From: Ideonella dechloratans
GTDB lineage: Bacteria; Pseudomonadota; Gammaproteobacteria; Burkholderiales; Burkholderiaceae_C
DNA: 64,000 nt
Assembly (NCBI RefSeq): GCF_021049305.1
Contig: NZ_CP088082.1
Span: forward strand, 186,001-250,000
Direction of reading: 5' to 3'
How positions within the stretch are numbered: the stretch's first letter is position 1; each line of letters opens with the position of its first letter. Position numbers and translations under genes: made by a program. This document shows positions 1-64,000 of this stretch, one piece after another. The notes under the pieces are model-generated. The model did no database searches. It was not told the origin of the DNA and saw only the letters and a list, made by a program, of their open reading frames with translations.

Positions 1-118
1 TGCCCGGGCCATCGCCTTCTACCGCAAGTGCGGCTTCGATGCGGTGGGCCACACCACCTTCGAGGTGGGGGCCGACCGCCAGCGCGACTGGGTGATGGTG
101 GGGCCTACAGGCGGCTGA
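1..118 (+). CDS. GNAT-family N-acetyltransferase, C-terminal end only
   Basis: The window opens inside this gene, reading from base 2 to a TGA at 116-118 (38 codons). The residues AIAFYRKCGF followed by a G...F.VG strand and a closing D-x-VM are typical of the last helix and strands of a GNAT acetyltransferase, where the FYRK-x-GF segment lies near the acetyl-CoA site. The substrate cannot be inferred from this piece. The gene converges on the aldo/keto reductase at 150. Confidence 0.6.
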   Translation, partial: ARAIAFYRKCGFDAVGHTTFEVGADRQRDWVMVGPTGG

Positions 119-149
119 GGTGGCTGAGGCGGCCGCGCCGCGCGTGGGT

Positions 150-1061
150 TCAGGGCACCGGGTGGCCGTTGGCCAGCTCGTAGAGCTCGAACCAGGTCTG
201 CCGGTCCATGGGTACCTGCAGGGCCTGGGTGAAGCAGGCAATGCGTTCGGGCTGCAGGCTGCCCATCACCGGGATCACCCCGGCCGGATGGTGCATCAGC
301 CAGGCCATGGCCACCGCGGTGGTGTCGGTGCCGCTGGCCCGCGCCAGCTCGGCCAGGCGCGGGGCCAGGCGGTGGGCGGCCGTGCCGGGCTGCTGTGCCT
401 CGGTGTGCAGCCGGCCGCCACCCAGCGGCGACCAGGCCATCACCGGCATGCGGTGCTGCTGGGCATGGGCCAGCTGGCCGTTGGTGAAGGGCGCGGTGTG
501 CAGCAGGCTCAGCTCGATCTGGTTGGTCTGCAGGCGGTGCACCATGCGCGACTGAAGCAGGTCCGCATCCCAGGGCATGAAGTTGGACACGCCCACGCCG
601 CGCACCTTGCCGGCGTCGATCAGCCGGTCCAGGCAGGCGCCCAGGGCTTCGGCGTCGCACAGCGGGTCCGGACGGTGGATCAGCAGCAGGTCGATCACCT
701 CCACGCCAAGATGCTGCAGTGAGCGCTCGACGCTGGCCTGCACATGCGGGGGGCGGGTGTCGTAGTGCTTGATCCGCGTCTCGGGCCACTGCGCCGACAG
801 CAGCATGATGTCGGTTTTGGTCACCACCTCGATCTGCTGTCGCAGGGCGGGGCGGGCCCGCAGGGCGTTACCGAACAGGGCCTCGCAGCGGTAGTCGCCG
901 TAGATGTCGGCGTGGTCGAAGGTGGTGATGCCCTGGGCCAGGCAGGCGTCGATGCGGGCCAGCGTGGCGTCCACGCCGGGGTCGGCCGCTTCGGCCAGGC
1001 GCCAGACGCCGCAGGCGATGGGGCTGAGGGTGCGTTGGTTGGGCAGGGTGATCCGGTTCAT
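150..1061 (-). CDS. Aldo/keto reductase (YdhF-like)
   Basis: A 303-residue protein, the usual size for a single-domain (beta/alpha)8 NADPH-dependent aldo/keto reductase. The catalytic tetrad is recognisable: Asp and Tyr in DHADIYGDYRCE, Lys in VVTKTDI and His in LLLIHRPDPL. The C-terminal segment GVIPVMGSLQPERI fits the NADPH-binding end of the barrel. The start is set at the ATG giving MNRITLPNQ rather than the in-frame ATG four codons upstream, because family members begin close to this strand. The physiological carbonyl substrate is unknown. Confidence 0.85.
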   Translation of the reverse strand: MNRITLPNQRTLSPIACGVWRLAEAADPGVDATLARIDACLAQGITTFDHADIYGDYRCEALFGNALRARPALRQQIEVVTKTDIMLLSAQWPETRIKHYDTRPPHVQASVERSLQHLGVEVIDLLLIHRPDPLCDAEALGACLDRLIDAGKVRGVGVSNFMPWDADLLQSRMVHRLQTNQIELSLLHTAPFTNGQLAHAQQHRMPVMAWSPLGGGRLHTEAQQPGTAAHRLAPRLAELARASGTDTTAVAMAWLMHHPAGVIPVMGSLQPERIACFTQALQVPMDRQTWFELYELANGHPVP

Positions 1062-1100
1062 GGCGGGGGGCAATCGGTCAAGGCGCTGGATGTTGCCAGT

Positions 1101-2534
1101 TCAGGCCCCGGTCTGCACCGCTGCGGGCGGCCGCCCTCGCATCAGCAGGGCCGCCAGCATGGCCGCCAGCACCACCGCGCCCAGCAGGAAGAAGCCCTGG
1201 CCGTAGGCGGTGAAGATCCCGTCGGCATGGTGCTGGTAGGCACCTTCGCGCCACTCGACGAACACCGCCGTCATGGCGATGCCGAACACCCCGCCCAGCT
1301 GGCGCGCATAGGTGACGATGACGGAGGACTGGGCCAGCTGGTGCGGCGCCAGGTGGCGCAGCGTGGCCAGGTTCAGGGCCGGCAGGATCATGCCCAGACC
1401 AATGCGGCCGACGACGGTGGCCGCGATCAATGTGGCGTAGCCGATGTGCTGGCCCAGCGCGTAGAAGGCAAAGAAGGAGCCGCCGAACAGCAGCAGGCCC
1501 GCGATGGCCACCGCCTTGGGCGGGTACTGGTCGGTCAGCCGGCCGGCCAGCGGGGTGGACAGCACCAGGGCGATGCCGCTGGGGATGAGGGCATTGCCCG
1601 CCGCGGTGGCTGAGTAGCCCAGCGCGCTCTGCAGGAAGACCGGGATCAGGTAGGTCGAGCCGTAGAGCCCGAAGCCGTAGGTGAAGGACACGATGCTGCC
1701 CATCGTGAAGGTGCGGCTGCTGAAGAGGTTCAGGTGAATCAGCGGCGCCGGACTGCGCCGGGCGTGGCGCAGGAAGGCCGCCAGGGTCAGGAGGGTCAGG
1801 CCCGCGTGCACGGCCGTTCCGACCGAGAGCGCGCCGTCGCGGTGCAGGCGGGTCACGCCGTCCACCACCGCCAGCGTGGCCAGCGACAGCAGCAGGGCGC
1901 CGGTCCAGTCGAAGGGGTGCTGCGGACCGGGGCTGGGCGCCGGCAGCAGCCAGCCGCCCAGGGCCAGGGCGGCCAGGCAGAAGGGCGTGTTGAGCAGGAA
2001 GATGGCGGCCCAGCCGAAATGGTCCACCAGCACGCCGCCGAAGGCCGGTGCCACCGCCGGGGTGATGACCAGTCCCAGCGTGAGCAGGCCCGAGGCCCGA
2101 CCTTGCATGTGCGGCGGGAACAGGCGCAGCACCACCAGGGTGCCCAGGGGCTGCAGGACGCCGGCCGCGGCCCCCTGCAGCACGCGCGCCAGCACCACCT
2201 CGGCAAAGCTCTGGGCCAGGCTGCCGGCCACGCTGGCCATGCTCAGCACCACCACGGCGGCCAGGAACAGGCGCCGAAAGCCGATGCGGTCCAGCAGCCA
2301 GGAGGTGGGCAGCATCGACAGGGTCATTGCCGCCATGAAGCCGGTCACGGCCCACTGCACCTGATCGTGGCCCAAGCCGAACTGACGGCTCAGCGCGGTG
2401 ACGGCGACGTTGAAGGCCGAGGTGGCCAGCACGCCGGCGATGGTGCCGATGGCCACGGTGATCAGCAGCAGCCACTTGTAGCGGGAACCGTGGCGCTGGC
2501 TCAGCGCGTCGAGGGACAGGGCGCGGGGAAACAT
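1101..2534 (-). CDS. MFS transporter, DHA2 (EmrB/QacA-type) multidrug exporter
   Basis: About 477 residues when started at the ATG giving MFPRALSLDALSQRHG, with roughly fourteen hydrophobic segments, the DHA2 topology. The first helix (WLLLITVAIGTIAGVLATSA) followed by FNVAVTALSRQFG and VQWAVTGFMAA is characteristic of EmrB/QacA drug:H+ antiporters. Reading further upstream adds 43 Pro/Ser-rich residues that look non-coding. No EmrA-type adaptor gene is adjacent. The substrate is not predictable from sequence alone. Confidence 0.85.
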   Translation of the reverse strand: MFPRALSLDALSQRHGSRYKWLLLITVAIGTIAGVLATSAFNVAVTALSRQFGLGHDQVQWAVTGFMAAMTLSMLPTSWLLDRIGFRRLFLAAVVVLSMASVAGSLAQSFAEVVLARVLQGAAAGVLQPLGTLVVLRLFPPHMQGRASGLLTLGLVITPAVAPAFGGVLVDHFGWAAIFLLNTPFCLAALALGGWLLPAPSPGPQHPFDWTGALLLSLATLAVVDGVTRLHRDGALSVGTAVHAGLTLLTLAAFLRHARRSPAPLIHLNLFSSRTFTMGSIVSFTYGFGLYGSTYLIPVFLQSALGYSATAAGNALIPSGIALVLSTPLAGRLTDQYPPKAVAIAGLLLFGGSFFAFYALGQHIGYATLIAATVVGRIGLGMILPALNLATLRHLAPHQLAQSSVIVTYARQLGGVFGIAMTAVFVEWREGAYQHHADGIFTAYGQGFFLLGAVVLAAMLAALLMRGRPPAAVQTGA

Positions 2535-2631
2535 CGTGGGAAGGGATTCGCTTCCACTGTACCCCGTGCGCTCACGCCCGGCCCGTACCGCCCGCAATGC
2601 CCCGTGGTCGGGCGAGGGGCTTGGCGGCCCC

Positions 2632-2961
2632 TCAGGCGCAGACTTCGTCGGCGTGCGCGGCAACCGTGGCCGGCGTCCGGAGCGTGAGCCTCCAGCTGCA
2701 CACGGCCAGGTACAGGAGTTGCCAAGCCATGCCGCTGTGGGCCCGGTGGGGGGCCACGTAGCGCATGAGGGCGTCCACCTTCTCCGGGTCGGGGTCGACC
2801 GTGCTCATCAGGGCGCGCCAGGCATGGGCAGCGCGGTGGCCGGCGGCGAGCACCGGGTCGGCCGGCGCCTCGCCGGTGTCCGTCGAAAAGTGGCGGATCA
2901 TCTTGGCACACACCTCTTCGGTGCTGTCGCCAGGCTGGATGTTCAGGTGGAGATTGGCCAT
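2632..2961 (-). CDS. Hypothetical protein, 109 aa
   Basis: A short soluble protein (MANLHLNIQPGDSTEEVC...) with a predominantly helical, Ala-rich composition and no signal peptide or membrane segment. I do not recognise a family. Its codon use and GC match its neighbours and it has a clear ATG, so it is probably real. It lies between an MFS exporter and an alpha/beta hydrolase on the same strand, separated from both by non-coding DNA, so it is probably transcribed alone. Confidence 0.55.
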   Translation of the reverse strand: MANLHLNIQPGDSTEEVCAKMIRHFSTDTGEAPADPVLAAGHRAAHAWRALMSTVDPDPEKVDALMRYVAPHRAHSGMAWQLLYLAVCSWRLTLRTPATVAAHADEVCA

Positions 2962-3147
2962 GCTGGTCGTGTGTTCTCACCATCGAGGATGGAAACCGTC
3001 CAGGCGCTTCAGATCCATGGGACGGCCACGAGACTGCAGGACCGAGTTTGGGCCTGAATCCCCCGCTGGGGACGTCACCTGAAAAGGGGGTCACACGTAC
3101 GTCATGGCGCGAACTGGGGATGCCGCCAGCCTGCGCTGGCGCCGTGA

Positions 3148-3846
3148 TCAGCCCATCAGCCAGCGGCGCATCAGGGCGGTGGTGGCCTCGGGCTGCTCCA
3201 GCGTGGGCAGGTGGCCGCAGTCGGGCAGGGTGTGCCACTGGGCCTGGGGGATGGGGGCTGCCAGGGCCTGCAGCACCGCCGGGGGCGTCAGGGCATCGTC
3301 TGCGCCGCCCAGCACCAGGGTGGGCTGGGTGAGCGTGGGCAGCAGCGGGCGCGAATCGGGCCGGTGCAGGATGGCGGTCTGCTGGCGCCGATAGGCTTCG
3401 GGGCCGACACGCTGGGCCATGGCCTGCACCGCCTGGCCCACCGGGCCGTGCACATGGCGGGGGTGGACCAGGGTGGGCAGCAGCTGCTGGGTGACCCCCA
3501 GGAAGCGGCCACGCTTCAGGATGGCCAGGCTGCGGCGGCGCTGCAGCGCGCGCTCGGGGCTGTCGGGCGCGGCGGTGGTGTCCAGCAGGGCCAGGCGGCT
3601 CACCCGTTCGGGCGCCTGGCGCAGGATCTCGAAGGCCACGTAGCCGCCCATGGACAGGCCGGCCAGCGCGAAGCGCGCGGGCGCCTGGGCCAGCACCCGC
3701 GCGGCCATGGCCTCCACCCGGTCGTCCTGGGTCAGGTCGGCCACCTGCACCTCGGCCACATCGGCCAGGGCTTCGCTCTGGTGGACCCAGAGCCCGGCGT
3801 CGCACAGCAGGCCGGGCAGCAGCAGCAGGGGCGTGCGTTCAGCCAT
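3148..3846 (-). CDS. Alpha/beta hydrolase
   Basis: 232 residues with a full alpha/beta-hydrolase signature: an N-terminal strand and turn LLLLPGLLCDAGLW, a nucleophile elbow GLSMGG with the catalytic Ser, the acid in LGGADDALTPP and the catalytic His in CGHLPTLEQPE. The small size and PGLLCDA segment resemble carboxylesterase or lactonase-like members. Its start overlaps the stop of the upstream MFS gene by 8 bp on the same strand, so the two are probably co-transcribed. The substrate is unknown. Confidence 0.85.
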   Translation of the reverse strand: MAERTPLLLLPGLLCDAGLWVHQSEALADVAEVQVADLTQDDRVEAMAARVLAQAPARFALAGLSMGGYVAFEILRQAPERVSRLALLDTTAAPDSPERALQRRRSLAILKRGRFLGVTQQLLPTLVHPRHVHGPVGQAVQAMAQRVGPEAYRRQQTAILHRPDSRPLLPTLTQPTLVLGGADDALTPPAVLQALAAPIPQAQWHTLPDCGHLPTLEQPEATTALMRRWLMG

Positions 3847-5089
3847 GGCGGGCGTCCTGGTTCGGGCGGCCTTGGACCCAGGCCAGGCCCAGGCCGACGG
3901 CGGCCAGGACAGCGGTCAGCGCCACCTCGGCCGGCCAGCCGCCGTGCAGCCAGAACCAGCCGCCTACCGCACCGATGCTGCTGGAGCCCAGGTAGTAGAA
4001 CAGCAGGTACAGCGAGGCCGCGTGGCCCTTGTGCACACCGGCCAACTGGCCCACCCAGGCGCTGGCCACCGCGTGGGCGATGAAGAAGCCGATGGTGACC
4101 AGGCCGACCCCGGTGGCGATGGCCGCCAGCGAGCTGCCCAGCGTGACCAGCACGCCCAGGCCCATCAGCCCCAGGCCGGTGGCCAGGGCGCCGCGCCGGC
4201 CCAGGCGCTGGCTGAGCGCGCCGGAGGAGCCGGAGGAGAAGATGCCGAGGGTGTAGCTGAGGAACACGAGGCTGATCTGCGTGGGGCTGAAATGGTAAGG
4301 CGCGGCGGCCAGCCGGAAGCCCAGGTAGTTGAACAGGGCGACGAAGACGCTGGTGAGCACGAAGCCGATGCCGAACAGGCGCTGCAGGGCGGGCTGGGCC
4401 AGCTGGCGGCGCCAGGCCTGGGCGTGGTGGCGCCAGTCGAAGCCGCGCTGCGGCACGAAGCGCCGCGAAGCCGGCAGCAGCCAGAAGAAGCCGATGGCCG
4501 CGACCAGGTCGATCAGCGCCAGCGTGGCCAGGGCGCCGCGCCAGGAACCCCATTCCACCAGCATGCCCATGCCCACCCGGCCCATCATGCCGCCGAAGGC
4601 CGTGCCGCCCACGTACAGGCCCATGGCGCTGCCCAGGCGGCGGGGTTCCATCTCTTCGGCCAGATAGGCCATGGCCACGGCGGGCACCCCGCCCAGCACC
4701 AGGCCTTCCAGCAGCCGGCAGGCCAGCAGCAGCGGCCAGCTTGGCGCCAGGGCGGCCGCCAGGTTGAGCAGCGCGGCCAGCACCATGGAGGTGGCCATCA
4801 GCCCGCGCCGCGGCAGGGCCTGCGACAGCGCGCCCATCGAGAAGATGGCCAGGGCCAGCGCCCCGGTGGCCAGCGACAGGGCCAGCGAGCTCTGCGCCGG
4901 GCTCAGCCCGAAGTCGCGCGCGAATTCGGGCAGCAGCGGCTGCACACAGTACAGCAGCGAGAAGGTGGAGAAGCCGGCCAGGAACAGCGCGAAGCTGATG
5001 CGGGCAAAGGGCACGGGGGTGTCGGCGGACACCGGGACGGCCGCATCGGCGCGGCGCGTCAGGAACAGGGACGGCATGGACGAGAGCAT
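3839..5089 (-). CDS. MFS transporter, YnfM-like
   Basis: About 416 residues and twelve hydrophobic segments. FALFLAGFSTFSLLYCVQPL followed by LPEFARDFGLSPAQSSL is typical of the YnfM/AraJ-like drug-exporter group of the major facilitator superfamily. I chose the ATG at 5089 (MLSSMPSLF); the ATG four codons later (5077) is equally possible, and neither has a strong ribosome site. Further upstream codons overlap the chrB promoter region and are unlikely to be translated. The downstream hydrolase overlaps its stop codon. Confidence 0.82.
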   Translation of the reverse strand: MLSSMPSLFLTRRADAAVPVSADTPVPFARISFALFLAGFSTFSLLYCVQPLLPEFARDFGLSPAQSSLALSLATGALALAIFSMGALSQALPRRGLMATSMVLAALLNLAAALAPSWPLLLACRLLEGLVLGGVPAVAMAYLAEEMEPRRLGSAMGLYVGGTAFGGMMGRVGMGMLVEWGSWRGALATLALIDLVAAIGFFWLLPASRRFVPQRGFDWRHHAQAWRRQLAQPALQRLFGIGFVLTSVFVALFNYLGFRLAAAPYHFSPTQISLVFLSYTLGIFSSGSSGALSQRLGRRGALATGLGLMGLGVLVTLGSSLAAIATGVGLVTIGFFIAHAVASAWVGQLAGVHKGHAASLYLLFYYLGSSSIGAVGGWFWLHGGWPAEVALTAVLAAVGLGLAWVQGRPNQDARHG

Positions 5090-5214
5090 GCCCGCGGCAG
5101 CGCCATTCGTCCAATCGATGATGGCGGTGGTGTCTATCTGTTTGGCGTATGGAGGGGGATCAACCGGCTTCGCCCATGGACGGGAAGGGGGGCGTGGAGC
5201 GTCTTTGTACATTC

Positions 5215-5229
5215 ATCACATGCCGTGAT
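5215..5229. promoter_or_regulatory. Dyad upstream of chrB
   Basis: The inverted repeat ATCAC-N5-GTGAT lies 10-24 bp upstream of the chrB start codon. ChrB proteins are known as chromate-responsive regulators in some bacteria, so this may be an operator for the chrBA operon. That assignment is inferred from position and symmetry only. Confidence 0.35.
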
Positions 5230-5238
5230 AATTGCTTC

Positions 5239-6225
5239 ATGACCTCCTGGCTGATCCTCACTGCCACCCTGCCGACCTCGCCCAGCGCGCTGCGGGTCAA
5301 GGTGTGGCGTGCGTTGAAGGCCACGCACTGCGCCACGCTGCGCGAGGGCGTCTACATCCTGCCGGCCCAGGCCGCCACAGCCGCGGCCTTCCCGGCCTTG
5401 GAGGCCACCATCCGCGATGCCGGTGCCAGCGCCCATCTGCTGCAGGCCCCGGCGCGCGACGCGGCGCAGGAGACGACCTTCCTGGCGCTGTTCGACCGCA
5501 GCCAGGCCTATGCCGACTTCCTGCAGACCCTGAAAGCCGCCCGCAAGGCCCTGGGTGCGCGGGGCGCTGCTGGGGGTGGGGGGGCAGACGAGGTGGCGGG
5601 CCGCAAGACCTTGCGCCAGCTGGCCCAGCAGCTGCAGGCGCTGCAGGCGGCGGATTTCTTTCCCGGTGCGGCGGCCAAGCAGGCCGAAGCCGCCCTGCAG
5701 GCCTTGCGGACCGAGCTGGAGCGGCGCTGGTCGCCCGGTGAGCCGGCCCCGGCCGAGGCCCCGCTGGCCCGCCTGTCGGTGGCCGACTTCCAGGGCCGCA
5801 CCTGGGCCACCCGGGCGCGCCCCTGGGTGGACCGCCTGGCCACGGCCTGGCTGATCACGCGGCATGTGGACCGCCAGCCCCGCTTCGTCTGGCTCAAGCC
5901 GCCGCTGCGCACACCCCGCGGCGCGCTGGGCTTCGACTACGACGGCGCGCGCTTCACACACGTGGGCGAGCGCGTGAGCTTCGAGGTGGTGGCCGAGTCC
6001 TTCGGCCTGATGGACCGGCCCGGCCTGGCGGCACTGGCGGCGCTGGTGCATGGGCTGGACGTCGGGGGCCTTGTGCAGGACGAGGCCGCCGGCATTGAAC
6101 TGCTGCTGCGCGGCCTGCAGGCCACCCATCCCGACGACGACGCACTGCTGCAGGCGGCGCTGCCGATCTTTGATGCCCTGCTGGCCGGCCTGGCCGCAGC
6201 CTCTGCTTCCGGGAGCCGACCATGA
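5239..6225 (+). CDS. chrB: ChrB-type chromate resistance/regulatory protein
   Basis: 328 residues beginning MTSWLILTATLPTSPSALRV, the conserved ChrB N-terminus. The N-terminal ChrB domain is followed by a C-terminal domain with WATRARPWVDRLATAWLI and DYDGARFTHVGE, both standard for ChrB. In characterised systems ChrB senses chromate and controls, or aids, the ChrA exporter. The ATG at 5239 is preferred over upstream in-frame starts because homologues begin at this motif. The stop overlaps the chrA start by 4 bp (ATGA), indicating translational coupling. Confidence 0.9.
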   Translation: MTSWLILTATLPTSPSALRVKVWRALKATHCATLREGVYILPAQAATAAAFPALEATIRDAGASAHLLQAPARDAAQETTFLALFDRSQAYADFLQTLKAARKALGARGAAGGGGADEVAGRKTLRQLAQQLQALQAADFFPGAAAKQAEAALQALRTELERRWSPGEPAPAEAPLARLSVADFQGRTWATRARPWVDRLATAWLITRHVDRQPRFVWLKPPLRTPRGALGFDYDGARFTHVGERVSFEVVAESFGLMDRPGLAALAALVHGLDVGGLVQDEAAGIELLLRGLQATHPDDDALLQAALPIFDALLAGLAAASASGSRP

Positions 6226-7580
6226 GCACCAGACCTTCCTCCGTGGCCGACGCAACCACGGCGCCGCCCGCGCCCACCCTGGGCCAGGCCTTCGCCTACT
6301 GGCTGCGCCTGGGTTTCCTGAGCTTTGGCGGACCGGCCGGGCAGATCGCGCTGATGCACGAGGACCTGGTGGAGCGCCGGCGCTGGATCTCGGAGCAGCG
6401 CTTTCTGCATGCGCTGAACTACTGCATGGTGCTGCCGGGGCCCGAGGCCCAGCAACTGGCCACCTACATCGGCTGGCTGATGCACCGCAGCTGGGGCGGG
6501 CTGATCGCGGGCGGGCTGTTCGTGCTGCCCTCGCTGCTGATCCTGATCGCGCTGTCCTGGGTCTACATGGCCTGGGGCCAGGTGCCGGCGGTGGCCGGGG
6601 TGCTCTACGGCATCAAGCCGGCGGTCACCGCCATCGTGGTGTCGGCCGCGGTGCGCATCGGCTCGCGCACGCTCAAGAACCGCTGGCTCTGGGGCCTGGC
6701 GGGGGCGGCCTTTCTGGCCATCTTCGCGCTGGGCCTGCCGTTTCCGCTGATCGTGGGCCTGGCGGGGGTGGTGGGCTACCTGGGCGGCCGGCTGGCGCCG
6801 GCCCAGTTCGCGGTGGGCGGCGGCCATGGCGCGCAGCGGGCCTCGCAGGGGCCGGCGGTGATCGACGACGACACGCCCACGCCGGCCCATGCGCGCTTCT
6901 CCTGGCCGGGCTTCTGGCGCGTGGTGGCGGCCTGCGGGGGCCTGTGGGCGCTGGCCCTGGGGGCGCTGGCGTGGGCCTGGGGCTGGGACGGCGTGCTGAC
7001 CCGGATGGCCTGGTTCTTCACCAAGGCCGCGCTGCTGACCTTCGGCGGCGCCTACGCGGTGCTGCCCTATGTCTACCAGGGTGCGGTGGACCATTTCCAC
7101 TGGCTCACGCCGGGCCAGATGATCGACGGTCTGGCGCTGGGCGAGACCACGCCGGGGCCGCTGATCATGGTGGTGTCCTACGTCGGTTTCGTCGGCGGCT
7201 GGGGCCAGGCCCTCTTCGGTCCGCAGGCGCTGCCCTGGGCCGGCGTGGCGGCCGCGGCGGTGGTGACCTTCTTCACCTTCCTGCCGTCCTTCTTCTTCAT
7301 CTTCCTGGGCGCGCCCTTCATCGAATCCACCCACGGCAAGCTCCAGTTCACCGCGCCGCTGACGGCCATCACCGCCGCGGTGGTGGGGGTCATCGTCAAC
7401 CTGGCCGTGTTCTTCGCGTACCACGTGCTCTGGCCGCGGGGCTGGGCCGGCGGCTTCGAGTGGGCCGCGGCGGTGATCGGCCTGGCGGCCGCGCTCGCCC
7501 TGTTTCGCTTCAAGGTGGGCGTGATTCCGGTGGTGCTGGGCGCGGGCCTGCTGGGCGGGGCCTGGCGGCTGCTGGCTTGA
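6222..7580 (+). CDS. chrA: Chromate efflux transporter ChrA
   Basis: 452 residues with two homologous CHR domains, each opening with the family signature: WLRLGFLSFGGPAGQIALMH in the N-terminal half and ALLTFGGAYAVLPYV in the C-terminal half. About ten to twelve membrane segments are visible. ChrA expels chromate from the cytoplasm. The gene overlaps chrB by 4 bp and converges closely on the Lrp gene, with 15 bp between the stops. Confidence 0.95.
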   Translation: MSTRPSSVADATTAPPAPTLGQAFAYWLRLGFLSFGGPAGQIALMHEDLVERRRWISEQRFLHALNYCMVLPGPEAQQLATYIGWLMHRSWGGLIAGGLFVLPSLLILIALSWVYMAWGQVPAVAGVLYGIKPAVTAIVVSAAVRIGSRTLKNRWLWGLAGAAFLAIFALGLPFPLIVGLAGVVGYLGGRLAPAQFAVGGGHGAQRASQGPAVIDDDTPTPAHARFSWPGFWRVVAACGGLWALALGALAWAWGWDGVLTRMAWFFTKAALLTFGGAYAVLPYVYQGAVDHFHWLTPGQMIDGLALGETTPGPLIMVVSYVGFVGGWGQALFGPQALPWAGVAAAAVVTFFTFLPSFFFIFLGAPFIESTHGKLQFTAPLTAITAAVVGVIVNLAVFFAYHVLWPRGWAGGFEWAAAVIGLAAALALFRFKVGVIPVVLGAGLLGGAWRLLA

Positions 7581-7595
7581 GGAGCTCGGGCCGAT

Positions 7596-8060
7596 TCAGA
7601 CGTAGCCCAGCGGCAGCGCGGTGGTGAGCTTGAGCTCCTCCATCGCGAAGCTGGAGCTGACGTCGTGCAGCTGCGTGCCATCGGTCAGGCGCTTGTAGAC
7701 CTTGTCGTAGGCGGCGATGTCGGGCACCACCACGCGCAGCAGGTAGTCCACGTCACCGCTCATGCGGTAGAACTCCATCACCTCGGGAATGGCCTGCACC
7801 GTGGCGCGAAAGCGCTCGAACCATTCCTGGGTGTGGGTGCTGGTGCGCACCGACACGAAGACGGTGACGCCCACCTGCACCTTGTGCGGGTCCAGCAGGG
7901 CCACCTGCCGGGTGATGACCTTCTCGTCCTTGAGGCGCTGGATGCGCCGCCAGCAGGGGGTGGAGGACAGGCCCACCCGGCTGGCGATCTCGCCCACGCT
8001 CAGTTCGGCATCGTTCTGCAGCAGGTCCAGGATCTTGACGTCCAGGGCATCGAGTTTCAC
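7596..8060 (-). CDS. Lrp/AsnC-family transcriptional regulator
   Basis: 154 residues with an N-terminal winged helix (LDVKILDLLQNDAELSVGEI then VGLSSTPCWRRIQRLKDEKVI) and a C-terminal RAM/ligand-binding domain (MEFYRMSGDVDYLLRVVVPD). This is standard length and architecture for an Lrp/AsnC regulator. It is divergent from an MFS transporter with about 120 bp between the start codons, so that transporter is a natural candidate target. The effector, usually an amino acid, is unknown. Confidence 0.92.
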   Translation of the reverse strand: MKLDALDVKILDLLQNDAELSVGEIASRVGLSSTPCWRRIQRLKDEKVITRQVALLDPHKVQVGVTVFVSVRTSTHTQEWFERFRATVQAIPEVMEFYRMSGDVDYLLRVVVPDIAAYDKVYKRLTDGTQLHDVSSSFAMEELKLTTALPLGYV

Positions 8061-8181
8061 GGCGGGCTCGGAAAAGAGGAAAAGATTGCGCGCAGCATAG
8101 CGAACCGGAGCCCCGTCTTGCGCTGACGCGCGGGAGCGGCGTCCTCGTTACAATCGGTGGCCCGCGCACCTGCCTCCCGTC

Positions 8182-9393
8182 ATGGCCACCACCTCCACCC
8201 GCAACGTCGTCATTCCGCTGGGGCTGGCCCAGACCCTGGCCTGGGCCTCGTCCTACTACCTGCCGGCGTTGCTGGCGGCCCCGATGGCGCGCGAGTTGGG
8301 CCTGCCCACGGCCGGGGTGTTTGCCGCCTTCTCGCTGGCGCTGGTGGTGTCGGCCTTGGCCGGCCCGGTGGCCGGGGGGCTGATAGACCGCCACGGCGGG
8401 CGGCGGGTGCTGATGGGCACCAGCGGGTTGTTCGCGCTGGGGCTGCTGGGGATGTCCCAGGCCCGAGGCCTGGCTTCGCTGATGCTGGCCTGGGCCGTGG
8501 TGGGGGTGGCCATGGGGGCCGGCCTGTACGAGGCGGCCTTCGCCACCGTGGTGCGGCTGTATGGCCAGGGCGCGCGCCACGCCATCACCGGCATCACGTT
8601 GATGGGCGGCCTGGCCAGCACGGTGGGCTGGCCGCTGACGGCCTGGCTGGAACACCATGTCGGCTGGCGAGGCGCCTGCGCGGTCTGGGCCTTGCTGCAT
8701 GGGGTGCTGGGCCTGCCTTTGCATCTCTGCCTGCCCCGCACCATGGCGCGCGATGCCGGCGCCGGGCCCACGCCGCAGGAGCTGGCCACAGCCGCCCCGA
8801 CCGAGCCACCGCGCCCGGCCCCGGCCCCGTCGATGTCCTCGCCCGCCTGGACCTCCTTCCTGCTGGCCGTGGTCTTCGCCATCACCTGGTTCATCAGCAC
8901 CGCGATGGCGGCCCACCTGCCGGCCATGCTGCAGGCGGCCGGGGCCTCCGCGGGCGCCTCGGTGGCGGTGGGGGCCCTGGTGGGGCCGGCCCAGGTGGCC
9001 GGCCGGCTGCTGGAGTTCAGCCTGCCGCGGCGCGTCCACCCGCTGTGGCCGGCGCGCCTGGCCGCACTGGCCCATCCGCTGGGGGCGGTGGTCATGCTGC
9101 TGGTCGGGCCGGTGGCCGCACCGCTGTTCGCGTTGCTGCACGGGGCGGGCAACGGCATCCTCACCATCGCCAAGGGGACCTTGCCCCTGGTTTTGTTCGG
9201 GCCGGGCGGCTACGGCGCACGCCAGGGCTGGCTGATGCTGCCGGCCCGGGTGACCCAGGCGCTGGCGCCTTTTGCCTTCGGCCTGGTGCTGGACCATCTG
9301 CACGAGCGGGCCCTGTGGTTCACCGCGGGCCTGGGCCTGCTGTGTTGTGCCGCCTTGCTGGCGCTGCGTGCGGGCCGGTTCAACCCGGCGTGA
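8182..9393 (+). CDS. MFS transporter
   Basis: 403 residues and twelve hydrophobic segments, beginning MATTSTRNVVIPLGLAQTLA. The loop GGLIDRHGGRRVLMGTSGL carries the MFS motif between helices 2 and 3 (G-x3-D-R-x-G-x-R). It is divergent from the Lrp-type regulator, which may control it. The 3' end overlaps the convergent GGDEF gene by 14 bp. The substrate is not evident; compact proteins of this type next to Lrp regulators often export metabolites, but that is inference. Confidence 0.85.
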   Translation: MATTSTRNVVIPLGLAQTLAWASSYYLPALLAAPMARELGLPTAGVFAAFSLALVVSALAGPVAGGLIDRHGGRRVLMGTSGLFALGLLGMSQARGLASLMLAWAVVGVAMGAGLYEAAFATVVRLYGQGARHAITGITLMGGLASTVGWPLTAWLEHHVGWRGACAVWALLHGVLGLPLHLCLPRTMARDAGAGPTPQELATAAPTEPPRPAPAPSMSSPAWTSFLLAVVFAITWFISTAMAAHLPAMLQAAGASAGASVAVGALVGPAQVAGRLLEFSLPRRVHPLWPARLAALAHPLGAVVMLLVGPVAAPLFALLHGAGNGILTIAKGTLPLVLFGPGGYGARQGWLMLPARVTQALAPFAFGLVLDHLHERALWFTAGLGLLCCAALLALRAGRFNPA

Positions 9394-10576
9394 CGACCTC
9401 GGCGCCCGTGGGCATGGCGCCCGGGCCCACCAGCGTGTTGCGGCCCCGCCGCTTGGCCTCGTACATCGCGGCATCGGCCTGGGCCATCAGCTGCCGGGGG
9501 TCCATCGCCGAGCCGGGCGTCCAGACGGCATAGCCGATGCTGACCGTGAGCGCGGCGCAGCCATCGGGCACCGGAATGGCCGCGCGGGCGAGGGACTGGG
9601 TCAGGCGCTGCAGCGTGGCGTCGGCGCGGGCGCGGTCCTGGCCCGGCAGCAGGATCACGAATTCTTCGCCGCCCCAGCGTCCGCAGCGGTCGGTGCTGCG
9701 CAGGGTGTCCTGCAGCAATCGGCCGAGGCGGCGCAGCACCTGGTCGCCCGCCGCGTGGCCGCCCAGGTCGTTGATGCGCTTGAAGTGGTCGATGTCCAGA
9801 AACACGAGGGTGGCGGGCTGGCCCAGCCGGCGCGCCAGTGCGAGCAGGGCTTCGCATTCGGCTTCGAAGGCGCCGCGGCGCAGCACGCCGGTCAGGCTGT
9901 CGATGCGCGCCGCGCTGTGGGCCCGCACCACCTGGCGGCCCAGCATCATGCCCAGCCAGCTGATGTGGAACAGGCCGGAACTGATGACGAAGGGGATGAG
10001 CGAGGAAGCGCCGTGGTCGCTGCGCGAGGCGAAGCTGCGGGTGGCGTCGGCCGGGTCCAGTGCCAGGTGCACCAGGAAGGCCAGCACCGCCAGGGCCATC
10101 AGGCCGAAGGGCAGCAGGGGCAGCGCGCCGTAGCGGCCGAACTCCTGCCGCAGCGGCTGCCGCAGCCACAGCAGCGGCAGGCCCAGCAGCAGCAGGAAGC
10201 TGCCCTGGTACACCGCCAGCGGGCCGACCTCGGAGAGCGTCTGCGGCAGCGGCCACCACGCTGCCGCCGTGCCCGCCCCCAGCAAGGCCAGCCAGGCCCG
10301 CACATGCCGCACCCGCCCGGCCACGAAGGCCTCGGCGCCGGCGCTGACCAGCGTGGCGCTGAGCAGGCTCAGGCCCATCAGCCAGCTGGCCACCGGGCTG
10401 AGGCTGCCCGCCTGGCTGACTTGCAGCCAGGCCGTCAGCGCGTCGCTGCCGATGCTGGCCAGGAAGAGCAGGGCCGGGCGCCGCTCGCCGGGCATCAGCA
10501 CGGCCACCAGCAGCCAGCACAGGGCAAACAACCCCAGCTGCACCAGGGCCAGGGTGAGGGCGAGATGAACTTCCAT
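9380..10576 (-). CDS. Membrane-anchored diguanylate cyclase (GGDEF)
   Basis: 398 residues: about six membrane segments in the first 200 residues, then a GGDEF domain with LDIDHFKRINDLGGHAAGD and the active-site loop RWGGEEFVILLPG. An RxxD inhibitory site (RSTD) lies exactly five residues before GGEEF, so product feedback by c-di-GMP is expected. The enzyme should make c-di-GMP from GTP at the inner membrane in response to an unknown signal. It is divergent from the anion permease gene at 10645. Confidence 0.93.
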   Translation of the reverse strand: MEVHLALTLALVQLGLFALCWLLVAVLMPGERRPALLFLASIGSDALTAWLQVSQAGSLSPVASWLMGLSLLSATLVSAGAEAFVAGRVRHVRAWLALLGAGTAAAWWPLPQTLSEVGPLAVYQGSFLLLLGLPLLWLRQPLRQEFGRYGALPLLPFGLMALAVLAFLVHLALDPADATRSFASRSDHGASSLIPFVISSGLFHISWLGMMLGRQVVRAHSAARIDSLTGVLRRGAFEAECEALLALARRLGQPATLVFLDIDHFKRINDLGGHAAGDQVLRRLGRLLQDTLRSTDRCGRWGGEEFVILLPGQDRARADATLQRLTQSLARAAIPVPDGCAALTVSIGYAVWTPGSAMDPRQLMAQADAAMYEAKRRGRNTLVGPGAMPTGAEVVTPG

Positions 10577-10644
10577 GGTGGCCGGATTGTGGGTCCAGGC
10601 CCGGCGGCCCGCACGAGGCCGGTGCCGAAGGCGACAATCGACGC

Positions 10645-11877
10645 GTGACCACCGTCGTTCTGACCATTTTCGTGCTGGTCTACCTGGGCATGATCCTGGG
10701 TGGGCTGCCCTTTCTCCAGCTGGACCGCACCGGCGTGGCCCTGCTGGGGGCCATCGCCATGATCGGCACCGAGGCCATCTCGGTGGACGCGGCCGCGCAG
10801 GCGGTGCACCTGCCCACGGTGCTGCTGCTGTTCGCCTTCATGGTGGTCTCGGCCCAGATGCAGCTGGGCGGCTTCTACGACTGGGTGACCTTGCGCCTGG
10901 CCGGCCTGAAGCTGGGCCCGCCCGGTTTGCTGGCGGCGCTGGTGGTGGTGGCCGGCGGTCTGTCGGCGGTGTTCAGCAACGATGTGGTGTGCCTGGCGGT
11001 GGCGCCGGTGCTGGTGGAGGCCTGCCTGCGCCGCCGGCTGGACCCGGTGCCGTTCGCGCTGGCGCTGGCCTGCGCGGCCAACATCGGCTCGGCCGCCACG
11101 CTGATCGGCAACCCGCAGAACATGCTGATCGGCCAGACGCTGCAGCTGCACTTCGGCGGCTACATGGCCGAGGCCCTGCTGCCGGTGGCCGTGGGCCTGG
11201 GCCTGACCTGGGCGCTGGTGGTGCTGAGCGTGCGCGGGCGCTGGATGCTGGCCGACAACGCCGCCGGCCCCGCCCCGGCGGGGGATGCCGAGGCCGTGCC
11301 GCTGGACCGCTGGCAGACCGCCAAGGGCCTGGGCGTGGCGGCCGGGGTGCTGCTGGCCTTTCTGTTCACCGACTGGCCGCGCGAGGTGGTGGCCCTGGTG
11401 GGCGCGGGCCTGCTGCTGATGAGCCGGCGCATGCGCTCCAGCCGGGTGCTGGGCCTGGTGGACTGGGAGTTGCTGGTGCTCTTTGTCGGCCTGTTCGTCG
11501 TCAACGCGGCCTTGCAGCACACCGGCCTGCCGCAGCGCCTGGTGGCCGACATCGCCGCGCACGGCGTGCACCTGGACCAGCCCGGGCCGATGGCGCTGGC
11601 CACCTTCGTGCTGTCCAACATCGTCTCCAACGTGCCGGCCGTGATGCTGCTGCTGCCGGTGGCCACCCACCCGCTGGACGGTCCGCTGCTGGCCCTGGTC
11701 AGCACCTTTGCCGGCAACCTGTTCATCGTGGGCAGCATCGCCAACATCATCGTGGTCGATGCGGCCCGCCGCCGGGGCGTGGTGATCGACTGGCGCCGCC
11801 ACGCTGCGTTGGGCGTGCCGGTGACGCTGGTCACGCTGGGTGTGGTGGCGGCTTACCTGGCCTGGCGTCTGGGCTGA
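10645..11877 (+). CDS. Anion permease, ArsB/NhaD or SLC13-like (ion transporter superfamily)
   Basis: 410 residues, about ten to eleven hydrophobic segments. The repeated hairpin signatures FSNDVVCLAVAPVL and LSNIVSNVPAVMLLLP are typical of the ion-transporter superfamily that includes arsenite, citrate and Na+/H+ carriers. GTG at 10645 is the start. No arsR or arsC is nearby, so I do not call it an arsenite pump. The gene is followed after 27 bp by an MFS transporter on the same strand, and the two may form an operon. Confidence 0.78.
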   Translation: MTTVVLTIFVLVYLGMILGGLPFLQLDRTGVALLGAIAMIGTEAISVDAAAQAVHLPTVLLLFAFMVVSAQMQLGGFYDWVTLRLAGLKLGPPGLLAALVVVAGGLSAVFSNDVVCLAVAPVLVEACLRRRLDPVPFALALACAANIGSAATLIGNPQNMLIGQTLQLHFGGYMAEALLPVAVGLGLTWALVVLSVRGRWMLADNAAGPAPAGDAEAVPLDRWQTAKGLGVAAGVLLAFLFTDWPREVVALVGAGLLLMSRRMRSSRVLGLVDWELLVLFVGLFVVNAALQHTGLPQRLVADIAAHGVHLDQPGPMALATFVLSNIVSNVPAVMLLLPVATHPLDGPLLALVSTFAGNLFIVGSIANIIVVDAARRRGVVIDWRRHAALGVPVTLVTLGVVAAYLAWRLG

Positions 11878-11904
11878 CGTTTTGGCTGACGTTTGGGCTG
11901 AAAC

Positions 11905-13101
11905 ATGACACGTCCCCGCATCCCCGCCGCCATCTGGGCCCTGGGCCTGGTCAGCATGTTCATGGACATCTCCTCGGAGATGATCCACAGCCTGCTGCCG
12001 ATGTTCCTGGCCACCTCGCTGGGGGTGTCGGCCACCGCCATCGGCCTGATCGAGGGCCTGGCGGAATCGACCGCGCTGATCGTCAAGGTGTTCTCCGGCG
12101 TGCTCAGCGACTGGCTGGGCAAGCGCAAGGGCCTGGCCCTGCTGGGCTATGCACTGGGGGCGGTCACCAAGCCCTTCTTCGCCCTGGCCACCGGGGCCGG
12201 GCTGGTGGTGGCGGCCCGTCTGGTGGACCGGGTGGGCAAGGGCATCCGCGGGGCCCCGCGCGACGCCCTGGTGGCCGACCTGACGCCACCCGAGGTGCGC
12301 GGCGCGGCCTTCGGCCTGCGCCAGTCGCTGGACACCGTGGGGGCCTTCCTGGGCCCGCTGCTGGCCACCGCCTTCATGCTGCTGTGGGCCGACGATTTCC
12401 GCGCCGTGTTCTGGGTGGCGGTGGTGCCGGGCGTGATCGCGGTGGCGGTGCTGGCCCTGGGGGTGCGTGAACCCGAGCGCCACAGCGGCGAGCGGCGGGT
12501 CAACCCCATCCGCCGCGAGACGCTGCGCCTGCTCGGCCCCGGCTACTGGTGGGTGGTGGCGCTGGGCAGCGTGTTCACGCTGGCCCGTTTCAGCGAGGCC
12601 TTCCTGGTGCTGCGGGCCCAGCAGCTGGGCGTGTCCATGGCCCTGGTGCCGCTGGTGATGGTGGCGATGAACGTGATCTATGCCGCCAGTGCCTACCCCT
12701 TCGGCTGGCTGGCGGACCGGGTGTCCCACACCCGGCTGCTGGGGGCCGGGCTCGTGGTGCTCATCGCCTCGGACGTGCTGCTGGCGCGCGCCGTCGGCCT
12801 GCCGGGCCTCCTGGCTGGCGTGGCACTGTGGGGCATCCACATGGGCATGACCCAGGGCCTGCTGGCCGCCATGGTGGCCGACACCGCGCCGGCGCCGCTG
12901 CGCGGCACGGCCTATGGCGTGTTCAACCTGGCCAGCGGCCTGGCGATGCTGCTGGCCAGCGTGGTGGCCGGTGGCCTGTGGGACGCTTTCGGGCCCGGCG
13001 CCACCTTCTGGGCCGGTGCGGGCTTTGCGGTGCTCAGCCTGGCGCTGCTGCTGCGCCACCCCGCTGCGGTCCGGCGCCTCAGCGCGGAAAGCGGACGGTG
13101 A
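11905..13101 (+). CDS. MFS transporter
   Basis: 398 residues, twelve hydrophobic segments. MFMDISSEMIHSLLPMFLAT is the N-terminal helix typical of a poorly characterised MFS group found with metal or resistance genes, and LVDRVGKGIRGAPRDALVAD is its strongly conserved loop. It follows the anion permease with 27 bp spacing. Its 3' end overlaps the convergent histidine-kinase gene by 23 bp. The substrate is unknown. Confidence 0.83.
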   Translation: MTRPRIPAAIWALGLVSMFMDISSEMIHSLLPMFLATSLGVSATAIGLIEGLAESTALIVKVFSGVLSDWLGKRKGLALLGYALGAVTKPFFALATGAGLVVAARLVDRVGKGIRGAPRDALVADLTPPEVRGAAFGLRQSLDTVGAFLGPLLATAFMLLWADDFRAVFWVAVVPGVIAVAVLALGVREPERHSGERRVNPIRRETLRLLGPGYWWVVALGSVFTLARFSEAFLVLRAQQLGVSMALVPLVMVAMNVIYAASAYPFGWLADRVSHTRLLGAGLVVLIASDVLLARAVGLPGLLAGVALWGIHMGMTQGLLAAMVADTAPAPLRGTAYGVFNLASGLAMLLASVVAGGLWDAFGPGATFWAGAGFAVLSLALLLRHPAAVRRLSAESGR

Positions 13102-14428
13102 TCTCCAGGCCGGTCTGCCCGGCCGGATCGGCGAAGTCCAGCTGGATGCGAGCCCCCAGCCGCTGGGCGATGGCTTGGACGATGGACAGGCCCAGCCCGG
13201 AGCCCATCTGCGCCGAGCCGGGCGTGCGGTAGAAGGGATCGAAGACCCGGTCGCGATCGGCCGGGGAGATGCCGGGTCCGCTATCGCGCACCCGCAGCAC
13301 GGCCTGGCCTTCCGACACCTCGGCGATCAGATCGACCCGCCCGCCCTCGGGCGTGTAACGGATGGCGTTGTCCACCAGGTTGCGGACCAGGGTGAACAGG
13401 TCCAGTTCGCTGGCCCACACCGTCACGTTCTGCGTGCCCTCCACCCCGATGTCGATCTGCCGGGCCTCGGCCAGGGGCATCAGCTCCTCCAGCACCTGGC
13501 GGTAGATCTGTTGGACGGACACCCGGGTCGCCAGCGACCGGGTGTCGGACTGCGCCTTGGCCAGGGCCAGCAGCTGGTCCAGCAGATTGCGGCTGCGCGC
13601 AATGCCCTGGCGCAAGGCATCGAGCCGCTCGCGGGCCGGGGGCGGCAGCGCGGTCTCGGCCAGCCGATCGGCCTGCAGTGACAGGGCGGTCAGCGGCGAG
13701 CGCAGCTCGTGTGCCGCATCCGCGACAAAGCGGCGCTGGCCCGTGACCGTTTGCTCGACCCGGGCCAGCAGGCCATTGATGGCGCGCGCGAAGGGCTGCA
13801 CCTCGGCCGGCAGGTGCGCGTCGTCGAGCGGGTGCAGCGCCTGTCCGGCGCGCTGGTCCACCTCCTGAGACAGCGCCGCGATGGGTCGGAACATCTTGCG
13901 CACCAGGTCGGCCACGATGAGCAGCAGCACCGGCACGAGGATCAGCAGCGGCATCACGGTGCGCAGCGCGCCGTCACGGGCGATCTCGTTGCGCAGGCCG
14001 GCTTCCTGGGCCACGGCGATGCGTTCGCCCGCGGTGGTCGTCCTGACCAGGACACGAAAGGCTTCGCCGCGGATGTCCAGGGTGTGCAGGCCGTCGGGCA
14101 CCGTGGCCGGGATCGGCAGGACGCCGCTCTCGTCCACGCTCAGCCGGGAGGGGGGGATCGTGCCGACGCGCTGGACGAACACCCGGGACTCCTCGTCCGC
14201 GTTGACGGCGCTGGCCGCCACCGCGGGCGGCTCGGGGGACAGGCGCTGGTGGTCCATGAGCTGCGCGATCTGGCGCAGCATGTCGTCCTGCAGTTCGTGT
14301 GCCTCGTCGAAGGCATTCTGGAAAGCGAACGCTCCCGCGACGACGGCCACCCCGAGGATGACCAGCGACAGGATCAGCGAGAGCTTGTGCTGGACCGAGC
14401 CGTTCAGACGTCCTTGGAAACCATCCAT
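13079..14428 (-). CDS. Sensor histidine kinase (QseC/PmrB-like)
   Basis: 449 residues: an N-terminal transmembrane helix near residues 15-35, a periplasmic region, a second helix around residues 160-180 (MPLLILVPVLLLIVADLV), then HAMP, HisKA (FVADAAHELRSPLTAL, phospho-acceptor His) and HATPase with the N box NLVDNAIRYTP, G1 DSGPGIS and G2 GSGLGLSIV. The gene starts inside the end of the response regulator (25-bp overlap), a standard translational coupling. Downstream relatives suggest control of the adjacent membrane proteins, but the stimulus is unknown. Confidence 0.94.
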   Translation of the reverse strand: MDGFQGRLNGSVQHKLSLILSLVILGVAVVAGAFAFQNAFDEAHELQDDMLRQIAQLMDHQRLSPEPPAVAASAVNADEESRVFVQRVGTIPPSRLSVDESGVLPIPATVPDGLHTLDIRGEAFRVLVRTTTAGERIAVAQEAGLRNEIARDGALRTVMPLLILVPVLLLIVADLVRKMFRPIAALSQEVDQRAGQALHPLDDAHLPAEVQPFARAINGLLARVEQTVTGQRRFVADAAHELRSPLTALSLQADRLAETALPPPARERLDALRQGIARSRNLLDQLLALAKAQSDTRSLATRVSVQQIYRQVLEELMPLAEARQIDIGVEGTQNVTVWASELDLFTLVRNLVDNAIRYTPEGGRVDLIAEVSEGQAVLRVRDSGPGISPADRDRVFDPFYRTPGSAQMGSGLGLSIVQAIAQRLGARIQLDFADPAGQTGLEITVRFPR

Positions 14429-15069
14429 CCCACGCCCCTGACGTTCTTGATGACCTCGCGCCCGAGCTTGGTGCGCAGCGCGTGGATCAGATACTCCACC
14501 GCATTGCTTTCCACCTCCTCACCCCAGCCGTAGATGCGTTCCTCCAGTTCGCTGCGCGAGAGAATGGCCCCCGGGCGGACCAGCAACGCGTGCAGCAGCG
14601 AGAACTCGCGGTTGGACAGCTGTGTCGCCTGCCCGCCGGCCAGGCTGGCGACCTTGGTGGCCGGATCCAGTGACACCTTCCCGTTGCCGAGCACCGGCGT
14701 GGCGGCTCCGCCCTTGCGGCGCAGCACGGCGCGCATGCGCGCCAGCAGTTCCGCCATCGGGAAGGGCTTGACCAGGTAATCGTCCGCGCCGCCGTCCAGG
14801 CCGCGCAGGCGGTCGTCCAGTTCGTCGCGGGCGGTGATGATGAGCAGCGGCACCGGGTTGTCGCGCGCCCGGATGCCGGCCAGCACCGCGTGGCCGTCCT
14901 GGTCGGGCAGGCCCAGGTCCAGCAGCACCAGATCGTAGGCATGGCAGCTCAGGCTGGCCAGAGCCTGCCGCCCCTCGCGCACCCAGTCGGCGGCGTGGCC
15001 GGCGTCCCTCAGGGCCGCCTGGATGGCCTGCCCGATCATGGGATCGTCCTCGATCAGCAATACCCGCAT
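14404..15069 (-). CDS. OmpR/QseB-family response regulator
   Basis: 221 residues: a receiver domain with acidic pocket (LLIEDDPM), phospho-accepting Asp in DLVLLDLGLPDQDG and switch Lys in LVKPF, followed by an OmpR-type winged helix ending in VEYLIHALRTKLG. It is first in the pair with the histidine kinase. It lies 18 bp downstream of the first of two COG4705-like membrane proteins on the same strand, so all four genes may be one operon. Confidence 0.95.
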   Translation of the reverse strand: MRVLLIEDDPMIGQAIQAALRDAGHAADWVREGRQALASLSCHAYDLVLLDLGLPDQDGHAVLAGIRARDNPVPLLIITARDELDDRLRGLDGGADDYLVKPFPMAELLARMRAVLRRKGGAATPVLGNGKVSLDPATKVASLAGGQATQLSNREFSLLHALLVRPGAILSRSELEERIYGWGEEVESNAVEYLIHALRTKLGREVIKNVRGVGWMVSKDV

Positions 15070-15087
15070 TGCGCCTGTGCTCCGGTG

Positions 15088-15846
15088 TCAGTGCGCCGTT
15101 CGTGCTGCCCGCTGCCGGAACACCACGATGCCCGCCAGCATGAAGGCCAGCAGGGCGGCCGAGGCCGAGTATCGGCTCAGTGCCAGGCCGCCGGCACTCA
15201 GGGGCTTGTCCAGGAAGTCGCCGACCACCGCCCCCAGCGGACGGGTCAGGATGAAGGCCGCCCAGAACAGCACTGTGCGTGACATCGCTGTCCAGCGGTA
15301 GGCCAGCACGACCAGGAGCAGCAGCGCACCGAAGACCACGGCGGCGCCGGTGTAGCCCAGGCCGGCGGTGTCGGCCGTCCAGTCGCCCAGCGCCGTGCCC
15401 AGGGTCTGGGAGAACATGATCGTCAGCCAGTAGAAGGCCTCGGCCCGGGGCGAGCTGACGGTGCTGACCGACACCGAGCCGAGGCTGCGGTGCCAGGCCA
15501 GGAGGGCTCCGGCCAGCAGGGCCAGCAGCAGGCCCGAGCCACCGGCATAGCCGATGCCCAGGGAACGGTCCGCGAAGTCTGCCAGCGTGGTGCCCACGGT
15601 GGTGGTGGCGATGATGGTCGTCCAGTACAGCAGGGGGTGGAAGCCCTTGGCCCTGATCTGGGCGAGCACGGCCGCGATGAAGATGGCCGCGAAGATGCCG
15701 GTGCTGAGCAGGTAGCCCAGGTTCATGGACATGGAGACGGCATCGCCGCCGGTTTCGCCCAGCGTGGTGGCGGCGATCTTGATCAGCCAGAAGCCCAGGG
15801 TGACTTCGGGGACCTTGGCCAGGCTGCGTTCGGAGGTGTGTGGCAT
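15088..15846 (-). CDS. COG4705-type integral membrane protein, copy 2
   Basis: 252 residues with about seven to eight membrane segments and an N-terminal motif KVPEVTLGFWLIKIAATTLG that is repeated almost unchanged in the protein encoded just upstream. The internal repeats FSQTLGTALGDW and LTRPLGAVVGDFLDK suggest the fold itself is duplicated. This family of uncharacterised inner-membrane proteins is often next to two-component systems, as here. The function is unknown; acid or metal stress has been suggested only by context elsewhere. Confidence 0.8.
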   Translation of the reverse strand: MPHTSERSLAKVPEVTLGFWLIKIAATTLGETGGDAVSMSMNLGYLLSTGIFAAIFIAAVLAQIRAKGFHPLLYWTTIIATTTVGTTLADFADRSLGIGYAGGSGLLLALLAGALLAWHRSLGSVSVSTVSSPRAEAFYWLTIMFSQTLGTALGDWTADTAGLGYTGAAVVFGALLLLVVLAYRWTAMSRTVLFWAAFILTRPLGAVVGDFLDKPLSAGGLALSRYSASAALLAFMLAGIVVFRQRAARTAH

Positions 15847-15903
15847 GTCAGGGTGCTTTCGACGGGGACTTGCGTGCGGGCGTGGGGCCGGCCGTGGCGG
15901 CGG

Positions 15904-16701
15904 TCAGCCGAGGGGCGGGGTGGTCGGGCCGGCGGGGGACCGGGGCCGGGCCAGGCCCCACTGCGAGGCGGCCACCAGCAGGACGATCACCGCCAGGAAC
16001 GAGGCGCTGGTCCAGGGGCCGCCCAGGCCCAGGCCGCCGTCGGCCGGGGTTTGGGTCAGCAGATCGCCCAGGGTCGCACCGAAGGGGCGGGTCAGGATGT
16101 AGCCGATCCAGAAGGTGAGCACGGCAGGGCCGCCCAGGCGCCAGGTGGCCCAGGTCAGTCCGATCAGCGTGCCGAAGGCCAGCGCGCCCCGCGCAAAGCC
16201 CAAGCCCAGGGCCTCGGTGGCCAGATCACCGGCGGCCGTGCCCAGCGCGAAGGTGCAGAGGATGGCAGCCCAGTAGAAGAGCTCGCGCCGGCGCGTCACG
16301 ATGGCATGGATGGACAGCGTGCCCTCCCGGCGACGCCAGCGCGCGAAGATCACCGCGAGCAGGGCCGCGAAAGCGGCGGTGCTGAGCCACAGGGGCACGC
16401 CCAGGGCGTCGGTGAGCAGGTCGGTGATCTGCGTTCCGACCACGCTGACCAGGACCACTGTCAACCAGTAGACCCATGGCACGTGACGGCGGGTGTGCAA
16501 CTGCGCGAACAGCACAGCCAACAGCAGCGCCCCCATCACCCCGCAGGTCGGACCCAGGCCCCAACCCATGTCGAAGGCCAGGAAGTCGGCCCCGGTCTCG
16601 CCCACCGTGGTGGACAGGATCTTGATGATCCAGAACGAGAGCGTGACTTCGGGGACCTTGTTCAGCCACCCCGGGGCAGGGTGTGCGGGCACGGTGTTCA
16701 T
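15904..16701 (-). CDS. COG4705-type integral membrane protein, copy 1
   Basis: 265 residues from the ATG giving MNTVPAHPAPGWLNKVPEV. It is clearly paralogous to the next gene: NKVPEVTLSFWIIKILSTT matches its N-terminus, and ILTRPFGATLGDLLTQ matches its C-terminal repeat. About eight membrane segments are visible. An upstream in-frame ATG (16764) adds 21 polar residues and is less likely. This gene, its paralogue, the response regulator and the kinase share a strand and short gaps. Confidence 0.8.
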   Translation of the reverse strand: MNTVPAHPAPGWLNKVPEVTLSFWIIKILSTTVGETGADFLAFDMGWGLGPTCGVMGALLLAVLFAQLHTRRHVPWVYWLTVVLVSVVGTQITDLLTDALGVPLWLSTAAFAALLAVIFARWRRREGTLSIHAIVTRRRELFYWAAILCTFALGTAAGDLATEALGLGFARGALAFGTLIGLTWATWRLGGPAVLTFWIGYILTRPFGATLGDLLTQTPADGGLGLGGPWTSASFLAVIVLLVAASQWGLARPRSPAGPTTPPLG

Positions 16702-16809
16702 GGCGCCTTCCTCTTCGTGAGTGCAATGGCGCGCAGTCTGGCCGGCCTGACTTAGGCGGGCCATAGGACCTGTGTGGCCGACCTGTGTGGCCTGTGCGGC
16801 CCTGGCGGC

Positions 16810-17145
16810 TCAGGCCGGCGGGTTGGGGGCCCCCAGCACGCCGAACTCCGCCGGCACCTTGACGTAGAAAAGATCGGCCTGGGCCTGAGTGAGCGCCTGG
16901 GCCAGGAGGGCCCATTGCGCCTCGGTCACCACCAGGGTCAGGGTCACCGGCTGGTCTGCCAGCTCGAAGAAATGGGCCGAATGCAGCCGACCGTCGCGGC
17001 CGATGCCTTCCACGCCGGTGCTGAGTGTGGCGCCGCGGATGCCCAGCTGCCGGACGGTCTCCAGCAGCCAGGCGCCCATGGTCTGATGGCCGTGGCGCCG
17101 GCCTTCGCCGGTGAAGATGGTGATCTGGAAGCCTTGCATGGTCAT
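16810..17145 (-). CDS. DUF190 protein
   Basis: 111 residues beginning [19 protein letters not shown], the DUF190 signature, a PII-like ferredoxin-fold domain. DUF190 genes are frequently paired with crcB, and here the start overlaps the crcB stop by 4 bp. The role is unproven; by fold it could be a small regulator of the fluoride channel. The pair is under the fluoride riboswitch at 17602-17665. Confidence 0.88.
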
Positions 17146-17537
17146 GCTCCTGCCAGCCGGAGGTTGCGCACCAGGGTGACGGTGCCGATGCCCAGCAGCG
17201 TCATCACGAGGCTGCCGCCCACATGCACCGCCACAGCCGCCAGGGCCCAGGTCAGGCGGCCGGCCATCAGCTGGGTGACGACCTCGGCGGAGAAGGTGGA
17301 GAAGGTGGTGAGCCCGCCCAGAAAGCCGGTGACGGCGAAGAGCCGCCATTCCGGGGGCAGGGTGGGGTGGGTGGCGAAGAAGGCCACGGCCAGCCCGATC
17401 AGGTAGCCCCCCAGCAGGTTGGCCGCCAGCGTGCCCGGCGGCAGGAAGGGGAACACGGCATTGAGCTGGTTGCCCAGCACCCAGCGCAGCAGGGCACCCA
17501 ACGAGGCGCCCAGGGCGATGGCCAAGACGGCAAGCAT
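17142..17537 (-). CDS. crcB: Fluoride ion channel CrcB/Fluc
   Basis: 131 residues with four membrane helices. The conserved elements are the [11 protein letters not shown] segment, the pore Asn in [13 protein letters not shown] and the [14 protein letters not shown] motif carrying the Phe-box and Na+ site residues. Fluc channels work as antiparallel homodimers that let toxic fluoride leave the cytoplasm. A fluoride riboswitch lies in the leader, which strongly supports the assignment. Confidence 0.95.
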
Positions 17538-17601
17538 TCGGACACGTCCTTTCGTTCACGGCAGAAGGAAGGACGCGGCCACGCATCCCTCCCGGGAAAT
17601 T

Positions 17602-17665
17602 GCGCAGGCATCATCAGCACGCACCGGACGGCGCGGCGGTTCGAGGAGGCATGCCATCTCCTGTG
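17602..17665 (-). ncRNA. Fluoride riboswitch (crcB motif)
   Basis: Read on the minus strand, the crcB leader contains GGAGATGGCATGCCTCC, then AACCGCC, a variable hairpin, and CTGATGATGCCTGC. These are the conserved blocks of the fluoride aptamer: the GATGG start, the CC-closing helix, the AACCGCC strand that forms the pseudoknot, and the CTGATGA-x-GCCT end. It sits 64 bp upstream of the crcB start codon. Fluoride binding should switch on crcB-DUF190 expression. Confidence 0.88.
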
Positions 17666-17703
17666 ATGTGCAGCTTAGCAGATCCCCCACGGCCTCCCGA
17701 GCC

Positions 17704-18771
17704 TCAGTGCATGTGGCGGTGATGCTCGTCCGGCACATGCTCGTGGGCGTGCCGCACGGGGTGGTGCCGATGGGGGTGGCTGTGCGGGCCGGAGGGCATC
17801 CGGTCATGGAGATGGTCGTGGTGGCCGTCGTCGTGGGTGTGGGCGTGCTCGTGCGTCAGGGCCTCGTGCTGGTGCAGGTGATCGTGGCGCTCGGCCAGGT
17901 GCAGCACGATGCCGGCGGCCATCAGCGCGGCGCCCACCAGCAGCCAGGGGCCACCCGACTGCGCCCCCATGGCCCAGGCCAGCACGGCGCCGACGAAGGG
18001 GGCGAAGGCGAAGACCGAGCCGGTGCGCGCCGCCCCGAAGGCGCGCTGGGCCAGCAGGTAGAAGCGCAGGCTCAGGCCGTAGCCGGTGGCGCCCACGCCC
18101 AGCAGGGCCAGGGCCGGGCCGGCGGCGGGCCAGCCCTCGCCCAGGGCCGCCGCCAGGCCCAGCGTGGCCAGGGCGCCCAGCAGGCCCTTGAACATCACCA
18201 CCTGGCCGGGGTCCCGCTCGGCCAGCGCGCGCGAGAGTGTGTTGTCCATGCCCCAGGCGGCGGTGGCCAGCAGCACCGCCAGCAGGCCCAGCCACTGGCC
18301 GCTGCTGCCGTGGGCCCGGTCCAGCACCAGGGCCATGCCGCCCAGCGTCAGCAGGGCCAGGGCCAGTTGGACCCGCCGGTCCAGGCTCTCGTGGTACCAG
18401 GCGCGGGCCAGCAGGGCGGTGAACACCGCCTCCAGCGTCAGCATCAGCGAGGCGCTGGTGCCACTGGTGTGCTGCAGGCCCCAGGCCAGGGCCACCGGGC
18501 CGATGGCCGCGCCGAACAGGGCCATCCAGGCCAGCCGGGGCAGGTCGGCGCGGCGCAGCCGGGCTTCGCGCTCCACGGGCTGGCGCAGCAGCAGCCCCAC
18601 CAGGGCCGCGCCGGCGTAGAGCAGGCCGGCGGTGGTGAAGCTGCCCAGGCCCGCCCCCCACCGTTGCACCAGCGGGGTGCTGACGCCGAAGAGCACGGCC
18701 GCCAGCAGGGCGACAAGGCCACCCCGCAGGGCGGGCCAACGGGCAGCGGGGGAGGGTGATTTTGATACCAT
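17704..18771 (-). CDS. DMT-family exporter with His-rich C-terminal tail
   Basis: 355 residues: ten membrane segments in two EamA repeats (residues about 10-290), then a cytoplasmic tail of about 65 residues containing more than 20 histidines (HDHLHQHE, HTHDDGHHDHLHD, HPHRHHP). The tail is a probable divalent-metal-binding segment. The gene is divergent from an RcnR-type regulator, and its ATG lies inside the predicted RcnR operator, so export of Ni or Co is the best inference. EamA proteins with metal roles are uncommon but known from context. Confidence 0.8.
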   Translation of the reverse strand: MVSKSPSPAARWPALRGGLVALLAAVLFGVSTPLVQRWGAGLGSFTTAGLLYAGAALVGLLLRQPVEREARLRRADLPRLAWMALFGAAIGPVALAWGLQHTSGTSASLMLTLEAVFTALLARAWYHESLDRRVQLALALLTLGGMALVLDRAHGSSGQWLGLLAVLLATAAWGMDNTLSRALAERDPGQVVMFKGLLGALATLGLAAALGEGWPAAGPALALLGVGATGYGLSLRFYLLAQRAFGAARTGSVFAFAPFVGAVLAWAMGAQSGGPWLLVGAALMAAGIVLHLAERHDHLHQHEALTHEHAHTHDDGHHDHLHDRMPSGPHSHPHRHHPVRHAHEHVPDEHHRHMH

Positions 18772-18787
18772 ACCCCCCTATTCTATA
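18765..18787. promoter_or_regulatory. Putative RcnR-type operator between the DMT exporter and rcnR
   Basis: ATACCATACCCCCCTATTCT contains the C-tract flanked by TA-rich arms that RcnR/CsoR-family repressors recognise (TACT-G6-N-AGTA-like half-sites). It overlaps the start codon of the DMT exporter and lies 15 bp before the regulator's start codon, so one repressor could close both divergent promoters. Confidence 0.6.
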
Positions 18788-18801
18788 AAGACGACGACCC
18801 C

Positions 18802-19080
18802 ATGAGTCACACCGTTCAAGACAAAGCCAAGCTGCTGGCCCGGGTGCGCCGCATCCGGGGGCAAGTGGAAGCGCTGGAGCGTTCGCTGGAGGCCGAGAAG
18901 GGCTGCGCCGAGGTGCTGCACCAGATCGCCGGCGTGCGCGGCGCGATGAACGGCCTGATGGCCGAGGTGCTGGAAGACCATGTGCGCTCGCACATCGCCG
19001 ACCCGGCCATCACCGATGCGGCCGAGCGCACCCAGGGCGCCGACGAGCTGATCGAGGTGCTGCGCAGCTACCTGCGCTGA
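18802..19080 (+). CDS. Ni/Co-sensing repressor, RcnR-type
   Basis: 92 residues, the all-helical CsoR/RcnR/FrmR fold. The four nickel/cobalt ligands defined in E. coli RcnR are all present at the same numbers: His3, Cys35, His60 and His64. This separates it from the formaldehyde-sensing paralogue at 23323, which lacks His64. It probably represses both the divergent DMT exporter and the CDF exporter 20 bp downstream. Confidence 0.9.
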   Translation: MSHTVQDKAKLLARVRRIRGQVEALERSLEAEKGCAEVLHQIAGVRGAMNGLMAEVLEDHVRSHIADPAITDAAERTQGADELIEVLRSYLR

Positions 19081-19100
19081 CTGCAACACGAAGGAATCCC

Positions 19101-20084
19101 ATGCACACCGAAGACCTGTCGCGCTGGACGCACGAACACCGCTTCGACAGCGGCAATGCCGCGGCCGAGCGCAGCACCCGCGTGGTGATGTGGATCACCG
19201 CCGCCATGATGGTGGTGGAGATCGTCGCCGGCTGGTGGTTCAACTCCATGGCCCTGCTGGCCGACGGCTGGCACATGAGCTCGCACGCGGTGGCCATCGG
19301 CCTGTCGGCTGCGGCCTACGCGCTGGCGCGCCGCCACGCGCAGGACCCGCGTTTCGCCTTCGGCACCTGGAAGATCGAGATCCTGGGCGGCTTCGCCAGC
19401 GCCATCTTCCTGCTGGGGGTGGCGGCGCTGATGGTGGTGGGCTCGGTGGAGCGCATCCTCAGCCCCGCGCCCATCCACTACCAGGAAGCCATCGTGGTCG
19501 CGGTGCTGGGCCTGGTGGTCAACATCGTCTGCGCGCTGATCCTCGGCCAGGCCCACCACCATGGGCACGACCACGGGCATGGCCACGGCCATGGCCATCA
19601 CCACGGACATGTGGGGCATGGCCACGACGACCTCGGCCATCATGACCTCAACCTGAAGTCGGCCTATGTGCACGTCATCGCCGATGCGGCCACCTCGGTG
19701 CTGGCCATCGCGGCGCTGGTGGGCGGCTGGCTCTGGGGCTGGTCCTGGCTGGACCCGCTGATGGGCCTGGTGGGTGCGGTGCTGGTGGGCGTGTGGGCCA
19801 AGGGCCTGGTGGTGGACACCGCCAAGGTGCTGCTGGACCGGGAGATGGACCACCCGGTGGTCGATGAGATCCGCGAGGTGGTGGAGGCCGATGCCGGCAC
19901 CGGCGACAGCCGCCTGGCCGACCTGCATGTCTGGCGCGTCGGCCAGGGCGCCTATGCCTGCGCCCTGACGGTGGTGACGCACGATCCGCAGCTCACGCCC
20001 GATGTCGTGCGCCAGCGCCTGTCGGTGCACGAGGAGGTGGTGCACAGCACCATCGAGATCCACCACTGCCCGGCTCATCCCTGA
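19101..20084 (+). CDS. dmeF: CDF cation exporter, DmeF-like (Co/Ni)
   Basis: 327 residues, six membrane helices. Metal-site motifs are [15 protein letters not shown] in helix 2 and [11 protein letters not shown] (HxxxD) in helix 5. A His-rich loop of about 35 residues ([14 protein letters not shown]) lies between helices 4 and 5. The C-terminal cytoplasmic domain ends [10 protein letters not shown]. The DGWHMSSH variant is typical of DmeF cobalt/nickel exporters, and the preceding rcnR-type gene with 20 bp spacing supports this. Confidence 0.9.
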
Positions 20085-20310
20085 AACAGGCGGGTCAATC
20101 GGGCGCTGTTCCGAGGCAGCCCTGGCGGCAAAGTCTCTAATCTGTCAGGTAATTCTGATCCCTGGGGTCGCGCGTGCCACAGAGCGCGCCGGCCCAGGTT
20201 TTTCCACTGCCTGGAGACAACCGCTGCCATGCCTTTCCCCTTCTTCGCACGCCACACGCCCCGTCGGGGGGGCGTTCAACTGCCAGGCCCTGCCGACTTC
20301 CCTGGGGAGC

Positions 20311-22155
20311 GTGGGTCTGCGTGGTGCCCGTGGGTTGCTGATGGTCTTCGTGCCGCCCGGTGCCGACTTCGGCCGGGTGAACGCGGCCTGGCAGCAGTTG
20401 GCGCCTGAAGGTCTGACCGTGGTGGCCCTGTCGTCCTCCGGGGCGCTGTGCTCTGCGGCGGGAGCCTCCACCTACTGCGAAGCCAATACGGTGGAGGGCA
20501 GCTGGCTGTACCTGCCCAAGGCCCTGATCGGTCGGCACGAGCTGCATCTGGTGGACCTGCATGTGAACGGCGAGCATTCCGCCAAGAAGCGGGTGAGCGC
20601 CATCCGCGGCGAGCTGGACCGCCTGTCCCTGCAGATGCCGCTGTCGGCCGAGCGCCATTTCGCGCTGGTCTATTGCGACGGTGTCTCGGCCTCCGAGGGC
20701 TTTCTGATGCAGGCCTGGTACGCCAGCGGTCGCTTCCCCTGCCTGGCCATCGGCGGCTCGGCCGGCGGACCGCTGGACCTGGGCGCCACCTACATCGGCA
20801 CCCGCCAGGGCGTGGTGCAGCACAAGGCGGCGGTCATCTTCTGCGAGATGGCGCGCGGCAAGTCCTTCGCGCCCTTCAAGTCCCAGAACTTCGAGCCCAC
20901 CAACCAGAGCTGGCTGGTGGCCCAGGCCGATCCGGTCTCGCGCACCGTGCATTCGGTGCTGGACGCGCACAACCGCCCGCGCCCGGTGATCGAGCTGCTG
21001 TGCGAGCAGTTCCGCTGCCAGCCTTCGGAGCTGGGGGCGCGCCTGCAGAACATGACCTTCGCGGTGAAGGTGGACGACGAGTTCTTCATCCGCTCGGTGG
21101 CCAGCATCGGCGCCGACCACATCACCTTCTTCTGCGACCTGGAGTTCGGTGACCGGCTGCACCTGCTGCGTGCCACGCCCTTCGTCGAGAGCACCGAGCG
21201 CGACTGGGCCCGCTTCATGTCCGGCAAGCCCCAGCCGCTGGGCATGCTGCTCAACGACTGCGTGCTGCGCCGCGTGGGCAATGCCGGCCAGCTGGGCCAG
21301 GCCCGCTTCTTCGACCGCATCCCGGCCGCGGGCTTCTCCAGCTTCGGCGAGATCCTGGGCGTGCCCATCAACCAGACCCTGTCGGCCCTGGTCTTCTTCG
21401 ACCGCAACATCAAGGCGATGAGCCAGTTCCCGGTGCAGTACGCGGCCTATTCCGCGCACTACGCGCAGCGCGCGCTGCACCGCTGGGAGGCCATGCACAC
21501 CATCCAGTCCGGGATGATGGAGCGGGTGGTGGCCTACCAGCAGAACGTGGAACCGCTGCTGCAGGCCCTGCCGCAGCTGGAGCACGCGACCTCGCTGCAG
21601 TCCCAGGCGCTGAACGTGGCCGAGACCAACATCCGCTCGCTCAGCGACGCGGCCCTGCACACCCGGGGCGCCCAGGACAAGCTGGAGAGCGAGCTCACCG
21701 AGCTCGAGCGCATCTCCAGCGGCATCAGCCAGGTCACCTCCGGCATCGGCCGCATCGCCGACCAGACCAACCTGCTCGCCCTGAACGCCGCGGTGGAAGC
21801 CGCCCGCGCGGGCGACGCTGGACGCGGCTTCTCGGTGGTGGCCGAGGAGGTGCGGCGCCTGGCGCAGTCGTCCAAGAGCCAGGCCGACACCACCCGCAAG
21901 GACATCACCGGCGCGGTGGATGCCATCGCCCGCATCCGCGCAGTGGCCGGGCAGACGGTGGACACCACCCAGCAGATGGCCCAGCAGAGCATTGCCGCGG
22001 CCGAGAAGATCGCCAACATGAGCGCCGACACCGAAGAGGAGCGGCGCAAGATCTCGGTCTGCCTGTCCAATCTGAAGGACATGGCCAAGCAGATGGACGC
22101 GATGCGCGACAGCGTGGACCAGATCACCCTGCTGGGCAAGCTGGCCACGGCCTGA
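20311..22155 (+). CDS. Cytoplasmic chemoreceptor: FIST sensor plus methyl-accepting signalling domain
   Basis: The N-terminal half has the FIST/FIST_C sensor ([11 protein letters not shown]..., [26 protein letters not shown]). The C-terminal half is a chemoreceptor hairpin with [20 protein letters not shown] and [15 protein letters not shown] at the CheA/CheW contact tip. No transmembrane helices are present, so it acts in the cytoplasm. The start is unsure: GTG 20311 is the earliest reasonable in-frame start, but a good ATG at 20229 (MPFPFFARH) joins this frame if one base of a seven-G run at 20266-20272 is removed. A single-base error or frameshift is likely. Confidence 0.85.
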
Positions 22156-22164
22156 ACCTCTGCC

Positions 22165-23322
<1,158 letters not shown>

Positions 23323-23607
23323 TCAGCGGAGGAAGGAGCGCAGCATGCGGACCATGTGGTCCACCTCGGCGTCCTGGGCGGGGGCATCGGGCGGCTGGGC
23401 CGTGGCGGAACCGAAGGTCTCCCGCATGTGGCTTTCCAGCACGTCGGCCATCAGGCCGTAGGTGGCGCCGCGCAGTGCGGCCAACTGCTGCAGCAGGTCC
23501 ACGCACTCGGTGCCGGCCTCGACCGCGCGCTCCAGCGCCTCGGCCTGGCCCTTGATGCGGCGCAGCCGGGTGACGACGCGTTTGCGCTCGGCGGGCGAGT
23601 GCGGCAT
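23323..23607 (-). CDS. frmR: Formaldehyde-sensing repressor FrmR
   Basis: 94 residues of the CsoR/RcnR/FrmR fold. Pro2 and Cys35, the residues that formaldehyde crosslinks in E. coli FrmR, are both present, as are His3 and His60. His64 of RcnR is replaced by Thr. It precedes the glutathione-dependent formaldehyde dehydrogenase gene, which fixes the function. The operator lies 13 bp upstream of the start codon. Confidence 0.92.
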   Translation of the reverse strand: MPHSPAERKRVVTRLRRIKGQAEALERAVEAGTECVDLLQQLAALRGATYGLMADVLESHMRETFGSATAQPPDAPAQDAEVDHMVRMLRSFLR

Positions 23608-23619
23608 GGTGGCTCCTTG

Positions 23620-23636
23620 ATACTGGGGGTCAGTAT
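23620..23636. promoter_or_regulatory. FrmR operator
   Basis: A perfect inverted repeat ATACTG-GGGGT-CAGTAT lies 13 bp before the frmR start codon. The G-tract with ATACT/AGTAT arms is the recognised operator form for FrmR-type repressors, so the frmR-frmA unit should be autoregulated. Confidence 0.75.
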
Positions 23637-24001
23637 ACAGAGGCCACCCCTGCCACAGGGCCCTGGGCAGGGCGCTGCGATACTTCTTCCTGATCCGAGA
23701 AAACCTGATACACTCACCGAGTTAGCTGCAGTTTCGCTTACCTCCGCAGCTTTGAGTCCGCCGTACGCCGTGTGTCCCGCACGCCGCGTGCAAGGCGGCT
23801 CCCCCAGGTTGGATCCATCTCACGCGGTCACCTGGCAACCCAGGCAAGCTTCGTCTGGTTCAACGTTCCTGACGCCCCGCACTTGGCGGTTCATCCAGGC
23901 TTCAGGATCCTGATCTTCTCTTTCTTCCGGCGCTGGCGCGGTCCCCGATCCCTGCCAGGCCTTTCGCGCCGAGCCTTGCTGGCCGGTGCCATGAAAACCC
24001 A
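23637..24001. other. Intergenic stretch, no gene called
   Basis: About 365 bp between the divergent frmR and a small plus-strand gene. It must contain the frmR promoter (the operator is at its left edge). The rest has lower GC than the surroundings (for example CCTGATACACTCACCGAG) and only a weak 77-codon reading frame with arginine-rich composition and no recognisable family. It may hold the leader of the 24002 gene. Confidence 0.5.
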
Positions 24002-24238
24002 TTGATTTCTGCTTCTCCTCGCACCCGCACCGTGGGCCGGTATGTCCTGTCCTCGATGACCCAACGGACCGACACCGGTCACTTTGCAGCGTCCCTGTCC
24101 ATCCGCAGTGGCACAGGTTCCGCCTCCCATGACCGGGTCTTCCGGTTCACTCCCCTGTTTTCCACGCACCGTGCGGCTTCGCGTTACGCGATGGCCCAGG
24201 GCCTGGAATACCTGCGTCAACCCGCGTTGCCGGCCTGA
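24002..24238 (+). CDS. Small conserved hypothetical protein, 78 aa
   Basis: The sequence TRTVGRYVLSSMTQRTDTGH followed by FAASLSIRSGTGSASHDRVF and a closing AMAQGLEYLRQP resembles a small family I recall in Burkholderiales. It has two beta-rich repeats and a C-terminal helix and is often near cold-shock or RNA-binding genes. It precedes infA by 36 bp on the same strand. The function is unknown. The upstream boundary is uncertain because the first codons are low-complexity. Confidence 0.6.
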   Translation: MISASPRTRTVGRYVLSSMTQRTDTGHFAASLSIRSGTGSASHDRVFRFTPLFSTHRAASRYAMAQGLEYLRQPALPA

Positions 24239-24274
24239 ACGGCAGCCCGGCACGTTCTTGCACAAGGATCATCC

Positions 24275-24538
24275 ATGACCAAAGAAGAACTCATCGAAAT
24301 GCGTGGCCAGGTGGACGAAGTTCTGCCCGATTCGCGCTTTCGCGTGACGCTGGAAAACGGCCACAGCCTGGTGGCCTACACCGGCGGCAAGATGCGCAAG
24401 CACCACATCCGCATCCTGGCCGGCGACAAGGTCTCGCTGGAACTCTCGCCCTACGACCTGAACAAGGGGCGCATCACCTTCCGTCACCTGGAACCCCGCA
24501 GCGGCGGCGCCCCTGCGGCCCGGCGTCGGAAGTTCTGA
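24275..24538 (+). CDS. infA: Translation initiation factor IF-1
   Basis: 87 residues with a full OB-fold and the IF-1 signature: [40 protein letters not shown] and [15 protein letters not shown]. The C-terminal tail [13 protein letters not shown] is longer than in the ribosomal-operon copy, which suggests the second infA found in many betaproteobacteria outside the rpl/rps operon. It binds the 30S A site during initiation. It lies 91 bp upstream of an RRM protein gene, possibly as a cold-adaptation cassette. Confidence 0.94.
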
Positions 24539-24628
24539 CGAACACGGCCCGTTCGCGGGCCACCTTGATTGCCACGTGCTGCCGCAGCGGGCGATCCTGA
24601 ACACGCGGCTTCTCTGAAAGGGTCCATC

Positions 24629-24943
24629 ATGGACAACAAGCTCTACGTCGGCAATCTGCCCTATTCCATGGGCGACGACGACCTGCAACAACACTTCTCC
24701 GCCTTCGGCCAGGTCACCTCGGCCAAGGTCATGATGGACCGCGACAGCGGCCGTTCCAAGGGCTTCGGCTTCGTGGAAATGGGCTCGGGCGATGAAGCCC
24801 AGGCCGCCATCCGCGGCATGAACGGCGAGTCCTTCGGTGGCCGCGAGATGGTCGTCAACGTGGCCCGTCCCCGTGAAGAGCGCCCGGCCGGCGGCTTCGG
24901 CGGTGGTGGCAACCGCGGCGGCTTCCAGCGTCGCAGCTACTGA
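24629..24943 (+). CDS. RRM-domain RNA-binding protein
   Basis: 104 residues: one RRM with RNP2 KLYVGNLPYS and RNP1 KGFGFVEM, then a Gly/Arg-rich tail (GGFGGGGNRGGFQRRS). This is the small glycine-rich RNA-binding protein type, often cold-induced in bacteria. The start is the ATG giving MDNKLYVG, with an upstream purine-rich GAAAGGG ribosome site. The upstream in-frame GTG-type extension is ignored. Confidence 0.93.
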   Translation: MDNKLYVGNLPYSMGDDDLQQHFSAFGQVTSAKVMMDRDSGRSKGFGFVEMGSGDEAQAAIRGMNGESFGGREMVVNVARPREERPAGGFGGGGNRGGFQRRSY

Positions 24944-24958
24944 TCGTTGGCGGTTGGC

Positions 24959-24987
24959 GGGGCCTGGCGCTTTCAGCGCCGAGCCCC
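24959..24987 (+). terminator. GC-rich hairpin after the RRM gene
   Basis: GGGGC-CT-GGCGCT-TTC-AGCGCC-GA-GCCCC forms a long stem 16 bp after the RRM gene stop. There is no T-run after it, so it is either a weak or Rho-assisted terminator or an mRNA 3' stabiliser. Confidence 0.45.
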
Positions 24988-25139
24988 GGCCGCTGACCCA
25001 CCCGCGCCCACGGTGCGGGTGAAGGGTTCCGCGTCGCTCTGTGCGCGGACCGGATATCCAAGACGGATTTCCTTCGTTGGTCGCGATCCAGCGACTGGCT
25101 AAGGTGAAGCCCTGTTGATTTGACAACACGGACTTCACC

Positions 25140-25364
25140 ATGAACATCGTCGGCATCGCGGGCAGCCCGACCCGCCCCTCCCGTTCCACAGCGCTGCTGC
25201 GCCAGGCCCTGGCCCAGCTGGAGGCCGCCGGCGGCCACAGTCGCCTGATCGAGGTGGCCGATCTGCCCGCCCAGGCCATTCTGCGGGCCGAATTCCGCGA
25301 CCCCTCGCTGGTCGCCGCTGTCGAGGCCGTGGAGGCCGCCGATGTGGTCGTCGTGGCCACCCCC
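25140..25364 (+). pseudogene. NADPH-dependent FMN reductase (SsuE-like), 5' part cut by IS
   Basis: The first 75 codons (MNIVGIAGSPTRPSRSTALL...EAADVVVVATP) are the N-terminal flavodoxin-like part of an SsuE/MsuE-type NADPH:FMN reductase, with the FMN-phosphate loop GSPTRPSRS. The reading frame runs straight into the terminal repeat of the IS21-family element at 25365, and the remaining two thirds of the gene are absent. The rest is not at the other end of the composite element (45700 onward is phage DNA), so this is a true disruption. Confidence 0.85.
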
Positions 25365-25415
25365 TGTTGAATCACGAGCAAAACTGAGCCAGGCGTCACG
25401 TCCAAAACTGAGCCA

Positions 25416-26264
25416 CTAAGTTGACGAAGAAATGGACTGTTCGGATGTGGATAAGTCTACTGCGTGATCTGTCTGGGGTGCTCCTTTGGCCGTTTTGGTT
25501 CGTGTGGCTCTGATGATCGAAGACGGTTGTGCAGTCGAGTGCCTGAAGCGCCAGCTCTGGTTGCCGGTTTCGACGATGTGGCAGTGATGGGTGAGTCGGT
25601 CGAGTAGCGCGGTGGTCATCTTGGCGTCGCCGAACACGCTGGCCCACTCCGAGAACGACAGGTTGGTGGTGACGACCACGCTGGTGCGCTCGTACAGCTT
25701 GGACAGCAGGTGGAACAGCAAGGCCCCACCGGCTTGACTGAAGGGCAAATAGCCCATCTCGTCGAGGATGACGAGATCCACGTACATGAGCCGATGTGCC
25801 AGTTGCCCGGCCTTACCTTGAGCTTTCTCGGCCTCCAGCAGATTGACCAGCTCGACGGTCGAGAAGAAGCGCACCCGCTTACCATGTGCACGGATGGCAT
25901 GAACGCCCAGGCTTGTGGCAAGGTGTGTTTTGCCCGTGCCAGGGCCGCCCACGAAGACCACGTTGTGGGCTGAGTCGATGAACTTGAACTCGTGCAGCTG
26001 ACGCACCAGCGCCTCGTCCACCTGCGCCTGATCAAAGGCAAAGCCAGCCAGGTCGCGGTGGTGCGGGAATCGGGCCGCCCGCATCTGGTAGGCCATGGAG
26101 CGCACTTCCCGATGTGCACCCTCGGCCTTGATGAGCTGATGCAGCAGGGCTTCGTGGTCGAGCGATTTGAGCCGGGCGATGCCCAGCAGTTCCGGCCAGG
26201 CACTGGCCATGCCGTGCAGGCTCAAGCCCTTGAGGCTTGCTGCGATGTCATTGGACATGGTCAT
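25416..26264 (-). CDS. istB: IstB-like ATP-binding protein of the IS21-family element (left copy)
   Basis: 282 residues, AAA+ helper ATPase. Walker A is [11 protein letters not shown] and Walker B is [12 protein letters not shown], with sensor motif VVVTTNLSF. IstB proteins load and regulate the IstA transposase on DNA. The start overlaps the end of istA by 17 bp. The C-terminal tail after RHSTAQPSS is Ser/Thr-rich and longer than the family core. Confidence 0.93.
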
Positions 26265-27780
26265 CCTCCTGGGACTGGCGCAGGCTGTCGTAGCGCGACA
26301 CGTCGGCCTGAGGCGGCTCGTGCAGCGTCAGTGAAGGCAAGGCTGCTTCAGGCAGGCTTTGCACGGCTTGGGGCTCCTTGAGCCTGGCCAGCACGTTGAG
26401 CACATGGTCTGCGCTCACGCGGCCCGATTGCAGCGCCAACTCCACGGCCACCAGCACGTCATCGAGCCCGTGCAGGGTGATGGCCATGAGCACCTGGGCC
26501 ATCACCCGGTCGCCGCCAGGGTGGCGAAGCAGGTGCGCTTGCAGATGCTGCAAGGGCTCGGGCATGGTCTTGAAGGGGGCGCCGTTGCGCAAAGCGCCGG
26601 GCTTGCGTTCGAGCAAGCTGACGTAGTGCCGCCAGTCGTACAAGGTCTGGCCACGCTCGAAGCTGCGCGGCAGGCTCACCGGCTGTTCTGGCGATTCCGA
26701 GTTGGCACCGACCACCACCAGGCGATCGGGATAAGCCCGCACGCTGACACTGGTGTGGGCCCACTCGCATGGCACGCTGTAGCGATTGCGCTGGTAGTGG
26801 ATCAGCGAGGTGGCTGTGACCCTGGCCATCTGCTCGACATAGCCATCAAATGGCGCAGGGTTGGGCATCAGGTGCGTCTGCTCTTGCTGCCAGACGTCGG
26901 CGATCGTCAGCTCTGGCCACTCGGGGTGAGGCAGCTCATGCCAGGCGTCCAGGCAAGCCTGGTGCAGCCACGCATTGAGGCTCTCCAGGTCGGGCCAGCG
27001 GCGTTCCGCTGCCTCCATCCAGATGCCACGACGGCGATCCTGCACGTTCTTCTCGACGATACCCTTCTCCCAGCCAGCGGCGCGGTTGCAGAACTCTGGC
27101 TCGAACAGGTAGTGACCCGTCATGGCCTCGAAGCGCGCATTGACGGTGCGGCTCTTGCCCTGACCAACCTTGTCGACGGCGGTCTTCATGTTGTCGTAGA
27201 TGCCCCGGCGCGGCACGCCACCAAAAGCCGCAAAGGCTCGGGCATGGGCGTCGAACAACATCTCGTGGGCCTGGCTGAAATAGGCGGTGAGCATGAAGGC
27301 CCGACTGGCCGCCAGCTTGGTGTGCGAAGCCTCCAGGCGTTTGCGCAGGCCGCCCACGAACAGGTACTCGCAGCTCCAGTCGAACTGGAAGGCCTCGCCC
27401 ATCTCGAAACTCATGGGTACGAAGGCCATTCGGGTTGGCGCGTCGGACTGTGCCTGCTGCCAGCGCTTGGCGAACTCATAGACCGGGCCTCGGCTGCCAG
27501 GGTAGCCCACGGCCTGCAGTGCCCGGAACATGGCCTTGATGCCACGGCGCTCGCGCTTGTTGCGGTGGCTGTCGGCCTTTAGCCAGGTGGCCAGCTGTTC
27601 CTTGTAGGGATCGAGAACGCTGGGAAGAGAGGCCCGCTTGGGGTAGCGGGGCTCGACCATCTCGTCGGCCTCGAGCCACTTGGCGGCTGTATTGCGGGAG
27701 ATGCCCAGCCTTCGGCTGGCTTCGCGCACGCTCAGGTGGTCACGGTGGACCATGCGGCGCAATTTGCTCAATGTGCTCAC
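26248..27780 (-). CDS. istA: IstA-like transposase of the IS21-family element (left copy)
   Basis: About 510 residues: an N-terminal helix-turn-helix ([20 protein letters not shown]), a DDE integrase core ([14 protein letters not shown] with the first Asp, [13 protein letters not shown] with the second, [13 protein letters not shown] with the Glu), and a C-terminal beta-barrel region. I prefer the GTG giving [12 protein letters not shown], which has AGGAG eight bases upstream; reading on to 27843 adds codons within the terminal repeat region. It catalyses cut and strand transfer of the element. Confidence 0.93.
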
Positions 27781-27914
27781 GTTGATCACTCCTGCACCCC
27801 ACTGCTGCAAAAAACAGCAGGGTAGGTGGATAACGTGGCTCAAAATTGGGCGTGACGGATGCCCTTTAGTGGCTCAGTTTTGCTCGTGATTCAACATACG
27901 TGTAAAAATAGGAC

Positions 27915-28091
27915 TTAGCGGCTAATTAAGTCCTGCTGGTGCGGCTTTTCACTTTTCTTCTTCGCTGCCGTTGGCCGCTTTAATGCCTCTTCGAGTCTGG
28001 TTTCCGCTCCTATCGCTCTGCGCTCCAGTGATTCAATTTGATCTCCAACGGCGCCAAGTTTGCCACTTGCCGTGGCCACCTGCTGAATTAG
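27915..28091 (-). pseudogene. C-terminal coiled-coil remnant of an unidentified gene
   Basis: 58 codons reading LIQQVATASGKLGAVGDQIE, then a Lys/Gln-rich tail ending at TAA 27915. The heptad spacing predicts a coiled coil. The 5' part is missing because the second IS21-type element begins at 28092. It is on the same strand as the recombinase at 30562-31533. It may be the end of a third gene of a recombinase cluster or of an unrelated plasmid-type DNA-binding protein; I cannot decide which. Confidence 0.5.
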
Positions 28092-28228
28092 TGCGTATTC
28101 CAGACCAAACTGGACACCGATTCCACGGCAAACTGGACAGTGATTCCAGAGCAATCTGGACAGTAAAAATAGTAACGTAGCGCGCGGGATAACCGTGGCA
28201 CTCTCGGAGATTTTTCTTCGGAGACCAC

Positions 28229-29767
28229 ATGGCGAACAACAGGTTATCCATGCGCAAAATTACAGAAGCACTACGGCTGCATTTCGAGCACGACCGCACC
28301 AACCGTGAAATCGCCCTGGTCATCGGCACCTCGCCGACCACCGTCGGGGAATATCTGCGTCGAGCCCGTGTGGCTGGCATTGGTTATCCCTTGCCAGACG
28401 GGCTGGATGACGCCGCCATTGAGTCCCGCCTCTTCCCGCCGGCAGTATCGGCGGAGGTCATCCGCCTGGAGCCCGACTGGGCATGGGTGCACCGAGAGAT
28501 GCGCAAGAAGAGCGTCACGCTCGACTTGCTGTGGCAGGAATACAAGGCGGATCACCCGGATGGTTACCTATATAGTTGGTTCTGCGAACATTACCGACAG
28601 TGGGCCGGCAAGCTGTCGGTCAGCATGCGGCAGACGCACACCCCCGGCGAGAAACTGTTTGTCGACTATGTCGGCCAGACGCTGTCGATCATTGATGGCG
28701 CCACTGGTGAAATTCGCCAGGCACAACTGTTCGTCGCCGTCCTCGGCGCATCCAATTACACCTATGCCGAAGCGACCTGGACGCAGAAACTGCCGGACTG
28801 GATTGGCTCCCATGTCCGCACCTTCGAGTTCCTTGGCGGCGTCACTGCGATCCTTGTCCCAGACAACCTCAAGTCAGGCGTCAAACATGCCTCCTACTAC
28901 GATCCGGAACTCAATCCGACCTATCAGGACTTCGCCCGGCATTACGGCGTAGCAGTGCTGCCGGCACGTCCATACAAGCCCAAGGACAAAGCCAAGGTCG
29001 AAGGCGGCGTGCTGATTGTGGAACGCTGGATACTGGCGCGGCTGCGCAATCAACGCTTCTTCAGTTTGGCGGAAGCCAACCGCGCCATCGCCCAATTGTT
29101 GGAGTCGCTGAATCAGCGGCCGTTCAAGAAACTGCCTGGCTGCCGCCACAGCGCCTTCCTTGAGATGGATCTCCCTGCGCTCAATCCCCTCCCGCAATGC
29201 CGCTATGAATACGCCGAATGGAAGAAGGTGCGCGTTGGCGTTGATTACCACGTTGAAGGTGATGAGCATTACTACTCGGTGCCTTACCGCCTTTCCCGCC
29301 TGCAATTGGAGCTGCGCATGACCGTCACCACGGTGGAGGTGTTTCATCGAGGCCAGCGCATTGCCGCACACGTGCGCAGCCCGATCAAAAATCACCACAC
29401 CACGCTGGATGCGCACATGCCCCCGGAACACCAAGCCGTTGCCGGCTGGAATGGCCCGCGGTTGCTCGACTGGGCACAGAAGATTGGTAGCTCCACTGAA
29501 TCCGCGGTGCGAGTCATGCTGGGCGCGCGCAAGCATCCACAACAAAGCTATCGCGCCTGCCTCGGCGTACTGCGTCTGGCCAAGGGCTTTGGCAATGATC
29601 GTTTAAATGCTGCGTGTGCTCGTGCTCTGAAACTGAACGCGGCGGGCTACCGCAGCATTCATTCAATACTCAAGAACGGCCTGGACCGGCAACAGCCGGC
29701 GATAGCCATTCAGGCATACCTGCCACTGGATCACGCCAATGTGCGTGGCCCGAACTATTACCATTAA
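28229..29767 (+). CDS. istA: IstA-like transposase of the second IS21-family element
   Basis: 512 residues. The N-terminal HTH is MRKITEALRLHFEHDRTNRE followed by TSPTTVGEYLRRA. The DDE core carries LFVDYVGQTLSIID, AILVPDNLKSGVKHA and KDKAKVEGGVLIVERWI for the Asp, Asp and Glu. The C-terminal part carries VDYHVEGDEHYYSVPYRL, which is typical of long IstA proteins. It is followed by istB after 19 bp with a good AGGAG site. Confidence 0.93.
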   Translation: MANNRLSMRKITEALRLHFEHDRTNREIALVIGTSPTTVGEYLRRARVAGIGYPLPDGLDDAAIESRLFPPAVSAEVIRLEPDWAWVHREMRKKSVTLDLLWQEYKADHPDGYLYSWFCEHYRQWAGKLSVSMRQTHTPGEKLFVDYVGQTLSIIDGATGEIRQAQLFVAVLGASNYTYAEATWTQKLPDWIGSHVRTFEFLGGVTAILVPDNLKSGVKHASYYDPELNPTYQDFARHYGVAVLPARPYKPKDKAKVEGGVLIVERWILARLRNQRFFSLAEANRAIAQLLESLNQRPFKKLPGCRHSAFLEMDLPALNPLPQCRYEYAEWKKVRVGVDYHVEGDEHYYSVPYRLSRLQLELRMTVTTVEVFHRGQRIAAHVRSPIKNHHTTLDAHMPPEHQAVAGWNGPRLLDWAQKIGSSTESAVRVMLGARKHPQQSYRACLGVLRLAKGFGNDRLNAACARALKLNAAGYRSIHSILKNGLDRQQPAIAIQAYLPLDHANVRGPNYYH

Positions 29768-29786
29768 CACCACAGGAGAACCACCC

Positions 29787-30542
29787 ATGCTCAATCATCC
29801 AACACACGACCAACTCCAGCAATTACGCCTGTTCGGAATGGCACGCGCCCTCGCCGAACAGCAGGCCATTCCCGACATTACGCATCTGGCATTCGAGGAA
29901 CGCCTCGGCCTCTTGGTTGAGCGCGAAGTCACTGAGCGTGATTCCCGACTAACTTCCAGCCGGCTACGGCGTGCAAAGCTCAAACAGGCAGCCGTTGCCG
30001 AGGACGTGGACTACCGCGCAGCACGAAGCCTGGACCGCACCTTATTCAACCGGCTATTGACCGGCTCGTGGGTAGCAGAACACCAGAATGTGCTGATCAC
30101 AGGCCCCACGGGCGTCGGCAAGACTTGGCTGGCCTGCGCTCTGGCCAACCAAGCGTGCCGTCAGGGCAAATCGGTGCTTTACCTGCGGGTGCCGCGATTG
30201 TTCGAGGATGTGGCGATTGCTCATGGGGACGGGCGTTACGGCAAGCTGATGATGCAACTCGCCAAGACCGATGTGCTGCTATTGGACGACTGGGGATTGG
30301 CGTTACTGACCGACTCCGCGCGACGTGACTTGCTGGAAATCTTTGACGACCGGCACGGCCACCGTTCAACCATCGTAACCAGTCAATTGCCGGTGGCGAA
30401 CTGGCATGAATCCATCGGCGACCCCACCTTGGCTGACGCCATTCTGGATCGCCTGGTTCACAACGCTCATCAATTAATTCTGACCGGAGAATCCATGAGA
30501 AAACACAAAAATAGTTTGACCCAAAAACAAGTTTCAGAGTAA
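29787..30542 (+). CDS. istB: IstB-like ATP-binding protein of the second IS21-family element
   Basis: 251 residues; Walker A GPTGVGKTWLACAL, Walker B DVLLLDDWGL, sensor TSQLPVANWH. The start ATG at 29787 has CAGGAGAA upstream. An AAA+ helper of transposition, complete in length and motifs. Confidence 0.93.
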   Translation: MLNHPTHDQLQQLRLFGMARALAEQQAIPDITHLAFEERLGLLVEREVTERDSRLTSSRLRRAKLKQAAVAEDVDYRAARSLDRTLFNRLLTGSWVAEHQNVLITGPTGVGKTWLACALANQACRQGKSVLYLRVPRLFEDVAIAHGDGRYGKLMMQLAKTDVLLLDDWGLALLTDSARRDLLEIFDDRHGHRSTIVTSQLPVANWHESIGDPTLADAILDRLVHNAHQLILTGESMRKHKNSLTQKQVSE

Positions 30543-30561
30543 AACTATAACCCCCGCGTCG

Positions 30562-31533
30562 CTACGCTCCGACTGTCCAGTTTGCCGTGGACTGGCTGTC
30601 CAGTTTGCGTGGAATACGCAGCGTGTCGAGCTTGGCGTAGATCAGGGTGGTGTTCAACGACCGGTGACGCAGCAGGTCGGCGACTTCCTTGAGCGAACTG
30701 CCGTTCTCAACAAGGCGACACGCCAGAGTATGCCGAAGTGCATGTGCGCTGGAATGTGGTAGACCAACACGGCAGCAGGCGTGCTTGATCACCTTCTGTA
30801 TCGCCATGGAGGTGATGGGGCAGTCTCGCCCTTCCTTCTGTCGGACGAAGATGGCAGGGTTACGGGTGGCAGGTCGCTCATGTTGCAGATAATCGGCCAG
30901 TGCCTGCCCGGTTTTCATCGGCAATGGCATGATGTCCTGCCGTAGCGATTTCGTCCCTCGCAGCATTACCGTGCCAGCACGCCAGTCAATGTCGCTGATC
31001 ATGAGATGAGCGATTTCGCCGGCTCTCAATCCCATGTCCAATGCGCAACGCACAATGGCATAATCACGTTTTGGTAAGCGCAGGTTGGCAGTGAAGTAGT
31101 TCAGCAGGCGCTCGACCTCGTCGGGCTTGAGCGCGCGCGGTATGGTCGCCAGCCTCCAGTTGACGGGCGAAGAGATTACTGCGGTCAGTGCATCGACCCG
31201 ATCACCACAGGTGGTACGGTAGCGGAAATAGCTCCGCAGTGATGATGCCAAGTGGGATGCATTGGAGGTTGTTCGGTGCGCATCCAACTGACTGGCGAGG
31301 AAGCGGCGCACATCCTCGGGGCGTAGCTTGGCAATTTCGACTGGGCACTCAGCAAATTTCTGTTGTAGCAACCAGCCCACGATACGAAGGTTGTTTTGGC
31401 GCGATCTTGCCGCCAGCCCTCGTACATTGCACAGGTGTTCGTCGTAGCGCAGCAGTTCCTCGGCAACGTGGTTCGTGAATGACGCAGATGGCCGTGCGCT
31501 TGGCCCGTCCCGGTGTGTAGTGGTGGTATTCAT
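30562..31533 (-). CDS. Tyrosine recombinase with IS-derived C-terminus
   Basis: 323 residues of the phage-integrase/XerC-like superfamily: an N-terminal SAM-like domain and a catalytic domain with Arg in DMGLRAGEIAHL, HALRHTLACRL (HxxR), the His in LLRHRSLNTTLIYAKLD and the nucleophile Tyr in the same motif. All catalytic residues are intact. The last dozen or so codons (PRKLDSQSTANW...) read through the end of the IS21-type element at 30620, so the natural C-terminus has been replaced. The enzyme may still be active. It is probably the recombinase of an older mobile unit. Confidence 0.88.
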   Translation of the reverse strand: MNTTTTHRDGPSARPSASFTNHVAEELLRYDEHLCNVRGLAARSRQNNLRIVGWLLQQKFAECPVEIAKLRPEDVRRFLASQLDAHRTTSNASHLASSLRSYFRYRTTCGDRVDALTAVISSPVNWRLATIPRALKPDEVERLLNYFTANLRLPKRDYAIVRCALDMGLRAGEIAHLMISDIDWRAGTVMLRGTKSLRQDIMPLPMKTGQALADYLQHERPATRNPAIFVRQKEGRDCPITSMAIQKVIKHACCRVGLPHSSAHALRHTLACRLVENGSSLKEVADLLRHRSLNTTLIYAKLDTLRIPRKLDSQSTANWTVGA

Positions 31534-31903
31534 AACGGTCTCCTGAAGTGGAACAACCACTTCAGACCACCGCAGAAATTATGTCGACCTTTTTGTTACA
31601 TCAACCGATGGGAAAGCCCTTGTAGCAATGCTTTGGCAACATGGCACTCAGGCTACTCCACATAATCGAGTGGTCAGCATAACGACCCAAATCGGCCACT
31701 CAACCTTGTAAATTCGCCGCCTGAAAGCCGCCGGTCACCAAGTGCTTAACCATCACAAAAGCGGTATCTGGCCCAGAATCAAGCAGCATGGCACGAAGCC
31801 ACCGGGCAAAGTAATAGGCTGGGATGCAATCCCAACTATCCTCACTCAAAGAATGCTGGGATATTATCCCAGCCTGCCGAGCTTTTTGCGCGATAGGGGG
31901 TAT
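31534..31903. other. Non-coding stretch between recombinase and cupin gene with two dyads
   Basis: About 370 bp with no convincing gene; a plus-strand frame here is antisense to the cupin gene. It contains TGGGAT-GCA-ATCCCA at 31820-31834 and GCTGGGATA-T-TATCCCAGC at 31855-31873. The second dyad follows the cupin stop codon on the minus strand and could act as a terminator or a recombination/regulatory site. A GAGTGG...CCACTC dyad lies near 31669-31703. Confidence 0.5.
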
Positions 31904-32275
31904 CTATTTTTCAGCCAATGCAAATCCTGCATTGCCAGAAGCAACCACCGAGACAAATATGAATGGCACGGAACCAATGTTAAGAGCACCATGCACCTGC
32001 CCAGGTTTTGCTATGGCGATGTCTCCCGCCACAAGATGCGTGGTCATGCCACTCCCAAGATAATAGTCAGCCGCACCAGAGATGACGGTCCAAGTATCTT
32101 GACCATGTGGATGGACATGAGCGGCTATTTCTTGCCCAGGATGGGCATGCCATACAACAATCGCTGAGTCCTCGGTTTCCAGAACCACTGATCGAATCGG
32201 TTCGCTATCAGAGGGGCGAACATAGTCCGCCACTGAAAATATTCTTCCTTCTGCTTTCATACGCATCTCCAACAC
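31904..32275 (-). CDS. Cupin-domain protein
   Basis: About 120 residues; single cupin barrel with motif 1 HAHPGQEIAAHVHPHGQDTW and motif 2 AGDIAIAKPGQVHGAL, giving several His residues for a metal ion. Three in-frame ATGs lie at the start; MKAEGRIFSV, with its own purine-rich leader, is the most likely. It is the last gene of the minus-strand set cld, Met-rich peptide, msrB fragment, cupin. A role in chlorine-oxyanion stress is only guessed from position. Confidence 0.8.
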   Translation of the reverse strand: MLEMRMKAEGRIFSVADYVRPSDSEPIRSVVLETEDSAIVVWHAHPGQEIAAHVHPHGQDTWTVISGAADYYLGSGMTTHLVAGDIAIAKPGQVHGALNIGSVPFIFVSVVASGNAGFALAEK

Positions 32276-32371
32276 CAGTTAGCCATTACAAATATGGCAC
32301 AATCTCAAGAGCGCGAAAGGTCGAGTTCTAACCTACGTCTTCTTAGGCCTGATAACAGGATATCAATTTCT

Positions 32372-32617
32372 TCATTTGGCATTGTCTGGCACGAACTTGA
32401 GCACATTGCCGTTGATGCAGTAACGTTTGTGGGTAGGCGGAGGTCCGTCGTCAAAAACATGTCCCAAATGGATGCCGGAACTGGCGCTCCTCACCTCGAC
32501 TCTCCGCATGCCGTGCGAGTCATCGACATGCTCGGTGATCGCCCCCTTGACCGGATTGAAGAAACTTGGCCAGCCAGTGCCGCTATCGAACTTTGTGTCG
32601 CTTCGAAACAACGGACG
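32372..32617 (-). pseudogene. msrB: Methionine-R-sulfoxide reductase MsrB, C-terminal fragment
   Basis: About 80 codons with the MsrB core: [38 protein letters not shown] and the catalytic Cys in [11 protein letters not shown]. The N-terminal third, including the first zinc CxxC pair of zinc-type MsrB, is missing. The fragment begins directly behind the stop codon of the Met-rich peptide gene, with no ATG and only a TTG at 32611. It is either a deletion remnant or a short translated form. MsrB would reduce methionine-R-sulfoxide, which fits its neighbour. Confidence 0.75.
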
Positions 32618-32619
32618 GC

Positions 32620-32907
32620 TTATTTCTTCATTTCACCCTTGCCCATCATGGCACCCTTTTCCATGCCTTCCTTAGCCATGGCATCCTTGGGCATGGCGCC
32701 CTTCTTCATCCCATCTTTTTTCATCATGCCGTCCTTAGCCATTGCGTCCTTGCCCATGGTAGGTTTTTTCATGTCATCCTTGGTCATGGCCTCTTTCGCC
32801 ATGCTTTCCTTGGCCATAGTGTCTTTTTTCATGCCATCTTGCGCCAAAGCCCCGTCAGCAATTGACAGAAAACCAATAGAGAGAAGAATTGCGGCGATCT
32901 TGTTCAT
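32620..32907 (-). CDS. Methionine-rich periplasmic peptide (MrpX-like)
   Basis: 95 residues: a Sec signal peptide ([22 protein letters not shown]) and a mature part of about 72 residues with 16 methionines, most spaced every five residues in units such as [25 protein letters not shown]. The rest is almost all Lys, Asp, Glu, Ala and Gly. Such peptides in perchlorate reducers are reported to scavenge hypochlorite by sacrificial Met oxidation. The position between cld and an msrB fragment supports that role here. It is AT-richer than the chromosome. Confidence 0.82.
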
Positions 32908-33003
32908 GCTTAACTCCTTTGCGAATGTTTGAAGAACCGTATCAGGCTGGGCCGATACTCAGCGTGTCCAGTTTGGCTATTGAAGCCATTTACGCCTCGA
33001 TTC

Positions 33004-33033
33004 GTTCGGCCACCATGTTCCTGGTGGCCGAAC
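33004..33033 (-). terminator. Hairpin between cld and the Met-rich peptide gene
   Basis: A perfect 12-bp stem (GTTCGGCCACCA / TGGTGGCCGAAC) with a 6-base loop lies 11 bp beyond the cld stop codon. There is no T-run, so it could be a partial terminator or a 3' stabilising hairpin that sets different levels for cld and the downstream genes. Confidence 0.6.
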
Positions 33034-33043
33034 ATTCAAGCCA

Positions 33044-33991
<948 letters not shown>

Positions 33992-33999
33992 TTATGTGT

Positions 34000-34013
34000 T
34001 TGATTTAAGTCAA
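34000..34013. promoter_or_regulatory. FNR/Anr-type box upstream of cld
   Basis: TTGATTTAAGTCAA matches the FNR consensus TTGAT-N4-ATCAA at nine of ten fixed positions. It lies about 100 bp upstream of the cld start codon, between that gene and the ISL3-type element, so it would now act only on cld. Anaerobic activation of cld by an FNR/Crp-family regulator is expected. Confidence 0.65.
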
Positions 34014-34044
34014 GAGTTTCTCCGAAACTTAACACTATATTTTT

Positions 34045-35492
34045 GGCTCTATGCCGTTTCCAGTGGAAATTGACTTCTCAACAAACATGACCCTCGGTGG
34101 TACAACCGCCCGACACTGACGCCGACCTCGCGCCCGATGAACACCCAGATCGAAGCTCTCTTCACCACCGCACTTGGCCTGCAGCCGCCCTGGTACGTCG
34201 CCAAGGTCGAGCTCAACACAGCCAAGCGGCGGATCGACTTCGAGGTCGAGCACACCGGCGCTCGTGCTACGTGTCCGGCGTGTGGGGCCGAGCCCCAGTT
34301 GATCCACGACCGGGTCCGGCGTAGCTGGCGTCACCTGGATTTCTTTCAGTTCGAAGCGTGGCTGCATGCCGCGATTCCGCGCGTTCAGTGCAACGGCTGC
34401 GGCAAGACCACGCAGCTGCCGGTGCCGTGGGCGCGTGAGGGGAGCGGCTTTACCCTGCTGTTCGAGGCGCTGAGTCTGTCGCTGTGCCGAGAGATGCCGG
34501 TGCGCCAGGCGGCCAACCAGTTGCGGGTTGCCCCGAAGCGCCTGTGGCGCCGCGTGCGCCATTACGTCGAGGTGGCCCGTGCCAAAGACGACATGTCGTG
34601 CGTGCGCTACGTCGGGATCGACGAGACCAGCGTCAAGCGTGGTCACGAGTACATCACCGTCGTGCATGACCTTGAAGCCAAGCGCTTGCTGTTTGCCACC
34701 CCGGGGCGCGGTCACGCTACGTTGCAGGTCTTTGCCCAGGACATGCGTGCGCACGGCGGCGATCCGCTGACCATTGAGCACGCGTGTATCGACATGAGCG
34801 CGGCCTACGCCAAGGGAGTCGACCAGTCGCTGCCCAATGCCCGGATCAGCTACGACCGCTTTCATGTCGTGGCGCTGGCCAACGCGGCGATGGACGAGGT
34901 GCGTCGCGAAGAGATGCGTAGCTCGGCGGCAGCGGTGCGCGAAGCGGTCGGCGCACAGAGCAAGAAGACGCTTCGTCAGCTGCTGTGGGGGATGCGCAAG
35001 AACCCGGTGAGCTGGACCCGTGCCCAGTTCGAGGCGATGCACTGGCTGCAACGCTCGAATCTGAAGAGCGCGCGTGCGTGGCGCCTGAAGCAGGCACTGC
35101 GGCTGGTCTATCGCGATGCAGCCGCGAGCAACAGCGAGGAGATCGCGCAAGGTGCCATGAGCAAATGGCTGAGCTGGGCGCGCCGCAGCCGCCTGGAGCC
35201 CTTCAAGCGGCTGGCCCTCACCCTGAAGGAGCACCTCGGCGGCGTCGTGCGCGGCATGCTCGACGGACGCAGCAACGCCTACGTTGAAGCGATGAACGGC
35301 CTGCTCCAACAGACGAAGACCGCCGCCCGAGGCTTCCGCAACATCGAGAACTTCATCGCCATGGCCTACCTGCGAATGTCCAAGCTCAAGCATCTACCGC
35401 AGAACCCCCTGGTGCCGGCCGTCGCCCGCGACTACGGGCGCTACCGTCATGTTTGTTGAGAAGTCAATTTCCACTGGAAACGGCACAGAGCC
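34045..35492 (+). mobile_element. ISL3-family insertion sequence between cld and clrA
   Basis: 1448 bp. Terminal inverted repeats begin GGCTCTATGCCGTTTCC (left) and GGCTCTGTGCCGTTTCC (right, reversed) and continue, nearly perfect, for about 46 bp. An 8-bp target duplication ATATTTTT lies directly outside both ends (34037-34044 and 35493-35500). 8-bp duplication and GG-starting ends are typical of ISL3. It corresponds in position to the IS (ISIde1, as I recall) reported between these genes in Ideonella dechloratans. Confidence 0.96.
34137..35459 (+). CDS. tnp: ISL3-family transposase
   Basis: 440 residues. An N-terminal zinc-finger-like region (CPACGAEP and CNGCGKT) is followed by a DDE core: VGIDETSVKRGHEYITVVHD with the first Asp, ACIDMSAAYAKGV and ISYDRFHVVALANAA with the second, and AYVEAMNGLLQQTKTAARGF with the catalytic Glu. 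Full length for ISL3 transposases, with no frameshift. Confidence 0.95.
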   Translation: MNTQIEALFTTALGLQPPWYVAKVELNTAKRRIDFEVEHTGARATCPACGAEPQLIHDRVRRSWRHLDFFQFEAWLHAAIPRVQCNGCGKTTQLPVPWAREGSGFTLLFEALSLSLCREMPVRQAANQLRVAPKRLWRRVRHYVEVARAKDDMSCVRYVGIDETSVKRGHEYITVVHDLEAKRLLFATPGRGHATLQVFAQDMRAHGGDPLTIEHACIDMSAAYAKGVDQSLPNARISYDRFHVVALANAAMDEVRREEMRSSAAAVREAVGAQSKKTLRQLLWGMRKNPVSWTRAQFEAMHWLQRSNLKSARAWRLKQALRLVYRDAAASNSEEIAQGAMSKWLSWARRSRLEPFKRLALTLKEHLGGVVRGMLDGRSNAYVEAMNGLLQQTKTAARGFRNIENFIAMAYLRMSKLKHLPQNPLVPAVARDYGRYRHVC

Positions 35493-35677
35493 ATATTTTT
35501 TCTCCTTTTGAACGACAAAACCATGTTTTTGAAATAGGCATGGTGAGAGGGGAGTTGCAAGCATCGTGCCCAGCTTCCCGATATTTTGGAAACAAGAGTC
35601 GCATGGCTCCTGTCTATTTCACTGTCAAAAGCAGCCGACATGTTTGCAACCTGGAGTCCATCAAATGAGGAATCGTC

Positions 35678-38422
35678 ATGAATAGTCCCGATGAGCACAA
35701 CGGCCGCCGCCGGTTTCTACAGTTCTCTGCGGCCGCGCTTGCCAGTGCGGCCGCATCCCCCAGTCTGTGGGCCTTTTCAAAGATCCAGCCCATCGAGGAT
35801 CCGCTGAAAGACTACCCCTACCGCGACTGGGAAGACCTTTACCGAAAGGAGTGGACCTGGGATTCAGTTGGCGTCATGACGCACTCCAATGGCTGCGTCG
35901 CTGGTTGTGCCTGGAATGTGTTCGTGAAGAACGGTATCCCGATGCGCGAGGAGCAAATCAGCAAGTACCCGCAACTGCCCGGCATTCCGGACATGAATCC
36001 GCGCGGTTGCCAAAAGGGGGCGGTGTACTGTTCCTGGTCAAAGCAGCCGGACCATATCAAGTGGCCGCTCAAGCGCGTCGGCGAACGCGGTGAGCGCAAA
36101 TGGAAGCGCATCTCCTGGGACGAAGCGCTCACCGAAATCGCGGACAAGATCATCGACACGACGGTGAAGCGCGGTCCCGGCAACATCTATATTCCCAAGC
36201 GCCCTTTCGCAGTCATCACCAACACGGCATACACGCGGATGACAAAGCTGCTAGGGGCCATCAGTCCGGATGCTACCTCCATGACTGGCGATCTCTATAC
36301 CGGCATCCAGACGGTGCGCGTGCCGGCCTCAACCGTGTCCACTTTCGACGACTGGTTCACCTCCGACCTCATCCTGATGTGGCACAAGAATCCCATCGTC
36401 ACGCGGATTCCGGACGCCCACTTCCTCATGGAAGCGCGTTACAACGGCGCGCGGCTGGTGAATATCTCGGCGGACTATAACCCGTCCTCGATCCACTCCG
36501 ACCTGTTCGTTCCGGTGACCTCGGGTACCGACTCCCATCTTGCCGCAGCGCTAGTCAATGTGCTTATCGCCGGTAAACACTACAAGGCCGACTACCTCAA
36601 GGAGCAAACCGACCTGCCCTTCCTGGTACGCACCGACAACGGTAAATTCCTACGCGAGAAGGACTTCAAGGCGGACGGCAGCGACCAGGTCTTCTATGTC
36701 TGGGACACCAAGGCGGGCAAGGCGGTGCTTGCACCCGGCAGCATGGGCAGCAAGGACAAGACCTTGAAGCTCGGCACCATCGATCCGGCGCTGGAGGGAA
36801 ACTTTGAAACTCATGGGATCAAGGTCACGACGGTCTTCGAGCGTCTGAAGGCAGAAATCACCCCGTACACGCCCGAGGCTACCCAGGCCACCACCGGTGT
36901 GCATCCTTCCGTTGTACGCCAATTGGCAGGATGGATAGCCGAATGCAAGGCCTTGCGCATTCTCGACGGCTACAACAACCAGAAGCACTTCGACGGATTC
37001 CAGTGCGGTCGCCTGAAGATATTGATTCTGACCCTGATCGGCCACCATGGCACGACCGGCTCCATCGACACCACCTTCGAGGGCTGGCGGCTGGAAGGCA
37101 ACTCTGAACTGGGCACGGTGAAGGGCAAACCCGGACGTAGCGTCTCCGCAGTGCTGGCCCAGTGGGTGTGGGGCGAACAGTACCAACGCTCGAAAGACTA
37201 CTTTAATGATGCGCAGCTACGCGAGGAGCTGGGCTTCGGCGTCGACGAGATGGAGTCAATGCGCAAGGAATCCGAGGCCAACGGCTGGATGCCCAATTGG
37301 CAGTCCATCAAGGAGCCGGTGGTCAGCATCACAGGCGGCATCAACATGTTCGCCACCTCCAACGGCTACCAGCATCTTCGAGACAACTTCCTCAAGCGCT
37401 GCGAGCTGAACGTCGTGGTGGATTTCCGTCTCAACTCCGGGGCGATGTATGCCGATATCGTGCTGCCGGCGGCGGAAAATACCGAGAAGCTGGACATTCG
37501 CGAGACCTCGGTGACCCGTTTCATCCATGCCTTCGGCCAACCGGTCAAGCCCATGTACGAGCGCAAGACCGACTGGCAGATCATGGTGGCGCTCGCAGCC
37601 AAGATCCAGGAGCGTGCCAAGGCGCGCGGCATCGCTCGCGTAGATGATCCCGAGATCAAGAGCGGCATCGACTTCGACAAGATCTACGACGAGTTCACCA
37701 TGAACGGCAAGGTTGTCACCGACGAGCAGGCGGTGCGCTTCGTCATGGACAACTCCAAGGCCCTCGGTCCGGGCACCTATGAAGAAGTGATGAAAAACGG
37801 CTTCGTCGCGGTCGGTCCCTCGGCTGGCAAGACCGGGCCGGTGCCGAAGGACAAACCGTACCGCCCCTTCACAGTGAACGTGACCGACAAGAAGCCGTAC
37901 GGCACGCTTACCGGACGCCTGCAGTTTTATGTGGACCACGACTGGTTTCAGCGCCTTGGGGCCACCGTGCCCAAGCCCCAGTACCGAGGGGGCGTTCTGG
38001 GGCCGAAAAAGTACCCCTTTGTGCGCAACTCGCCCCATGCCCGTTGGGGTGTCCACTCCTTCGCGCGTACCGAGCAATGGATGCTGCGCCACCAACGCGG
38101 CGAGCCGGATGTGCGTATGAGCCCCAAGGCCATGGCAGCCAAGGGGATTAAGGATGGCGATATGGTCCGCATTTTCAATGACTCGGGTGAGTTCTTTGCC
38201 GTGGTCAAGGCCATGCCCGCATTGCCCGACAACATGCTGTTCACTGAGCATGGGTGGGAACAGTACCAGTACAAGAACATGACCCACTACAACATGGTCA
38301 GCTCGGAGCTGATCAACCCACTGGAGTTGGTGGGCGGCTACGGCCACATCAAGTACACGTCGGGGGGATTCAATCCTAACCGCATTTTCTACGAAACGAC
38401 GGTTGACGTCGAGAAGGCCTGA
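35678..38422 (+). CDS. clrA: Chlorate reductase alpha (molybdopterin) subunit ClrA
   Basis: 914 residues, the size of type II DMSO-reductase-family catalytic subunits. It starts with a Tat signal ([17 protein letters not shown]). The Fe-S motif HSNGCVAGC...GCQKG uses His as the first ligand, as in this subfamily. Mo-bis-MGD-binding segments follow, including [16 protein letters not shown], and the C-terminal dinucleotide-binding domain has [11 protein letters not shown]. It reduces chlorate to chlorite in the periplasm as part of ClrABC. clrB follows after 10 bp. Selenate and dimethylsulfide dehydrogenases are close relatives; the cld neighbour fixes the substrate. Confidence 0.96.
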
Positions 38423-38432
38423 GGAACAAATC

Positions 38433-39419
38433 ATGAGTCAAAGACAAGTAGCCTACGTATTCGATCTGAACAAGTGCATCGGCTGTCACACCTGCACCAT
38501 GGCGTGCAAACAATTGTGGACCAACCGGGACGGTCGCGAGTACATGTACTGGAACAACGTGGAGACCCGCCCCGGCAAGGGCTATCCCAAAAACTGGGAG
38601 GGAAAAGGCGGCGGCTTCGACCAGGAAGGCAAGCTAAAAACCAACGGCATCATCCCCATCATGGCCGACTATGGCGGCAGGATCGGTGACTTCAACCTGA
38701 ACGAGGTCCTGCTGGAGGGCAAAGCCGACCAGGTGGTGCCCCATGAGAAAGCCACCTGGGGCCCGAACTGGGACGAAGACGAGGGCAAGGGCGAATTCCC
38801 GAACAACCACTCCTTTTACCTGCCTCGCATCTGCAACCATTGCTCCAACCCGGCTTGCCTGGCCGCCTGCCCCACCAAAGCGATCTACAAACGCCCCGAA
38901 GACGGCATTGTGGTGGTTGACCAGACGCGCTGCCGTGGCTACCGTTACTGCGTCAAGGCCTGCCCGTACGGCAAGATGTATTTCAATTTGCAGAAAGGCA
39001 AGTCAGAGAAATGCATCGGCTGCTATCCGCGCGTCGAAAAGGGCGAGGCGCCCGCCTGCGTCAAGCAATGCTCGGGTCGCATTCGCTTCTGGGGCTATCG
39101 AGACGACAAAAACGGTCCGATCTACAAGCTGGTCGAGCAATGGAAAGTGGCGCTGCCGCTGCATGCCGAATACGGCACCGAGCCCAACGTCTTTTACGTG
39201 CCGCCCATGAACACCACGCCGCCGCCATTCGAGGAGGACGGCCGCCTCGGCGACAAGCCACGCATCCCGATCGAGGATCTCGAAGCGCTGTTTGGCCCCG
39301 GCGTCAAGCAGGCTCTGGCAACGCTTGGGGGTGAGATGGCCAAGCGGCGCAAGGCGCAGGCGTCGGAACTCACCGACATCCTCATCGGCTTCACCAACAA
39401 GGACAGGTACGGCGTATGA
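38433..39419 (+). CDS. clrB: Chlorate reductase beta (iron-sulfur) subunit ClrB
   Basis: 328 residues with four Cys clusters: CIGCHTCTMACKQ, CNHCSNPACLAACP, CRGYRYCVKACPYG and CIGCYPR...CVKQC. The Tyr in CRGY replaces one Cys, as expected for the [3Fe-4S] centre in this subfamily, so three [4Fe-4S] and one [3Fe-4S] centres are predicted. It passes electrons from heme b of ClrC to ClrA and has no signal peptide, consistent with piggy-back Tat export. The start ATG 38433 follows GAGGAACAAATC; the upstream in-frame start overlaps clrA and is rejected. Confidence 0.97.
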   Translation: MSQRQVAYVFDLNKCIGCHTCTMACKQLWTNRDGREYMYWNNVETRPGKGYPKNWEGKGGGFDQEGKLKTNGIIPIMADYGGRIGDFNLNEVLLEGKADQVVPHEKATWGPNWDEDEGKGEFPNNHSFYLPRICNHCSNPACLAACPTKAIYKRPEDGIVVVDQTRCRGYRYCVKACPYGKMYFNLQKGKSEKCIGCYPRVEKGEAPACVKQCSGRIRFWGYRDDKNGPIYKLVEQWKVALPLHAEYGTEPNVFYVPPMNTTPPPFEEDGRLGDKPRIPIEDLEALFGPGVKQALATLGGEMAKRRKAQASELTDILIGFTNKDRYGV

Positions 39420-39997
39420 ACACCCTCATCGACAACCCCAAAGCCATGGCCAGCGGCTATCTGGCGATGGCCCAGATGTTCTCTTATCCCGACGCCGACG
39501 CCTGGCGCCGCCTGACTGAAAATGGGCTGGTGGATCCGGCACTTGGCCGTGAAACGCTGGAGGCGGAGTACCTGGGCCTCTTCGAGATGGGGGGCGGCAC
39601 TTCCACAATGTCCCTTTACGAAGGGCAGAACCGGCCGGAACGCGGGCGCGATGGCATTCTGCAGGAGTTGTTGCGTTTCTACGAGTTCTTCGACGTGCAC
39701 CTCAATCAGGACGAGCGGGAGTACCCAGACCATCTGGTCACCGAACTGGAGTTCCTCGCATGGCTTTGTCTGCAGGAGCATGCCGCCCTGCGCGACGGGC
39801 GCGACGCAGAACCGTTTCAAAACGCTGCGCGAGACTTTCTGGTTCGGCACTTGGCGGCCTGGCTGCCGGATTTTCGCCAGCGGCTAGAAGCCACGGAGAC
39901 CACTTATGCGCAGTACGGACCAACGCTGGGCGAACTGGTGGAAACTCACCGCAGCCGCCTCGGCGATCAGCCACAAAAATCGAGAGAAATGCAATGA
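39416..39997 (+). CDS. clrD: Chlorate reductase assembly chaperone ClrD (NarJ/DmsD-like)
   Basis: 193 residues, all-helical TorD/NarJ-type protein ([51 protein letters not shown]). It overlaps clrB by 4 bp and clrC by 4 bp. It should bind the ClrA Tat signal or apo-protein in the cytoplasm until the molybdenum cofactor is inserted, and is not part of the final enzyme. Confidence 0.93.
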
Positions 39998-40713
39998 AAA
40001 CAAACATTCTAGTGAAGCGAATGGCAGTGATCGGTCTCGCCGTCGCGGCAGCGTGCACGGGTGCTGCTGCAGCAGCGCAAGGCGCCGTGCCGCAAGCGCA
40101 GCGCATCATCCGCGTGCTGTCGGTAGCGGGGGGTGACGCCGCGTCTCCCCAGGCGGCCGTCTGGAAAAAGGCGCCGACGACGCAGGTCACGCTGCTAACG
40201 GCCTTCCCCGGCCACATCTCAATCGTGGGCACGGCCGCAACTCAGAAGCTCGCTGCCCAAGCTGTGCGCGCTTCAGGGCGGCTATTCGTCAAGCTTGCCT
40301 GGAGCGACCGCACCGCCAACACAGTGATGAAGGATACCGATCAGTTCCTGGACGGCGCCGCAGTAGAGTTCCCCGTCAACGGTAAGGTCGCCACGCTGCC
40401 CTTCATGGGCGATCCTGTCAACGTCGTCAATGTGTGGCATTGGCGCGCCGACGGGCGCACTTTGAACCTGCTGGCCAAAGGTTTCGGCACTTCAACGCCG
40501 GTGCCGACCGAGGATCTGCGCAGTGCGTCGGTGCGCACCGGCGATGGTTGGGAGGTAGTCCTCAGCCGTCCGCTGCGGGTCAAGGCAGAAGAGGGCGCGA
40601 ACCTACAGGGCCGACGGACCATGCCGATAGGCTTTGCCGCCTGGGATGGTGAGAACCAGGAACGTGACGGGCTTAAAGCCGTGACCATGGAGTGGTGGCA
40701 GCTTCGCTTTTGA
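39994..40713 (+). CDS. clrC: Chlorate reductase gamma (heme b) subunit ClrC
   Basis: 239 residues: Sec signal peptide ([20 protein letters not shown]...), then a beta-rich domain like SerC/DdhC/EbdC that binds one heme b with Met and Lys axial ligands. Recognisable blocks are [30 protein letters not shown] and [11 protein letters not shown]. It accepts electrons from periplasmic cytochromes and passes them to ClrB. Gene order clrA-B-D-C is as in other members of this enzyme family. The start ATGA overlaps the clrD stop. Confidence 0.95.
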
Positions 40714-40839
40714 GGACGTAACGACGGTGGCAACCGCTTGGCATGTATTGTGACCCGCATACCTGAAAGGGATACTGACCATAACCTTTCACCAAGCAGC
40801 GCAACTGTTGCGCTGCTTCATTTCAACTCGGAATAGCTT

Positions 40840-41157
40840 ATGAAAAAAATTCTCGTACTGGCCGCATTCGCCACCCTCTCAGTCTCATCTTTCGCGATCG
40901 ACAAAGGCGTCGCGATGGCTATGGCCCAGAAAAGTGGCTGCCTCGCATGCCATGCACTGGACAAGAAGCTGGTCGGCCCGGCCTGGAATGAAGTCGGGAA
41001 AAAATATGCGGGAAATGCCGCTGCGGCGGCCCAATTGGCAGTGAAGATCAAAAAAGGCTCCAATGGCATCTGGGGCCCAATCCCGATGCCGCCAAACGCC
41101 ACGGTCAAAGACGCCGACATCAAAACAATGGTCGAGTTTGTTTTAACCCTCAAGTAA
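40840..41157 (+). CDS. cyc: Small periplasmic c-type cytochrome
   Basis: 105 residues: signal peptide (MKKILVLAAFATLSVSSFA) and a class I cytochrome c of about 86 residues, heme motif CLACH and distal Met in PIPMPPNATV, similar to c551/c552 proteins. It follows clrC after 126 bp and likely has its own promoter. By context it could donate electrons to chlorate reductase or link it to the respiratory chain; this is inferred from position. Confidence 0.93.
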   Translation: MKKILVLAAFATLSVSSFAIDKGVAMAMAQKSGCLACHALDKKLVGPAWNEVGKKYAGNAAAAAQLAVKIKKGSNGIWGPIPMPPNATVKDADIKTMVEFVLTLK

Positions 41158-41226
41158 ACCTGATCGGACATCCGGTCTCTTAGGCACCACTGACTCCAAT
41201 GAGCAAGTGGTGTTGCGGCACATTTT

Positions 41227-41766
41227 ATGAAAATCTTTGGAATCGCCGGCCACTCTGGCATGGGTAAGACCACGTTACTGGAGCGATTGGTGCCTGCCAT
41301 CAGCGCGCGCGGAATGGTCATATCCTTGCTTAAACACAGCCACAAAAATATTGACGTAGATCGGCCTGGTAAAGACTCATATCGTCTGCGTGAGTCCGGC
41401 TGCAAAGAAGTGCTTTTACTGGGCAACGACCGCTGGGCGTTGATGCATGAACTGCGTGGAACGCCCGAGCCTTCATTGGATTATTTGCTTGGCCGAATGC
41501 AGCATTGCGACCTAGTGTTGATTGAAGGCTTTAAGAGCGGCACCTTTCCTAAACTTGAGGTCTGGCGGGCATCGCTTGAAAAGCCCCCGCTGGCATCGGT
41601 TTGGCCGGGCATCGTGGCAATTGCCAGTGATACGCGGTTTGTTGCGTCAGAGCAATTATTGGCGGTACCGAACTTGGTCAAACTGGATTTGGCCGACACG
41701 GCGTCCATCGCGGAATTCATACTCTTGCATGCCATCAACCCCGAACTGAGCGACCTGTCCATCTGA
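41227..41766 (+). CDS. mobB: MobB, molybdopterin-guanine dinucleotide synthesis adaptor
   Basis: 179 residues, P-loop GTPase fold. Walker A is GHSGMGKTTLLERL, followed by LLKHSHKNIDVDRPGKDSYR and LVLIEGFKSGTFPKLEV, all standard MobB motifs. It assists MobA in attaching GMP to molybdopterin to make the bis-MGD cofactor used by ClrA. Its presence inside the mobile element suggests the element brings some cofactor capacity along. No mobA is present here. Confidence 0.95.
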   Translation: MKIFGIAGHSGMGKTTLLERLVPAISARGMVISLLKHSHKNIDVDRPGKDSYRLRESGCKEVLLLGNDRWALMHELRGTPEPSLDYLLGRMQHCDLVLIEGFKSGTFPKLEVWRASLEKPPLASVWPGIVAIASDTRFVASEQLLAVPNLVKLDLADTASIAEFILLHAINPELSDLSI

Positions 41767-42213
41767 TGCTTTAAAACAACGTTGATTCAGGTCCACGCCT
41801 AAAAACAACAGCGCCTCGCCATGGAAGCTGATGAGCATGCTACACACCTGAGGCAGCACCTTGCGCCAGCGTTATCGCCCACTCCGCAACTCCCTCACGC
41901 AATTGCAAGACTGCGTAGCCCTATGCTTGCAGCAGTCGCACACTCAAGCGCAAATTCAATGAATGGCCAGAGAATCGCGTTTGAATTTGATGGGTGGTGG
42001 ATTTCGTCTGGTGGCCAGGTTTGGGTATTCGGGGTTACTTCTCCATTCGCCAAACCAAAATTTCCAGTGCGGTCCTTCAGCCCAAGGAATCAGGCATTGC
42101 CAGTAGCCGACTCTTGAGCCACCTAACCCGACCGAAGCCAGTGACGGCTGTTTCGCAGTCCAGTTGAGTAATTTGGGATTTCATTCAGCCGTCGGTCGTC
42201 TGAATGCCCAGCC
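41767..42213. other. Stretch without a confident gene
   Basis: About 450 bp between mobB and the ArsR-type gene. One plus-strand frame (41821-42117, 98 codons, beginning MEADEHATHLRQHLAP) is open but shows no recognisable family, and another frame within it reads RQRYRPLRNSLTQLQDC before stopping. This looks like decayed coding DNA, possibly a broken mobile-element or cofactor gene. No promoter is obvious. Confidence 0.4.
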
Positions 42214-42241
42214 TTGACATCCACGTGGCTTGGGACATAAT
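42214..42241 (+). promoter_or_regulatory. Sigma70-type promoter before the ArsR-family gene
   Basis: A perfect -35 TTGACA (42214-42219) and a -10 CATAAT (42236-42241) with 16-bp spacing; TAATAT two bases on gives 18 bp. The AT-rich track just after the -10 (ATATATATGTG...ATTAATATG) could hold the operator for the ArsR-type protein itself. Confidence 0.6.
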
Positions 42242-42261
42242 ATGAGTCAGGATATATATGT

Positions 42262-42648
42262 GTGTTCATTAATATGAATTCCGGTGAGCTTGACCATACG
42301 CGGGTCATCCCGGCACTCAAGGTGCTCGGGGAAGTCAACCGCCTGCGCATCCTATGCGAACTGGGACCTGAATGTCGTCCGGTGACGGACGTCATCAATG
42401 CGACGAGCCTGGGACAAACCAATGTCTCATTCCATCTGCGCGTGCTGCGCGAGGCGGGATTCGTTCGCGCCGAACGTCGCGGATCGTTCATCTACTATTG
42501 TCTTGCCGACCCCGAGTTGCTGCGTATCCTGCACGACCTCAGGCAATGGTTGGACACCCGTCAAGTGCCTGTATCGGGCCAGGCCAACCCGCCCAATCCG
42601 CCAAGCGAACCTCGCTTGGTCGGGGCAAAAACTAAGAAGGCATCTTAA
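42262..42648 (+). CDS. ArsR/SmtB-family transcriptional regulator
   Basis: About 125-128 residues. The winged helix-turn-helix is visible in LKVLGEVNRLRILCELG, TDVINATSLGQTNVSFHL and AGFVRAERRGSFIYYCLAD. Cys residues at ELGPEC and in the wing (YYC) might sense metals or oxidants, but the classical ELCVCDL metal box is absent. Start is GTG 42262 or ATG 42274. A SHOCT membrane protein follows after 2 bp. A role in controlling the chlorate genes or itself is possible. Confidence 0.88.
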   Translation: MFINMNSGELDHTRVIPALKVLGEVNRLRILCELGPECRPVTDVINATSLGQTNVSFHLRVLREAGFVRAERRGSFIYYCLADPELLRILHDLRQWLDTRQVPVSGQANPPNPPSEPRLVGAKTKKAS

Positions 42649-42650
42649 TT

Positions 42651-42884
42651 ATGTGGTCACATGGCCCTTGGGAATGGTTCCCGTTGATGTGGATATTCCC
42701 CCTGATTTTTCTTGTCGTGATTCTTCTCATTGTCTTTCGTGGCGGAGGCTCACCTATGAGCGGCGGACGCGGGATGCGGACCCATGACCGGGAGGAAAGT
42801 GCAAAAGAAATTCTCGACCGGCGTTATGCACGTGGCGAAATCGGGCAGGAGGAATATCAGCGAATGAAGAAAGACCTCGAATGA
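42651..42884 (+). CDS. Small membrane protein with SHOCT domain
   Basis: 77 residues: one membrane helix (FPLMWIFPLIFLVVILLIVF) and a C-terminal SHOCT motif (AKEILDRRYARGEIGQEEYQ). SHOCT segments are short oligomerisation motifs at the ends of unrelated proteins. It starts 2 bp after the ArsR-type gene, so the two are co-transcribed and probably act together. The function is unknown. Confidence 0.82.
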   Translation: MWSHGPWEWFPLMWIFPLIFLVVILLIVFRGGGSPMSGGRGMRTHDREESAKEILDRRYARGEIGQEEYQRMKKDLE

Positions 42885-43009
42885 CGATTCAAGCTCAATA
42901 GTTTCCGGTCGCTGCCATGCCTGACCGGGACTGGTGGCATGTCTGTGGCCCGCTCCAGATGCTGCCTCCTTGTTCAATAGCGCAGTTAAATTGTTTTTCA
43001 CATTTGAAT

Positions 43010-43167
43010 CACCGGGCAAACAACCTATGCCAGGCAATGGCCAGACTTTTCGCAGCATCGTGGACCTCGTCGGATGTCGTCATGCGCCCAACAGACAGTC
43101 GAACTGCACCTATGGCACGCGTGGCATCCACGCCCATCGCCGCCAGCACCCCGCTGACCGCATCATG
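43010..43167 (-). pseudogene. Cysteine desulfurase, 3' fragment cut by IS
   Basis: The last 52 codons of an IscS/NifS-type gene. GVLAAMGVDATRAIGAVRLS, VGR and MTTSDEVHDAAKSLAIAW match the C-terminal S-x-GR-x-TT-x2-EV-x2-AA block of class V aminotransferase-fold desulfurases. The frame is open up to the IS end at 43168, where the rest of the gene has been lost. It shows that the composite element captured a neighbouring gene end from a previous host. Confidence 0.85.
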
Positions 43168-43218
43168 TGTTGAATCACGAGCAAAACTGAGCCAGGCGTC
43201 ACGTCCAAAACTGAGCCA

Positions 43219-44067
43219 CTAAGTTGACGAAGAAATGGACTGTTCGGATGTGGATAAGTCTACTGCGTGATCTGTCTGGGGTGCTCCTTTGGCCGTTTTG
43301 GTTCGTGTGGCTCTGATGATCGAAGACGGTTGTGCAGTCGAGTGCCTGAAGCGCCAGCTCTGGTTGCCGGTTTCGACGATGTGGCAGTGATGGGTGAGTC
43401 GGTCGAGTAGCGCGGTGGTCATCTTGGCGTCGCCGAACACGCTGGCCCACTCCGAGAACGACAGGTTGGTGGTGACGACCACGCTGGTGCGCTCGTACAG
43501 CTTGGACAGCAGGTGGAACAGCAAGGCCCCACCGGCTTGACTGAAGGGCAAATAGCCCATCTCGTCGAGGATGACGAGATCCACGTACATGAGCCGATGT
43601 GCCAGTTGCCCGGCCTTACCTTGAGCTTTCTCGGCCTCCAGCAGATTGACCAGCTCGACGGTCGAGAAGAAGCGCACCCGCTTACCATGTGCACGGATGG
43701 CATGAACGCCCAGGCTTGTGGCAAGGTGTGTTTTGCCCGTGCCAGGGCCGCCCACGAAGACCACGTTGTGGGCTGAGTCGATGAACTTGAACTCGTGCAG
43801 CTGACGCACCAGCGCCTCGTCCACCTGCGCCTGATCAAAGGCAAAGCCAGCCAGGTCGCGGTGGTGCGGGAATCGGGCCGCCCGCATCTGGTAGGCCATG
43901 GAGCGCACTTCCCGATGTGCACCCTCGGCCTTGATGAGCTGATGCAGCAGGGCTTCGTGGTCGAGCGATTTGAGCCGGGCGATGCCCAGCAGTTCCGGCC
44001 AGGCACTGGCCATGCCGTGCAGGCTCAAGCCCTTGAGGCTTGCTGCGATGTCATTGGACATGGTCAT
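43219..44067 (-). CDS. istB: IstB-like ATP-binding protein (right copy)
   Basis: 282 residues, identical in sequence to the protein of the left copy (Walker [12 protein letters not shown], Walker [13 protein letters not shown]). Overlaps istA by 17 bp. Confidence 0.93.
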
Positions 44068-45583
44068 CCTCCTGGGACTGGCGCAGGCTGTCGTAGCGCG
44101 ACACGTCGGCCTGAGGCGGCTCGTGCAGCGTCAGTGAAGGCAAGGCTGCTTCAGGCAGGCTTTGCACGGCTTGGGGCTCCTTGAGCCTGGCCAGCACGTT
44201 GAGCACATGGTCTGCGCTCACGCGGCCCGATTGCAGCGCCAACTCCACGGCCACCAGCACGTCATCGAGCCCGTGCAGGGTGATGGCCATGAGCACCTGG
44301 GCCATCACCCGGTCGCCGCCAGGGTGGCGAAGCAGGTGCGCTTGCAGATGCTGCAAGGGCTCGGGCATGGTCTTGAAGGGGGCGCCGTTGCGCAAAGCGC
44401 CGGGCTTGCGTTCGAGCAAGCTGACGTAGTGCCGCCAGTCGTACAAGGTCTGGCCACGCTCGAAGCTGCGCGGCAGGCTCACCGGCTGTTCTGGCGATTC
44501 CGAGTTGGCACCGACCACCACCAGGCGATCGGGATAAGCCCGCACGCTGACACTGGTGTGGGCCCACTCGCATGGCACGCTGTAGCGATTGCGCTGGTAG
44601 TGGATCAGCGAGGTGGCTGTGACCCTGGCCATCTGCTCGACATAGCCATCAAATGGCGCAGGGTTGGGCATCAGGTGCGTCTGCTCTTGCTGCCAGACGT
44701 CGGCGATCGTCAGCTCTGGCCACTCGGGGTGAGGCAGCTCATGCCAGGCGTCCAGGCAAGCCTGGTGCAGCCACGCATTGAGGCTCTCCAGGTCGGGCCA
44801 GCGGCGTTCCGCTGCCTCCATCCAGATGCCACGACGGCGATCCTGCACGTTCTTCTCGACGATACCCTTCTCCCAGCCAGCGGCGCGGTTGCAGAACTCT
44901 GGCTCGAACAGGTAGTGACCCGTCATGGCCTCGAAGCGCGCATTGACGGTGCGGCTCTTGCCCTGACCAACCTTGTCGACGGCGGTCTTCATGTTGTCGT
45001 AGATGCCCCGGCGCGGCACGCCACCAAAAGCCGCAAAGGCTCGGGCATGGGCGTCGAACAACATCTCGTGGGCCTGGCTGAAATAGGCGGTGAGCATGAA
45101 GGCCCGACTGGCCGCCAGCTTGGTGTGCGAAGCCTCCAGGCGTTTGCGCAGGCCGCCCACGAACAGGTACTCGCAGCTCCAGTCGAACTGGAAGGCCTCG
45201 CCCATCTCGAAACTCATGGGTACGAAGGCCATTCGGGTTGGCGCGTCGGACTGTGCCTGCTGCCAGCGCTTGGCGAACTCATAGACCGGGCCTCGGCTGC
45301 CAGGGTAGCCCACGGCCTGCAGTGCCCGGAACATGGCCTTGATGCCACGGCGCTCGCGCTTGTTGCGGTGGCTGTCGGCCTTTAGCCAGGTGGCCAGCTG
45401 TTCCTTGTAGGGATCGAGAACGCTGGGAAGAGAGGCCCGCTTGGGGTAGCGGGGCTCGACCATCTCGTCGGCCTCGAGCCACTTGGCGGCTGTATTGCGG
45501 GAGATGCCCAGCCTTCGGCTGGCTTCGCGCACGCTCAGGTGGTCACGGTGGACCATGCGGCGCAATTTGCTCAATGTGCTCAC
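44051..45583 (-). CDS. istA: IstA-like transposase (right copy)
   Basis: About 510 residues, identical to the left-copy transposase: [23 protein letters not shown] and DDE residues in [20 protein letters not shown] and [10 protein letters not shown]. The GTG start with AGGAG upstream is chosen for the same reason. Confidence 0.93.
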
Positions 45584-45699
45584 GTTGATCACTCCTGCAC
45601 CCCACTGCTGCAAAAAACAGCAGGGTAGGTGGATAACGTGGCTCAAAATTGGGCGTGACGGATGCCCTTTAGTGGCTCAGTTTTGCTCGTGATTCAACA

Positions 45700-45815
45700 C
45701 CTATGCCTTCGAGGGCATCCGCGGCGACGTGGCCTACACCACTTTGGCCTATGACTACACCGGAAATTACCGGGGCGTGCTGGCCGACAACCTGACCGCG
45801 GAGCGCATGCCATGA
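45700..45815 (+). pseudogene. Phage protein, C-terminal fragment cut by IS
   Basis: 38 codons reading YAFEGIRGDVAYTTLAYDYT...ERMP to a TGA at 45813-45815. The frame is open from the IS boundary. The stop overlaps the next start (ATGA), as in tightly packed phage tail genes, and the two following genes are phage-like. The missing 5' part is not found at the left side of the composite element. Confidence 0.65.
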
Positions 45816-46186
45816 GCGAGATCGCGTCCATTGATGCCGGCCTGGCCGATGCCCGCGCCGAGGCCACGCGGGCGTACATCGACACCGGTGCTGGCCAGGC
45901 CGCAGTGCTGCTCTACGACGCCAGCAACGTGCTCGTCGCGTCGATCCCGCTGGCCAACCCTTGCGGCTCGGTGTCGGGGGGCGTGCTCACGCTCGCCGAG
46001 AGCGGCGACGCGCTCGCGTTGGTTGACGGCACGCCCGCGGCTGCGGCGATCGCGTCGGCCAACGGGTCCGTCTGCATCTACGGGCTGACCGTGGGTGCCC
46101 CCGGCAGCGGTGCCGGCGTCGAGCTGTCCACCGCAACCCTCTTTGCCGGCGGCACCGTGCGGCTGACCGGCGGCACGCTGTCGTGA
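45812..46186 (+). CDS. Phage tail-region hypothetical protein
   Basis: 124 residues beginning MSEIASIDAGLADARAEATR, with a helical start then Ala/Gly/Ser/Thr-rich beta-type sequence, resembling small structural proteins of tailed phages. It overlaps both neighbours by 4 bp. No family is recognised with confidence; the phage origin is inferred from gene packing and the next gene. Confidence 0.6.
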   Translation: MSEIASIDAGLADARAEATRAYIDTGAGQAAVLLYDASNVLVASIPLANPCGSVSGGVLTLAESGDALALVDGTPAAAAIASANGSVCIYGLTVGAPGSGAGVELSTATLFAGGTVRLTGGTLS

Positions 46187-48075
46187 CTTCCACCTACACG
46201 CCAGACCCGAATCTGCTGCTGTCCAGCCCGGCGGCGACCAATGCCGACCTGGTGTTCGGCGCGGTGGCAGAGGGCGGCGCAGCAGCCGAGGCGACGCTGC
46301 AGGCCCAACTGCCTGCGCTGCGCGTGGGCGTGCGGGTGGCTCCGCTGGAGACGGCCAGCCTCGCCTGCCGGCTGCCGGGCCTGCGTGTGTCAGCCATGGC
46401 CAGCTATGACAGCAACGTGCAGCGGCCGACGGTCGGTAGTGCGGCCACGGCCTGGCAGGTTGCGGATCAGCTGCGCGCTGCGGTCGCCGATCATCCAATG
46501 CAGCAGGCCGTCGCATTGCCGTCGCCGCTGTCCAATACCTGGTCGAACGCTCAGCGGTCTCATGCGCCGGCTGGTGTGCCTCTGCAGGCCGCGCAGCGGC
46601 AGCACCGCGCGAACGCCATGCGCTGGCAGGAGGCGCTGGGTCTGCGCGGCCGTGCCGCGACCGCCAGGTGGCAAGAGGGGGACCGTAGCAAGCGGCAACT
46701 GCGCGCCGGACGTTGGCAGGAGGCGCTGGGCCTGCGCGGCCGTGCTGCGACTGCCAGGTGGCAGGAGTGCGACCACAGCAAGCGGCAGGTGCGCGCCGGG
46801 CGCTGGCAGGAGGCGCATGGCTTGCGCGCGGTGCGGTCGAGCGGCATGGGCAAGGGCCTACCCACCTTCCTGCCGCGCCTGAGCCGGTGGCAGGAGGCCA
46901 TCGCGCCGTCCGCCGGGCGATCGACCTGGGGCGTGGTCACGCCGCCGATTGACCCGTGTTACCTGCCTGATCCTGACCTGGTGTTCTGGGACACCACGCA
47001 GGGGCCGAACCTCGTTTTTATTTGCGATAGGCACTCAGACGGTCCGGCGGCCGTCGTGGTGGTGCCCACCCGGAGGATCTACATGGTACTCAATGAGGTC
47101 GCGCTTCGGCGCGTGGATGGCGACCTGGCCATCGTCTGTCCATCGCTGCAGCTCAGTGCCGACGTGGACAGCTGGACCTGGGGCTGGAGCGCCTCGGTGC
47201 CGGCGTCAGAGATGGCCAAGCTGGAGCCCGGCAGCAGCGGCGAGATGGTGCAGCTGGTGGCCACAGTGAATGGGCAGGACTTCTCCCTGGTGCTGGAGAG
47301 CATGAGCCGGGACCGCCAGTTCGGATCGTCGCGCCTAAGCATTGGCGGGCGCGGCCTCTCTGCAGTGTGGGATGCGCCCTACGCCGCCGAGCGCTCGTTT
47401 GGGGCGAGCACGATGCGGACAGCGCAGCAGCTAGCTCTGCAGGCGTTGGAGATCAACGGCGTGCCCAGCTCCTGGGGAATCACATGGGCGCCGGAGGATT
47501 GGTCTGTTCCTGCCGGGGCCTGGAGCTTCCAAGGCACCCCCATCGGGGCGATCACCCGCATCGCCGAGGCGGCGGGCGCCTACGTCCAGTCGTCGCCGGC
47601 GTCCGAGCAGCTGCTGGTGCTTCCACGCTATCCAGTTGCCCCCTGGGCGTGGGGCTCTGTAACGCCGGACTTCGAGCTTCCTGCTGCTCTGGCCACCCGA
47701 GAGGCGATTGAGTGGAGCGACAAGGCGGTTTACAACCGAGTGTTCGTGTCTGGCGAGTCGGCGGGTGGTGTGCTCGCTCAGATCACTCGGACAGGCACGG
47801 CGGGCGACCAGGTGGCCGCCATGATCACCGACGCACTGTGCACGGACGTGATCGCCGGTCGTCAACGCGGGATGCCCGTGCTGGCCGACGTGGGCCGCCA
47901 GGCGATGGTGAGTCTGCGGCTTCCTGTGCTACCCGAGACCGGGATCATCGTGCCGGGGAAGTTCGTGCGCTACGTCGACGGCGGGACCACGCGCCTGGGC
48001 CTCACCCGCAGCGTGGCTGTGGAGAGCGGGCGGCCCAGCGTCTGGCAGACGATCGGAGTGCAGACCTATGAGTAA
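46183..48075 (+). CDS. Phage tail hub/baseplate-like protein with internal 30-residue repeats
   Basis: 630 residues from a GTG start. Residues about 147-215 hold tandem repeats of 30 residues (RWQEALGLRGRAATARWQE plus a DxSKRQ-RAG end; units at 46621 and 46711, partial third at 46801). The C-terminal part (QLALQALEINGVPSSWGITW, AIEWSDKAVYNRVFVSGESA) resembles tail-hub or gp27/gpD-like baseplate proteins. A Trp/Gln-Glu motif RWQEA recurs also outside the repeats. The function is inferred as a structural tail component. Confidence 0.6.
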   Translation: MTSTYTPDPNLLLSSPAATNADLVFGAVAEGGAAAEATLQAQLPALRVGVRVAPLETASLACRLPGLRVSAMASYDSNVQRPTVGSAATAWQVADQLRAAVADHPMQQAVALPSPLSNTWSNAQRSHAPAGVPLQAAQRQHRANAMRWQEALGLRGRAATARWQEGDRSKRQLRAGRWQEALGLRGRAATARWQECDHSKRQVRAGRWQEAHGLRAVRSSGMGKGLPTFLPRLSRWQEAIAPSAGRSTWGVVTPPIDPCYLPDPDLVFWDTTQGPNLVFICDRHSDGPAAVVVVPTRRIYMVLNEVALRRVDGDLAIVCPSLQLSADVDSWTWGWSASVPASEMAKLEPGSSGEMVQLVATVNGQDFSLVLESMSRDRQFGSSRLSIGGRGLSAVWDAPYAAERSFGASTMRTAQQLALQALEINGVPSSWGITWAPEDWSVPAGAWSFQGTPIGAITRIAEAAGAYVQSSPASEQLLVLPRYPVAPWAWGSVTPDFELPAALATREAIEWSDKAVYNRVFVSGESAGGVLAQITRTGTAGDQVAAMITDALCTDVIAGRQRGMPVLADVGRQAMVSLRLPVLPETGIIVPGKFVRYVDGGTTRLGLTRSVAVESGRPSVWQTIGVQTYE

Positions 48076-48292
48076 CCTGTTCAAGCTGTTTCGGTCGCTG
48101 CTGCCCTCTGACCCATTGCAGGTCGGGACGGTGACCGAGGTCGGCACAAGCGTCGTCGTCGTCGCATTTCCCGGTGGCGCCTCCATCACGGCTCGGGGAA
48201 CGGGCTACAGCGTCGGCACCAAGGTGTTTGTGCGCGGTGGGATGGTGGAGGGCAGCGCTCCGTCGCTTCCCGATGTCTCGGCCGAGGTCTGA
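48068..48292 (+). CDS. Small phage-like protein, 74 aa
   Basis: 74 residues (MSNLFKLFRSLLPSDPLQVG...), an N-terminal amphipathic helix followed by beta-strands (TVTEVGTSVVVVAFPGGASI) that suggest a small OB-like or spike-associated domain. Overlaps the tail-hub gene by 8 bp. It is the last phage gene here; ordinary chromosomal genes follow. Confidence 0.55.
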   Translation: MSNLFKLFRSLLPSDPLQVGTVTEVGTSVVVVAFPGGASITARGTGYSVGTKVFVRGGMVEGSAPSLPDVSAEV

Positions 48293-48334
48293 GCCCTTTC
48301 GTCATGGGCAATTCTGTTTTGCCCCGCTAAAGTC

Positions 48335-49264
48335 TCAGCTACCCTGATTTATCTCGCTCCGAGGTCCGCATTTATCTCGGCGCGCTTCAGGGGCGGGTGC
48401 GCTCAGGCGCTGCAGCAGGATGACGCTGCCCAGGGCCAGCCCGAAGCCCAGCCAGCCCAGGGGCCCCAGGTTCTGGCCCAGCACGGCCCAGCCCAGCACG
48501 GCGGCCGTCAGCGGACTCAGGAGACCCAGGGAGGCCACGCCCACGGCGGGCAGGCGCAGGCTGCCCCGGAACCACAGCACATAGGCCAGCAGCGCGCCGG
48601 CCAGGCACAGGTAGGCCGTGGCCAGACCCTGGCTGAGCCGGGGCGTCTGCCAGGGGCCTTCGAGCAGCAGACTGGCCGGCAGCAACATCAGCCCGCCCAG
48701 CAGCAACTGCCAGCCGGTCAGGGGCAGCGGGGCCAGGCCGATGGACCAGCGCCGCGCCAGAAAGGTGCCGCCGGCCATGGATGCCGCGCTGACGGTGGCC
48801 GCCATCACGCCCCACAGGTCCCAGCGGCTGGTCGGCGCCAGCAGCATCAGGGCCATGCCCAGCACCCCCAGGCCCGCGGCAGCCACCCGGGGCCAGCCCG
48901 GGCGCACGCCGTCCACCCACCGGCTCAGCAGCATCACGGCCAGCGGCTGCATGGCGCCGAAGATGGCGGCCAGGCCACCGGGCAGGCGGGCCGCGGCCAC
49001 GAACAGAAAGCCCTGGAAGACGCCGATGTTCAGGGCGGCCAGTGCCAGCAGGCGCCAGGCGGTGCCAGGGGCCGGCAGGCGGAACTGCCACAGGAGCAGC
49101 AGCAGGCCCGCCGGCAGCACCCGCCAGCAGGCATTGGTGAAGGGGTGATCCACCGCCAGCCACTGGGTGGTGACCAGGTAGGTGCTGCCCCAGACCGCGG
49201 GGGCCAGCGCCGTGAGCAGCACGTCGCGCCAGGGCCAGGCGGTCGGCCGGTATGATGCGGACAT
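48335..49264 (-). CDS. EamA/DMT-family transporter
   Basis: 309 residues, ten membrane segments in two EamA repeats (LAPAVWGSTYLVTTQWL... and ...LLSPLTAAVLGWAVLGQNLG). Its ATG (49264) is followed upstream by MarR-type palindromes, and a MarR gene is divergent, a standard exporter/repressor pair. The C-terminal dozen residues (DKCGPRSEINQGS) look unusual and border phage DNA, so the natural end may have been altered when the prophage inserted. Confidence 0.85.
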   Translation of the reverse strand: MSASYRPTAWPWRDVLLTALAPAVWGSTYLVTTQWLAVDHPFTNACWRVLPAGLLLLLWQFRLPAPGTAWRLLALAALNIGVFQGFLFVAAARLPGGLAAIFGAMQPLAVMLLSRWVDGVRPGWPRVAAAGLGVLGMALMLLAPTSRWDLWGVMAATVSAASMAGGTFLARRWSIGLAPLPLTGWQLLLGGLMLLPASLLLEGPWQTPRLSQGLATAYLCLAGALLAYVLWFRGSLRLPAVGVASLGLLSPLTAAVLGWAVLGQNLGPLGWLGFGLALGSVILLQRLSAPAPEARRDKCGPRSEINQGS

Positions 49265-49266
49265 GA

Positions 49267-49324
49267 TTTATCTTGATGTCGAGATAAATGCCATTGTCCC
49301 GTTAATTATCTTGACGTCAAGATA
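49267..49324. promoter_or_regulatory. Two MarR-type palindromic operators
   Basis: TTTATCTTGATGTCGAGATA (49267-49286, symmetric to 49288) and the perfect 18-bp palindrome TATCTTGACGTCAAGATA (49307-49324) share the TATCTTGA half-site and are about 38 bp apart. They fill the gap between the divergent EamA exporter and MarR genes, so the MarR protein should repress both. Confidence 0.8.
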
Positions 49325-49338
49325 GTTGGAGAGCCCCC

Positions 49339-49881
49339 ATGCCCGAGATGCCCAAACCATCGACGCCGGATGCCGTGGATCTGATCCTGGCGCAATGGCG
49401 CGAGCAACGTCCCGATCTGGACACGCGCAGCATGGGTCCGCTGGGGCGGCTGGGGCGTTGCTACCAGCATCTGGTGCAGCGCATGGAGGCCACGTTTGCC
49501 CAGTTCGGCCTGAGCCGCTGGGAGTTCGACGTGCTGGCCACCCTGCGGCGAGCCGGCCCACCGCACTGCCTGGCGCCCACGGCGCTCTTCCAGTCGATGA
49601 TGATCAGCTCGGGGACGCTGACCCACCGGCTCAAGGGCCTGGAGGCCCGTGGCTGGATCTCGCGGCAGGCCCACCCGGACGACGCGCGCAGCCTGCTGGT
49701 TCAGCTCAGCCCGGCCGGGCTGGCCCTGATCGACCGCGCGGTGGAAGCCCATGTGCAGACCCAGCGCGAGGTGCTGTCGGTGCTGCCCCAGGCGCAACTG
49801 GCCGCTCTGGATGCGGCCCTGGCCCGGCTGCTGACCTCGCTCGAAACGGCCCCGGACGCCGGCTCGGCACCTGCGGCTTGA
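49339..49881 (+). CDS. MarR-family transcriptional regulator
   Basis: 180 residues, winged-helix dimer fold. LSRWEFDVLATLRRAG and LFQSMMISSGTLTHRLKGLE are the HTH, and GWISRQAHPDDARSLLVQLS is the wing with the conserved D-x-R pair. It likely represses the divergent EamA exporter through the palindromes at 49267-49324. The ligand is unknown. Confidence 0.93.
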   Translation: MPEMPKPSTPDAVDLILAQWREQRPDLDTRSMGPLGRLGRCYQHLVQRMEATFAQFGLSRWEFDVLATLRRAGPPHCLAPTALFQSMMISSGTLTHRLKGLEARGWISRQAHPDDARSLLVQLSPAGLALIDRAVEAHVQTQREVLSVLPQAQLAALDAALARLLTSLETAPDAGSAPAA

Positions 49882-49955
49882 AGGACCTGGGCGGCCATGC
49901 ACCGGCACATGGCCCCCGCTGCTCTGCGCGCCATGGTCTGAGGGCGCCCCGCTGC

Positions 49956-50567
49956 TCAGGCGTCGGTTGCGCCGGTGGTGTCTTCGGGCAGCAGCGCCTG
50001 CGCCAGCAGGGTCAGCGCATTCAGGCTGGCCTGGATCTCCCGCGGCACGCCGGCGTGGATCTGCGCCTGCACGATGCAGCCATCCACCGCCAGGGCGAGC
50101 GCCTGCGCCAGCGCCGCCCGCTGCGGCGTGTCGGGCAGGTGCTGGGCGATGGCCGCGGTCATCGCCTGCTTGTGGTGGGTGGCCTGTTGCAGCACCGCGG
50201 CTTCGCTGCCGCCCCACTCGACCGCGGCGTTGATGAAGGCGCAACCCCGGAAGTCGGGGCGGCTCAGCCACTCGCGCAGCGTGGCCGCCAGCGCGCGGGG
50301 CAGGGGCAGGCGCCGCGCATGGCGCTGCAGGGCGGAGGTGAACCAATCCATCCACCGCCCGTGACGCAGCGTCAGCACGGCGTCGATCAGCTCGCTCTTG
50401 CTGGGGAAGTGCCGGTAGAAGGTGACCTTGGTGACCCCGGCCGCGGCGATCACGGCGTCCACGCCGGTGGCGCGGATGCCGTCCCGGTAAAACAGCCGGT
50501 GGGCCGTCTCCAGGATGCGCTCGCGCGCGGACAGGGCGGCCACGTCCTCGTGTTCAAGCATCTGCAT
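49956..50567 (-). CDS. TetR-family transcriptional regulator
   Basis: 203 residues. The N-terminal HTH is RILETAHRLFYRDGIRATGV followed by AGVTKVTFYRHFPSKSELI; the C-terminal domain includes FRGCAFINAAVEWG, typical of a TetR subgroup controlling small oxidoreductases. It is divergent from the DUF1348 gene, with two matching palindromes between them. Confidence 0.93.
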   Translation of the reverse strand: MQMLEHEDVAALSARERILETAHRLFYRDGIRATGVDAVIAAAGVTKVTFYRHFPSKSELIDAVLTLRHGRWMDWFTSALQRHARRLPLPRALAATLREWLSRPDFRGCAFINAAVEWGGSEAAVLQQATHHKQAMTAAIAQHLPDTPQRAALAQALALAVDGCIVQAQIHAGVPREIQASLNALTLLAQALLPEDTTGATDA

Positions 50568-50578
50568 GGTGGGGGCAA

Positions 50579-50634
50579 TGTAGACAGGTCTGTCTATTCT
50601 GCCTAGACTGAAAATGTAGACAGACCTGTCTACA
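50579..50634. promoter_or_regulatory. Two TetR-type operators
   Basis: TGTAGACAGGTCTGTCTA (50579-50596) and TGTAGACAGACCTGTCTACA (50615-50634) share the half-site TAGACAG/CTGTCTA, spaced 36 bp start to start. Both lie in the divergent gap between the TetR gene and the DUF1348 gene and should carry the TetR dimer. Confidence 0.8.
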
Positions 50635-50658
50635 TCGATTCATCCACAGGAGCCCCCC

Positions 50659-51126
50659 ATGAGCGCACGTCCCCCCCTGCCGCCCTTCACCCGCGAGACG
50701 GCCATTCAGAAGATCCGTCTGGCCGAAGACGCCTGGAACACCCGGGATCCGGCCCGGGTGGTGCTGGCCTACAGCCCGGACACCCGCTGGCGCAACCGGG
50801 TGGAGTTCCCGGTCGGCCGGGCGCAGGCACAGGCACTGCTGGAGCGCAAGTGGGCCCGCGAACTGGACTACCGGCTCATCAAGGAGCTCTGGGCTTTCGA
50901 CAGCCATCGCATCGCGGTGCGCTTCGTCTACGAATGGCACGACGACGCAGGCCAGTGGTACCGCAGCCATGGCAACGAGAACTGGGCCTTCGACGACGAC
51001 GGTCTGATGGTCCGCCGCCATGCCAGCATCAACGACCAGCCCATCGCCGAGGCCGAGCGCAAGTTCCACTGGCCCCTGGGCCGCCGCCCGGACGAGCACC
51101 CCGGCCTGAGCGAGCTGGGGCTCTGA
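50659..51126 (+). CDS. DUF1348 (NTF2-like) protein
   Basis: 155 residues of the nuclear-transport-factor-2-like fold. [40 protein letters not shown] and [15 protein letters not shown] are DUF1348 signatures. The enzymatic role is unknown. The pair TetR/DUF1348 under shared operators suggests induction by a small molecule. Confidence 0.9.
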
Positions 51127-51178
51127 GGCCGGCCACGCCACAATCGGGCCCCTGCAGCTGAACCCGAGGGGCCCGCGC

Positions 51179-52072
51179 ATGGAACTGCGCCACATCCGCT
51201 ATTTCCTGGCCGTCGCCCAGGAGGGCAACTTCACCCGTGCGGCCGAGCGCCTGGGCATCGGGCAGCCCCCGCTGAGCCAGCAGATCCGAGATCTGGAAGA
51301 CGAGGTGGGCGCGCGCCTGTTCCACCGGGTGCCGCAGGGGGCCGTGCTGACCGAGGCCGGTCAGGCCTTCCTGGACAAGGTGGCCGACCTGCCCGCCCAG
51401 GCGGCCACCGCGGTGCACCATGCCCGCCAGGCCGCACGCGGCGAAACCGGCACCCTGCGCCTGGGCTTCACCGCTTCGGCCATCCTGCTGCCGCGCGTCA
51501 CCCAGGCCATCCGCGCCTTCCGCCGCGCCTATGCCCAGGTGGAACTGCAGCTGGAGGAGAACAACAGCGCCCTGCTGGCCCAGCGCCTGCGGGAGGGGCG
51601 GCTGGACCTGGCCTTTCTGCGGCCCGACGGTGCCGAGGCGCGCGACCTGACCCTGCATGCCCTGCCGGACGAGCCGATGATCGCCGCCCTGCCGGCCGGC
51701 CATGCGCTGCTGCAGGGCCGGCGCAAGACGCTGCGTCTGACCGACCTGCGTGAGGAATGGTTCATCCTGACACCCCGGCCCATCGGCGCCACCCTGCACG
51801 ATGCGGTGGTCGGCGCCTGTCGGCAGGCCGGCTTCGAGCCCCGGCTCGGGCCGCACGCGCCCCAGCTGTCCTCTGCCCTGGCCCTGGTGGCGGCGGAGAC
51901 CGGCGTCACCGTGGTGCCGGCGTCCATGGGCCAGTTCGCCCTGGCCGGGGTGGAATACCGGCCCCTGGCGGGGGTGCAGCCCATTGCCCGCCTGGCCCTG
52001 GCGCACCGGCGCAAGCTGGCGCTGCCACAGGTCGGAAACTTTCTGGCACTGGCGCTTGACCCGCCGCCCTGA
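51179..52072 (+). CDS. LysR-family transcriptional regulator
   Basis: 297 residues, N-terminal winged HTH (MELRHIRYFLAVAQEGNFTR, LSQQIRDLEDEVGARLFHR) and a periplasmic-binding-protein-like effector domain (GTLRLGFTASAILLPRVTQA). The sequence is close to the BenM/CatM-like group, but the target and ligand are unknown. A small lipoprotein gene follows after 10 bp. Confidence 0.92.
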   Translation: MELRHIRYFLAVAQEGNFTRAAERLGIGQPPLSQQIRDLEDEVGARLFHRVPQGAVLTEAGQAFLDKVADLPAQAATAVHHARQAARGETGTLRLGFTASAILLPRVTQAIRAFRRAYAQVELQLEENNSALLAQRLREGRLDLAFLRPDGAEARDLTLHALPDEPMIAALPAGHALLQGRRKTLRLTDLREEWFILTPRPIGATLHDAVVGACRQAGFEPRLGPHAPQLSSALALVAAETGVTVVPASMGQFALAGVEYRPLAGVQPIARLALAHRRKLALPQVGNFLALALDPPP

Positions 52073-52082
52073 CAATGCGCCC

Positions 52083-52577
52083 ATGAAACACGGGCGGTGG
52101 TGGTGGATTGCGATGGCCGGCTTGTGCCTGAGTCAGACGGGCTGTGGCTTCGTGGTGGTGCGATCGGCCCGCTGGGCCTATGACGCGCTGACCGCCGACC
52201 AGCGGGCGGTGGAAGCGGCCGCGGCGGAACTGGGCCGACGCATGCAGTCGCGCGAACCGGCGGTGGCGGCCCAGCTGTTCGAGGACCAAGCCACCTGGCG
52301 GCCCGGTACGCAGCCGGCGCTGGTGGGGCGCAGCGCCATCCAGGACCAGTTGGGCCGGCTGACCCGTCGTCAGGCCTTCGAGTGCGCGTTCGCGCCGGAG
52401 CACACCCGCGCCCAGGACGGGGTGGCCCACCAGAGCGGCACGCTCAAGACCGTGGGGGATCCGGCCAAGGCCGTGGGCAGCTTCGAGGCCACCTGGCAGC
52501 GCCAGGCCGATGGCAGCTGGCGACTGACCGAGCTGGTCTCGCCCTCAGCTCCGGCGTTGGCGGCCTCCTGCGGCTGA
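52083..52577 (+). CDS. Small putative lipoprotein, SnoaL-like
   Basis: 164 residues. The N-terminal signal with lipobox LSQTGCG suggests a lipid-anchored protein. The remainder (AAAELGRRMQSREPAVAAQL, ATWQRQADGSWRLTELVSPS) looks like a SnoaL/NTF2-type fold used as a binding module or enzyme. It starts 10 bp after the LysR gene and may be co-transcribed with it. The function is unknown. Confidence 0.7.
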   Translation: MKHGRWWWIAMAGLCLSQTGCGFVVVRSARWAYDALTADQRAVEAAAAELGRRMQSREPAVAAQLFEDQATWRPGTQPALVGRSAIQDQLGRLTRRQAFECAFAPEHTRAQDGVAHQSGTLKTVGDPAKAVGSFEATWQRQADGSWRLTELVSPSAPALAASCG

Positions 52578-52588
52578 GGGCGGGCGCC

Positions 52589-53446
52589 TCAGTCCTGCGG
52601 CTGGGTCACCGCCGCCAGCGTGGCCTTCAGGCCGGCCTGGCACACGGGGTCGATCTGCTCCGGGCCCTTCACGCCCACCCAGCCGCCGAAGTTCAGGGCG
52701 TTGACGGACAGGTGCACGTTGCCGTCGCTCCAGTGCTCGCGGCGTCGCGGCACCACCAGCACCCCCTGGCGCGTGCCCAGCAGGTTGTAGGGCGGCAACT
52801 CGCCCAGGTGGGGCGCCAGGCCGCAGTGGGCAAAACCGGCCTGCACCGCGTCTTGCAGCTGCCGGGCCCAGGCCGTGGGTGGCAGCTGCGCATCCAGCGG
52901 CAGATAGGCGTGCAGGAAGTCGAAGAAGGGCAGCGTGTGCACCGTGAGCGGCGCAGTGCCCGTGGGAAAGCGGGGCAGCAGGGGCAGGCGATGCCGGGGC
53001 AGCATATGCAGGTGCCGGTGGGGCTGGCTGGCACCGGCCTCCTTGCCGCCGTTGAACATGAAGGCGGCACCGTCGATCCCGCACATCGGCTCGGCCAGCG
53101 CGGCGAAGTCGGCCAGCTCCAGTTCACCGGTCTGTGGCATGAAGCGCCGGGTCACCACCATCACGTGGTCCGGGAAGATGGGGAACTTGTTGAGCAGCAG
53201 CACATGGCTGTCCGACAGATCGGCCACGAACATGGCCGGCTCGTAGGGCAGGAAGGGGTTGGCGCCGCTTCTCTGCTGCAGGATCTTGGCCAGGTCCTTC
53301 AGGCTCAGGGAGGACAGGTGCGAGACCACGAACTCGAGGCCGTCCTGTTGCACGGCGTGGTCCACGCTCTGCAGGGCCACCATGGCGCCCTGGGCGATGG
53401 CGTTCTGCTGCGCTGCGGCGATCGGTTCGGTCCAGGGGCGGGTCAT
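52589..53446 (-). CDS. ATP adenylyltransferase / Ap4A phosphorylase-like protein
   Basis: 285 residues from the ATG giving MTRPWTEPIAA. HIT-superfamily core with VLLLNKFPIFPDHVMVVTR and the catalytic His triad block QPHRHLHMLPRH, as in Apa1/Apa2 proteins; the C-terminal DUF4922-like region follows. It would phosphorolyse diadenosine tetraphosphate to ADP and ATP. An in-frame extension upstream to 53497 is possible but poorly conserved in character. Confidence 0.87.
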   Translation of the reverse strand: MTRPWTEPIAAAQQNAIAQGAMVALQSVDHAVQQDGLEFVVSHLSSLSLKDLAKILQQRSGANPFLPYEPAMFVADLSDSHVLLLNKFPIFPDHVMVVTRRFMPQTGELELADFAALAEPMCGIDGAAFMFNGGKEAGASQPHRHLHMLPRHRLPLLPRFPTGTAPLTVHTLPFFDFLHAYLPLDAQLPPTAWARQLQDAVQAGFAHCGLAPHLGELPPYNLLGTRQGVLVVPRRREHWSDGNVHLSVNALNFGGWVGVKGPEQIDPVCQAGLKATLAAVTQPQD

Positions 53447-53542
53447 GCGTGTCTCCAGCGTGGAAAAAGGGGTGGGCGCGATCGCCCACCCCCGCATGAT
53501 GCCGTGTTCCGGCGGACCGGCCGGCCGCCAGCCCCGACGCGC

Positions 53543-54283
53543 TCAGGGGCCGGTCTCGAGGTCGCTGGTCACGATGGCGTCGAACTCGGCCTGCGTGATG
53601 TACTGCGGCGTGTAGCTGGCGCCCAGCTTGGTCAGCACCTTGTAGAAGGCGCGCAGGTGGTTGCGCGAGCCCCGCAGCAGGTGGTCTTACACCATCAGGA
53701 TGTCGGCGTTGTCCACCACCGCTTCCTGGGCCGTGATGTCACGGATGTCCATCTCCTCGATCTGCGCGCCGACTTGCAATGCCGCGATCACGCTCTGCGC
53801 GCTGGTGGCGGTCAAGCTGTCGTACAGATCCTGCACCGACTGCGTCGCGAACTGCCCGGTGGACAGGCCGGCCAGCGGGTCGGGCAGGCTGTAGCGGTTC
53901 AGCAGCGTCAGCACGGCTGCCGAATGGGTGGCCTCGCTGTCGGCGATGTTCGCGAAGATGGCCTGCTGCGTCCAGAGCAGGGCGCTGGCGGCGTAGACAT
54001 CGTGGGCCAGTTGCTCTTCCTCCCGCATCGCCGCGAGGCTGGCGGCCTCGGCATCCGACAGCGAGGACGGGGGCATGGTGGCCAGCTCGGCGCTCAGCGC
54101 CGTCAGGTCGATCGAGGACGCTCCATCGCTGGAGACCGTCATGATCGGGTCGACCGGGGTGCTGTCACTGCCGCCGCAGGCGGTCAGTCCCAGCGTCAGG
54201 CTGGCCAGGCCGAGTGCGGCCAGGCCCAGGGTGACCCGGCGTCGCGGGGAAGCCTTGGGCAAGGACAGGTGTTTCACGAACAT
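53543..54283 (-). pseudogene. DUF2202 protein interrupted by an in-frame stop
   Basis: The frame encodes a lipoprotein-type signal (LGLASLTLGLTACGGSDS) and a DUF2202 ferritin-like domain (MREEEQLAHDVYAASALLW, SEATHSAAVLTLLNRYSLPD). A TAA at 53687-53689 follows NADILMV, yet the same frame continues DHLLRGSRNHLRAFYKVLTK and ends at 53543. Homologues carry V-Y-x-x-LLRGSRNHLRAF here, so a Tyr codon has probably become TAA. Either the gene is broken near its end or a sequencing error is present. The 198-residue product lacks the last helix. Confidence 0.8.
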
Positions 54284-54387
54284 GGTGGTCTCCTCGGCTC
54301 AGGCAGGGGCGAGCCACCCCCCCCCCCCCCAGCCTCCAGGGCCGGGTGTGTCATGGCATATCGAGAGGCCCGAAGGCCTTCAGCGGG

Positions 54388-54780
54388 TCAGGGCTTCAGA
54401 TTGGCGCAGGGATCACGCCGGGGCTGCGCCAGCGGCCGCCCGCCTTGCTGCTTCATCCGTTCGGCCATCTGGGCGTGGTGCTCTGCCACATAGGCCTGGC
54501 AGTCGGCCTTGTGGGTGAAGGACTGCATCTTCGCCCGATGCTCGGTGCGTTCTGCTTCCGTCATCATCGACCAGCCCGGGGTGTACTTCGGCCCGTACAT
54601 GCCGCCACGCCGGGCCCCGGGGCCCATTCCAGCCCCTTTTCCGGGCCCCATGCCCATGCCGGGCCCCGGGGCAGATGCGCCCGGCGCCGAAGCCATCGGC
54701 CCGGGCTGGGCGCTGGTGGCGAAGGAAACACCCAACCCCACCAGGGCGAGTGCGGCAACAACCATCTTGTGCGACGTCAT
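54388..54780 (-). CDS. Small periplasmic protein, Gly/Met/Pro-rich
   Basis: 130 residues from the ATG giving MTSHKMVVAALALVGLGVSF, a signal peptide ending near ATSAQ. A GPGMGMGPGKGAGMGPG stretch leads into a conserved C-terminal helix block (YTPGWSMMTEAERTEHRAKM, CQAYVAEHHAQMAERMKQQG). This pattern recurs in betaproteobacterial exported proteins near metal or stress genes, but I do not recognise a named family. The Met/Gly-rich segment could bind metal. Confidence 0.65.
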   Translation of the reverse strand: MTSHKMVVAALALVGLGVSFATSAQPGPMASAPGASAPGPGMGMGPGKGAGMGPGARRGGMYGPKYTPGWSMMTEAERTEHRAKMQSFTHKADCQAYVAEHHAQMAERMKQQGGRPLAQPRRDPCANLKP

Positions 54781-54946
54781 CTTCCATCCTCCGTGCGTTG
54801 AAAACCCGAACTTCGTGAAGCCAAGATACGTCGATCGGGGCGGGGGGGCATGTTCTAAATCAATTTGGCCCCGGATCCGACGCGACCCGTGACCGTGTCG
54901 GCGGGCGGCGGGATACTGCGGCCCTGCCTGTTCCGGAACGCACGCC

Positions 54947-56242
54947 ATGAGCTTTCCCACCGCCGACGACCCGCGCCGCATCGCCCTGCTGGAGGCCATC
55001 GAAGCCCGCGAGGACGAACTGGTGGACCTGGCCCGCGCCCTGGTGCGCATTCCCACCGTCAACCCGCCTGGGGAGGACTACCGGGCCTGCGCCGAGCTGA
55101 TCGGCGACCGTTTGGCGCGGCGAGGCTTTGAGGTCACGTATGTGCGCGGCGAGGGTACGCCCGGCGACACCGACCGCCACCCGCGCTGGAACGTCATCGC
55201 CCGCAAGACCTTCGGCGCCGGCCCCTGCGTGCATTTCAACGGCCACATCGACGTGGTGCTGCCCGGCGAGGGCTGGACGGTGGACCCCTTCGCCGGCGTG
55301 GTGAAGGACGGCCGGCTCTACGGCCGCGGCAGCAGCGACATGAAGGGCGGCATTGCCGCGGCCATCATCGCAGCCGAGGCCCTGATCGACAGCGGCCTGG
55401 GCCTGCCCGGGGCGATCGAGATCAGCGGCACGGTGGACGAGGAGTCCGGCGGCTACGGCGGCGTGGCCTACCTGGCCGAGCGCGGCTGGTTCAGCAAGCC
55501 GCGGGTGGACCACGTCATCATCCCCGAGCCGCTGGAGGTGGACCAGGTCTGCATCGGCCACCGGGGCGTCTGGTGGGCCGAGATCGAGACCCGCGGTCGC
55601 ATCGCCCACGGCTCCATGCCCTTCCTGGGCGATTGCGCGGTGCGCCACATGGGCGCGGTGCTGGAGCGCTTCGAGCGCGACCTCATCCCCGCCCTGGCGG
55701 CGCGCCACACCACCATGCCGGTGGTGCCCGAGATGGCGCGCCAGTCCACCGTCAACTTCAACTCCCTGCACGGCGGCCAGGCCGAGCCCGAGGGCGACCA
55801 ACTGCCCGCACCCTGCGTGCCCGACAGCTGCCGCCTGGTGATCGACCGCCGCTTCCTGGCCGAGGAGAGCCTGGAGAGCGTGCGCGGCGAGGTGGTGGGC
55901 CTGCTCGACGGCCTGAAGGCCGAGCGGCCGAACTTCGACTACGGGCTGCGGGAGCTCTTCTCGGTGGCCCCGGTGCTGACCGAGCGCGAGCGCCCGGTGG
56001 CGCGCGACACCGCCCGCGCGGTGCAGGAGGTGCTGGGCCGGGAGGCGCGCTTCGTCTGCTCGCCCGGCACCTACGACCAGAAGCACATCGACCGCATCGG
56101 CCGCCTGCGCGACTGCATCGCCTATGGCCCCGGCCTGCTGGCCCTGGCCCACCAGCCCGACGAGTACGTGGGCATCCGCGACATGGTGCTGTCGGCGCAG
56201 GTGATGGCGCTGGCGGCCTGGGGGTTGCTCACGGGGGATTGA
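54947..56242 (+). CDS. M20-family peptidase (ArgE/DapE-type deacylase)
   Basis: 431 residues with the metal sites of M20 enzymes: FNGHIDVVLPGEGWTVDPF (His and Asp), GRGSSDMKGGIAAAI (bridging Asp), DEESGGYGG (general-base Glu and metal Glu) and a late His in YDQKHIDRIGR. The insertion AYLAERGWF is normal for the acetylornithine-deacetylase/succinyl-DAP group. It hydrolyses an N-acyl amino acid or peptide; the exact substrate is not set by sequence. Confidence 0.9.
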   Translation: MSFPTADDPRRIALLEAIEAREDELVDLARALVRIPTVNPPGEDYRACAELIGDRLARRGFEVTYVRGEGTPGDTDRHPRWNVIARKTFGAGPCVHFNGHIDVVLPGEGWTVDPFAGVVKDGRLYGRGSSDMKGGIAAAIIAAEALIDSGLGLPGAIEISGTVDEESGGYGGVAYLAERGWFSKPRVDHVIIPEPLEVDQVCIGHRGVWWAEIETRGRIAHGSMPFLGDCAVRHMGAVLERFERDLIPALAARHTTMPVVPEMARQSTVNFNSLHGGQAEPEGDQLPAPCVPDSCRLVIDRRFLAEESLESVRGEVVGLLDGLKAERPNFDYGLRELFSVAPVLTERERPVARDTARAVQEVLGREARFVCSPGTYDQKHIDRIGRLRDCIAYGPGLLALAHQPDEYVGIRDMVLSAQVMALAAWGLLTGD

Positions 56243-56266
56243 GCGGCCCCCGCCGGGGTATGCCGC

Positions 56267-57286
56267 TCAAGCCACGTACATGATGCTGCGGCGCAGCTTG
56301 CCGCGCTGGCGCTCGATGCGACGCCAGCTGCTCTCGTCGTTCATGGTGATCCAGCGCCGTTCCTCGCTGCGGTAGAACCAGTCCTTGTCGTGCTGGTAGA
56401 AGACCTGCACGTCCTGGCCTTCCAGGATGTTCAGGATCTCGTTGCCATGGGCGCGGATCTCGTCGAAGTCGGTGGTGGCCTTCTGGCCCATCTCGCTGTA
56501 GAGCCGGTTGAGTTCCAGCAGCAGGGTGTTGACCTCGCGGGCCAGCGGCGCGGCCTTCAGTCCGATCTTCACCGCCTCGTTCAGCAGGATGGGGTAGCTG
56601 TGGGAGGGGTACTTGGAGTTGAGCGTGGCCGCGATCTCGTGGGCCCGGGCCTCGTCGGTGATGTGGTAGGCCAGCAGTTCGCGGCAGAGCATGACCGACA
56701 GCGACTCGGCCCGGTCCACCGCGCCGATGACCAGCGGATGCACATGGGCGAACAGGCTCTTGTAGGGGTTCTCGGTGGAGTCGTGCTGTTCCGAGCGCCA
56801 GCGCCGCACCACCCGGTTGAGCTCGTCGAGGCTGACGCTGACGCGGTCGTTGTCGCGGTCCAGCGGCGAAAGCGCATGGTTGAGCGAGGTGTCCACCGCG
56901 GTCAGGAAAGCCGTGGGGCCCATGCGGATCTCGTCGGCGCCCAGCGTGATCATGGTGGCGGCCGAGGCGCATTCCAGCGGCACCAGGGCCACCAGACGGC
57001 GGCAGTGCTGGCGCAGCAGGTTCACGAAGCGCAGCGACACCTGGCCACTGCCTCCGTCGGACTTGATGAACAGGTAGATGGTGTCGTGCGTGCCGGTGCG
57101 CTCCAGCACCTCGTTGAGGGCCACCACGTCGTTGGCACACACCGAGCCGCGCGGGTTGTTCCAGTAGGTGATGACCGGGCCGCCCAGCAGGGCGCCGAGC
57201 TGGGCGATCACGGCCTGGGTCTTGGCAAACAGCACCGGGGGCTGCTTGACCCTGCGGGCGGGGGGCGTGGGGGTGACGGGGTCCAT
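56267..57286 (-). CDS. SDH-type Clp-fold serine protease-like protein
   Basis: About 340 residues. The core YLFIKSDGGSGQVSLRFVNL and VALVPLECASAATMITLGAD resembles the ClpP/SppA crotonase-like fold, with a candidate nucleophile Ser in ECASAAT. A His-containing helix and an extended C-terminal region (YYHITDEARAHEIA-type) follow. There is no signal peptide. The relation to membrane-less S49-like proteins of unknown target is inferred. It has 7 bp to the downstream gene end and shares the strand. Confidence 0.72.
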   Translation of the reverse strand: MDPVTPTPPARRVKQPPVLFAKTQAVIAQLGALLGGPVITYWNNPRGSVCANDVVALNEVLERTGTHDTIYLFIKSDGGSGQVSLRFVNLLRQHCRRLVALVPLECASAATMITLGADEIRMGPTAFLTAVDTSLNHALSPLDRDNDRVSVSLDELNRVVRRWRSEQHDSTENPYKSLFAHVHPLVIGAVDRAESLSVMLCRELLAYHITDEARAHEIAATLNSKYPSHSYPILLNEAVKIGLKAAPLAREVNTLLLELNRLYSEMGQKATTDFDEIRAHGNEILNILEGQDVQVFYQHDKDWFYRSEERRWITMNDESSWRRIERQRGKLRRSIMYVA

Positions 57287-57298
57287 GGGCAAAGGGTG

Positions 57299-58438
57299 TC
57301 AGAGAAAAGGTCGGGTGTTGGCCGGAGCGGGGTAGTGCGAGAGCTCGGTCCGGATCGTTTCGTAAAGATCGGGCAGCCAAGGTGGTTGGCCAGGCTGCAT
57401 GACCGGCGGAGCGGCGCTGCGAAGATCGGTCGGGCCGACGACGATGTGGACCTTGTCTCCGGGCAGTTGCGCCGCCAGATAGAACAGCCGCTCGGCGGCG
57501 CGGTTCCCCACGGCCAGGCAACCGACCGAGGACGACGCGCCGTGGATCATGATGTCGCCACCGAGCTGGGTACGGCCGTCCTGCCGGGCATGCTCCCGAT
57601 CGAAGCGGTTGGGGTAGTCGAGCCGGATGGACACATCGAAGCGTCCGTTCGGGTTGAGGAAGGCGACTTGGTAGACGCCCTCGGGCACCTGGCGGTCGCC
57701 TTCACGCAGCTTGGGGCCGGGCTGGCCGCTCAGGCCCAGCACAGGCAGCGTGGCCACGTAGCGCCAGGGGCCGGCTGCCTCGGAGCGCGCATACACCTCC
57801 AGGGTTCGCGTGCGCTTGAAGGCCAACAGACTGAGCTCCGCTGGGGGGAAGGCCACATCGGCCGCAGCAAAGACCTGCCGCAGCCCAGGCTCCACGTCCG
57901 GTGCGAGTTGGCCAAGGCGCTCTTCCAGCCGATAGCCCCCTCTCAGCTTGCTCTGCCAGTAGCCGAACCAGGCCTGACCGTGGTCCGTGCAGAGGACGAC
58001 GAGGGCACAAAGGGCCATCAGGCTCAGGCTGGCTGTCGCCCATCGCGCCGCCTTCATCTTCCGGAAGCGACGTTGACTGAGCGGTCCCAGATCGATGTCG
58101 ATGACATGCCTGGCCTGGAACCACAGCGGCATGCCCGATTGGATGGCATCCGTGCAACAAGGGTCGTTGTCGAGGGTTCCGAGGTACCAGTCGCCATGCC
58201 GCTCCTGGATTTCCACCCACATGCGCTCGCCCTGATCTTCTGTCTCGCCCGTTTGGGTCTGCACGCGGATGTAGAAGCGGATCTTGACGAGATCGCCCGG
58301 GCCGAGCGCCGTGCGGGCGGCCCGTGGCGGAATCCAGTAGCTCTCTGGATGGGCCGCATGAGCTTGCTCCCCATCGTCGATCGTCCAGCCATCCGTCTCC
58401 AGCGCGGCGAGGCGGGCAGAGGTCAAGGTCGGTCTCAT
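57299..58438 (-). CDS. DUF2314 domain fused to an L,D-transpeptidase (YkuD/YafK-like)
   Basis: 379 residues from the ATG giving MRPTLTSARLAAL. Residues about 25-130 are a DUF2314 domain (GDLVKIRFYIRVQTQTGETE, RHGDWYLGTLDNDPC). A transmembrane helix (ATASLSLMALCALVVLC) follows near residue 140, and then a periplasmic YkuD-type catalytic domain with GGDIMIHGASSSVGCLAVGN, carrying the His and Cys of L,D-transpeptidases. Fusion of a cytosolic DUF2314 to a periplasmic peptidoglycan enzyme is unusual. The orientation is predicted from the single helix. Confidence 0.82.
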   Translation of the reverse strand: MRPTLTSARLAALETDGWTIDDGEQAHAAHPESYWIPPRAARTALGPGDLVKIRFYIRVQTQTGETEDQGERMWVEIQERHGDWYLGTLDNDPCCTDAIQSGMPLWFQARHVIDIDLGPLSQRRFRKMKAARWATASLSLMALCALVVLCTDHGQAWFGYWQSKLRGGYRLEERLGQLAPDVEPGLRQVFAAADVAFPPAELSLLAFKRTRTLEVYARSEAAGPWRYVATLPVLGLSGQPGPKLREGDRQVPEGVYQVAFLNPNGRFDVSIRLDYPNRFDREHARQDGRTQLGGDIMIHGASSSVGCLAVGNRAAERLFYLAAQLPGDKVHIVVGPTDLRSAAPPVMQPGQPPWLPDLYETIRTELSHYPAPANTRPFL

Positions 58439-58491
58439 CGCGGCCTGAGCAGCAGTGGCATCACGTGTCGGCCCTCGGCGCTCATTGCGCC

Positions 58492-58887
58492 TCAGAAAAG
58501 GTGCTCGATGCCCTGCGGCATCGTCACCCAGCCGTGCATCCGTTCCTCGTACACCGAGATGCCGGGACCGGGGAAGGCCGGGTCCGCGAAGGCGCCGACC
58601 GGGATGCCGATGAATTCGTCCTGTCCCACGAGGCTGTAGAACACCGTGGCGCCGCAGTCCGGGCAGAAGGTGAAGCGGCACTGTCCGCCTGCATCGCCCG
58701 TGCGGGTGTAGTCGCGCCCCGTGCCGGCCGTGGTGACCGCTTCCCTCGGGAAGCGGGCCTGCACGCCGAACACGCTGCCGGTGCGCCGCTGGCAGGCCAG
58801 GCAGTGGCAGACGGACACGCGGATCGGGTCGCCTTCGACGGTGGCGGTCAGTTGACCGCAGCTGCAGCTGGCCAAACGTGTCGTCAT
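58492..58887 (-). CDS. GFA-family (glutathione-dependent formaldehyde-activating-like) protein
   Basis: 131 residues from MTTRLASCSCGQLTATVEGD. The zinc ligands are CSCGQ, CHCLACQRRTG and CPDCGAT, the GFA signature, and FSLVGQDEFIGIPVG-type strands follow. Family members are small zinc proteins, some reacting with glutathione adducts. There is no frm gene next to it, so formaldehyde involvement is not implied. An alternative start lies two codons upstream. Confidence 0.88.
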   Translation of the reverse strand: MTTRLASCSCGQLTATVEGDPIRVSVCHCLACQRRTGSVFGVQARFPREAVTTAGTGRDYTRTGDAGGQCRFTFCPDCGATVFYSLVGQDEFIGIPVGAFADPAFPGPGISVYEERMHGWVTMPQGIEHLF

Positions 58888-58915
58888 GGGCATGGGCTCC
58901 TGGCGGGCGCTGTCG

Positions 58916-59368
58916 TCACTTCTTCGAAAAGACGGCTTCGAACCTGGCACGGTCCAGGTACTTGGTGTAGTTCGAGAACGAGACCTTCACTCCGGCGTCG
59001 GCCATCAGTTCCTGCATGGCCAGTTGCCCCAGCATGCCGAAGGCGGCCTCCAGGGCCGCGTTGCCTTCGGCGCTCATGGCGGCCTGGGCCTGCCTGCTGC
59101 AGCTCTCGGTCAGGAGCCGGGTGGCCAGACGGGCAACGTCCTTGTCCGAGGTTTCCTGATCCGCCGGGGTGATGGTGGTCAGGCCCTTCAGCTCGGGGTG
59201 GCTCGACATGGCCACGAAGATCCAGCGGGCGAGCTCCTTGCGGTCCTTGCCGGTGGAACTGTCCGCCATGCAGGAGGAGAGGGCATCGGCCGTGGGGCCG
59301 GCCATGGCCGCGGAGGGGCAGAGGATGGCGGCACACAGGGCGATGGGAAGGAACAGCGCTTTGATCAT
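58916..59368 (-). CDS. Exported hypothetical protein, 150 aa
   Basis: MIKALFLPIALCAAILCPSAAMA is a clear signal peptide; the mature part is helical with two Cys (SSCMADSS, TESCSRQA) likely forming a disulfide, and ends FEAVFSKK. I recall similar unnamed exported proteins in gammaproteobacteria and betaproteobacteria but no function. The long upstream extension of the frame is Pro-rich and is not used. Confidence 0.7.
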   Translation of the reverse strand: MIKALFLPIALCAAILCPSAAMAGPTADALSSCMADSSTGKDRKELARWIFVAMSSHPELKGLTTITPADQETSDKDVARLATRLLTESCSRQAQAAMSAEGNAALEAAFGMLGQLAMQELMADAGVKVSFSNYTKYLDRARFEAVFSKK

Positions 59369-59533
59369 GACGTGAGGATTCTGCGGGGTGGGGGTGGTGC
59401 CGGGCGGGGCCACGCTACCACCAAGCGGTTCGTGGCAGAACGCCGGTGGCCCCTTTGGATTGGGGACATGAGGATCTTCCTTGGACAAGCTCAAGAAGCC
59501 TGTCGCTTCCGCGCCGCCCTTGAGGGGGCGGGC

Positions 59534-60421
59534 TCAACGCAAGGGGTTGAGCAGCGCGTCCAGCGCTTCGGGCCGCAGCCGGTGCGGCGCGGTGATGGCG
59601 TAGAAGTGCTCGCGCAGCGGCTCGCTGCGGCCGGCCACGCACAGCAGGCCGTGTTTCAGTTCGTCCTGCACCACCACCTCGGGCAGCAGGGCCAACCAGC
59701 CGCTGTCGCGCGCCAGCAGACGCAGCATGGCCATGTCGTCCACCTCGGCGCGGATGCGCGGGCGCACGTCGGCCGTCTCGCACAGGGCGTCGAACTGCGC
59801 GCGCAGCGCGTGGCGCGGGCCGGGCAGGGCCATGTCCAGGCCGGCCAGGTCCTCGGGGATGCGCAGCTGCCGACCCTGCCAGCGCGCGGTGGGGCCCACC
59901 AGCGAGACCGATTGACTGCCCACCAGGCGGCAGTGCAGGGGGTGGTCGGGGTCGGTGGTGGGCACGGTCTCGTTGGCCAGCACCACGTCGAGCTGGTGAC
60001 CCTTCAGGCGGGCCACCAGGCCCTCCAGCGTGCCCGACTCCAGCGACAGCATCACCGCCGGGTTGTCCAGCGCCGGGCGCAGCCAGTTCTCCTGGAAGTT
60101 GCGGGACAGTGTGGACACGCTGCCGATGCGCAGGCGCTGCACGCCGTCGCCACCGCCCTGCAGCCGGCCCAGCATCTCCTGGCCCAGGCCGAAGATCTCG
60201 TCGGCATAGGCCATGACCAGCTGGCCGGCCGCGCTCAGCACCAGCCGCCGGCCCTGGCGGTCGAACAGCGTCTCGCCCAGCCGGTCCTCCAACTGCCGGA
60301 TCTGGGCCGACAGGGCCGACTGCGAGGTGTGCAGGGCCTCGGCCGCGCGGGTCAGGTGACCCAGCCGCGCCACTCGCCAGAAATAGAACAGGTGGTGAAA
60401 GTTCAGCTGCTCGAGCTTCAT
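59534..60421 (-). CDS. LysR-family regulator, NhaR-like, divergent from dabB
   Basis: 295 residues starting MKLEQLNFHHLFYFWRVARL. The HTH (LTRAAEALHTSQSALSAQIR) and effector domain are complete; the FHHLFYFWRVAR start is typical of the NhaR-like group often found beside DabAB genes. It probably senses low inorganic carbon or a related metabolite and controls the divergent dabBA operon through the 60436 palindrome. The longer upstream frame overlaps dabB and is rejected. Confidence 0.9.
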   Translation of the reverse strand: MKLEQLNFHHLFYFWRVARLGHLTRAAEALHTSQSALSAQIRQLEDRLGETLFDRQGRRLVLSAAGQLVMAYADEIFGLGQEMLGRLQGGGDGVQRLRIGSVSTLSRNFQENWLRPALDNPAVMLSLESGTLEGLVARLKGHQLDVVLANETVPTTDPDHPLHCRLVGSQSVSLVGPTARWQGRQLRIPEDLAGLDMALPGPRHALRAQFDALCETADVRPRIRAEVDDMAMLRLLARDSGWLALLPEVVVQDELKHGLLCVAGRSEPLREHFYAITAPHRLRPEALDALLNPLR

Positions 60422-60435
60422 TTGTTCTTCAAAAA

Positions 60436-60450
60436 AGAACGAATCGTTCT
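60436..60450. promoter_or_regulatory. LysR-type binding palindrome in the dab promoter region
   Basis: AGAACGA-A-TCGTTCT is a perfect 7-1-7 palindrome, located 15 bp upstream of the LysR gene start codon and 81 bp upstream of dabB. Its position suits autoregulation and activation of dabBA by the LysR protein. Confidence 0.55.
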
Positions 60451-60530
60451 GATCAATGAATTTTACAGAATGATTCCGGCGGGCCACCATCACGGCCATC
60501 GATTTCCTCCCTTCCCGAGCCCGCCACACC

Positions 60531-62198
60531 ATGAGTTCCCTGTCCCTCGGCCTGGCGCTGAGCGCCCTCACCCCGGCTGCCCTGATGACCCTGGTGGCCG
60601 TGCGGGGCCGCCTGCTGCCGGCCGATGAGTCGCCGGCGGCGACCTGGTCCTTCTTCCGCCGCGGCGCCGGCCTGGCCCTGGCGGCGGCGCTGCTGACCGT
60701 CCTGCTGCAGCTGCTGCGCCAGTGGCGCGGCGCGCCGCTGCCGGTGGTGGAGGACCTGCTGCTGAGCCCGCTGTCGGCCTGGGTGGCGCTGCTGGTGCAG
60801 TTCCTGGGCACGGTGATCGGGGTGTTCTCGTCCCGCTACCTGCAGGGCGAGCCGGGGCAGGGCCGCTACATGGGGCGCCTGGCCGGGGTGCTGGCCGGCG
60901 TGCACGTGCTGCTGCTGGCCGACCAATGGTTGATCCTGATCCTGGCCTGGGCCTGGGTGGGCCATGCCCTGCACGGCCTGTTGTGCTTCTACCCTGACCG
61001 GCCGTTTGCCCAGCTCGCAGCGCACAAGAAGCGGGTCAGCGACCGCCTGGCCGACCTGCTGCTGCTGGCCGCCGCCGCAGGCGCTTGGCAGGCCACCGGC
61101 AGCGGCAAGCTCTCTGCGGCGCTGGACCAGGCCGCGCAGCAGGGCGCCGGGCCCGGCCTGACCCTGGCCGCGGTGGCGCTGGCCGCGGCGGTCATCGTGC
61201 GCACGGCCCATGTGCCGCTGCAGGGCTGGCTGCTGCAGGTGATGGAGGCCCCGACCCCGGTGTCGGCCCTGCTGCACGCCGGTGTGGTCAACCTGGGTGG
61301 CTTCGTGCTGATCCGCTTTGCCCCGCTGCTGGAAGCCGTGCCCGCCGCCCGCGCGCTGCTGGTGGCCTTCGGCCTGGCCAGCGCGCTGCTGGCGGCCTTC
61401 GCCATGCTCACCCGCATCAGCATCAAGGTGCGCCTGGCCTGGTCCACCGTGGCGCAGATGGGCTTCATGGTGCTGGAGTGCGGCCTGGGCCTGTACCAGA
61501 TGGCGGCCCTGCACCTGCTCGGTCACTCGCTCTACAAGGCCCACCACTTCCTGGCCGCCTCCGAGGTGGTGGCCCACACCCGGCAGCACATGCTCAGCGC
61601 CGCGGCCCCGGTGCGGCGTGCCAGCCTGCTGCTGGCGCCGCTGCTGAGTCTGGCGGTGGTGGCCGCGGTCCAGGCGGCGCTGCAGGCTGCGCCAGCCGGC
61701 TGGGCCGCAGTCGGTGGCCCCGGTCTGCACCTGGCCCTGCCGCAGGGCTTGGGCCACTGGCCGCTGTGGTGGAGCGCCCTGCTGGCGCTGGCCTGGGCGC
61801 CGCTGCTGTGGCTGTCCGGCGGTGCCGGCCGCAGCGCCGGTGAGCAGGCCCGGGCGCTGCTGAGCGGCGGGGCCATGGTGGCCGGCCTGGCCGCCCTGGT
61901 CGCCCTGGGCCACGCCCTGCCGATGGGCCTGGAGGACCAGCCCGACCCGCTGCTGGGCGCCGTGGCCCTGGCCGGCATGGCCGTCCTCTACCTCGGGCTG
62001 GCGTCGCTGCAGTGGCAGCGCGGGGTCTGGACGGCGGCCCGCCGCTGGACCTACGCCGGCTACTACGTCGATGACCTGGTCACCCGCCTGGCCTGCCGGC
62101 TCTGGCCGGCCCGCTGGGCGGCCCCGGCCTGGGCCGGTACCGCCGCCGCCTGGCCGGCGCACCGGTCCTCGGCGCCGGCCTCCGCGTCGGCGGCCTGA
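60531..62198 (+). CDS. dabB: DabB, proton-conducting membrane subunit of the DAB inorganic-carbon accumulation system
   Basis: 555 residues, about thirteen to fifteen membrane helices of the NuoL/MrpA antiporter family. Key segments are MEAPTPVSALLHAGVVNLGG (the broken-helix Lys region of TM7/8), LAWSTVAQMGFMVLECGLGL and LGHSLYKAHHFLAASEVV. No other nuo genes are nearby, and a DUF2309 (DabA) gene follows after 41 bp, which identifies it as DabB rather than a complex I subunit. It couples ion flux to CO2 hydration by DabA. Confidence 0.9.
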   Translation: MSSLSLGLALSALTPAALMTLVAVRGRLLPADESPAATWSFFRRGAGLALAAALLTVLLQLLRQWRGAPLPVVEDLLLSPLSAWVALLVQFLGTVIGVFSSRYLQGEPGQGRYMGRLAGVLAGVHVLLLADQWLILILAWAWVGHALHGLLCFYPDRPFAQLAAHKKRVSDRLADLLLLAAAAGAWQATGSGKLSAALDQAAQQGAGPGLTLAAVALAAAVIVRTAHVPLQGWLLQVMEAPTPVSALLHAGVVNLGGFVLIRFAPLLEAVPAARALLVAFGLASALLAAFAMLTRISIKVRLAWSTVAQMGFMVLECGLGLYQMAALHLLGHSLYKAHHFLAASEVVAHTRQHMLSAAAPVRRASLLLAPLLSLAVVAAVQAALQAAPAGWAAVGGPGLHLALPQGLGHWPLWWSALLALAWAPLLWLSGGAGRSAGEQARALLSGGAMVAGLAALVALGHALPMGLEDQPDPLLGAVALAGMAVLYLGLASLQWQRGVWTAARRWTYAGYYVDDLVTRLACRLWPARWAAPAWAGTAAAWPAHRSSAPASASAA

Positions 62199-62239
62199 GC
62201 CCACCCATCCCTGCGACCCTGCAGACACTGGAGTTCCCC

Positions 62240-64000
62240 ATGCACCACCCGAGTCTGGCGCCCCGCGCGGCGCGGTCCACCCCTGCCGGCGGCTGGGCCC
62301 CCGACCATCCGCAGACCACCCCGACCCCGGCCGCCCTGGATGGCGCGGTGGAGGCGGCCTGCGCCCAGGCCTGCGGCAGCTTCGCGCCGGCCTGGCCGCT
62401 GGACCAGGCCATTGCCGTCAACCCGCATTGGGCGCGCATCGACCGCCCTGTGCGCCAGGTGGCGGCCCGGCTGGCGGTGCTGGCCGGCGTGCAGGTCTTC
62501 CCGCCGCGTGCGCTCATCGCCCAAGCCTGGGCCGAGGGCCGCATCACCCCGCAGGATCTGCGCGCCGCCCTGGCCGCGCTGGGCCACCCCACGCGGGCCG
62601 AGGCCGACTGCCTGCAGGCGCTGCAGACCGCGCCCGACATCACGCCGCTGCCGCTGCTCATCGACGTGCTGGACGACGACCCCCAGCGCCACGAGCGCCT
62701 GAGCTGGCGCCAGGCCATCACCCACCAGCTGAGCCAGACCTGCGCGGCCTACTTCGACCACCACCAGGCCGACTGGCAGCCCGAGCGCAGCGCCGGTCTG
62801 TTCGACTTCTGGCGCGACGGCCTGACCCATGACCACGGCGTGGCCTGGCTGATGGGCCTGCCCACGCTGCGTCGCCACCTGCATGCCCTGCCCGCGAGCC
62901 GGCAGGAGGTGGAGCGCTGGGCCCTGCAGCGCCAGGGGCTGGACCCGGCCATCTGGGCCGACTACCTGGAGTCGGTGCTGTGGACGGTGCCGGGCTGGGC
63001 CAGCTGGTGCGCCTACCTGGGCTGGCAGGCCCGGCAGCAGGGCCGCGAGGACGGCCACCTGCGCGAGCTGCTGGCCATCCGCCTGGCCTGGGGGGCGCTG
63101 CTGCTGGAATGCAAGGCAGACGCTTCCGGCCAGCGTGCCGGGGCCGACCTGCGCCAGGCCTGGCGTGATGCGCCGGCCCGCCTGGCCCGGGCCGAGCAGG
63201 CCCTGTGGGTGGACGAGGTCTGGCAGCTGGCGCTGGAGCAGGGCTACCAGCGCGGCCTGGCCAGCCGCCTGAGCGTGGCCGCGCCCGCGCTGCCCGAGCC
63301 GGTGCCCGACGTGCAGGCCGTGTTCTGCATCGACGTGCGCAGCGAGCGCATGCGCCGCGCGCTGGAGGCCGTCTGGCCGGCCGTGCAGACGCGCGGCTTC
63401 GCCGGCTTCTTCGGCCTGCCGGCGGCCTACACGCCGCTGGGCACGGCGCTGGCGCGCCCGCACCTGCCGGGCCTACTGGCGCCCACCGTGGCGGTGGGGG
63501 AGGTGATCGAGGACGCCCAGGGCCACGCCAGCCCGGACGATGCCGCCGCCCAGGCCGCCCGCGCGCGCCGGCGCGGCCTGGACCGCCGCGCCCGCTGGGA
63601 GGCGGCCGGCCGCTGGCCCGGTGCCGCCTTCTCGTATGTGGAGGCCGCGGGCGTGGGCTACCTGGGCCGCCTGGCCGGCTGGCTGCAACCCCACGCGGGG
63701 CGGCGCGCCGATGCCGACCGCAGCGGCTTGCCTGCGCGTTACCGGCCGCTGTGCCGGCCCACCCTCGGTGGCCTGGACCTGCCGGCCGAGGTGGACCTGG
63801 CCGCCCGCGTGCTGCAGGGCATGGGCCTGGACCGCGGCACCGCGCCCCTGGTGCTGCTGGTCGGCCATGGCAGCCAGAGCGCCAACAACGCCCAGGCCGC
63901 CGCGCTGGACTGCGGCGCCTGCTGCGGCCAGACCGGCGAGGTCAGCGTGCGCGCCCTGGCCCGCCTGCTCAACCGCCCCGAGGTGCGCCAGGGCCTGGCC
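62240..64000 (+). CDS. dabA: DabA (DUF2309), inorganic-carbon hydration subunit, truncated by window end
   Basis: At least 587 codons, starting ATG 62240 after CTGGAG; the gene runs off the window (family length about 800-1000). DQAIAVNPHW marks the N-terminal domain. The beta-carbonic-anhydrase-like zinc site is intact: Cys363 and Asp365 in VFCIDVRSERM, His543 in VGHGSQSANN and Cys558 in LDCGACCGQ. DabA converts CO2 to bicarbonate at the cytoplasmic face when coupled to DabB, raising internal bicarbonate. Very high GC and typical host codon use. Confidence 0.92.
   Translation, partial: MHHPSLAPRAARSTPAGGWAPDHPQTTPTPAALDGAVEAACAQACGSFAPAWPLDQAIAVNPHWARIDRPVRQVAARLAVLAGVQVFPPRALIAQAWAEGRITPQDLRAALAALGHPTRAEADCLQALQTAPDITPLPLLIDVLDDDPQRHERLSWRQAITHQLSQTCAAYFDHHQADWQPERSAGLFDFWRDGLTHDHGVAWLMGLPTLRRHLHALPASRQEVERWALQRQGLDPAIWADYLESVLWTVPGWASWCAYLGWQARQQGREDGHLRELLAIRLAWGALLLECKADASGQRAGADLRQAWRDAPARLARAEQALWVDEVWQLALEQGYQRGLASRLSVAAPALPEPVPDVQAVFCIDVRSERMRRALEAVWPAVQTRGFAGFFGLPAAYTPLGTALARPHLPGLLAPTVAVGEVIEDAQGHASPDDAAAQAARARRRGLDRRARWEAAGRWPGAAFSYVEAAGVGYLGRLAGWLQPHAGRRADADRSGLPARYRPLCRPTLGGLDLPAEVDLAARVLQGMGLDRGTAPLVLLVGHGSQSANNAQAAALDCGACCGQTGEVSVRALARLLNRPEVRQGLA

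Follow-up and report, generated by a model that had tools for sequence, protein, structure and literature searches.

A complete set of genes for chlorate respiration lies between two identical insertion sequences (IS) in the same orientation within the window, the 64,000-nucleotide stretch of Ideonella dechloratans DNA that was analysed. The composite-transposon architecture of this unit is well supported. Its history is probably that of an ISAav1-bounded chlorate composite transposon which was brought into an ssuE-like gene and whose right side was then reshaped by deletion. With chlorate respiration, an entire respiratory pathway has been reported to be mobile on IS composites. The chlorate composite transposon of I. 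dechloratans is itself already in print: the sections of PMC7349173 used here refer to Clark et al. 2013 (doi 10.1128/mBio.00379-13) for a unit with the same cargo (clr operon, cld, cyc, mobB and arsR) that is almost identical to its Alicycliphilus denitrificans counterpart. The present work adds detail to this known case rather than establishing a new one.

Cargo of the unit and the core shared with plasmid pALIDE01

In these protein families, ClrABC reduces chlorate to chlorite, and Cld converts chlorite to chloride and O2. Of the gene set listed in the earlier note, cld, clrA, clrB, clrD, clrC, cyc and mobB were confirmed by Pfam searches. The chlorite dismutase gene cld (33044..33901, minus strand; PF06778, E 2.2e-27) matches that of A. 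denitrificans strain BC at 99% in its product. The remaining genes are on the plus strand: clrA, for the chlorate reductase alpha subunit (35678..38422); clrB (38433..39419; TIGR03478), whose start is that of the BC annotation, the TIGR03478 query having begun one codon before it; clrD, for an assembly chaperone (39416..39997; PF02613); clrC, for the heme b subunit (39994..40713; TIGR03477); cyc, for a c-type cytochrome (40840..41157; Pfam); and mobB (41227..41766; PF03205). The match to TIGR03479 and 99% identity to BC ClrA identify the molybdopterin reductase of the unit as ClrA, and no pcrABCD genes were seen in the unit. An FNR box is found upstream of cld (34000..34013, minus strand), 105.5 bp from the gene, and the cld-upstream primer site (34115-34131) is at 230 bp; the sequence of the box and both distances are those given for I. 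dechloratans in the relevant part of PMC7349173. The published I. dechloratans fnr primer site, for the one fnr primer tried, occurs once in the genome. Together, these primer sites and the promoter spacing make it almost certain that the DNA belongs to I. dechloratans.

Most of the unit is also present on pALIDE01 (NC_014908), a plasmid of strain BC typed as conjugative. The alignment covers 12,569 bases (27897-34043 plus 35494-41915) with 16 differences and thus sets a two-host core of 12.6 kb and 99.87% identity (27897-41915 minus ISIde1) apart from host-specific edges. Common to both hosts are ISIde2, the recombinase, the cupin gene, the msrB fragment, the MXKDX peptide gene, cld, clrABDC, cyc and mobB. 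The plasmid is without ISAav1 at the edges and without ISIde1. It carries an IS1071 fragment about 15 bp to the left of the core and, on the other side, past 41915, an HPP-family gene and further genes where the unit has arsR, the SHOCT gene and the cysteine-desulfurase end. A natural terminus common to the BC and window blocks was considered and dropped because of the approximately 15 extra BC bases that precede the IS1071 fragment. The pALIDE01 sequence on the left side of the core gave no match in the I. dechloratans genome, in a search run without a positive control. Since the core is found at such identity on a plasmid where ISAav1 does not border it, it must also have moved, or acquired new borders, independently of these IS copies.

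Two further complete-looking IS inside the unit come in addition to those listed in the earlier note. ISIde2, an IS21 element named after the pALIDE01 annotation, spans approximately 28106..30608 (plus strand; istA 28229-29767, istB 29739-30542) and has terminal inverted repeats. ISIde1, of the ISL3 family (name from PMC3692508), lies between cld and clrA (34045..35492, plus strand), is flanked by the 8-bp target duplication ATATTTTT and is absent from BC. Judging from this duplication and from the uninterrupted site in BC, ISIde1 must at some time have split the divergent cld and clr genes. The XerC/D-like tyrosine recombinase (30562..31560, minus strand) had been described as a remnant; however, its frame of 332 codons is open, and intact in BC too, so that nothing here marks it as such. 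Further along the minus strand are a cupin-domain gene (31904..32275), present in BC, and the C-terminal fragment of msrB (32375..32545), recognized by its SelR domain (E 2.6e-18) and having the same sequence in BC, hence a fragment in both hosts. The methionine-rich MXKDX peptide gene, mrpX-like and 95 aa long (32620..32907, minus strand), was borne out by TIGR02953 (penta_MxKDx; E 1.7e-22).

The right end of the cargo lies outside the shared core. The arsR-family regulator (42262..42648, plus strand) and the small membrane protein with a SHOCT domain (42651..42881, plus strand) were both recognized by family or domain matches, and neither is in pALIDE01. The exact cargo singled out in the earlier note for comparison with other strains is thus found again in BC for the msrB fragment, the peptide and the recombinase, but not for this end. 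The last gene (43012..43167, minus strand), cut by the right IS, reads as the C-terminal end of a cysteine-desulfurase-like protein; the assignment comes from reading the translation, the 52-residue piece having no Pfam match. A search for the source of the whole arsR-SHOCT-cysteine-desulfurase segment among 399 genomes of the order found matches in 21, the I. dechloratans genome included; the best non-self match was 75% over query bases 377-1046 of 1252. In a plasmid collection, the segment gave nothing beyond 116 bases still common to BC.

The two ISAav1 copies and their flanks

The left (25365..27896; istB 25416-26264, istA 26248-27843) and right (43168..45699) elements are both on the minus strand. 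In agreement, to the base, with the earlier note they are direct copies of 2532 bp each, with 0 mismatches over 2532 bp and with open istA and istB frames. Both carry the terminal inverted repeats TGTTGAATCACGAGCAAAACTGAGCC. Their proteins belong to the IS21 family (IstA, NF033546, E 3.7e-92; IstB, IstB_IS21, E 2.7e-83), and the element is called ISAav1 in three plasmid records that match it at 99.9% identity. Only these two full copies and one 68% relative were found in the genome (4,544,016 bases in 2 contigs; 40 of 106 candidates scored). None of 15 congeners has ISAav1 at high identity over its length: nothing exceeds 69% along the element, and the closest short stretches are 83% over 257 bases and 92% over 48. 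As many of these assemblies are drafts of up to 1220 contigs, and drafts can miss IS, absence from the congeners is weak evidence. Judged by their titles, none of the papers found on ISAav1 is about chlorate.

The DNA between the IS copies has a G+C content of 57.4%, against 70.7% to their left and 71.3% from position 48390 onwards. On the left, the border is exact: similarity to the congeners runs as far as 25364, and the block in common with pALIDE01 starts at 27897, directly after the IS, so that no foreign base lies outside the left IS and no host base inside it. The IS cuts an ssuE-like gene for an NADPH-dependent FMN reductase, of which the 5′ 75 codons are left (25140..25364, plus strand; FMN_red, E 6.6e-13). 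The gene is whole in at least three of the 15 congeners, G005, G008 and G013, where it continues in frame past the boundary. Orthologues of the missing ssuE remainder and of the genes after it were not found in the I. dechloratans genome; searches with this region from G013 (3877 bp) and G008 (8508 bp) gave scattered matches, none longer than 572 bases, at 65-88%. The interrupted locus is probably a sulfur-scavenging (sulfonate) locus.

The position of the right border is less certain. It is suggested by a step in G+C content, from 53-62% inside (62% in the 156 bases just inside the IS) to 69-70% in the prophage-tail genes outside; no congener comparison defines it. The prophage-tail remnant (45700..48289, plus strand; phrog_3758, E 2.1e-8; phrog_6079, E 7.1e-134) comprises the 3′ remainder of a gene that the right IS interrupts (45702-45812), a virion structural protein gene (45812-46186), a tail protein gene (46183-48075) and a small gene of unknown family (48068-48289). 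Relatives occur in Acidovorax and Curvibacter phages. In the congeners these genes had no match at this place, the tail gene alone being found in G006, at 68%, in five other places. Host DNA largely colinear with the congeners resumes at 48390 and continues to 64000; the point of resumption falls within the 3′ end of a minus-strand EamA transporter gene (48335-49264). The 6478 bp that lie left of EamA in G008 gave one 912-base match at 70% in the I. dechloratans genome and others of at most 294 bases. In G013, about 43 kb separate the ssuE region from the EamA region, and their order is reversed, indicating that further rearrangements also happened here.

Origin of the present arrangement

The earlier note read the unit as a composite transposon able to move in one step. 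The architecture stands, with identical direct IS framing low-GC DNA and an exact left border; the clean one-step insertion does not. No target duplication of 3-8 bp was found flanking the unit as a whole or either IS by itself, and the outer flanks are unlike each other, so that the arrangement now present does not represent a clean insertion in one step. A clean empty site was likewise rejected, as the left flank runs into ssuE in the three congeners and the right flank is the prophage-tail remnant. Outer flanks that belong to different genes do not bear out entry as a single unit. The missing duplication is uninformative if one flank was later deleted. Moreover, at the one other ISAav1 locus available, in three related plasmid records, no clear duplication is seen either, making the test a weak one. 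An IS-adjacent deletion is the likeliest cause of the mismatched, duplication-free site. Presumably, the ISAav1 transposase acted on the outermost ends and carried the foreign block into the ssuE-like gene of the 709-kb contig. Either subsequently or as part of that event, a deletion next to ISAav1 on the right side would have taken out what was left of the probable sulfonate locus, bringing the right IS up against the prophage-tail remnant.

The lack of a target duplication for the unit would also be expected if the two ISAav1 copies had landed independently at the edges of an island that arrived otherwise, by plasmid or prophage integration or by the XerC-like recombinase, the composite appearance being accidental. 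The core without ISAav1 on pALIDE01, and the prophage remnant and tyrosine recombinase nearby, fit such a course of events. However, this would require the left IS to have struck the exact junction between host and foreign DNA, and the copies are identical, with no other full copy found in the genome; we regard this origin as unlikely. Similarly improbable is that a translocatable unit, made up of cargo and one ISAav1, entered by recombination into, or by transposition next to, a single resident ISAav1. Direct, identical copies would result, but the resident IS should have kept its outer target duplication, and none is seen (a later one-sided deletion would hide it); nor was a close full-length ISAav1 found in the 15 congeners. 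An assembly artefact, with a misplaced repeat and misjoined flanks, is very improbable: repeats that are identical over 2.5 kb are a classic cause of misjoins, yet the genome is in 2 contigs with a completeness of 100, and the I. dechloratans chlorate composite transposon was reported independently in the text cited from PMC7349173.

BC has the core without ISAav1, on a plasmid, and the cld of the unit is in none of the 15 congeners. The reading of an ISAav1 composite reshaped by deletion is retained here as the probable one; the insertion site in I. dechloratans was altered, probably at the expense of the sulfonate locus. We tentatively suggest, as a possibility a little short of even, that chlorate respiration was gained at the cost of an organosulfonate-scavenging locus, the ISAav1 unit entering the ssuE-like gene and a one-sided, ISAav1-driven deletion extending up to the prophage remnant. 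If true, the same one-sided process could explain other composite transposons that have no matching empty site.

Relation to other chlorate and perchlorate loci

With clrABDC and cld between insertion sequences, the unit is a chlorate-reduction composite transposon (CRI type) as the consulted literature excerpts define it. Among clrABDC-like operons of other species (L001-L033), ClrA is up to 93% identical and the B, D and C genes lie alongside in 32 of 33; Cld, present in our unit, is absent from the examined flanks of all 38 loci (L001-L038). Perchlorate reduction genomic islands, in the passages of Melnyk and Coates 2015 (PMC4623255) drawn on here, carry pcrABCD and no clr, whereas the present unit has clr. 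They share with it the methionine-rich peptide and have, in some instances, msrA/msrB, of which our unit has msrB as a fragment; the same passages tie the peptide and msrA/msrB beside cld to hypochlorite defence. The islands described there mostly occupy other types of site, although that of D. agitata CKB is reported to be IS-flanked too.

A known chlorate transposon with two identical outer IS copies

The chlorate gene set is bounded by two copies of an insertion sequence (25365-27896 and 43168-45699) that encodes an IS21 istA and istB. The copies, said in the earlier note to be identical and direct, are exactly so: each is 2532 bp long, they differ at no position and they have common terminal inverted repeats. 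Three plasmid records give the name ISAav1 to 99.9% copies of this element. No third full copy was found in the genome (4,544,016 bases in two contigs, the window being bases 186001-250000 of the 708,898-base contig C2). The cargo listed in that note is present between the copies, the cysteine-desulfurase end by a reading of its peptide. The tyrosine recombinase, described there as a remnant, has an open frame, and two further insertion sequences, ISIde2 and ISIde1, lie inside. The observation is confirmed, the system is already known, and the new detail lies at its edges.

The published account credits to Clark et al. 2013 an I. dechloratans chlorate composite transposon carrying the clr operon, cld, cyc, mobB and arsR, and describes that of Alicycliphilus denitrificans as nearly identical (PMC7349173). 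It also gives the forward primer of a cloned cld promoter fragment whose far end lies 230 bp upstream of cld, and places the centre of an FNR box, TTGACTTAAATCAA, at 105.5 bp upstream (PMC7349173). Relative to the cld start at 33901, the primer site (34115-34131) and the box (34000-34013) both lie at exactly the published distances. The one published I. dechloratans fnr primer tried has a single match in the genome. Since promoter and primers match and the transposon has been published, the finding is already known in substance.

In chlorate respiration, ClrABC and Cld act in sequence. The MXKDX peptide encoded beside cld resembles the methionine-rich peptide of perchlorate islands, which has been linked to hypochlorite defence (PMC4623255); the neighbouring msrB is only a fragment, both here and in A. 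denitrificans BC. The published account found no fnr-type gene on the composite (PMC7349173), so for anaerobic induction the system relies on its host.

Flanks of the composite

The left IS lies exactly at a border between host and foreign DNA. The 1665 bases preceding it match three congeners, G008 (95%), G005 (93%) and G013 (85%), as far as base 25364, immediately before the IS; among the matches listed for 59 relatives, these are the full-length ones. In all three the frame stays open until an FMN reductase gene (FMN_red by Pfam) is complete, and further genes follow in what looks like an organosulfonate (ssu-like) locus. The remainder of this locus gave scattered matches in the I. dechloratans genome (at most 572 bases, 65-88% identity, among the best 40 candidates), which mostly cluster in some 600 bases, probably part of an ABC-transporter ATPase gene.

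The right IS probably marks such a border as well. G+C content falls from 70.7% on the left of the unit to 57.4% between the IS copies, and from 48390 onward it is 71.3%; in the last 156 bases before the right IS it reaches 62% vs 53% in the preceding 1.1 kb, which makes this border unsharp by composition. Beyond the right IS come a truncated gene, of which the 3′ end is left, and two phage virion genes (phrog_3758 and phrog_6079) that have distant relatives in phages of Acidovorax and Curvibacter; in the congener G006 the tail gene has a relative at 68% in five places. The phage tail-protein gene here contains two tandem 90-bp repeats, 84% alike (46614-46793). Colinearity with congeners returns at 48390, within the 3′ end of an EamA gene. 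The 6478 bases left of EamA in G008 gave one 70% match of 912 bases in the I. dechloratans genome, all others among the best 40 candidates being of 294 bases or less.

Two congeners speak against a simple picture: some 43 kb separate the ssuE and EamA regions in G013, where their order is the opposite one, and in the draft assembly of G008 they fall on separate contigs. Compared with C2, G013 (C14, 501845-545122) has the alcohol dehydrogenase-to-ssuE segment (22.2-25.4 kb of the window) about 40 kb away, across the EamA region.

Transposition through the outermost ISAav1 ends would be the simplest account of IS copies at the borders of foreign DNA. No duplication of 3-8 bp was found around the whole unit or around either IS; this weighs little alone, since the single other ISAav1 site seen likewise has no clear one. 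Taken together, the mismatched flanks and the missing duplication fit a presumed ISAav1-adjacent deletion on the right, either later or simultaneous.

The core shared with pALIDE01

Alignment with a chlorate reducer, as proposed in the earlier note, defined a shared core of 27897-41915 minus ISIde1. Its two parts (27897-34043 and 35494-41915; 12,569 bases) show 16 differences from plasmid pALIDE01 of A. denitrificans BC and comprise ISIde2, the recombinase, a cupin gene, the msrB fragment, the MXKDX peptide, cld, clrABDC, cyc and mobB. ISIde1 has inserted cleanly: both its flanks carry ATATTTTT, an 8-mer that BC has once at the site. A published study lists ISIde1 for I. dechloratans and illustrates the nucleotide differences that separate the two gene clusters (PMC3692508).

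Outside the core the two loci diverge. Right of 41915 the window has arsR, SHOCT and the cysteine-desulfurase-like end, whereas pALIDE01 has an HPP-family gene and others. On the left of pALIDE01, some 15 bases are followed by roughly 1 kb matching IS1071 of other plasmids, which, given the length of IS1071, is probably a truncated copy. ISAav1 is absent beside the core in BC; hence, ISAav1 cannot account for every move of the core. At its left edge the core lies within about 15 bp of the IS1071 fragment in BC (locus L084, 15989-16003) and directly at ISAav1 in the window (27897); two different IS so near one point may reflect chance or a hot spot.

Five of the 16 differences fall within 80 bp of clrA (36264-36343), a clustering reached in 1 of 20,000 trials under random spread, and four of these alter amino acids (codons 196, 199, 203 and 208). 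Coding differences were checked in four genes, and 13 of the 14 alter the residue; derived states are present on both sides. Local gene conversion, selection or sequence error may have caused the cluster. A small number of other genomes of the order have stretches of the arsR-SHOCT pair (42262-42881) at 66-75% identity (twice in G080, and in G069), so this may be an older gene pair.

Cld, ISAav1 and ClrA in other genomes

Among the 16 genus genomes searched, the window Cld is present in that of I. dechloratans only. This genome has two further, distant Cld-family frames (L133 and L134, at G000:C2:655845-656207 and G000:C1:87582-87944; 33% and 31% identity), whereas at the same threshold the 15 congeners yielded no Cld match of any kind. 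Lineage 1 and lineage 2 Cld are reported to co-occur only in chlorate reducers (PMC9751292). No close full-length ISAav1 was found in the 15 congeners (the best matches have 69% identity across 1.9 kb, 83% across 257 bases and 92% across 48 bases), several of which are drafts of hundreds of contigs from which an IS may be missing.

A ClrA scan of one genome per species (84,980 species), which possibly left out own-genome records and misses chlorate reducers with a more distant ClrA, yielded 104 relatives, 80 of which were kept, representing 76 loci. Thirty-eight loci were examined: none had Cld in the examined flanks, and 32 had the B, D and C subunits beside ClrA. In 23 of them (L001-L023), also lacking Cld in the examined flanks, ClrA is 71-93% identical over the best segment, with ClrB, ClrD and ClrC alongside in 22; their records are titled Alpha-, Beta- and Gammaproteobacteria and Rokubacteria, among others.
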